In this document: in pieces, positions 1 through 35,208 of the stretch | Layout of the letters: each line of letters starts with the position of its first letter | Position numbering within the stretch: the first letter of the stretch is position 1 | Assembly (NCBI GenBank): GCA_009602725.1 | Contig: WELB01000043.1 | Location: forward strand, 10,149 to 45,356 | Source of the DNA: Spirogloea muscicola | Lineage: Eukaryota; Streptophyta; Zygnematophyceae; Spirogloeales; Spirogloeaceae | Direction of reading: 5' to 3' | Length of the DNA stretch: 35,208 nt | Translations under genes and position numbers: made by a program | The notes under the pieces: generated by a model | The model's input: only the letters and a program-made list of their open reading frames with translations | Database searches by the model: none | What the model was told of the DNA's origin: nothing

Positions 1-60
1 GGCGGCGGCGACGGCGCCGCCGCCGCCGCCGCCGCCGCCGACGCCGGCGAGGAGACCGTA

Positions 61-3000
61 ATGGAAGGGCCGGGGCCATCTGGTGGCGTTCCGGTGGTTC
101 TTGGCCCGTCTGCGCCGCTCGTCCGCCATGGCACGTCGCCGGAGGTGGCGCTAGCAACGGCGGCGGCGGCCGCCGCGGTCCGGCTGCCGCCGTCGATCGT
201 CGTCTCCGCCAAGGCCGCGCCGGCGAGCCCCGGCCGCGGCTGGCGGCGCTCCATCGCGCGCGTCTGGCGCACGCCCGCCGGCCGCCGCGACCGCCGGCCC
301 GACTTCAACCCGGAGGTCCTGACGCGCCAGAAGCGCGAGTGGAGCCAGCTGCAGAAGATGGCCAGGGTTCGAATCCTGTCCCCAACACCCTCCCCCCCCC
401 ATTCTTTCTCAATTACTCTGTCTCTCTGTCTCGCGCTCAAGCGCCCCCTTCGCGACGCTTGCCTTTCTCTCACCACATCACTNCTCTCTGTCTTGTGCTC
501 AAGCGCCGCCTTCACGACGATTGCCTTTCTCTCGCGACGTCACTGTCGCCCCTCTCCCCTAAGCCCCTGAAGCGGGCTGCTGATACTGAAAGAGCGGCTG
601 TGAAAGCCAGCTAGGTGCATAAGGATGGCGTTCATGACCATCTTAGCGGAGCCACAGGCTAAGGCAGACAGGGCGCTCTTAGTAACTCCGTGTCAGCAGT
701 AAGAAGTCAGATTAGCTGAGGAGGGAGGAAGAGCAACCCCAATGCGCAAGCCAGAGGTTGCTGCAAGGCAGCGACCGGCTCGGCAGTGTAAAGCAAGTGC
801 TTGCACCGCTGGGACCCTGTTCTTTTTCCTTCTCCTGTGCTCCTCATTATAATTTCGCCCTCCTGCAGTTGGCTCAGGTCCACGAATCTGCTGGCACGCA
901 GGACCGGAGCTCAGGGCTGGAGGAGGCGGAGCGACTGTTTGAGCACTTTGTGGTGGTCGGGCTGCCGCCAGACACAGACCTGCAGCCCGTTGAGGCTGCA
1001 TTTGCGGGGCAGCGCCGCAGCGAGCGTGCCCGAGAGCGCGCCGAGCGTGCACGCGATGATAACAGCCTCAGCCGCCAGTACCGCGGGCCGTCAGGCCCCT
1101 CGCTCAAGCCGCAAGTTGGCCCTACACGCCCCCTTCCACTCCTACTTCCTCCACCTCTTCCACCATACTTTCAGCTCTGCATAATGCTCTTAATTATCGT
1201 CTTATTCCTTCTGACAGAGTTGCTGTGGCTTGCCAGATCCTATTCAAGTACCCCCCTGGTCGCCGGCTGGCTCTCAAGGACCTACCGCTCTTCTGCTTCC
1301 CGGCGGGCGTACAGGTCGTGTCGCAACCCTTCTGCCAGTAGAAAGAGGATGACGGAGGGGAAGAGAGGAAGAGAGGGAGGTCAGGAGGGAGGGTCGGGTG
1401 GAGGGACGGTGGACAGGGAGGGAGGCAAGCTTGCTGAGCACGTGGCAGTGGAGAGTCGTGTGGCAGTGGGGGAGGACAGAGAGCTTATGGGGGTTAAGGA
1501 AGGAGGTTTGTGCATATGGGAAGATTGGCACGGTGAGGTTTAGGTTAGGCGACGTAATCTTCAAGGGTGGAAGGAGTGGGAGGGGATGAAAGAGGAAGGC
1601 AAGAGGTGAGTTGGATAGGCCAGCGCCAGATGAGCGAGAGGAGGAAGAGAAGGGAGAGAGGGAGGGAGTAAGGGAGGCCTACGAGGTTGGCAGTGTGGCC
1701 GGGGAGGAGGGATAGCTAGGCAGGCTGACCTTCGTAAAGTGAGCAATGAACTCCTGCTTGTCCAATTGGCCCACACTGAGGGTGCCATTCCCGCTCGCCG
1801 CATGCGTGCAGGCACGAGTTGTGGAGCGCACGCCGTCGATGAGTGACCTCAATGACGTGCTCTATGGGCAAGTGAGTGGCCGCCGCTGCTGCAGTGGCCA
1901 GTACGGTCCTGCTCTGCATGTGTGACGCAGTAAGAAATATCACTGCGGGTAAGCTTATATGCACTCTTTAAGGATCGCAAATGCATGAACAGACTTTGAT
2001 CTTTCCAGTCGCCTGACCTTCTGCTTCTCACTCCTCTGCGTCAGGCCCACCAAAAACGGGACGACCAGGCCTTTGTGTTTCGCCTCAAGGTGGGGAGTGT
2101 CTTGGCAGTCGACCCTCCTCCGCCCTCCTACCATCCTCGCCTGGCTTCCCTTCCCCGCAGCCCTTCCCCCCCCGCCCTCTTGCCATGGTCTTTGTGTGCT
2201 TGTCTTCCTCGCTCCTTTTCCTTCTCCTCAGTCGCTTCCACACCGCCTCCTTGCACTTTCTCTGCACAATTCCTGCCTCTTTTCCGTCCTCCTTAGTGCT
2301 TCCACCGTCCTGGTGCCCAGGTGGCAAACAACACGACGCTGTACGGCATCTGCGTGCACGTCCAGGAGGTGGTGCAGCGGTCGCCTGGCGTGCTCGCCGC
2401 GTCGCCCCCGCCGCTCTCGTCGCCGCCAGCGGCCGCCACTGGGGGCCGGCTCCTCACCTCTGCACCGCGCTGCTACTGCTTCCTCACGCGCCTCCCCCTT
2501 TTTGATCTCCATTTTGAGGTCCTGTACAGGTGCTCCTCTCTTCCTCTTCTCTCCACCTCCCCCCTGCCGCAGTCCTCCCTCACGCTATCTGAACCCCTTT
2601 TCCCTCTTTCGCCCTGCTTTTACTTCTGGCTCTCCTACCTCCCTGCCCCATCCCTCCTCCTCCTGTGCCCCTCGCCCCTCACCCCTCACTTTCCACTCTC
2701 ATCTCCCGGATTTGACCTCCTTTTTTCCCCTTCCTGTCTATCCTTTGCCTCCTCCGGTCGGTCCCCTGATATCCTACCTCCACCCTCTTCCTTGCTGATG
2801 CTGCTGCTCTTGCCAACCCCTGTCTCCCTATTATCGCAGCATCGTGGCGCAGGAGCGGCTGGCGCGCATCCGACAGTGCGTGGCGGAGCTGGCCAGCCTC
2901 GATGAGCTCCCTCAGCTGCGGCCGGGACCGCCGTCACCAGAGGCAGCGGCAACCCCACTTGTCCGAAGGTGGTCACACTGGACCACAGCCGGGACGGCCA

Positions 3001-6000
3001 ATTCTACCAGTGGCAGCGATGGCGGCACCCCTGATGACGGTGGCGTTGCTGATGGCGACGATGGCAGCGGGTGGAGCTGGATGGAGGACGCCATCCCGGC
3101 ACGCGCAGTGCTGGGTACGGCTGCCGCAGGCGCCACGCTCCTCCCAGAGTCGTTTCCGGCATCAGCGGCAGTGGCAATGGCACCTACAGATGGAGTTACG
3201 GGCTTCACAGAACCTTCTCATGAGGCTGAAGGTGGAGCTAGCGGTGAGAGTGGAGGTGGGCGGTCTGGACCACATCCCGAGATGACCAGCGACATCTGCG
3301 GCAGCAACGACGCAGCGGTGGAGGTCGTCGCTGAGGTGGAAGCTGCGGCACCAGCAGCTGAGACAGTGGAGCTGATACCATCGGTTAATGAGGTGGAGCA
3401 GGGAGGCGGGGTGAGCGGGGAGAATGAGCTGGTTGGCACCCGAGGTGAGGCGGCGGACGAGGGGCGAGGATGTAGGCAGAGGGAGGAGGCCAGTGCCAGC
3501 GGCAAAGAGGGGGAAGAGGGGAGGAGGAGAGAGGAGCGGGCTGCCTGTGAAGGACCGGATGACGCAGGAGGGGTCGAGGAGCTCGGGGCTACTGAAGTGG
3601 GAGGAGCGGGGAGGGAGGTGGAGCTTGACAAGAAGCTTGAGCAACGGGAGGAGGAGAGACAGACTCGGGAGGAGCCCAGTTTGGTTGCCGGCGAGGAGGA
3701 GGAGGGAGGAGGAACAGCTGGTGATCCCATAACGCGGCTCGTGTCTGAGCCGAGCCTAACGCCATACCTTCAGACAGAGGTCGTCGAAGCGGCAGAGAGT
3801 CATGGCATTGCAACGTCCCCGGAGGAGGCGGCTGCCACCAGCGGAGCCGCCTCCAACCCGTACCGTGCTGGCCTGGATGGAGGCGCACTCGTGCACCGGC
3901 TTGCCAGTTCCGATTCCCTCCACAGGTGAACCTGGCGCGCATAGACTAGGAGTCAGGGCCTTGTGATCTGCATAAGGATAGAGTACCGATTAGAGGGTTT
4001 CAAGGCGTAGGATTCATACTCAGTGCTGGATTTGTACGGTCTGGGAGTCTGTGACCAGCAGCCGCCCCTGCCCTTGCTGAGCAACTGGCGGTCTTTGCGT
4101 GCCTGCCACGTTGCCACCGCCGCGGGCCCTGCAGCCTGGAGGTGGCGTCCAGCCTGAGCTTTGACTCGGAGCCTGAGTCGCTCGACTCTCTGGGCCTGGA
4201 GGACGACTATGGTGCGGCAGCCATCTCGGCCCTCGCCGAGGTGCCCCAACTTCCCCTCCCAACATCTCCTCACCGATTTCCACCCTCGTCCCTGTCCATC
4301 CAGTCGATCCTCTCTACCTCTCTCCCTCCCTCTCTCTTCTCCTGTAGCTCGGCCAATATACGGCTCCCCTCATATACATGAGCACCCTCTGCATGCACGT
4401 GGCTGGCTTTCACAGCCGCTCTTTTGGTATCGGCAGCCGCATTCTTGTCTCTCTCCTCCCTTCCTCTGGGTTTGGACCATCCCCTCAAACCTCTTCTACT
4501 TCCCGATGCTCACAATCCCTCCTTCTCGTCCCCCTCCAACCTTCCTTCCTCTCCCCCCCTCCTCCCCCCTTCTACACAGAGCTGCCTTCGCCCTGTGCAC
4601 TCCTCCCTCCACTTCGTCCTCCTATTCTCTGCTTCACCTTATCAACTTTCCTCCCTGCTCGCTTCGCACCTCCCTCCTCGCTTCATTCCCTCCACCCCTG
4701 CTCCCTGTGCGCCTGCCGGTACCCGAGGTGCTGACCCTGCCCAATTGCTGCTCGCCCGCACCGGAGCGAGCGCAGGCGACTGGCAATGAGGCGCTCCAGG
4801 TGGTGTGCGCGTTCGGGCGGGCTGCAGTGCCGCCGCCAGGTGGTGTGGCCACGTTCCAGCCGCTGGAGCACGTGCCTCCAGTTGCGACGTGGCGCTTCCC
4901 CGCTGCACGGATGGCGTCCTACACCTCTCCCCGTGCCTCGCCTGCCGCCTCGCCACCCGCTTCGCCGCTGCGGCCCCTTAGCCCGCACCTCCCCTCACCG
5001 GACTCGCTGGAGGTCCTCCCCTAGACCTTGAGCTTGATTTACGTGGTCAAATGCAATAAAGTTTTCTGACTCTCGGCGGCCATGTGCTGAGATCTTAATT
5101 ATACCAACGGAGTCCCCATCCTGCAGCAGCTCCAAGCTTGGGCCCCTGAGCCTGCATCCTTTCCTTCGAATTACTGTCTCCCCCAACCTCCATACTCCCT
5201 CCTCCTTCCTCTCTCGCTGCTGCGCCTCTGCTGATGGCCGCCCCTACTGGGCTCCAGGCCCTGCACCAGGTGCCCCCAGCGCTGCGCCTCTCGGAGGAGG
5301 CGGCGTCCCTCGCAGTCTGGGCCATTGCTGCTGCATGCCGCGCCCTCTCCCTCGACAATGTGCACCTTCCTCTCTTCCCCTCCCTCTCTCCTCCCTACCT
5401 CCTTCTCTACGCTCACCTCCTTGCCTCCTTCGGCCTCCCCCCTAGTCGCACTCGCATGGCCAACCTGGCTCAAACCGCGGACTTTGCACCAGCCAACATT
5501 CTGGGCCCTGTAGGCAGCGCCGCCGTCGGCCATCTGATGCATCGCTGTCCATGGCAGGTCCTCGCGATGCTCCTTGGTGCACTCCTCGAGCGGCAGATGG
5601 TCGTCATCTGCCCCAACCTGGTGAGCACCCACCGGGCTGCCATTGCCACCATCGTGCGGCTGCCACTACTGCCCGTTTGTTGTAAGAGCGGCAGCTGCAC
5701 AAACATTGTCAATGATATTGCTCATCCAGCTGTTAACATGGACTCCTGCTTGTCGACTTGCTGAGTACAAGCTCTCAGCATTGGGCTCGACCATTGGCAC
5801 CTCAACCCGTGCTCTCGAGTCCCAAAGGACAAGCCTCACTTTTTGCCATTTGACTTTGACCAGCCGGCTTGGCCGGAGCCCCTATGCAGGGCATTTTGAC
5901 GGCAGTCGTCCTGGCGCTCATCCCAATGCTCCAGCCTTACTTCTGGCAGAGCGTCCTCCTCCCGGTGCGCACCTCGTGCCCCTTGAACACTCCAAACCCC

Positions 6001-7961
6001 CAAATTTGGAGCCTAGAGGTTTCTCTGTGGTCTGCTCTGCAGTCAAGGGCTATCAGCCTCTCAAACTTGCCCTGGTCTTCAGAAAGTTGGCCATATACGT
6101 GTAGCTAATAGTGCTCAAGAACGGATCACAGCAATGGCAAGTCAAGGGGGCCTGATTGTTGACTTTGCACGTCTCAAATCAGACGTAATAGCATCCTGCG
6201 ACTTGCTGCAGTGATGAGCCTCAGTTGGGGTGACAAATGTCCATGTAGAGAAAGTCATGAGATCGATGTCATGTTTAAGAGAGAGAGTTTCGTTGATTAC
6301 GATTGGGCTGATGCTGGTTCTTGCAGATCCTCCCTGCCGACCTCCTCGACTTTCTGGACGCCCCCGTGCCGTTCATCGTGAGCCACTTTACTTTGGGCAT
6401 TTGCCTCCGCGCTGAGTTGTGCCCTTGCATGTAACACACGGATACGCCAGCATTGAGCTGACTGTTCCTGGGCTCCACCATGGAGGAGCTTGTGTCTGGT
6501 CACTCAGCCTGCTGACTGCAGCGAGCATGAGTACTGGGGCCGCAGGTCGGCGTCCAGCACAAGACAGCGGAAGTACGGGCAAAGACGGCGAACCTCCTCC
6601 GAGTCAACGTTTACAAAAACAAGGTCCGGTATAAGCAGCCTGCTCTTGTTGTCCACTCTATACCATCTTCAAGCCTCGTAGCGTGCACTAGGAAACTATA
6701 GCCTCACGCATAGGCTTGTCTTGTCAAGATTGACTAACCTGCGCAATGGTACAATGAGGCGTGCTTACAGTACAGTTGTGGGTCGTAGAGAATAACCTTG
6801 TGATGTGCTTGTGCAAAGAAGCTGCACTTAACTTCATGACTTGTTGACACCCAAAGCATGAAATTCTGACTGCTATCTGATGACTAACTCATACTTACTC
6901 TTCACAAGTATATCCTGCATATACTACCAGATTCTTGGTGTTATTTCCATCGAGGGGAATTTTAGAGTCAGGAAATTGAATCGTGTGCCTCTGATAAGCG
7001 GCAAGGCGAGTTTTGGCACAGGTGAAGATGTCGGTGTCTCTACCGCCGCTGCCGAAGCACGCGGAGTTGCTGCAGAAGTTGCAGCCATTCCATGCGCGGC
7101 TTATGGCGGCCCCCGACGCTCATCGCCGGCCTATCTATCGCACAACCACTGCTCAGGTGCCTACCTTGTATGCTACGTCCTTCCAAGTTACATACAGGCT
7201 CTTAAGCTTAGCAAGGTTGAGAATTACAAGAAGAGTGCTGGATTGCTTGGGTTTATAAATATGCACCCCCGACGTATATGAAACTCTATCAAGACTAACA
7301 TATCTTGTTCTCGTTCTGGCAGGTAAGGGATGCAGAGGGCTTTCTTGGCGTCTTGGGCAGCTACTTGGAGTCCCTCTGCACGGACCTTCGCACGCACTCC
7401 ATCACCGATGTCCAGGACAACAACGACAAGGTACAGAATGCACACAGAGCTACTGTCGACTTGCAATTGTCTCACAGGTTGAATATTTGCTATTGATGCA
7501 TGCAACCCAAGGGACGATCCTTTGCCGCAGTGCTTGCTGCTCGCTGAATCACGACTGCTTGATCCATCTCTCTTGTAGACTATTTCCATAACCTCAGCTG
7601 CATCTCACCTGCAATGACTTGCTACGTAGGTGTCATTACTGCTGAAGGACAGCTTCGTGGACTCGTTCACTCCTAAGGACCGGCCCTTTATCAAGGTTAA
7701 TCAGCCGTGGACTGCTCCCTCTAGCTCTTGATATACACCAGCATAGAAGTGGCACATTTAGCAAGAATTGCAAGCCCCAATATGTCTGCATGAGGCAACT
7801 ATCTTGCACACTCCATGACCTATAGAATTGATGAAAGTCAGAGTCTCTCGCTTTGTGATGCAGTCTCAGTGCTGCTTTGCTTTTCGGTGCAGCTCTTTGT
7901 AGAAACGCAGCTCTTCTCAGTGCACTGCGACACAGTTCTATGCACAACATCCAGCCCTTGA
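61..7961 (+). CDS. DENN-domain protein (probable Rab GEF), 18 exons
   Basis: Exons I infer: 61-366, 878-1114 (or from 869), 1237-1314, 1812-1871, 2045-2089, 2321-2529, 2840-3925, 4135-4240, 4728-5012, 5258-5359, 5558-5620, 5890-5964, 6327-6377, 6546-6623, 7022-7156, 7323-7430, 7630-7695, 7893-7961. All junctions are GT-AG and phases agree, giving about 1052 residues ending in TGA. uDENN: LFEHFVVVGLPP and ILFKYPPGRRLAL (residues about 120-210). cDENN: ERTPSMSDLNDVLYGQ, TLYGICVHVQEVVQR, then FQPLEH, LLGALLERQMVVICPNL and FLDAPVPFIV (about 210-900). dDENN-like tail after VGVQHKTAEV. Known DENN proteins are guanine-nucleotide exchange factors for Rab GTPases in membrane traffic; the order resembles land-plant DENN (AEX-3) proteins. 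Exon 7 puts about 360 acidic, low-complexity residues inside cDENN. The frame is open upstream to base 1 (Gly/Ala run), so the true start may lie outside. Least certain: starts of exons 2 and 10, end of exon 9. Confidence 0.88.
422..543. repeat. 60-bp tandem duplication in DENN intron 1
   Basis: Two pyrimidine-rich units, 422-482 and 484-543, share the order CTCTCTGTCT, GCTCAAGCGC, CGACG and TTGCCTTTCTCT. The single undetermined base (N, 483) lies exactly at the unit boundary, so copy number here may be an assembly artefact. Confidence 0.8.
571..656 (+). repeat. Dispersed repeat in DENN intron 1, inverted copy in intron 8
   Basis: About 85 bases centred on AGAGCGGCTGTGAAAGCCAG are found again, reverse-complemented, at 4361-4440 in intron 8 of the same gene. 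Similarity extends on both sides (GCTGCxGATAC before, GTGCAT and GGAGCC after). It has a short GGCTG/CAGCC-like core, reminiscent of the retroelement tails elsewhere in the window but not identical. Confidence 0.7.
4361..4440 (-). repeat. Second copy of the intron 1 repeat, inverted, in DENN intron 8
   Basis: Reverse complement matches 571-656 over about 75-80 bases with a 20-base identical core. Intron 8 (4241-4727) is also flanked by a direct repeat CCGAGGTGC at its two splice junctions. Confidence 0.7.
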
Positions 7962-8360
7962 AGGGCTGTCAGGCGCATGCCAAGTGGTACCTCTGCTGCC
8001 ACTTGGCGCATCATGATGGCCATGGTTTGTGTGTCGCCGACGTTGCTTCAGCTATTTATGACAGGCAGTGGCCTCTTCTATGACTTCTTGAGGACAAGAA
8101 TGAGAGACAAAGGCAGCTACGGATATTCAAACATTCAGGGCAGCCTATTTGACTGGTTGTTCGGCAGAGTTCACATTCTGCAAAAATGGATGGAGCAGTT
8201 CTGCAGTGTATTGGCAGTCACGAAAACTGGGCTATTGCCAGCATCTTAGCAGCATCACAATCGCCACACGTCTCATCGAACATGCTGGATTGAAGCTCAT
8301 CAGGTGTAGAAGTAGCACTCGAGGAGAAGTTAGAGGGAGCAGTGGGCTTGTCGCAGACCT
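7962..8360. other. Intergenic region between convergent DENN and protease 1 genes
   Basis: The two genes converge here. I see no conserved coding signal and no clear TGTAA near the DENN stop; short open frames look like chance. Confidence 0.5.
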
Positions 8361-8365
8361 TTACA
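8361..8365 (-). terminator. Putative TGTAA polyadenylation signal of protease 1
   Basis: TGTAA on the minus strand, about 176 bases after the protease 1 stop codon. TGTAA is the usual poly(A) signal of chlorophyte algae; assignment here rests on position only. Confidence 0.4.
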
Positions 8366-8540
8366 TACGATAATGCTCAAAGTGAACCTGAGGGCGAGGA
8401 AAAGGGGCATCACCGTCGCCAATCGGAGGGTGGCGTGAGGTGATGCGGTTTTCCCAGCCCTCTTCTCGTAAGTGTGGCCGGCGACGCCACCATGCTGCTT
8501 GGGACTACCGACGTAGCTCGCTGGCAAGCCGTAATGGAGA

Positions 8541-11462
8541 TCAACCATGGTGACCCTGGCTGGGAGGACGGTGGCCCTGCCCTGCAGGATGCCTCCGCTT
8601 CTGGCCTGGGCTCTTTGGGGTGTTGCCAGTTAACTTGGACGGCGGCCGCTGCGATGCCCCACCGACGGGGCGCTGTGGCGGCGGTGGTGGCAGCAGCGGC
8701 GGTGGAGGAGAGGGCGGCGGCGGCGGCGACAGAGCCGGCGGTGGCGGCGAGGGTGGCGGCGGCGGCAGCCGCACGACGGCGCCCGGGCCCGAGCGCTGGC
8801 AGTCCACACCGGGCATCCAGCCGAGCCGGTTGGCCTCCACGTCCCACACGAGCAGCGTGTTCTGCTGGCCGATGTTGCCGATGATGTTGGCGTTGTCGGC
8901 GCCCTCGAGCACACCGAGGCATGCGATGCCAGCCGAGTACCGCACCATGTACTGCTGGCCGGTCATGGTGTAGACACCACCGTCTGCGAGGTGCAGAGCC
9001 AGCGGCGGGAAGTAGACGTCCAACTCCGCTTGCAACGCCGTCTGGACCTCGTAGCACGCCGGATAGCCGCGGAACGCAAACGGCGCCGACGGTGCGGCTG
9101 CTTCCACCTCCGCCGCGAGCGGGCCATACAGGCGCTTCGACGCCGTCGAGAGCGTGGAACCCGTGTCGAAGATCGTCACGGCCAGCGCCGACGCCGGCAG
9201 CGCCAGCTGCCGGCCACCGAAACTCACGCCCGCGACGTCGATCATGTAGTACGTGTCCAGGTCCGGCTCGTCGAGATGTGCGAGCGGCGTGTACGTCACG
9301 CCTGCAACCGGAACTGTTCGCCTCCCAAATGACAAGTAACCATGTGATGTATACACATCCTCGCGTGTAACCAGGCAGGTCGTGAAGATCCCTCCATAGA
9401 TGCTTCGTACCTGGGCACCAACTCCGTCAGACAACAGAGCGAAGTCAGACCAAGTCAGCTCTCCTGATGCCCGCTCGGACCAACTCTGTTTTCAATTTGC
9501 AATCTGCACCTGTCATTGGTGTCATGGACGCAGCGGTGTCCTGGATTTCTGTGATGTATGGCTTTTGGGTTGTGAGTGGGCACAGGGATGTCAGCACAAG
9601 AGATCAGCTCAGGAGCTTTTCTGCACTCCTCTTGGCAACAGAATGTGCAGCAATGGCATAGTCGACCTTGATGCAAAGCGGCCTTGCAAGATGGAAGATG
9701 CTATTACGATTAGGTACGCGGCTGCAGCAGCTGTGGCAGCTGCAGCACGGGCCATGGAGACGGCGCTGTGGGCAGAGGCTCACCTGCTGTGTGAATGAGA
9801 GGGCGCCCTTGCCCATGCCGATGAGCCCGCCGGTGACGGAGAAGATGCCAGTGTTCCTGTCGCCGCAGCCCATGACCAGGCTGACTGACCTAAGCTGCCC
9901 GCCCGCTTCCTCCAGCACGACCGTGTCGGAGGCAAGCTGCCCGCTAGTCTGCGACCCGTCCCCGTAGCCGTAATCGTACGTGCAGGCGGCAGCGGCAGCG
10001 ACGGCGTCTGAGCTCTTGCAGGCATTGCTGGCATCTGCTAACGCGGCACAGGACGCGTGGCTGCACTGGAGCGAGGCAAACGAGGACGAGGCAGCCGGGC
10101 GGAAGATGGGCAGTGCCTGCTGGTAGCACAACACGCAGGGCTGGCACTGCATGCACAAGCATTGCAACTAGCCACATCAGACGTGGGCCTTCACGTGCAC
10201 TTGCAGATTTCTGATCTTGTAACAGCTGGCGACACCACATAATGCTGCTCTTGTGCAGCTTCTGCTGGTTAATAATAAGCACGCTTGCATAACTCGACCA
10301 TGCGGACATTCTGGGAGCACACTGAGGTGGCAATGAGCGAGACCTGCATCCAGGTGAGGTCGGAGCCTGTGTCCATTGTGAGCTGCACCTTCTGCAAGGG
10401 GTGCATGACCACCGAGCGCCTGGTCTTGTCAGTCGACCAGGAGGGCAGAGACGGTGTGAGGACGATATAGGGGCAATGACTAAAGGGCTTGTGTCGAAGA
10501 AAGGAGTCTGTATTAGGTGATGGAGGGCCTGTTTGGCCAAGTACAAAGGCAAGCACATTGCCAGATGTACGTCACCTGCTGCTAAGCTGACCCGCTCAGT
10601 AACCACGAGTCAGCACATAGGGGTCGCTAACAGTCGAGGTTAGGGGCTTGCAGAATGGGAGTGCTAGGAAGAAAGACGCAGTGAAGAAGAGTTACGAGGT
10701 CAAGTGTGGCTGAGGAGGGTGCTGGTCAAGAGGGGGTCACAAGGAGGGAGGTCCTGAGGGAGGTCCAGCACCTGCGGAGGTGTGCCGATGAGTATGTTCA
10801 CAAAGTAGTCGCTGAGTCCGAGCTCGAAGCCCGGGTAGAGCTCCTGGAAGAAGTCCGTCTCAACGCTCAGCGGCACGCCAGTGGCGGCAGCCGGCTTGTC
10901 CTCCGTGCCGCCAAACGGCTCTGCAGCAGCCGTGAGGCCCGCTGAGGCTGCTGCTGCCACGCGCCGGCCCACCCGCTGGGCGCGCGCGCGGGAGCGCAGG
11001 ATGCCAGCGGCGTGCTGTGCGCCCACGCTGCCATTGTGCTGCGCCTTGAGCCCAGGTCCGTGGCGCTTGTTGTCCACGTGCTCGAGCTCATAACTGGCAC
11101 AGCCAACATGACGAGTGCTGCGTGAGCAACACATCGCTTTCAGACTGCAAGCGGGGGCAAGTAGACCTTACTGCAGTGGACGGCAATCTACCTCAGGTGC
11201 TGACCATCTTCGTGCCTCAGGAAGCGCCGGCCTCCGCGGAGGCTGGGAGGCAACACTGTGGCATGGGCATACATGCGAGCTTCGTCAGGGCCAGCTGCTC
11301 CTCTTCCCCAGTTACTTACCACCATTGGGAAGCTGATGATCTACTGGGACGCCCATTGTCGACCCGAGGGGGCCTCAGCTTATGGGACTTACCTTCCGGC
11401 AGCTGCGCCCACGCCGGGATCGCGCAGAGGACCAGGAGCACAGCCACGCGCAAGACAGTCAT
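8541..11462 (-). CDS. Nepenthesin-like aspartic protease 1 (A1 family), secreted
   Basis: Minus-strand exons: 11462-11393, 11191-11167 (small, tentative), 11144-10772, 10391-10344, 10146-9784, 9410-8541. Phases agree and give about 582 residues. The start is chosen for a clean signal peptide (MTVLRVAVLLVLCAIPAWA) followed by a GTAAGT donor. A propeptide-like YELEHVD precedes YPGF and IGTPPQ. The first catalytic site DTGSD (Asp about 163) has its own 48-base exon; the second is FDTGS (about 375). A cysteine-rich CQPCVLCYQQ insert follows the first site, as in nepenthesins, then CTYDYGYGDGSQTSG. The C-terminus is a PPPPPSPPPP-type proline run with a basic Gly/His tail, common in volvocine and other green algae. 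Likely secreted or vacuolar acid endopeptidase; substrate unknown. A retroelement tail lies in the 10771-10392 intron. The 25-base exon and start of exon 3 are the weak points. Confidence 0.85.
10503..10633 (-). mobile_element. 5'-truncated family A LINE tail in protease 1 intron
   Basis: Matches the 3' end of the family A element at 13975-17850: GTACGTCACCTGCTGCTAAG, the stop region and the plus-strand signature TGGAGGGCCTG. It lies in the same sense as the protease gene, inside the intron between the YPGF exon and the DTGSD exon. No clean target-site duplication seen. Confidence 0.8.
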
Positions 11463-11751
11463 AGTGCACGCCTACCGAGGCAAACAAGCGTCGTCAGTGT
11501 CACTGCCGTGTACCAGCATTGGCTTTCAAGTTGCATGCCCAAACCTGGGATCTTGACAGCAAGAGGTGATGGCGCAGGAGTTGGAACCGAGCCGACAGTG
11601 CAGAGACTAGTGGGTGCTACGACAGATGAGACTACTGGAGGAAGTAGAGAAGAAGCAATGACGATGAGCTGGCAGCGGACTCGTGGCAGCACCGAGGAAA
11701 CAAAGGAGCCTCAGCAGATGAGAAAGGGTAGGAGTTGGTGGAGGCGAGCCG

Positions 11752-11935
11752 AAGGAAGATGGAGTCTGTACTGAGTGATGGAGGGCCTGAGTGGCCAAGT
11801 ACTATGGCAAGCACAGTCACAGATGTGCATCACCTGCTGCTAAGCTGACCCGCTAAGTACCCACGGGTCAGCACGTAGAGGTCGCTGACTGATGCCCCAA
11901 CACCAGACGGCAATCGACAAGCCCTTGTGCCAAAG
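11752..11935 (-). mobile_element. 5'-truncated family A LINE tail upstream of protease 1
   Basis: Homologous to the family A 3' end up to the codons before its stop (the CTTGTCGATTGCCGTC block is shared with 14120-14140). More diverged than the intron copy. It lies about 290 bases upstream of the protease 1 start codon, so it could overlap the promoter. Confidence 0.75.
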
Positions 11936-12327
11936 CAGGAGAAGATGCAGCGAGAAAGGAGATGGAGGTAAGGCGGAGAATCTCCAAAATACGAAGAGGA
12001 GACTCTCTCGCTAGAGCTTGCGCCGTCCGGACGTGGGCTCGGTACCTAGAATCGACCGCCAGACCGGCACATTGCGAATGCCGCCGCGCCGAGAGCCGCT
12101 GGCGGTGATGGGCCGGTGGCGTCGCCGCTGGGTTCACCGCCGCCGTCGAGGCCCACAGCCGTCGAGGCCGTCTGGAGCGGCCGTGGCTGGCGAGCGCCCG
12201 GGCGAGCTGGGCTTCCCGCGGAGGGCAGAGAGACTGGACCAGGGCCAGAAACGAAGGGCCGAAACGGGCCAAAGCCACACAGCCCGAGCCCCCTTCGTCA
12301 CTCCATTGTAGCCCCATTTCTACAAGT
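11936..12327. other. GC-rich stretch, no supported gene
   Basis: Open on both strands for up to 149 codons but Arg/Pro/Ala-rich and without recognisable domains. It might be older retroelement sequence continuing the family A fragment; I cannot show this. Confidence 0.3.
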
Positions 12328-12398
12328 GCTTCCCCTGGCCCCGTCTCGTACTTTGTTCGTCCTTTTTCGGGCTGGCTTTTCCCAGCCCCTATCCTTCA
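12328..12398 (+). mobile_element. Family C LINE 3' tail fragment
   Basis: Carries the family C end: CCCCTGGCCCC, then hairpin GGGCTGGCTTTTCCCAGCCC and CTATCCTTCAATG. Joined directly to the 5'-truncated start of the family B copy at 12399. Confidence 0.7.
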
Positions 12399-12645
12399 AT
12401 GTCCCGCAGGCGCGGAGAGCCGGCTGACTTCAACGCCGCAGGCTCGTGGGCTCGGGTATATCGTATGCGATTGTCCGTCTCCCTTATGCGGTCCATGGCG
12501 CACGCCTTGCATCTGCGTGCTGGCCGTGCTCTCGCTGCGGCCTCCGGCTTTCGTCAGGGGACAGTTTTCCGGCAGCTAGTCTGTCGGATGTGAGGCTCCT
12601 CACTCGTAAATACTGAGTGGTCCATCCTCCCCCGTTCTGACATAG

Positions 12646-13090
12646 AGAGAAGGGCTCGCCCATTGAGGATAGGGGCTGGAAACAGCCAGCCCAGAAAAGA
12701 ATGTACAAAGGACGAGAAGGGGCCAGGGGAAGTACGAAGAACAACAAGCACAGAAGAGAAACGAAGCAGCTACGAAGCACTCAGTAACCCCTGCTAAGCT
12801 GTCTCGGCCTCTCGCTGCGGCCTCCGGCTTTCGTCAGGGGGATAGTTTACCGGCAGCTAGTCTGTCGGATGTGAGGCTCCTCACTCGTAACTACTAAGTG
12901 GTCCATCCTCCCCCGTTCTGCCATAGCCTCTTCAGGCCCCGCAGTCGCTGCTTAGCTCGTAGTTTGGCCCCTTCGAACCTTGTCAATTCTTTTCGGGCTG
13001 GCTTCTCACAGCCCTTGCCCCCTTTGGGAGAGCCACTTCTTCTGCTAAGCAGCCTCAGGTCAGAGAGACTGGGTTCCTGGAAGCGGGTCC
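12646..13090 (-). mobile_element. Family C fragment inserted in family B, 8-bp TSD
   Basis: Inserted in opposite orientation, flanked by TGACATAG at 12638-12645 and 13091-13098. Minus-strand reading gives the family C tail (TTACTGAGTGCTTCGTAGCT, hairpin GGGCTGGCTGTTTCCAGCCC, GGGCGAGCCC). It is itself split by the family B copy at 12800-13041. Confidence 0.85.
12800..13041 (+). mobile_element. Family B copy inserted in the family C insertion, 9-bp TSD
   Basis: Innermost element of the nest, flanked by CTGCTAAGC at 12791-12799 and 13042-13050. It runs from the LINE C-terminal codons (AAASGFRQG, SLSDVRLLTRNY, stop TAA) to the precise 3' end GAGCCACTTCTT. No poly(A). Confidence 0.9.
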
Positions 13091-13213
13091 TGACATAGCC
13101 TCTTCAGGCCCCGCAGTCGCTGCTTTGCTCGTTTGGCCCCTTCGAACCTTGTCAATTCTTTTCGGGCTGGCTTCTCACAGCCCTTGCCCCCATTGGGAGA
13201 GCCACTACTTCTT

Positions 13214-13247
13214 GTACATGGCCACACATGGCCTCCCCATCTCTTAC
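13214..13247 (+). mobile_element. 34-base family A terminus
   Basis: GTACATGGCCACACATGGCC then CTCCCCATCTCTTA matches the last bases of the family A 3' UTR. It abuts the end of the outer family B copy. Confidence 0.65.
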
Positions 13248-13329
13248 TTCACGCAATCTACTCATTGGTATGTCGCGATTGTATTATCCATTGTGTCATT
13301 TATTTGTGTGTATAACTTTCTAAGACCAT

Positions 13330-13890
13330 CGGATGAGCTTACTTCTCAATCCCCCCCCTCCCCCCTCCATCAGAAAGGAACACGGGGGACACGTGGCCCA
13401 CTTGCGGGGGGACCGGGACAAGATCCACCGCCCCCACGGTCTTCGGAGCGCCGGCACCCGCAGGGGCTTCACGTGGCCCATCTGTGAGACGTCGACTCAG
13501 GTAATCGGACGGCAAGCGCCCGCTTCCGCGGGACCCGAGCTGGCCTGTCGGTGCCAGTCGTCGACTTATGCGCGCCGTCCGGCGGCTTCTCCGGGTGCAC
13601 CGTCACCGGCCGGCCGGGGTATCTCTTCGTCGGGCGGCATCTGCAAGACTCGCGGCAAGAGGCGGCTTTTCCGGACCGTTCCCGAGAGTTTCTGGCGGTC
13701 CACGGCCTCTCCAAAGCCCGACAAAAGGCGACCGTCGTCTGCACGAATCTGGCAGGGGAAGCTCCGTCATCGGGCGCTCGGCCCCCCGTCTGCTCGGCGC
13801 GCGCGTCGCCGCCGGCAGTGGCCCCCCACCGCCCCGCCGGGGCGCGCTGCCGATGACGCTGACTTGGTGAAGGGGGGGGCTGACAGCTGA
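13330..13890 (+). other. GC-rich open stretch, possibly retroelement-derived
   Basis: A frame open from about 13489 to 13856 reads VDLCAPSGGFSG, PGYLFVGRHLQ, FLAVHGLSKARQKATVV. I do not recognise it. Bases 13655-13760 recur more loosely at 28937-29047 between two family C fragments, which suggests a mobile-element origin rather than a host gene. Confidence 0.35.
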
Positions 13891-14070
13891 CGCCACAATG
13901 CCCTGACAGCTAACCCCAGCAGTAGACGACTTAGCTCAGTTGAGGTACGCTGCGCATTACTTAGAAGAACAGAGTGCGTGTGTATTAAGAGATGGGGAGG
14001 CCATGTGTGGCCAAGTACAAGGGCAAGCACATTGACAGACGTACGTCACCTGCTGCTAAGCTGACCCCGC

Positions 14071-15187
14071 TCAGTAACCACGAGTCAGCACATCGAGAGC
14101 GCTAACTGATGCCCGAATACCCGACGGCAATCGACAAGCTCTTGAGCTACCAGCTAAGGCTCCACTAGCTTTCTGATGCAACGCATGAGCCTGAGCTCGC
14201 TGCAGACAAGCTGACACTCGACGACGCAAGAATGACAAAGTAGGCTGCCGGCATGCCCATCTGAGCTGGAAGCATATCCTCACGTCGAGCATATCCCAAA
14301 CTTGCAATATTCTCAAGCAGGGTGTGGAAGCGAGGGCCCACGCAGCCGAAGTGTCAATTGCCGCCGGTAGGAGGTGATCGCTGCGGGGGCAGTCAGAGTA
14401 GTGTCGAAGCTTTCTCTGCTCAGCACCTCCCACTGCGAGGCCAGCAATGTGCTTCGATGCGGAACTCTTGTATGCCTCCGGCACCACCACATCAACCAAG
14501 GCTCGTGGGCGTCCGTCCGGTAACACCCACAATGTCCAGGGTGCGCCGGTGAAGGCGTCCCTGGGAATCCGTGGTGATGGGCATTACATTGCTTACTTCC
14601 ACAATGGTGCTGTAGCCGGCGTCGCGCATCAGGCCCGCCAGGGCGTCCTGTAGGAGATTATGGACGCCCACCACCTCAGGGCCTGTGGGACACCGCAGCA
14701 TGTGGGTGGCAAGGTCTCCGCCCTCCGCACAGAAGCCACACTCACACTGAGTTACTCCAATCAGGCAGGTCGGGGGCACGCCCAGGAACAGCTGGAGAAG
14801 CGTCCCGAATGCTTCAGGGCTGATTCTGAAAGCGTTGTGGATGGGGTGCGTTATGAGCCAGTCCGTTGCCCCAGGTGTTGCGAGCCATGTGAGACGTGCC
14901 AGACTCCTTGGATTGGTCAAGATATCTGGCATCCTCCTCAATGTCTTGCGACGCTCATCCTCAACTGCAGCAACGAGTCTGGCCTGTGCCCCTTTGTCTG
15001 ATGCTTGGGCAAGCGCTGAGAAGGGAGTGAAGAGGGTTTGCAGGGAGGGGAAGGAGCAGGTTGCTGACTCGCGGATGCTCCTCAATTGCACTTGGAATGC
15101 CAAGGAGCCTTCCTCCAACTCGGCTGCAGGGGGCCAGCCAGACAAGGGAAGCGCAAGGGGAGAAGGGAGGCAACCTGGTGCCAGCAA
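14071..15187 (-). pseudogene. LINE C-terminus: CCHC knuckle and restriction-like endonuclease
   Basis: Reading 15187 downwards: LLSALAQ-type helical linker, TWLATPGATDWL, the knuckle CECGFCAEGGDLATHMLRC (14750-14695), then RRTLDIV and, after a one-base frameshift near 14520, ALVDVVVPEAYK. The spacing D..DVV..K fits a PD-(D/E)xK nuclease fold as in R2-like elements. Ends SALDVLTRGY-TGA at 14071. The same order recurs at 31776-32150 in a diverged copy, which supports the assignment. Confidence 0.8.
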
Positions 15188-15209
15188 CCGAGAAAGGCTG
15201 CCTGCGCAG

Positions 15210-16881
15210 TGTGTTTAAGTGACCGGCAGCCCAGGCCGCCCATTCGTGTGGGAAGGGATGCCTGCAGGGAGGATGAAGGTGAGGGGAAGGATGGGTGTTG
15301 AATCAGGGAAGCCAGGGTTTGCAGGAGGGAGGTGTCGAACTCCTTGTACAGCTACCCCACCATGTCCGTTGGGGCGACTGTCCGCTGCAGGTAGCCCGCT
15401 CGTTGACCAATGCAGAGAGTAAGGATGGCCAGCACCAGCTGCGGATCTCCGAATAGAGGAAGGGAGGGAAGGGGGGCAAGGTGTTGCTGCAGACATTCAC
15501 GTGAGTCCTCCGCAACGTGGGATGGTGTGCCAAGGGGAACTTTGAGAACAGCCAGCCCATTGGCAGGGGTCTGGCCGCCTGGTGGGAGCTGGAGGTTGGT
15601 GGGGAGGCCGCGTGGTGACCATGCCACGTTCTTGGTGGGGCAACCCCGCAGGCCCATTGTGCTCAGTTCGTGTACGAGCAAGGGATAAGCCGCCATGACT
15701 TTTGACGGTGGGCCGATGATATGCGTGTCGTCGGCGTAGGAGGGGAAGAGGAGGTTGGGGTGCAGGCTCTGGGTGCGCCATAGTGCCCCGGAATGTGCCA
15801 AGGCGAAAAGTATGGGGCTGAGGGGATCTCCCTGGCTTGTGCCAGTTGTGGACCATAAGGTCGTCCAAGACTCCTCCGAACGCCACAGCAGCCGCCCTGG
15901 CCGGCCATAGGCCATGAAGAAATATGGGATCAAGTAAGGGAAGTGATCACGCAGCTCCTCCATGATGGCGCTGCGCTCCACAGTGTTGGACGCATTGGCT
16001 TTGTCCAGTCCAAGGACCATGTGTGATGGGGTTGACATCCAGTGCTGCACAGATCCCGTCGGCCTCTGCCCCGCAGGACGTGCCAGCACCAAACTGGTGG
16101 GGTGAAAAATGGGTGGACAGCTGGGACTTTAACTTGCCGCACAAAGCCTTGGTCACCAGCCGCATGATGACTTCCGTCATGGCGATGGGCCTCACACCAC
16201 CTGCCGGCTTGGCCAGAGCCAGCAGGTGGCTGGAGTTGAGAGCGTCGGCGATGCGGGGGGGAATGGTGGCTCTGGAGGTGTGCCGGCAGGTGGAGAGGAG
16301 CAGGGAGAAGCTTCTTTCGTCTCCATTTTGGAAGATGTCCCGTAGGTGCTCGAAGAGCCATCCAGAAGGCCTCCAGACACCGTTCGGGGGGCTTTGGTGA
16401 GGGCCGTGCGGAGCGCCTCTGCTGAGAGTTCAAGAGGAGTCGGGAGCTCGCCGACCCAGGGCACAAGAGGGTGCTGAGGAGGAGGATGCAGCTGGCGCAA
16501 GGTGGCCTCAGTGGCATCATTGTTTGCTGCCAAGGGGTCGGGACAGAGGGCCTGAGCGGCTCGAGAGAGCTCTCCTGCTCTACTAAAGCGTCTTGCACGC
16601 GCTAGGTTGCCAATCATGGACTGTTGAGAGGGCTGGTTGCGGGTGCCTCCACGTGCACGTCGTTCTGAGAGCGCGACCCGAGCGGCTGCTGCACGCTGCT
16701 GGGCCAGCTCCTCCCACTTGCCGCTGGCGAAGCGAGCCAATCTGTCCTGAAGGCATTTGCGGCCACCAACGCCAAAGGAGGAAAGAGGGCCAAGCACGAC
16801 CTTGGGAAAGAGCAGGTACAACGCCCAGGCCGCCTTGTCCAGAGGGTCAGCTTCCACGCGTGAGAGGATGGGCGTCAGCAC
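15210..16881 (-). pseudogene. LINE reverse transcriptase domain, frameshifted
   Basis: In order: SGWLFEHLRDIF, LNSSHLLALAKPAGGVRPIA, GLDKANASNTVERS, GTSQGDPLSPILFALA, SYADDTHIIGPP and MGGLGCRS. These are RT motifs 0 to 7, with YADD as the catalytic pair. Frameshifts lie in a C6 run near 16400 and near 16015; a TAG interrupts the frame near 15348 (MVG-stop-LYKEFD). Not translatable as one protein. Confidence 0.85.
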
Positions 16882-16896
16882 CTTGCAGCACCCACG

Positions 16897-17836
16897 TCAT
16901 GCCCATTCTGGAATGTGGCGTAGGTTGTGGAGGCCCTCGGGGATGATGAGGGGGGGGAGGTCCACTGTGGCTGCCCAATGCCAGCTCTCGGGAGAGGGAG
17001 ATGGTGGAGGACGGGCTGTGCCCGGCAGGTGCGACATTACTGCCTGCTCTTCACGATTCTGGTGGTTCTGGCAGTGTCGAGCATGAGCTCCCAACCTTCT
17101 TCTGTTGTTGAAACCGAGCTGGCAGCCCTGACAGGGGCCCCGCGTGCCTGGGGCCTCTCCGAGGCCAGCGTGGGCTGGGCGCTGTTGAGAAGAGCGGCCC
17201 TGCCGACGACGATGGCAGCCAGAGCGGCTTCCAGCTTGATGACAGCTTTCCACAATCCGCTCAGGCAGCGGCGGAGGGAGAGGTAACAGAGGAGGTGGAG
17301 GGAGCAACGGTGGCGGGCACTGGGGGATGAACTGGAGAGTGCAAGGGTGGAGCTGGGGGGGGAGAGGGACGGAGCAGAGCCAACAACCTCAGAGGCCGCC
17401 AGGTGGGGGAGTCACTAGATCCTGGTGGGCTGACGACAATGCCAACTCGCGGGTCCATGTTCGGGGTCTCGTGTCTGCATCCGAGGTGGCCGAGCTTGGA
17501 TGCGCAAGCAGCTGGGCTGGCTCGACAGGCGCAGACACTCCTACGCCAAGGAGCTCGGGCTCCGCTGTCGACGTGTGATGTCGTAGTCGCCGCAGGCGTG
17601 AGCACAATCTGAGGGCTGCGACCCTGGCTCGCGGCGGCCTCTGCACTCGCTGGAGCTGGGAGAGGGGGAGGAGCTGGAGGGGCCGCTGGGAGGTTGGGAA
17701 GGGTGGCCCCTGACGCAGTGGCGGCCCTCGACGCAGCAGTCGTGCTGCGGGTGCCGTAAGAGCGAGCGGCGCGCCGAGCTGCGCGAGCCGCCGCGGCTCT
17801 TAGCAGCCCCCAGCATGGCGTCGGGGCCGGCGGGGA
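16897..17836 (-). pseudogene. LINE N-terminal region with zinc finger
   Basis: A Pro/Ala/Ser-rich frame (17836-17261) is followed in another frame by CQGCQLGFNNRRRLGAHARHC (17131-17069), a CxxC-x12-HxxxC/H finger. N-terminal zinc fingers before RT bind the target DNA in R2-like elements. Two frames are used, so this part is also broken or spliced by recoding; the boundary with the RT frame is near 16890. Confidence 0.6.
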
Positions 17837-17850
17837 GGGTGGCTGTGAAA

Positions 17851-18104
17851 GAAGAAATGGCTCTCCCAATGGGGGCAAGGGCTGTGAGAAGCCAGCCCGA
17901 AAAGAATTGACAAGGTTCGAAGGGGCCAGCCAAACTACGAGCTAAGCAGCGACTTCGGGGCCATGGCAGAACGGGGGAGGATGGAGCACTCAGTAGTTCC
18001 GAGTGAGGAGCCTCACATCCGACAGACTAGCTGCCGGAAAATCTTCCCCCTGACGAAAGCCGGAGGCCGCAGCTAGAGCACGGCCAGCACGCAGATGCAA
18101 GGCG
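17851..18104 (-). mobile_element. Family B LINE 3' end, abutting the family A 5' end
   Basis: Minus-strand reading: ALHLRAGRALAAASGFRQG, SLSDVRLLTRNY, stop, UTR, hairpin GGGCTGGCTTCTCACAGCCC, GAGAGCCATTTCTT. Its 3' end meets the 5' end of the family A element in the same orientation, a head-to-tail join. Confidence 0.85.
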
Positions 18105-18171
18105 TGAAAGGCAGCCCAGAAGAGAATAACGAAGCAAGTTCGAAGGGAAGACAGAGCCTGCCAGTAGAGGG

Positions 18172-18320
18172 GCAATCGCGGCCAGATTTAACTGGTGGCT
18201 GGGAAAGGCCAGCCCAAAGGAATGGACGTGCTAAGGACTGAGACAGCAGCAAGCGGACACTCGGTGACCAGTAGAGGGCAGTCACTGTGAGTGGCCAGCC
18301 CAGACAAGAGCTTGTACAAA
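18172..18320 (-). mobile_element. Family E LINE 3' tail
   Basis: Minus strand: GTCTCAGTCCTTAGCAC, then hairpin GGGCTGGCCTTTCCCAGCC and the terminal CAGTTAAATCTGGCCGCG. Joined to family B at about 18105 through a short unassigned stretch. Confidence 0.7.
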
Positions 18321-18494
18321 GCTGCGCACTAGTGCTTCTCGCGCGCTTTCGTGCTTTCACAGCCCTCCCCACTTGGACTTCATCTTGTGTAAGCCCACTG
18401 ACTTACTTTTCTGCATTGGGAAATATGTGTTGGCTTGGCTTGGCCTCTCTTTCAGCTTGATGCGCACCACGGACCTCTCCTCTCCCTGTAAGCA

Positions 18495-18712
18495 AGCGCG
18501 GCCAGATTAACTGGTGGCTGGGAGAGGCCAGCCCAAAAGATTGGACAAGGTCTGAAGGAGTCGGAGTGCTAAGGACTGAGACAGCAGTAAGCGAACTCTC
18601 AGTAACCTCTCGTCAGTAGATGCAAATCTGAATAGCTAGCAGGCGGAAAGACGTCGCCCTGACGGAAGCCGGAGGCCGCCGCCAGAGCGCGGCCTGCGCG
18701 CAAGTCTCCCTG
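18495..18712 (-). mobile_element. Family E LINE 3' end with C-terminal codons
   Basis: Minus strand encodes GRALAAASGFRQGDVFPPAS, YSDLHLLTRGY, TGA, then GTCTCAGTCCTTAGCACTCC, the hairpin GGGCTGGCCTCTCCCAGCC and ATCTGGCCGCGC. It defines the intact sequence used to read the interrupted family E copy at 26494-27375. Confidence 0.8.
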
Positions 18713-18837
18713 TTGGCCACCTATGTCCCTCCAGCGGTCCCCAGCGCTTGCTTTGCACCGCCGCGCCGGTCGCCCCCTTGCAGCAGCCTCCGAGCGCCCA
18801 ACTACCCATGCGTGTCCTTGAGCTCGGAGAACTCCTT

Positions 18838-18892
18838 TTCCAGCCCCTGTCCTCAATGGGCGAGCCCTTTCTTTCTACCAAGGTGCTCTTGG
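18838..18892 (+). mobile_element. Family C-like LINE terminus
   Basis: CCAGCCCCTGTCCTCAATGG and GCGAGCCCTTTCTTTCT match the family C end; only the terminus is present. A diverged inverted relative (GCTCGCCCACAGAGGGTAGG) follows at 19004-19030. Confidence 0.6.
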
Positions 18893-19258
18893 GCATTAGA
18901 TGGCGAATGCCACCATAACGGTGGAGCATTGTGCTGCTTCTTAGGATCCTTTCCTTCTTAGGACAGTGACGACAATAAAGAGCAAGACTCTTCCAGTAGA
19001 AATTGCTCGCCCACAGAGGGTAGGGGCTGGGACAATAGAGCTTGCTTCTGGACGACCAGGGCACTCCTTCAACCCTCGGGATAATGAAGTTGGTAAAATA
19101 TAGCATAGGATTGCTAAAAGCCAGCCCGGTCCAACGGGGCCAGAAAGTGCCACACCGCAATCCTACGCAAGTGGCTACCGGTGCTCAATATTTCATAGTC
19201 AGCAGCCGCGGTTTAGACTATCTTGCAGTCAGGAAAGTGTCACGTTCATTCCTGACGC

Positions 19259-19267
19259 TATAAAAAC
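19259..19267 (+). promoter_or_regulatory. TATA box
   Basis: TATAAAAAC, 87 bases before the ATG at 19346. The spacing suits a TATA promoter with a leader of roughly 55 bases. Confidence 0.45.
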
Positions 19268-19345
19268 AAATCGGTTGTCACACCCCGTCCTTAGCTGCAA
19301 ATTCTCTTTCGTGGACTTGGCAAGCGGAACATTCTTACACCTTCC

Positions 19346-19642
19346 ATGCCGCATTGCTTGCTTGCACAATCATCAAGGCCGCAGCCTGACTCCGAGATGA
19401 GGTCACTACTCTTTACCGCTGACCAAATCCAAGCGGTGTATGAAAAGGAGGACGCTACCTCTGACGCCACCTCGGAGGCCACCTCTGCACCTGCATCAAG
19501 TTGCACTGCCTGTTGCAAGTTTGTACTCAGGTTACTTGCCAAACAACAAACCAGGGCCACTGAACAGCACCTCCCGCTTTTGATTTCACGAATTTGCACT
19601 GCTGTTATGCTTCTAAGCATGTGGCAAGCTGGCCAAAGGTGA
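19346..19642 (+). CDS. Possible small gene, function unrecognised
   Basis: 98 codons from ATG (MPHCLLAQSS) to stop TGA, with a TATA box upstream. It contains LLFTADQIQAVYEKEDATSD, a short ATSDATSEATSA repeat, and a Cys/Leu-rich C-terminal half. The end CCAAAG-GTGACT could be a splice donor, so this may be a first coding exon of a longer gene. The antisense frame is also long, so the coding strand is not certain. No family recognised. Confidence 0.35.
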   Translation: MPHCLLAQSSRPQPDSEMRSLLFTADQIQAVYEKEDATSDATSEATSAPASSCTACCKFVLRLLAKQQTRATEQHLPLLISRICTAVMLLSMWQAGQR

Positions 19643-20227
19643 CTGTGTGCTTGCATCAAGGAAATGATGCCTTCTGCCAGATACAAAGCATTTGGCAACA
19701 TCTAGCACGCCAGCATCAAGAGGAGCTGCGTACAAGCTTTCAGGCTCTAATTAGTGTTGGAGATGAGTGTGGTGCGCCGTGACCTCACAAGCTTCATAGA
19801 GGCACTCGTCAAGTGCACTGATGCGCAATGTCTTCGGTGGGGGGGTTGCACGTCTTTGCTCAATGGGCTCTACAAGTATACACTCAGCTTAAGCTTGTCA
19901 AATAAGAACTGTCGAGCAACTCTAATGGATGTGTTTGTAATGTGCAGCACTGACTCTCTTGCATGTAACGTCAATTCCTAATTCAAATTCCCGTAGGTGT
20001 GCATGCTCCACGGTGTTCTCTTGAGCAGAGGAATGACATGTTCAAATCGGAGAACCTCCCTTCGCAGGGGATCTGCTACTACTTCGTGTTGTTGTGGTCA
20101 TATGACAGATAAACTTGCTAATGACAGGTGAACTTGGTATTGCTCTATGTAGACCCTACGACAGGAATAGAAAGGACTTATAGGCAAGTGATATGGGTGT
20201 TTGCAGGGTTTCAATCAATTGTGACAT

Positions 20228-20258
20228 GCACGCCGTCTTTTTTATACTGACGGCGTGC
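20228..20258. repeat. Perfect 10-bp hairpin with 11-base loop
   Basis: GCACGCCGTC at 20228-20237 and its exact complement GACGGCGTGC at 20249-20258, around TTTTTTATACT. It stands alone in the non-coding stretch 19643-20557, where I see nothing else supportable. Confidence 0.7.
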
Positions 20259-20557
20259 TGATGAAGGTATGACAAAGCAGCAAAGCGATGGGGTGTTGCT
20301 AGTACCAGCACGTCTTCCACTAATATCAGGAGCACAATGAGGGAGCACGTGGCAGTAAACAGGCACTTCCATCTGAGGTACTCACTGGCAAAGTCGTTAA
20401 TGCCGGTTGCAGAGGACGGGCTGCTTTCCGTTGAATTACTGCATCACATTGATAGGAGCTATCTTAAAAGACCAAGTAGACCACGGACATCAACGCTAGA
20501 CAGACATGAGCTTGTATTATTGTACTTAACGATGATAATATTAGGCATGCAATATGA

Positions 20558-20603
20558 CTACACGCCATGTGGAAACAACACTACACGCCATGTGGAAACA
20601 ACA
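20558..20603. repeat. Two 23-bp tandem units encoding the protease 2 C-terminus
   Basis: CTACACGCCATGTGGAAACA plus ACA, twice without mismatch. On the minus strand the units span the last codons (TWRVVLFPHGV) and the stop, so the C-terminus has been altered by the duplication. Confidence 0.85.
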
Positions 20604-23300
20604 CACCTGCTATTCCTCGCACTGCTGTTGGTGGTCAACGATCGGTTTTTGTGGTGGCCTGGTATGCGGGTGCCATTTCCACTCTTCTTGGGTGGGTGAT
20701 GGCCCTTGGGATGGGTGCCGTTGGCAGGTGCTGCGCTTGGCGCCTGGTGATGGCTCCTTGTATATGTGCCATTGGCAGGAGCTGGAGCTGCGCTTACTGG
20801 TGGGGCGGGAAGGCCACTATCTTGACTTGGGGAAGGTGAGCCTTCTGGTGAGCCATAGTAGGGCGATGGGCTAGCACTTCCCTGAGGTGAGCCCAAGTGC
20901 TCGTAGCACTCCGGAGGACAATAGTGGTAGTCACCATAAGATGACGGACTAAGGTAGCTGTCGCTCGAGCCACTCGGGCTAGCAGCTGGAGCCAAAAAGA
21001 GATGAGGACAAAGGTGCTGACAATAATCTAATGATAATGGTGGCGGAGCTGGCGGGTTTTGTGCCACTGATACAGGAGGAGCAGGTGGTGCTTCAACAAA
21101 GCCGCCAACTCGCGCATTGCAATCAGCTGTTGACCACCCGATGCGATTCTTGGGCTCATCCCAGATCATAAGCCTGTTCTGTTGGTGGAGGCTCCCCAGA
21201 ATGTTGAAAGCGATCACACTAGGTATAAAGCTTAGGCACACTGTAGACGAATTCTTCCTCACGACATACTGCTGCCCCGTGGACAAGAACGGTGCATCGC
21301 CTCCAAGGTCAAACTCAAGTGGCGGGAAGAGAATGTCCAGATCTGCAGCTGTCTTTGTCTGGATGTGGTAGCATACAACTTCCGTATCGTCAAGACGTAA
21401 GGGAGAAGTAAATAAATCTCCGGACACTTGTAGAGCCGCTACTATCTCCTGGTGAATCTGAGGTGACACTATGCTGAACAAGGAGCCGGTGTCAAGTATG
21501 GTGGGGATCCAAGCCACAGAGGCAATCGGAAGGTGGATTGTGCCTAAGGAGCAGTTGATCACATTGACCTCCCAATGGTCCTGGCTGTAGTCGTCAAAAC
21601 CAAGAGGAGCGTATGTAATGCCCGGTGGAAGAGTAGAGCCGAACTCAAGAACCCCAACATTGGTCAACGCTGTCTCTCTGCCCGTTAAGCAGGTTGTGAA
21701 AGCCCCGCCAAAGTGCTTTGTCATCTGCAAGCATAAGCAGCGAGAGACTGCACAATGAAAATGGCTTTCAGTGCAAGTATGATTGGATGCTTAATTCTCA
21801 CAAATGCCAAGGACAACCAAGTGTCTAGCTTGTACCTCTTTCCATGATGGTCAAAGTAAGGGATGCAAGCAAAGATCACTGAAGAGAGTAGAAGCTATTC
21901 TCAGTGTTCAGCAATATCGTCCTCAAATCAAGGCAAGGAGGATGCAAGCTTGACATAGCCAGCAGAAGCATGGATAGACACCTGGCCCGAAAACGACTTA
22001 AAGCTTGGGCCAAGGCCTAATATGCCTCCAACAAATACAAACTCGCCACGAGCTGATGTTGTTGCACCGCTACAACCAAAGTGAAGGGGCCAGGTGTGGA
22101 TGGACTGGCCGTCCTTGCTGACTACGTGCACAACATCGGTCGCCAGATGCCCATAAGTCGTAGTGCCATCCGCATACGAATATTGATAACCACAGTTTTT
22201 ATTGGTATTATTGCTGTAATCCATGTAATACCTGTATGAGCTGTCAAAGCAGTCTACAGTTTCATAACCCTCATCCTCTGAATCATATTCAACTTGAAGG
22301 TGGAAGTAGTGGCACGTGTCTTGGCCACGGGTGACGTTGCTATGTGTGGACGATTTGTGTGGATCAAAGGGCGGAAGACTCTAATTGTAGCACTGAAAGC
22401 AAGGCTCACACTGCCAAGCACTGATCACAGTCAGAAAGATTTCAGGAGCACATTCTGTTTGGTGAGCCTTCACCATGCTGGCCTAATTTTCCAACAATGG
22501 AATGGACTTGGACACTAGACAATTTGCAAATACTGCTGCCCCTACAAACCTAGCTCAGCCAATTACGAAGGTGCAAAGAAACTGCCAAAGAAGCCCCCAG
22601 ATGCTGGAGTTGGTTCCCTCCTTAAGGAGCTGCACACATAAGGGTGGGCGCCAGTGCTAGCACCTGTGACCACACAAGGTCGCTTCCAGTGTCAATGATC
22701 AGCTGCATATGCTGCGCAGGACGACGAATACCAGTAGCGTGAGCATTCAAATAAACAGCCACGGTTTTCATTCTCGTTCACATGTATGCATTGGAATGTT
22801 CTTGCACTAATGGCAGTATTCCCCACAGAAGAGCAGTGCACGTGAGCTCCACAAGCTGCCAAGGTGATTCAAGCACACACATATAATGCATATGAGATGG
22901 AAGTGTGAGAGAGTCAAGCCTTGCAATGTCTTGTCTGGGTTTGCCTTTCAACCCTCCAAGCACATTCAGGAAGCTGTGCTAATGCTTCTGATAGTGAAAA
23001 GCTGAACCTGAGCCGGAGTATCCAGGTATACGTCTGTGTAGTATAGTACTGTGGGAGGCCAGCAGTGAAGCCTGGGTATACCACGGCCCCGAAAGCTGCT
23101 GGCCCACTTGCTGGACTTGGTGAAAGGGCGACTGTGGAGGTGGACTTCGGCTGGCCGCTTGAACGCCCGCGTAAGATCTGTGGTGCTCGAGGTCCTTGTG
23201 GCTTGACCAGTTGTTTTCCTCTTGAGTGCTGGCCAAGCAAGTCTGCTCGCACCTGGGGAGGTTGTCACAGGTGGCCACAGTGCAAGCAACAGCATCTGGT
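20558..23300 (-). pseudogene. Nepenthesin-like aspartic protease 2, with in-frame UAG and frameshift
   Basis: Paralogue of protease 1. Clear minus-strand exons: a 5' exon ending at 23008 (YPGFTAGLPQ, YLDTPAQ), 22711-22664 (MQLIIDTGSDLVWSQ), 22410-21982 (CEPCFQCYN, YSYADGTTTYGH, GGILGLGPSFKSFSGQ) and 21724-20558 (GGAFTTCLT, ILDTGS, NILGSLHQQNRLMIWD, Pro/Ser/NGT-rich tail). Three introns match protease 1 in position and phase, and the 48-base DTGSD exon has equal length. Both catalytic DTGS sites remain. Two faults: TAG at 22383-22381, where protease 1 and nepenthesins have Gln, and an apparent 5-base insertion (TATAC) near 23036 that shifts frame between PQY and YTDVYL. Start codon unresolved; an ATG near 23295 gives a hydrophobic MLLLALWPPV segment. 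Either a recent pseudogene or a recoded gene. Confidence 0.8.
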
Positions 23301-23632
23301 GTGTTATTATTTGCGGTCTGTGGTCTAAGCAGTACAAGATGTGCCATTGATTGCTTAGTAAAGCAGGAGGTCCATGACAGAATTATGGTGCATGGTCATG
23401 TCAACCAGTCCCAGCCAAGAGGAAAATCTCTAGGATGTCAGGGATGATCAGCTGCTTTTGGAGATCAGACAATCCAATCACAACAAGCACACTAGACAAG
23501 CTTCCTCATTCTAATCAAGCACTCAAATCAAGCACCCCTACTTGTCTGCTGTAACAAGCCAACTTCAGCTTAGGTGGGCGTACCATTGTTCGCTGCAAAG
23601 CAGATAGCCATTCATGTGAAGCATGCTGGGCC

Positions 23633-23642
23633 TTTTTATATA
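23633..23642 (-). promoter_or_regulatory. TATA box, probable promoter of protease 2
   Basis: Minus-strand TATATAAAAA between the gene X stop (23726) and the protease 2 5' exon. It is the only strong TATA upstream of that gene. Confidence 0.55.
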
Positions 23643-23725
23643 TTGGCGACCCAGGGGCATCCATGTGTGACATGAAAAATCTGAGATTGGAGAGCAGCTT
23701 GCATCAGATTGACCATAATCATACA

Positions 23726-24674
23726 TTAAGCTCTGGCCTGCCTGCCATGGGAGAATGTGAGTCCCAGAGCCAAGTCTAAGGAAAGTATCAGGTCTACAGT
23801 CTCTTCAAACCAGTCATCATTATTATAAATTTGCCGCAGACTTGCAAGCCTCACAGATACGAACTGGTGAGAGCATGGTTGCCTAAGTCATGAAGACCTT
23901 GCTGAGGGAGCAGCTTCACTCATGAGCTTGCGCTGCACTCTCCCATTACTGTCCACCTTAACAGATGGCATTGAGATTCATCAGTGACAAGTCAACAACA
24001 GCTCAGGAAAAATTGACACTGGTGTGTGCACACGAACTTTCCAGGCAAGCACTTGGTAATGGAATGTCATGGCGTGTGACCACGCTATGTCCAAGTCCAC
24101 GTTAGGACTTGTCAACTGATGACTGCTCCTACAAGGAGAATGAGGAGATAGACTGCCAAGCCAAGTAAGCTGAATGTGGGTAGCATTAGAGGAAAGCAAA
24201 GCCCTCACCTGATCAGCAAGAAGATCACTGGGGCTCACAGCTCCTGGAACAGCATACATGCAAAGCCACCAGTTACAAGCAATGAGCCTCACCGGAACAG
24301 GCCGTTATGATCTGAGCTGTGACTCCTGCGGTGAAGTGTTGGGAATGTAGCGGCCATGATGAGCATGCTGACGTGAACTCTAAATCAAGTCCTGCTTAGG
24401 CATCCTGCAATGAATTGTCTGACCGGCTTGGCTTGCAATGCTGTAGAAAAATGCACCTTAGTCTCAATGCTACTATGTCATGCATGACACGAAAGTCAAA
24501 TGCACGTGACGGGAGGAAGTACCTTGTCCTCCAAGCACTGTAGTAAGCATGAGGCACAGGTAGCCAGTGAACCTGCCCATGGCACATGATCAAGCTGCTC
24601 ATTATCTCATCATATGATACAGAGCTAGAAGAGAACACGTCTATTTGGAGATTGCCCGCAAAGATGAAGTCAAA
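23726..24674 (-). CDS. Gene X copy 1: unrecognised spliced gene, four 3' exons
   Basis: Minus-strand exons 24674-24523, 24287-24209, 23956-23898, 23849-23726. Phases fit throughout (2, 0, 2), and the same splice sites and nearly the same exon lengths occur in copy 2, so the model is well supported although I do not recognise the product. The protein reads FDFIFAGNLQIDVF, MCHGQVHWLPVPHAYYSAW, CMYAVPGAVSPSDLLADQ, VQRKLMSEAAPSAR, YNNDDWFEETVDLILSLDLA, then TAA: about 137 residues. The C-terminal LILSLDLALGLTF is a possible amphipathic or short membrane helix. An acceptor (TGCAG) precedes 24674, so there are upstream exons, probably in 24975-25430. Downstream on the same strand lie the TATA box and protease 2. 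Confidence 0.6.
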
Positions 24675-24974
24675 CTGCATTCAGTTGCTCAGTCCGCAGC
24701 CTGGCAATCTTTTGGAGTTTCGTAATACTGCCGCCAGACGCTGTCCAGCCATGGCAGTCAGGCCACTTGGTACGACCCTTTTCCTTTTAGTTGCAGCTAC
24801 ATACTCCTCCTCAAAGACAGGACTTAGCACAATGAGGAGCCCTGTGAATTACTCTGTGACGATCGCTCGCAGAGCAGAGCTCTCAGACATAGTGGCAGAG
24901 AACATGAGAATAAGTATGGTAAGGAGTTTCAGGCCGCCATTTCTGCATGGAGTTGTTAGCCGTCTGTGGCCTCG

Positions 24975-25430
24975 CAGGTGACAGTGTGAGGAAGTTTACA
25001 AGAGACGGTTGCACTGCAGTTTGCGAGTTCCGGCCATCGCGAGCGCAATTGGACCTTTTGCTGCCAACGTAGGTGACGGTCCTGTCCGTCCAGGACACGA
25101 TTGTCAGCGGGATGCGCAAAGCCAGCTGCCATGCAAGCCCTTGCGGGCGCAATTCTTTCCATCAGTTTACGTTACGATCCGTCACAGGAGGCTGCGTGCG
25201 CGAATATCTCGGCCTCCCTGCAATGATCAGTCACTCACAGCCACAGGGCCGGCTTCGTGAGGAAAGCTGCGACCGCATCGCGGCTGCCGGCCAGCCGTGC
25301 GAGGCCAGCGCCAAGAGCCAAGCCCCCTGCGCCTCGGCGGCGGTGGCGGCGGCGGCGGCGCGGCGGGCGGCGGCAATGGCCTGGGCCGCCACCTCCCCTC
25401 CCGGATTGCAGGGGGCCATCCAGGACTGGG
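24975..25430 (-). other. Probable 5' exons of gene X copy 1, unresolved
   Basis: Conserved with copy 2: an ATG near 25425-25400 followed by an Ala-rich frame (dup-specific indels), a strong GTGAGT donor at about 25248, a block QGLAWQLALR-x-x-LTIVSWTDRT, and an aligned donor (GTAAAC here, GTAAGC in copy 2) near 24990. One-base indels between the copies leave the reading frame uncertain. Confidence 0.35.
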
Positions 25431-25534
25431 GAACCATATGGGGGGCAGAAAGAGAAAGGGGAAATGGATGATTTATTGATCTTTTTCTTCTCTTTTTGAA
25501 AAGTCGGAAAAGAACGTAGAGTAATTCTAATCCC

Positions 25535-25612
25535 GGTCCTTGATGGAGGGATGATGGAGGGCCTGAGTGGCCAGGTGCATAGGCAAGCACTCTGTCAGAT
25601 GTACAAGGGGCA
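25535..25612 (-). mobile_element. Diverged family A tail after duplication copy 1
   Basis: GATGGAGGGCCTGAGTGGCC and GCAAGCAC match the family A 3' UTR; the rest has decayed. A more decayed counterpart follows copy 2 at 31322-31400. Bases 25430-25530 and 25613-25727 hold nothing I can support. Confidence 0.55.
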
Positions 25613-25727
25613 TTCCTACGATCAATGGAGAGAAGGGCGCGGCGGTGCGCATGCAATGAAAGGGTGGCCAATGCAAGCCAAAATTTCCTCATTACTATTT
25701 GTTTATTTCTCAATATTCCTTCAAGAA

Positions 25728-25870
25728 GGGCGCCGCGCAGGCCTCGTTGAGTGGCCGCCTCTTCTGCCCGGATGCTGTGCGCTTTTGCCACGAAGCTGTG
25801 GCGAACCTGTCGGCGCCGGCGCGCGTGAGCATCTCCATGGATACCGGTGACCGCCGGTCGCCGCCTTTCT
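25728..25870 (+). mobile_element. Retroelement-like internal fragment
   Basis: GGGCGCCGCGCAGGCCTCGT plus TGAGTGGCC is identical to 31748-31776 in the family C element. The part from 25770 (CGAAGCTGT, GTGAGCATCTCCAT, GGTGACC-CCGGT) is similar to 32805-32865. Both therefore look like mobile-element pieces, not host genes. Confidence 0.5.
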
Positions 25871-25982
25871 TCGCAGGGAAGGAAGGGGGAGGGAAAAAGA
25901 AGGGAAAGTGGCTCAACCAATGGGGGCTGTGGAATGAAGTGGCTTTTTCAATGTGAAAAGCCAGCCCGGAAAGGAAAAGGGG

Positions 25983-26400
25983 GAAAGGGCTCGCCCATTG
26001 AGGATAGGGGCTGGAAAAAGCCAGCCCAGAAAAGAATGAACAAAGGACGAGAAGGGGCCAGGGGAAGTACGAAGAAAAACAAGCACAGAAAAGAAACGAA
26101 GCAGCTACGAAGCACTCAGTAACCCCTGCTAAGCAGCCTTAGGTCAGAGAAGAAGTGGCTCTCCCAATGAGGGCAAGGGCTGTGAGAAGCCAGCCCGAAA
26201 AGAATTGACAAGGTTCGAAGGGGCCAAAGTACGAGCTAAGCAGCGAGGTCAGAGAGACTGGGTTCCTGGAAGCGGGTCCCCTGGCCAGAGCCAGAGGCAG
26301 CAGCGAGGGCTCTGCCTGCACGCAGGTGCAGCGCGCGGGCCATAGACCTCTGCAGCGAGACGGCCAAGCGCATGCGGTACACACAAAAGGGAGGCAATAG
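25983..26400 (-). mobile_element. Family C LINE 3' end, host of a family B insertion
   Basis: Minus strand: VYRMRLAVSLQRSMARALHL, RAGRALAAASGSGQGTRFQE, then after the insertion the end of the frame and UTR, hairpin GGGCTGGCTTTTTCCAGCCC, TCAATGGGCGAGCCC. The continuous form is seen at 32340-32560, which confirms that 26150-26245 is an insertion. Confidence 0.85.
26150..26245 (-). mobile_element. 96-bp family B tail inserted in family C, 9-bp TSD
   Basis: Flanked by AGGTCAGAG at 26141-26149 and 26246-26254. It holds only the last 96 bases of family B, ending in the exact GAGCCACTTCTT terminus. Very short 5' truncation, as expected from incomplete reverse transcription. Confidence 0.92.
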
Positions 26401-26424
26401 CGCTTCCAAATTGACTGGTGGCTG

Positions 26425-26493
26425 TAAGAAGAAGTGGATCTCCCCATGGGGGCAAGGGCTGTGAGAAGCCAGCCCGAAAAGAATGACAAGAAA
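26425..26493 (-). mobile_element. Family B terminus, with a family E terminus before it
   Basis: Hairpin GGGCTGGCTTCTCACAGCCC and GGGGAGATCCACTTCTT on the minus strand. Bases 26394-26424 are a family E end (CAGCCACCAGTCAATTTGG). Confidence 0.7.
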
Positions 26494-26568
26494 ATGACAG
26501 CCTGGCTTCAATGTCGCCGGGTCCTCGCCCAAGTCTTCCGGATGCGCTTGGCCATCTCTTTGCAGCGG

Positions 26569-27017
26569 GAGTGCCCCTTCTCGGCAGCCGCTGGCTGGAT
26601 CTCATTCAGCGGCTTGCTCGCCAGGCCATTGACCGGCGGCCGGGTCTGCCAGGGGCGATGCCCGGCTTCAACGCCGCCGGGTCGCTCGCACAAGTCTTCC
26701 GCATGCGCCTGGCCGTATCGCTTCAACGCTCCCTTGCCCACGCCGTCCATACGCGCGCAGGCCGTGCTATGGCCGCCGCCTCTGGGTCTCGGCGGAGCGC
26801 CTCTTTCCCTGCAGCGAGCTACTCAGACCTGATGTTGCTCACTCGTGGGTACTGAGCTTTCCTCTGCATCATTTCTGTGTTCTGCAGTATGTTGTAGTGT
26901 ATTCCTTTCTCCGGCTCCTCTTGCTTTGGCTTTGGACATTGTCCATTCTTTTTTGGGCTGGTTTGGCCAGCCCCTCTTTTCTATGGGCGCGCTTTTCTTC
27001 TTGGGAGTGCCCCTTCT
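26569..27017 (+). mobile_element. Family D LINE 3' end inserted in family E, 15-bp TSD
   Basis: Flanked by ATCTCTTTGCAGCGG at 26554-26568 and 27018-27032. Encodes SRWLDLIQRLARQAIDRRPG, GFNAAGSLAQVFRMRLAVSL, AMAAASGSRRSASF, SDLMLLTRGY, TGA, then UTR and hairpin GGGCTGGTTTGGCCAGCCCC. The insertion starts with GAGTGCCCCTTCT, which is also its last 13 bases. Confidence 0.92.
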
Positions 27018-27138
27018 ATCTCTTTGCAGCGGTCCCTTGCCTTCGCGGTCCACTTGCGCGCAGGCCGCGCTTTGGCGGCGGCCTCCGGCTTCCGTCAGGG
27101 CGACGTCTTTCCGCCTGCTAGCGAATCAGACTTGCATC

Positions 27139-27320
27139 GAAAGAAGTGGCTCTCCCAATGGGGGCAAGGGCTGTGAGAAGCCAGCCCGAAAAGAATTGAC
27201 AAGGTTCGAAGGGGCCAAATTACGAGCTAAGCAGGGACTCCGGGGCCTGAAGAAAAAGAGAGAGAGATAGAAGAAAGCAAATGCTTCGGGGCCTGAAGAG
27301 GCTATGGCAGAACGGGGGAT
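27139..27320 (-). mobile_element. Family B tail inserted in family E, 8-bp TSD
   Basis: Flanked by CTTGCATC at 27131-27138 and 27321-27328. Ends (minus sense) in the B terminus with two extra bases. Contains an internal 40-base purine-rich insertion within a repeated GGGGCCTGAAG. Confidence 0.88.
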
Positions 27321-27375
27321 CTTGCATCTACTGACTAGAGGTTACTGAGAGTCCGCTTGCTGCTATCTCAGACCT

Positions 27376-27860
27376 TAGCACTTTTTCGGCCTGGCGGCCC
27401 GGGGCAAGGAGCGAAATCATGCTGATTACCTGGTTGGTGATGAATTCGCGGCCCTGGCGATCGATGTACACGGTTTTTCCGGCAGCCGCTGGCTGGATCT
27501 CCTTCAGCCGCTTGCCCGCCAGGCCATCGACCGGCAGCCGGGTCTGCCAGGGGCGATGCCCGACTTCAACGCCGCCGGTTCGCTCGCCCAAGTCTTCCGC
27601 ATGCGCCAGGCTGTATCGTTTCAACGATCCCTTGCCCACACCGTCCACACGCGAGCAGGCCGTGCTATGGCCGCCGCCTCTGGGTCTCGGCGGAGTGCCT
27701 CTTCCCTGCAGCGAGCTACTCAGACCTGATGTTGCTCACTCGTGGGTACTGAGCTTCCCTCTGATCGCTTACGTGTTTTGTTGTGTTCTGTGGTATAGTC
27801 CTTTTTCCGGCTCCTCTTTCTTTGGTCTTGGACAATGTCCAGTCTTTTTTAGGGCCAAGA
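27376..27860 (+). mobile_element. Family D LINE fragment with part of the nuclease domain
   Basis: Starts in the region GLAARGKERNHADYLVGDEF, then ALAIDVHG, SRWLDLLQPLARQAIDRQPG, LAQVFRMRQAVSF, and an SDLMLLTRGY-like end in a shifted frame, UTR to GTCCAGTCTTTTTT. It is cut before the hairpin. It interrupts the 3' UTR of family E after CCTTAGCAC. Confidence 0.8.
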
Positions 27861-27889
27861 ATAAAGCAAGTGCGAGAAGGGGCCAGGGG

Positions 27890-28040
27890 AAGCTAGAAGG
27901 GCTCTGCCCTGACCCTGGCCCTAACAAGGGGACCCGCTTCCAGGAGCCAGGTTTCTCTGACTTGAGGCTGCTTAGCAGGGGTTACTGACTTTCGTAGCTG
28001 CTTAGTTTCTTCTTGTGCTTGTATTTTTTATTGCCCTGCG
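27890..28040 (+). mobile_element. Family C LINE 3' fragment
   Basis: GGGGACCCGCTTCCAGGAGC, the SDLRLLSRGY-stop codons, then TCGTAGCTGCTTAG. Preceded by a short inverted family C piece (27870-27893). The hairpin tail is missing. Confidence 0.65.
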
Positions 28041-28300
28041 GGGCATCCGATTGTCTGACTTGCGGCTCCTGACTATACCTTTTTCTGCGCTGGCCAATCA
28101 CAGCCATCTCCCTCGACTGGAAGAGTCTTCCTAAGCTGCTTTCCAACACTGGTTAGAAGCAGTCCAGAGAGCCCACTTGCTGACGTCTTAGCCATTAGTA
28201 TCTTGCTTTTTGCGCAAACTAGCCCTTTTAGACCTTGTCCATTCCTTTGGGCTGGCCTCTCACAGTCACCCGTCAATCTGGAAGCGCTTTTCTTTCAAAC
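28041..28300 (+). mobile_element. Mixed LINE tails: SSDLRLLT type, then family E
   Basis: 28042-28110 (CATCCGATTGTCTGACTTGC) resembles 34670-34738. 28140-28290 resembles family E: AGAGAGCCCACTTGCTGACG, CCATTCCTTTGGGCTGGCC, CAGTCACCCGTCAATCTGG. Confidence 0.55.
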
Positions 28301-28409
28301 ACTAGTGTTTATCCAGTATCATACCGGAATAAGCTTCTTCTTGCTGGCTGTTTACAGCCCTTGCCCTCCTTGGGAAGAGATTGCTCGCTCACGGAGGGTA
28401 GGGTCTGAG

Positions 28410-28555
28410 AAAGAGAAGTGGCTCTCCTAGTGGGGACAAGGGCTGTGAAAAGCCAGCCCGAAAAGCCCTACCTAAAGAAAAGGTTCGAAGGTGCCGAATG
28501 ACGGAGGGGCCTAAAGCGCTATGCCAGAACGGGTGTAGGATGGACCGCTAAGAAA
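28410..28555 (-). mobile_element. Family B LINE 3' tail
   Basis: Minus strand: TCCATCCTACACCCGTTCTG, CTTTAGGCCCCTCCGTCATT, hairpin GGGCTGGCTTTTCACAGCCC, GGAGAGCCACTTCTC. Closest to the subtype at 33103-33245. Confidence 0.75.
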
Positions 28556-28775
28556 GGCCAGCCCAAAAAGAATGGAGAAGGTCCAAAGAGCCAAAAGGTG
28601 CTTGGCGTGGGCCATGGAGCGCTGAAGGGAGATGGACAGGCGCATGCGGTAGACCTGGGCCAACTACCCAGCGGCGTTGAATCGCGTTGGAGTCAGCCGG
28701 CTCACCTCGCCTGCGGGACACAGGGCGCCGCGCAATCCTGGCTAGCAGGTCGAGCCACTGGGACCCGAGTGGCGG
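28556..28775 (-). mobile_element. LINE C-terminal coding fragment
   Basis: Minus strand: SQWLDLLARIARRPVSRRRG, EPADSN, then in a shifted frame QVYRMRLSISLQRSMAHAKH. Matches the segment before the family B C-terminus at 12399. It joins a hairpin-type tail (GGGCTGGCC) at 28556-28600. Confidence 0.7.
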
Positions 28776-28785
28776 CAAGAAGAAA

Positions 28786-28935
28786 GAAGGGCTCGCCCAT
28801 TGAGGATAGGGGCTGGAAGGGAGGCCAATAAAGAGTGAACAAAGGACGAGAGGTCCGAGAAACTTGGCTCCTGGAAGCGGGTCCCCTGGCCAGAGCTAGA
28901 GGCAGCAGCGAGGGCTCTGCCGGCACGCAGGTGCA
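28786..28935 (-). mobile_element. Family C fragment with internal deletion
   Basis: Minus strand: LHLRAGRALAAASSSGQGTR, FQEPSFSDL, then a deletion of the stop region and UTR, then CCAGCCCCTATCCTCAATGG and GCGAGCCCTTCTTTC. Confidence 0.75.
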
Positions 28936-28936
28936 A

Positions 28937-29047
28937 GAGGCGGCTTCCCCAGACCACGCCCGAGGAGTTGTGTGGCGGCCCACGGCCTGCCCAAAGCCCG
29001 ACAACAGCCAGAAGTCGTCCGAAAGAGTCTGGCGACGGCACCCCTTC
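28937..29047 (+). repeat. Unassigned dispersed repeat shared with 13655-13760
   Basis: AGGCGGCTTCCCCAGAC, GGCGGCCCACGGCC, CCAAAGCCCGACAA and GTCTGGC occur in the same order at 13655-13760. Both lie next to LINE debris. Confidence 0.55.
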
Positions 29048-29260
29048 TGCTCTTGCTCTGGCCAGGGGACCCACTTCCATGAGCCTAGCTTCTCTGACCT
29101 GAGGCTGCTTAGCAGGGGTTACTGGGTAATATGTAGCTGCTTTGTTTCTTGTTATTCTTGTTTTTCTTAGCGCTTCCCTGGCCCCCTTCTCGTGCTTTGT
29201 TTATCCTTTTTTGGGCTGGCTTTTCCAGCCCCTATCCTCAATGGGCGAGCCCTTCCCTTC
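29048..29260 (+). mobile_element. Family C LINE 3' end
   Basis: TGGCCAGGGGACCCACTTCC, SDLRLLSRGY codons (stop changed to TGG), UTR, hairpin GGGCTGGCTTTTCCAGCCCC, TCAATGGGCGAGCCC. In inverted orientation to 28786-28935. Confidence 0.8.
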
Positions 29261-29497
29261 TGCGCCGTCGCCGGCCGTGGGCCGGAAAATCGCTAGGATG
29301 TCAGCGGACAATTGGCTGCTTTTGAAGACCAGACAATTCAATCACAACAAGCTCCATAGAGCTCCTCCTTCCAAGCAAGCACTCAATAGCAAGCACCCTT
29401 ATTGTCTGGTCTGCTGTAATAAGCCAACTTCAGCTTAGGTGGGCGTACCATCGTACGCTGAAAAGCAGATAGCCATTCTTGTGAAGCACGCTGGTCC

Positions 29498-29510
29498 TTT
29501 TATTATATTG
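29498..29510 (-). promoter_or_regulatory. Copy of the protease 2 TATA region without its gene
   Basis: Minus-strand AATATAATAAAAGG aligns with the TATA box at 23633-23642, but has lost the strict TATATAAA form and has no protease body downstream; retroelement debris follows at 29280. Confidence 0.5.
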
Positions 29511-29686
29511 GCGACCCAGGGGCATCCATGTGTGACATGAGAAATCTGAAATTGGACAGCAGCTTGCATCAGAATGGACATAATTACACACAGAGCTCTA
29601 ACCTGCCTGCCACAGGAGAGTGCAAGTCCCAGAGCTAAGTCTTGGGAAATGTATCAGGTCCACAGATTTCAAGCTAGTCACCATCA

Positions 29687-30545
29687 TCAGCAAAAATGCT
29701 GCAGAATTGCAAGCCTCACAGGTACGATCTGGTAAGAGCAGGGTTAACGAAGTCACAAAGACCTTGCTGAGGGAGCAGCTTCACTCATGAGCTTGTGCTG
29801 CAATCTTTTATGACTCTCCACCTTCAAAATAGCATTGAGCTTCATCAGTGACAGGTCAACGATAGCTCAGGAAAAATTTGACACTGGTATATGTACACGA
29901 CGTTTTCAAGCAAGCGCTCGGTAACGATATGTCATGGCGTGTGACTCTGAGTCCATGCTAGGCTTTGTCAGAATATGTTTGCCCTGGCAAGGAGAATGAG
30001 GAGATAGACTGCCAAGCCAACTAAGATAAATGTGGGTTGGAGGAAGGCAAAGCCCTCACCTGATCAGCAAGAAGACCAAGTCTGGAGCTCACAGCTCCTG
30101 GAACAGCATACATAGAAAAGCCACCAGTTATATAAGCCACCAGCTCACTGAACCTCACAGGATCAGGCCTTCTGAATCTGAGCTGTGACTTCTGTGGCGA
30201 AATGTTGGGAATGTAGCGGCCATGATGAGCATGCTGACGTGACTGCTAAATCGAGTCCTCTGCTTTGGGCGTCCTGCAATGAATGTCTGACCGGCTTGGC
30301 TTGCACTGCTGTAGATAAGTGCACCTTAGTCTCAACGCTATTCTATAAAGCATGACACGCAAGTCAAATGCACGTGACGGGTGGAAGTACCTTGTCTTCC
30401 AAGCACTGTAGTAAGCATGAGGCATAAGCAGCCAGTGTACCTGCAGCCCATTGCACATGATCAAGCTGAGTGTTATCTCACCATACAATACAAAGCTAGA
30501 GAGAACACGTTTGACGTCTAAGAACAGCAATGAGATGAAATCAAA
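29687..30545 (-). CDS. Gene X copy 2: unrecognised spliced gene, shortened end
   Basis: Minus-strand exons 30545-30391, 30153-30060, 29821-29763, 29714-29687. All splice sites align with copy 1; exon 1 differs by a 3-base insertion and exon 2 by 15 bases, both keeping frame. The product reads FDFISLLFLDV, MCNGLQVHWLLMPHAYYSAW, ELVAYITGGFSMYAVPGAVS, RLGLLADQ, LQHKLMSEAAPSAR, LAILQHFC then TGA. Compared with copy 1 the last exon stops after 8 residues, losing the WFEETVDLILSLDL segment, so it may be decaying. Upstream exons unresolved, as in copy 1. Function unknown. Confidence 0.5.
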
Positions 30546-31321
30546 CTGCAGTCAGTTGCTCTCATTCCGCAGCCAGGCAATCTGTTGGAGTTTCGTAACA
30601 CTGCCCAAGGACACTTTCCAGCCATGGCAGTCAGGCAACTTGGCACTAAAGACACCCCCTCAAAGACAGGACTTAGCACAGGGCCCTGTAATCAACTATG
30701 TGACGGCTACTCAAAGAGCAGAGCTCTCAAACATAGTGGCAGAGAACAGAGAACAAGTATGTTAAGAAGTTGCAGGCCGCCATTACTGCATGGAATTGTT
30801 AGCCGTCTGTGGCGTCGTAAGTGACAGTGTGGGGAAGCTTACACCAGACGTTTGCATTGCAGTTTGCGGGATCCGGCCATTGTGAGCGCAATTGGGGCTT
30901 TGTGCTGGCAATGGTGGTGATGGTCCTGTCCGTCCAGGACACGATTGTCAGCGAGAAGCGCAGAGCCAGCTGCCATGCAAGCCCTTGCGGCGCGATCCTT
31001 TTTCCATTAGCCTACAATGCGATCTGGCACGGGAAGCTTCGTGCGCGAACATCTCAGATCCGTGCGCGAATATCTCGCGGCCTCCGTGCAATGAGAGGCA
31101 CTCACAGCCACAAAGCTGGCGTCGAGAGCGCGCGCGGCTTGCCGGGACTGCGACGGCGTCGCGGCTGCCGGCCAGCCCGTGCGAGGCCAGCGCCGAGAGG
31201 CAAGCTCGCGAGCGAGGCCGGCTGCGGCGGCGGGGCACACTCGATTACCCTGGGATCGCAGTATGGCCATCCAGGACTAGGGGACGATCTGGCGGCAGAC
31301 GAGGAAGGCGGAACGGAATTG

Positions 31322-31400
31322 TTGGTCGAGTGATGGAGGGCCTGAGTAACCAAGAAGAAAAGAGAACAGTCCAAAGGCAAACAAGCACGTTGAAAGACGA
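31322..31400 (-). mobile_element. Decayed family A tail after duplication copy 2
   Basis: GTGATGGAGGGCCTGAGTAACCAAG, with AAAGGCAAACAAGCACGTTG, matches the family A 3' UTR loosely, in the same place as 25535-25612 after copy 1. Confidence 0.5.
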
Positions 31401-31531
31401 AAGCGTGGCCAATGCAAGCCTTATATGTCAAGAAGGAGAGAGCGCGCACGGTGCGCATGAATTGGGTTGAGGCCAAATTCAATCCAACACATTCATCAGG
31501 CAAAGTACTCGTGCAGATTAGATAGAGAGAG

Positions 31532-31737
31532 AAGAAGTGGCTCTCCCAATGGGGGCAAGGGCTGTGAGAAGCCAGCCCGAAAAGAATTGACAAGGTTCGA
31601 AGGGGCCAAACTACGAGCTAAGCAGCGACTGCGGGGCCTGAAGAGGCTATGGCAGAATGGGGGAGGATGGACCACTCAGTAGTTACGAGTGAGGAGCCTC
31701 ACATCCGACAGACTAGCTGCCGGAAAACTATCCCCCC
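31532..31737 (-). mobile_element. Family B LINE 3' end
   Basis: Minus strand begins GGGGGGATAGTTTTCCGGC, SLSDVRLLTRNY-stop, full UTR, hairpin, GAGAGCCACTTCTT. It abuts the open family C segment at 31745. One of the best preserved B tails here. Confidence 0.88.
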
Positions 31738-31744
31738 CCAAATT

Positions 31745-32560
31745 AGAAAGGAGGGCGCCGCGCAGGCCTCGTTGAGTGGCCTTCCGCGATGGGGCCGCCT
31801 GTTCCATGGAGTGCTGTGCCCGGCACGATGACCCTGCGGAGCTGGCTGCCCACATGCTCCGCTGCGCGCACGGGGGCGAGCGGACCGATTCACACGACCT
31901 TCTGCGACACGCCATGCAGCGTGTGTTCCTGGAGGCCGGCTACCAGGTGGCATTGGATAATACGACAATTATGCCCATCCAGCGGGGGCGCCGACGGACA
32001 GGTTCACACCCGCCGCGCTGACCTAGTTGCCATCCCGCCCGGAGGAGGTCCGCGTATCATTGCAGATTGCGTCGACTCCGCCAACCCCGCAAAGTCGGCG
32101 ACGCTCGCCGGGCACGAGGTCGCTTTGGCGGCTCGGAGTAAGGAGCGCAAGTAACTCCGACCACCCTCCAGGCGATGCCTTCGCCGCCCTGGCCATTGTC
32201 GTTCACGGGGCCTTCGGCAGTGGCTGGCTGGATCTCCTCCAGCGGCTTGCCGGCAGGCCATCGAGCGGCGGCCGGGTTCGCCAGGCTTCAATGCTGCAGG
32301 CTCCCTCGCTCAAGTCTTTCGAATGAGAGACTGGCGGTCTCGCTCCAGCGCTCTCTGGCTCTGGCCAGGGGACCCGCTTCCAGGAACCCAGTCTCTCTGA
32401 CCTGAGGCTGCTTAGCAGGGGTTACTGAGTGCTTCGTAGCTGCTTCGTTTCTTTTCTGCGCTTGTTGTTCTTCGTACTTCCCCTGGCCCCTTCTCGTCCT
32501 TTGTTCATTCGTTTCTGGGCTGGCTTTTTCCAGGCCCTATCCTCAATGGGCGAGCCCTTC
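31745..32560 (+). pseudogene. Family C LINE: CCHC, restriction-like nuclease and 3' tail
   Basis: Plus strand: GAAQASLSGLP, then CCARHDDPAELAAHMLRC (zinc knuckle), HDLLRHAMQRVFLEAGYQVA, RRADLVAIPPGGGPRIIADC, SATLAGHEVALAARSKERK, and after a frameshift SDHPPGDAFAALAIVVHGAF, SGWLDLLQRLAGRP, LAVSLQRSLA, EPSLSDLRLLSRGY-stop, UTR and hairpin. The D(L/I)V..ADC/DVV..K pattern matches the PD-(D/E)xK nuclease of the family A element. At least three frameshifts. Confidence 0.82.
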
Positions 32561-32745
32561 CCCCTCTCAGGCTCATGCGGTCCACACACGCGCTGGCCGC
32601 GCTATGGCTGCTGCCTCAGGGTCTCGGCAGAGTGCCGCTTCTCCTGCTTCGAGTTAGTCTGATTTGCTGTTGCTCACTCGTGGTTACTGAGCATCCATCT
32701 GCATCATTTCGTGCCTTGGTGTGTATTTTTGTCTTTCCTGGCACT
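32560..32745 (+). mobile_element. Family D LINE 3' fragment
   Basis: RAMAAASGSRQSAASPASS, an in-frame TAG where other copies have Tyr, SDLLLLTRGY, TGA, then CATCTGCATCATTTCGTG as in 26858-26877. A second GGGCGAGCCCTTCCC tail follows at 32770. Confidence 0.7.
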
Positions 32746-32908
32746 AGTTTGTGGCCTTTGCTTTTTAATGGGCGAGCCCTTCCCGCTGTGTGCTTTTAAT
32801 GCGAAGCTGTCAGCGCGACGCGCGTGCGCATCTCCATCTCCAAATTTTTCATGGAAAGGCGGTGACCACCGGTAACCACCTTTCTTCTTGGCAGGGAGGG
32901 CGAAGGAC

Positions 32909-33056
32909 ATGGAGTGTGTATTAAGAGATGGAGGGCCTGTGTGGCCAAGTACAAAGGCAAGCACATTGACAAATGTACGTCACCTGCTGCTGAGCTGACC
33001 CTCTCAGTGACCACGAGTCAGCACATCGAGGTCGCTAACTGATGCCCGAACACCGA
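32909..33056 (-). mobile_element. Family A LINE 3' tail
   Basis: Minus strand: CATCAGTTAGCGACCTCGAT, GTGCTGACTCGTGGTCACTGA, UTR, ACAGGCCCTCCATCTC, TTAATACACACTCCAT. Follows a family B terminus (33069-33101) head to tail. Confidence 0.85.
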
Positions 33057-33068
33057 AGGGCGGAGGGA

Positions 33069-33271
33069 GAAGCGGCTCACCCAATGGGGGCAAGGGCTGT
33101 GAAAGAAGTGGCTCTCCCAATAGGGGCAAGGGCTGTGAAAGCCCAGCCCGAAAATGATTGACAAGGGTTCGAAGGGGCCAAATGACGGAGGGGCCGAAAG
33201 CGCTGTCGAAATGGGTGTAGGATGGACCACTCAGTAGCTACAAGGGACGAGCCTCAAATCGATAGAATCTA
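33069..33271 (-). mobile_element. Two family B tails in tandem
   Basis: 33103-33245 holds UTR, hairpin and GGGAGAGCCACTTCTTTC; 33069-33101 repeats only the last part (CACAGCCCTTGCCCCC, GGGTGAGCCGCTTCT). Same orientation. The partial repeat of a 3' terminus fits a template jump. Confidence 0.75.
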
Positions 33272-33911
33272 TCGGGCTGGCAGAGGCCAGCCTGAAAAGA
33301 ATGGACAAAATTTACGGAGCCAAGAAGATGCTACAAAGAAAAAACTATACAGCTAGACACAAGACGACGCGAATTTTCCTTGTATTTGAAACAATCGAAG
33401 GCCAAAATCGAAGGAAAAGGGAAGCTCAGTACGACTGAGCAGCAGCAAGTCCGAGTAACTCAAAGCTGGGTAAGAGGCACTCCGACTAGACCCAAATGCA
33501 GCCATAGCGCCAAGGCGCCAAAGAAAGAGGTGCCGAAAAAGGACTACACTACAAAACACGAGCGCGGCCTGCTCACGAGTGGACGGCGTGAGCCAGGGAG
33601 CGCTGGAACGAGACTGCCAGCCGCATGCGAAATACCTGCGCTAGCGAGCCGGCAGCGTCGAAGCCGGGCAGCTCCCCTGGCTGACCCGACCGCTGATCGA
33701 TGGCCTGCCGGGCCAGCCGCTGGAGGAGATCCAGCCAGCGACTTGCCAAAAGCCCCATGGCCATCAATCGCCAGAGCCGCGAATTCATCACAAGCAGGGT
33801 GGTCGGCGTACGTACGCACCTTGACTCGGGCCGCCAGGCCGACCGCGTGCCCGGCGTTCGACGCCGATCTGGTGAGGTTGGCGAAGTTGACGCAGCCGGC
33901 GGTCGGGGGAA
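33272..33911 (-). mobile_element. Family D LINE 3' portion, copy d1
   Basis: Minus strand: CVNFANLTRSASNAGHAVGL, ARVKVRTYADHPACDEFAAL, SRWLDLLQRLARQAIDQRSG, GFDAAGSLAQVFRMRLAVSF, and, after an inserted UTR-like segment (33545-33480), ALSYSDLLLLSR-type end, then hairpin GGCTGGCCTCTGCCAGCCC. Its truncated 5' end abuts the 3' end of copy d2. Confidence 0.78.
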
Positions 33912-34556
33912 GTGCGCGCCCATAGAGAAGAGGGGCTGGCAAAGCCAGCCCAAAAAAGAATGGACAATGTCCAAAGCCAAAGAAAGAGGAGCCGGAAAAA
34001 GACTACACTACAAAACACTGCAGAACACATAGACGATGCAGAGGGAAGCTCAGTACCCACGAGTGAGCAACATCAGGTCTGAGTAGCTCGCTGCAGGGAA
34101 AGAGGCACTCCGCCGAAACCCAGAGGCGGCGGCCATAGCACGGCCTGCTCGCGTGTGGACGGCGTGGGCAAGGGAGCGTTGAAGCGATACGGCCAGGCGC
34201 ATGCGGAAGACTTATGCGAGCGAACCGGCGGCGTTGAAGCCCGGGCATCGCCCCTGGCAGAACCGGCCGCCGGTCAATGGCCTGGCGGGCAAGCCGCTGA
34301 ATGAGATCCAGCCAGCGGCTGCCGAAAGCCCCGTGTACATCGCCAGGGCCGCGAATTCATCCCCCACCGGGCGGTCACCACATCCGCGATGATGCGGGAC
34401 CGCCTCCAGACGGGATGAATGGAGTGTGTATTAAGAGATGGAGGGCCTGTGTGGCCAAGTACAAAGGCAAGCACAATTGACAAATGTACGTCACCTGCTG
34501 CTAAGCCGACCCGCTCAGTAATCACTCCGGGCGGGATGGCGGGAGGGGCAGGAATC
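33912..34556 (-). mobile_element. Family D LINE 3' portion, copy d2, host of a family A insertion
   Basis: Minus strand: AIPSGGG-PAIIADVV (nuclease core, split by the insertion), DEFAALAMYTG, SRWLDLIQRLARQAIDRRPV, LA-VFRMRLAVSLQRSLAHAV, RAMAAASGF-type segment, SDLMLLTRGY-stop, UTR, hairpin, CTATGGGCGCGC at 33914. Head to tail with d1 and with the tail at 34556. Confidence 0.82.
34418..34531 (-). mobile_element. 114-bp family A tail inserted in family D, 7-bp TSD
   Basis: Flanked by CGGGATG at 34411-34417 and 34532-34538. Removing it restores the nuclease codons AIPSGGG of copy d2, matching AIPPGGG at 32030. It starts at the family A stop codon and ends ACACACTCCATT. Confidence 0.9.
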
Positions 34557-34632
34557 GCGCGCCCATAGAGAAGAGGGGCTGGCAGAGGCCAGCCCAAAAA
34601 GAATGATGGACAAAATGGAGGGAGGGCAGGCA
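34556..34632 (-). mobile_element. Family D 3' terminus
   Basis: Minus strand: CATTCTTTTTGGGCTGGCCT, hairpin, CTCTTCTCTATGGGCGCGC. Joined head to tail to copy d2. Confidence 0.75.
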
Positions 34633-34638
34633 GTCGGT

Positions 34639-34738
34639 TGCTGGACCTTCTGCAGCTGCTTGCCCAGCGGGCCATCCGATCGTCTGACTTGCGGCTCCTG
34701 ACTAGAGAACTTCTGACCTGGCCGATCATAGCCCTTGA
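34639..34738 (+). mobile_element. LINE C-terminal fragment, SSDLRLLT type
   Basis: LDLLQLLAQRAIRSSDLRLLTREL: the LDLLQRLA helix fused directly to the C-terminal SDLRLLT motif, i.e. an internal deletion. Then CTGGCCGATCATAGCCC, like 28042-28110. Confidence 0.6.
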
Positions 34739-34804
34739 CGAAGTGGCTCTCCCAATGGGGCCTGTGATCACAGCCCTTGCCCCCAGTGGGAGAGCCACTT
34801 CTTC
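34739..34804. repeat. Inverted pair of family B termini with central palindrome
   Basis: CGAAGTGGCTCTCCCAATGG at 34739 faces its near-complement at 34784-34804. The centre holds the perfect palindrome CTGTGATCACAG (34762-34773). Two B 3' ends point away from one another. Confidence 0.8.
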
Positions 34805-34819
34805 GATCACAGCTATCGC

Positions 34820-34852
34820 CCAGGTGTGCTGCCTGCCGGGCAGCACACCTGG
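34820..34852. repeat. Perfect 14-bp hairpin at the LINE junction
   Basis: CCAGGTGTGCTGCC (34820-34833), loop TGCCG, GGCAGCACACCTGG (34839-34852). The right arm is the first part of the LINE frame that follows. Confidence 0.85.
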
Positions 34853-35208
34853 GGAGTTGGGCGCAGGTTGCGGCTTCGGTGGCCCAGCGATTCATCCGGC
34901 ATGGGGGTCGCCTCCTGGAGCAGGCGGCCGCGGACGTGGAGACTGGCACGCTGCCTTTCCAGACGGCTCTCCGCTCAGCCCGGGATGAGCTGCTTGCGGA
35001 TCACCCCGCCCTGGTGCCACGGGCCGTCCCGTTCGCTCTCCTGGCGCGCACGGCCGACCTGCGGGCCCAAGCTCGCTGCATGGCGGAGGTAGATGCGGCG
35101 TCTTTCTCCACGGCGCTGGGGCTCTTGCCTCCAGCCGACCTCCGGGGGCGCGCGCGACTGCTCTCGGCGTCCTCACCAGGGGCGGCTGCTTGGCTGTCGG
35201 CTCTGCCG
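34840..35208 (+). CDS. LINE protein, post-RT region, open to the window end
   Basis: An unbroken frame of about 123 codons: AAHLGSWAQVAASVAQRFIR, HGGRLLEQAAADVETG, LRSARDELLADHPALVPRAV, LGLLPPADLRGRARLLS, SSPGAAAWLSALP. It corresponds to the segment between RT and the CCHC knuckle: compare AAFLGCWHQVAS and ARLTWLATPGATDWL in the family A element. No frameshift in this part, so it could belong to a younger copy. It lacks the upstream RT; its 5' edge is the hairpin at 34820-34852. Confidence 0.75.

Follow-up and report, generated by a model that had tools for sequence, protein, structure and literature searches.

We propose that families B, C, D and E of Spirogloea muscicola are four sister families of one green-algal LINE group, in which the hairpin module at the 3′ end serves as the RNA handle for each family's own protein. 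We give this reading a probability of about 0.7. Short repeats are dispersed by the thousand through this genome; they derive, in clipped form, from several related elements that spread by copy and paste and retain a common hairpin near their end, most likely the enzyme's grip on its RNA. The principle is already known and the setting is new; a literature search in open-access PMC returned no paper that we recognised as a description of these elements.

The shared 3′ module in the window and in the genome

The tails of B, C, D and E have one common 3′ module, which starts with a TTGTCCATTCTTTT-like lead and GGGCTGG, followed by a short, mainly pyrimidine loop and then CCAGCC(C) or CAGCCC. On the 3′ side of the stem come GGGCGAGC, GGGCGCGC, GGGAGWGCC or GGCCGCGC, usually with a pyrimidine end of 8-12 nt. 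The stem core is almost identical in the four families, and the loop length, the loop sequence and the bases 3′ of the stem vary by family, with loop types that sort by lineage. The first-pass annotation had already placed these tails in B, C, D and E, which probe matches and genome counts confirmed, and had seen a smaller hairpin in family A, which we found as a GGCC..GGCC form. Its GGG-GAGCC-like module end held in part, since E ends in GGCCGCGC and not in GGG.

In the window –the whole stretch of 35,208 nucleotides analysed here– percentages are identities to the family tail probe. B modules lie at 12654..12710 (minus strand, 94.7%), 25989..26045 (minus, 96.5%), 28791..28844 (minus, 87.5%) and 32499..32555 (plus, 93%). 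Another, at 12351..12401 (plus), is incomplete at its 3′ end (90% to probe positions 1-49 of 56). The one at 29195..29250 (plus) was found by probe match and junction search, and belongs to a copy of ~200 nt with a 9-bp target-site duplication, CCCTTCTGC. D modules were found at 12976..13034 (plus, 98%), 13145..13203 (plus, 100%) and, on the minus strand, at 17859..17917, 27148..27206 and 31539..31597 (100% each), 26436..26490 (94.6%) and 33110..33166 (89.5%). One more probe match, at 26157..26215 (minus), ends a short D copy nested in a B copy with TCTCTGACCT on either side; this 10-bp repeat was read by eye and stands outside the junction-based duplication counts.

For family C, a 5′-truncated copy at 26582..26992 (plus) has a 15-bp target-site duplication, GGGAGTGCCCCTTCT, detected by the duplication search. 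It holds the translated protein C-terminus (26583..26852, plus, 90 aa, ending in SDLMLLTRGY) and the tail module (26935..26992, plus, 94.8%). Two other C modules are at 33914..33971 (minus, 100%) and 34557..34605 (minus, 94%). E modules lie at 18177..18227 (minus, 94%), at 18496..18552 (minus, by probe match), where the duplication search gave the copy a 9-bp duplication, ACAGGGAGA, and in degraded form at 28231..28287 (plus, 87.7%).

A tails, all on the minus strand, are at 10506..10552 (85.7%), 11764..11810 (79.6%), 13978..14026 (98%), 32914..32960 (93.9%) and 34424..34470 (93.9%). The tail at 13978..14026 is the 3′ end of a copy with a broken LINE coding region (14071..17100, minus) that bears a reverse transcriptase (RT) with YADD, C-terminal Cys/His residues and a D-x-D-like domain; its PF00078 match (15352-16128, E 1e-5) reaches 25.8 bits, below the cut-off of 29.6. 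Two additional families are present in the window: F, with a tail at 25636..25679 (minus, 86.7%), and G, whose GGCTG..CAGCC hairpin tails at 575..621 (minus, 89%) and 4400..4440 (plus, 90%) fall outside the annotated positions 12328-34632.

Allowing up to 3 mismatches, the minimum number of tails in the 153-Mb genome is 7,860 for B (3,891 + 3,969), 4,993 for D (2,516 + 2,477) and 4,370 for E (2,174 + 2,196), and the reversed-pattern controls gave 0 matches for each of the three. Among 66 unique copies, none had poly(A) after the module, as had been noted before. The end described as short needs a correction: ~8-12 nt of pyrimidines continue past the module in most B-F copies, and a few copies are without the tract. 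The pyrimidine fraction is 91-98% at positions 2-8 after the module and 0.53 at position 13. Once the pyrimidine end is over, the flanks of these copies diverge, which indicates no single insertion target.

Related proteins and a tail constrained in sequence

At the protein level, one copy per family was scored for A, B, C, D, E and F, and the RVT_1 reverse transcriptase reached 42.8-50.7 bits, above the cut-off of 29.6. With RVT_1 above the Pfam cut-off, together with 5′ truncation and target-site duplications, these elements classify as LINEs. B-E form one group at 66-70% protein identity (support 100/100), and the trees set them apart from A, F and G at 100/100 or 100/99, with midpoint rooting only. 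By their predicted proteins, B-E are mutually related, with homologous RTs and one homologous C-terminus, and F, G and A are more distantly related and carry hairpins of their own. The common protein end reads ...RAGRALAAASGxRQGxxFxxxSxSDLxxLTRGY-stop. Thus, the coding ends differ between families, as first described, in their DNA and not in their proteins, which share SDLxxLTRGY-stop.

The top PDB profile matches of the RT were R2 (E 2.8e-6 and 3.7e-6), and the next, near 1e-3, were chain 8c8j 'RNA-directed DNA polymerase' and LINE-1 ORF2p. The alignment of the C-terminal domain has invariant C25, C27, H40, C44, D95, D110 and K140, which we read as a candidate Cys/His knuckle and a candidate PD-(D/E)XK endonuclease. 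Against PDB sequences, this domain gave no match, two chance-level hits only. A PF00096 zinc finger matched the B N-terminus at 16.1 bits, below the cut-off of 25.2, and the Pfam scan found none in the N-terminal parts of C and E. Scanned along their length, the B, C and E frames gave no Pfam match to an apurinic-type endonuclease, and no relative appeared in the viral contigs searched.

Between families, the module is 69.9% identical vs. 48.6% when shuffled (176 pairs, 23 lineages), and codons -40 to -11 are 64.9% identical vs. 53.1%. The UTR directly upstream of the module stays near the shuffled level (58.9 vs. 55.2%). Internal motifs had served to locate the module as well as the coding end, and the comparison was rerun minus those letters: without the 8-nt anchor that places it, the module still reached 66.1 vs. 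47.7%. The stem-loop at the 3′ end is therefore conserved beyond the adjoining UTR, as in tails of the stringent type.

Folding was clearly better than in shuffles for some tails, not for those of D or E. Two C copies had z-scores of -3.3 and -3.8, two B copies -2.3 and -1.5, two D copies -0.5 and -0.7, three E copies -1.4, -1.1 and +0.15, and two A copies -2.1 and -0.8. Compensatory stem changes across families, on which the first-pass annotation had staked its proposal, were essentially absent: none of the 7 stem pairs had changed on both sides in 35 B-E tails, and paired stem cells amounted to 91.4% vs. 91.5% in shuffles. These counts come from a 36-row tail alignment used with a pair count in place of a covariance model, reduced from 39 rows by removing B_L028 (chimeric), B_L043 and D_w2 (near-duplicates), and with end positions shifted by a base in one C row and some of the D rows. 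Genome-wide, in tails with the exact ATTCTTTT lead, two pairs were tested and gave 5 double mutants that restore pairing, 4 of which have a GGGTTGG background; this is too few to be a sign of selection for pairing. What these alignments demonstrate is a constraint on the sequence of the module, not on its structure.

Two further helices were considered and rejected. An outer stem (GTTCATT/AATGGGC in B, GTCCAT/ATGGGC in C) is visible in B and C folds and weak in D and E. As a shared covarying helix it failed a strand swap, which gave no cognate advantage (mean -12.7 kcal/mol for the E 5′ strand with the B 3′ strand vs. -3.0 for E with E). A 3-bp mini-hairpin 3′ of the stem had changes on both sides in 8 sequences, at one pair and at the family level, which is too little to rely on.

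The module as a probable RNA handle

The ORFs of all four B-E families close with this common C-terminus; a UTR that changes fast comes next, and then the ~60-nt conserved module near the transcript end. In the mechanism that we propose, the element's protein would grip the module and place the RNA end on the nicked target, with the short CU-rich end sitting where cDNA synthesis starts. Since the GGCUG/CAGCC stem is kept nearly letter for letter and the loops are family-specific, we expect the stem to be bound generally and the loop to decide the choice of family. In this reading, cDNA synthesis usually ends early, and the outcome is copies in the thousands, each about 26-470 nt long. If this definition of the end is right, transcripts would be expected to end in the module plus CUUUCUUC. 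Target-primed reverse transcription, as suggested at first, fits the 5′ truncation, the RT domains and the duplications, and the module is under constraint; the lack of stem covariation speaks against the conserved 3′ structure that was part of the suggestion. There is a precedent in zebrafish, where ZfL2-1 and ZfL2-2 depend on their own tail stem-loop, with the stem recognised generally and the loop specifically (PMC4176376).

The module could instead be a signal for transcript 3′-end formation or RNA stability, with the RT starting at any resulting end. A position near the very end, the absence of poly(A) in the 66 copies and the conservation of sequence rather than pairing are all consistent with such a role. 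We consider it unlikely, as the lineage-specific loops and ends track the RT families, an argument that is not decisive.

It had also been suggested that one RT could mobilise all families. A single shared RT is unnecessary because long N-free frames exist in six of the families themselves (A, A2, B, C, E and F); what survives of the suggestion is that D may move in trans. No intact D frame was found among the D copies examined, many of them with gaps. D-like matches (at least 80%) had frames of up to 941 aa, save three above 2,800. In the 9 of 13 D frames of at least 1,000 aa that were inspected, the length was due to N in all, and the N-free stretch that precedes the C-terminus was no longer than 231 residues. 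Gaps sit directly upstream of the D C-terminus, where the RT would be, in L126, L128, L131 and L132.

One or a few RTs could thus move several families in trans by the common stem, with B, C or E proteins carrying D. The nearly identical stem core across B-E points that way, as do the thousands of tails of D alongside no intact frame in the examined copies, and the 98-99% likeness of four sampled D copies to the D copy in the window. However, the assembly gaps may hide an intact D (9 of the 13 long frames were examined), loops and bases 3′ of the stem are family-specific, tail swaps fail in the zebrafish precedent (PMC4176376), and the other six families possess long frames, so that we hold this reading to be doubtful. 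A broader shared-tail guild, in which B, C or E proteins also move D RNAs (the D RT being possibly dead), dead families keep multiplying and the RT falls off early enough to make insertions of ~30-40 nt routine, seems improbable to us.

Compared with known elements, the B-E tails resemble those of the stringent type (ZfL2-1, ZfL2-2 and UnaL2, of the L2 clade) in their stem-loop near the 3′ end, which is better conserved than the sequence around it, in copies that start at the 3′ end and in a loop that varies between families. They differ in a stem kept in sequence at 66-70% protein identity without compensatory changes, in a short CU tract where the stringent type has TGTAA-like repeats and, against the L2 clade, in that the nearest PDB RT is R2. 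They have possible links to the R2 group (RLE: R2, R4, NeSL, HERO and CRE) in a long ORF, a mid-protein RT, a weak N-terminal zinc-finger match (in B), C-terminal Cys/His residues with D-x14-D and a K after them, and R2 as best PDB profile match. Here the insertions are dispersed and not single-target, the endonuclease fold is putative and the placement in the clade tentative. Some HERO members are likewise unspecific in target (PMC4640811).

Among algal elements, Zepp and ZeppL (L1 clade) are also LINEs of green algae, often truncated at the 5′ end and with 3′ ends in nested arrays (PMC8226300). However, Zepp is listed in the L1 clade with poly(A) repeats (PMC3747384), whereas here the ends are pyrimidines and the scanned B, C and E frames have no Pfam apurinic-type endonuclease. 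In the Chlamydomonas SINEX/RandI (Dualen) pairs, short algal elements likewise have a 3′ tail in common with a LINE (PMC3747384); SINEX are separate SINEs with mostly (ATT)n or (CTTT)n ends, unlike the truncated LINEs described here. Sister LINEs with a constant stem, varied loops and matching proteins would offer a natural series for swap tests of RNA choice, and the lineage concerned would be R2-like and not L2.

Short copies as truncated LINEs

The 5′ ends of 77 copies are scattered between 26 and 469 nt from the 3′ end (median 114), a set that excludes L001-L026, L041-L080 and edge-reaching copies. Lengths are lower bounds where the subfamily UTR is missing from the references, as for two D copies at 72 nt that share a head. 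All 80 copies measured are colinear with the LINE 3′ end up to their 5′ junction, one of them with only 30 nt of context, and 57 of the 77 usable copies extend beyond the module (>62 nt). In the 18 copies whose LINE sequence stops 45-80 nt short of the 3′ end, shared heads were limited to two D copies of the same subfamily and one same-locus overlap; no fixed non-LINE 5′ head was found among the copies measured, those shorter than the module being uninformative. The short copies thus look like 5′-truncated LINE copies rather than the SINE-like elements of the first-pass annotation. SINEs, as independent transcripts with a borrowed tail, would suit the many copies of only 30-250 nt and are highly improbable in view of the scattered 5′ ends, the colinearity, the copies reaching past 62 nt and the lack of a common foreign head in the 18 copies, even with copies below module length being uninformative.

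Target-site duplications of at least 8 bp flank 13 of 52 copies (2.7% in the swapped control), the other copies among the 66 having no context or no contiguous match, and 8 of 38 in a second set (1.6%), where two of the 40 copies reached the fetched edge. This junction-based search supersedes an initial one (21/92, with B/C sites double-counted; control 201/1,840). Head-to-tail junctions (10/77 vs. 524/4,000 in the control) formed an uninformative pattern. Most duplications start 4-11 nt 3′ of the module (16 of 24 at ≥6 bp in the first set, 8 of 12 at ≥7 bp in the second); therefore, part of the pyrimidine end is the element's own. Some copies of ~30 nt carry duplications of up to 16 bp, and with many such very short insertions the genome would be a large record of early-terminated target-primed cDNA synthesis.

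An R2-like LINE group and its 3' module

The 3' module is real and strongly conserved, and it is part of an R2-like LINE group with thousands of truncated copies. In the window (G000:C43:10149-45356), the named tails were found on both strands, where the first-pass annotation had placed them. Across the searched genome (153,112,186 bases, 471 contigs), there were 7,860 occurrences of the 28-base B core, 4,993 of the D core, 4,370 of the E core, and 1,371 of the F core (up to three mismatches; reversed-pattern control, 0 for each). These counts are far above chance.

A reverse transcriptase (RT) query from a broken A copy of the window gave at least 149 matches, with 147 of 1,579 candidates scored, and many had open frames of 1,200-1,450 aa. 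N-free copies presented one long frame apiece, measured stop to stop: 1,267 aa in A, 1,271 in B, 1,406 in C, 1,521 in E, 1,453 in F, and 1,350 in A2. RVT_1 scored above the Pfam cut-off in the scanned copies of A, B, C, D, E, and F. When a nine-copy profile was compared to PDB, R2 proteins were the best match (E 2.8e-6), followed by chain 8c8j and LINE-1 ORF2p (E near 1e-3). The C-terminal domain, a putative endonuclease, gave no PDB sequence match above chance level. The coding ends had been described as differing between families. Instead, a C-terminus reading SDLxxLTRGY-stop, or nearly so, is common to the families, A and G included, and thus the protein ends are homologous.

The concept of a conserved LINE 3' tail is already known; this LINE group and the extreme shortness of its copies appear new within the open-access literature searched. 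That the module acts like a stringent-type LINE tail is supported by where it lies and how well it is conserved, rather than by covariation or functional evidence.

Sequence constraint and base pairing

The comparison covered 176 between-family pairs drawn from 23 lineages whose C-termini could be read, and pairs with one partner shuffled served as control. Likeness between families was 69.9% for the 60-nt module (48.6% shuffled), 64.3% for the last 40 codons (52.7%), and 58.9% for the UTR between the coding end and the module (54.6%). Since the module and coding end had been located by internal motifs, the comparison was redone without those letters. It gave 66.1% for the module (47.7% shuffled), 64.9% for codons -40 to -11 (53.1%), and 58.9% for the UTR (55.2%). 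Thus, the module is at least as conserved as the coding sequence, and the UTR directly upstream scarcely rises above noise. Almost no variation occurs in the GGCTG..CAGCC core, and the loops follow the families: TTGTT or CTTGT in B, CTTTG in C, CTTTTC or similar in D, and CCTTTC or similar in E.

These data show that the module is under sequence constraint. Compensatory changes in the stem across families, which had been proposed at first as a test, were not observed: among 35 distinct B-E tails, no pair of the 7-bp stem was altered on both sides, and 91.4% of its cells were paired vs. 91.5% in the shuffled control. The five core pairs presented seven changes retaining a wobble pair and four breaking one. 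The outermost and innermost pairs were lost chiefly in E and D (17 cells). Only families B and C show a strong outer stem. A genome-wide search for double changes, which required an exact ATTCTTTT lead, found six copies with the C-G pair changed on both sides, four of them to U-A; all six have GGGTTGG, a background already present in family C. For the U-A pair, four of five matches read as loop matches and one as a true A-U. The evidence that selection keeps the structure is negative or weak. A base-paired form of the module in B-E is likely given the complementarity in all four families, covariation giving no proof of it. C subfamilies at six fetched loci (L049, L067, L053, L072, L065, and L069) carry stem changes retaining G-U or U-G pairs.

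Origin of the short copies

The very short copies had been suggested to behave like SINEs. Across the copies sampled, 5' ends scatter, the sequence is colinear with LINE 3' ends, and target duplications exceed controls; this agrees with target-primed reverse transcription that stops very early and argues against SINE biology. Among 77 copies from families B-F, a median of 114 nt separated the 5' end from the end of the module (lower quartile 62, upper quartile 197, maximum 469), with 13 at 50 nt or less and 57 extending past 62 nt; the LINE ORFs by themselves take 3.8-4.6 kb. Alignment to LINE 3' ends continued up to the junction in 40/40 copies of the first sample and 40/40 of a D and E sample. 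Duplications of at least 8 bp flanked 13/52 copies (control 2.7%) and 8/38 (control 1.6%), and those of at least 6 bp flanked 24/52 (12.3%) and 18/38 (8.5%). The 407-nt C copy in the window has a 15-bp duplication.

Seven micro-insertions of about 29-44 nt contain the tail's last part only (L032, L022, L027, and L028 from B and F; L087, L113, and L120 from D and E). Six have flanking repeats of 6-16 bp, including 12 bp around a 35-nt B copy (L032) and 16 bp around a 30-nt F copy (L022), and L113 falls below the listed threshold. Most duplications start 4-11 nt beyond the module; a short CU-rich tract therefore seems to form the end of the element.

Tail-to-tail inverted repeats were seen at window 34745-34796 and at the 3' ends of L017 and L048, as if one copy had inserted in opposite sense into another's end. 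At the 3' end of L006, very small pieces of B and D tails come after an A2 tail, all arranged head to tail. This chain could have arisen by successive insertions into the pyrimidine end or by template jumping in one event.

Family relationships and neighboring sequence

Trees of RT plus C-terminus, with a midpoint root only and the B-E branching order not settled, split the families into (A,A2), (F,G), and (B,C,D,E); support for the B-E group is 100/100 with ten rows and 100/99 with twelve. Within B-E, identity is 66-70%, against 49-53% to F and 43-48% to A.

One RT had been proposed to mobilize all the families. It is unnecessary, as A, A2, B, C, E, and F each have their own long frame. For D, with 150 of 1,659 RT and 150 of 13,145 C-terminus candidates listed and scored, none of nine fetched frames, among 13 of at least 1,000 aa listed from the C-terminus search, was intact, their length being due to N. 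An intact D may be hidden, because gaps adjoin several D C-termini; at L126, L128, L131, and L132, assembly gaps or withheld stretches span about 4 kb directly upstream, the expected RT position. For zebrafish ZfL2-1 and ZfL2-2 (PMC4176376), tail swaps fail and the loop is decisive, a precedent against free tail exchange.

In place of the core hairpin, F and A have other GGC..GCC hairpins. Family G groups with F, and its RT is 50-51% identical to B-E. Its hairpin, GGCTGGCTTTCACAGCC, resembles that of D, and G tails lie at window 575-621 (reverse strand) and 4400-4440 (forward strand). With an F relative carrying a D-like hairpin, the core hairpin may predate the B-E families, although this is suggestive only. 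Family G, placed beside F, is also present at L051, L079, L121, and L122.

Chlorophyll a/b-binding family genes are plentiful in the genome (68 exon-wise matches), and the two inspected resemble green-lineage LHCII, which makes a green alga the most likely host. A lower-GC stretch, apparently outside the LINE families, is repeated piecewise in the window (23541-25058 vs. 29406-30901) with 86-90% identity and a spacing of about 5.86 kb. Finally, window 20558-21790 (reverse strand) contains an aspartyl protease-like open frame with a TAXi_C match (PF14541, E 1.6e-13).
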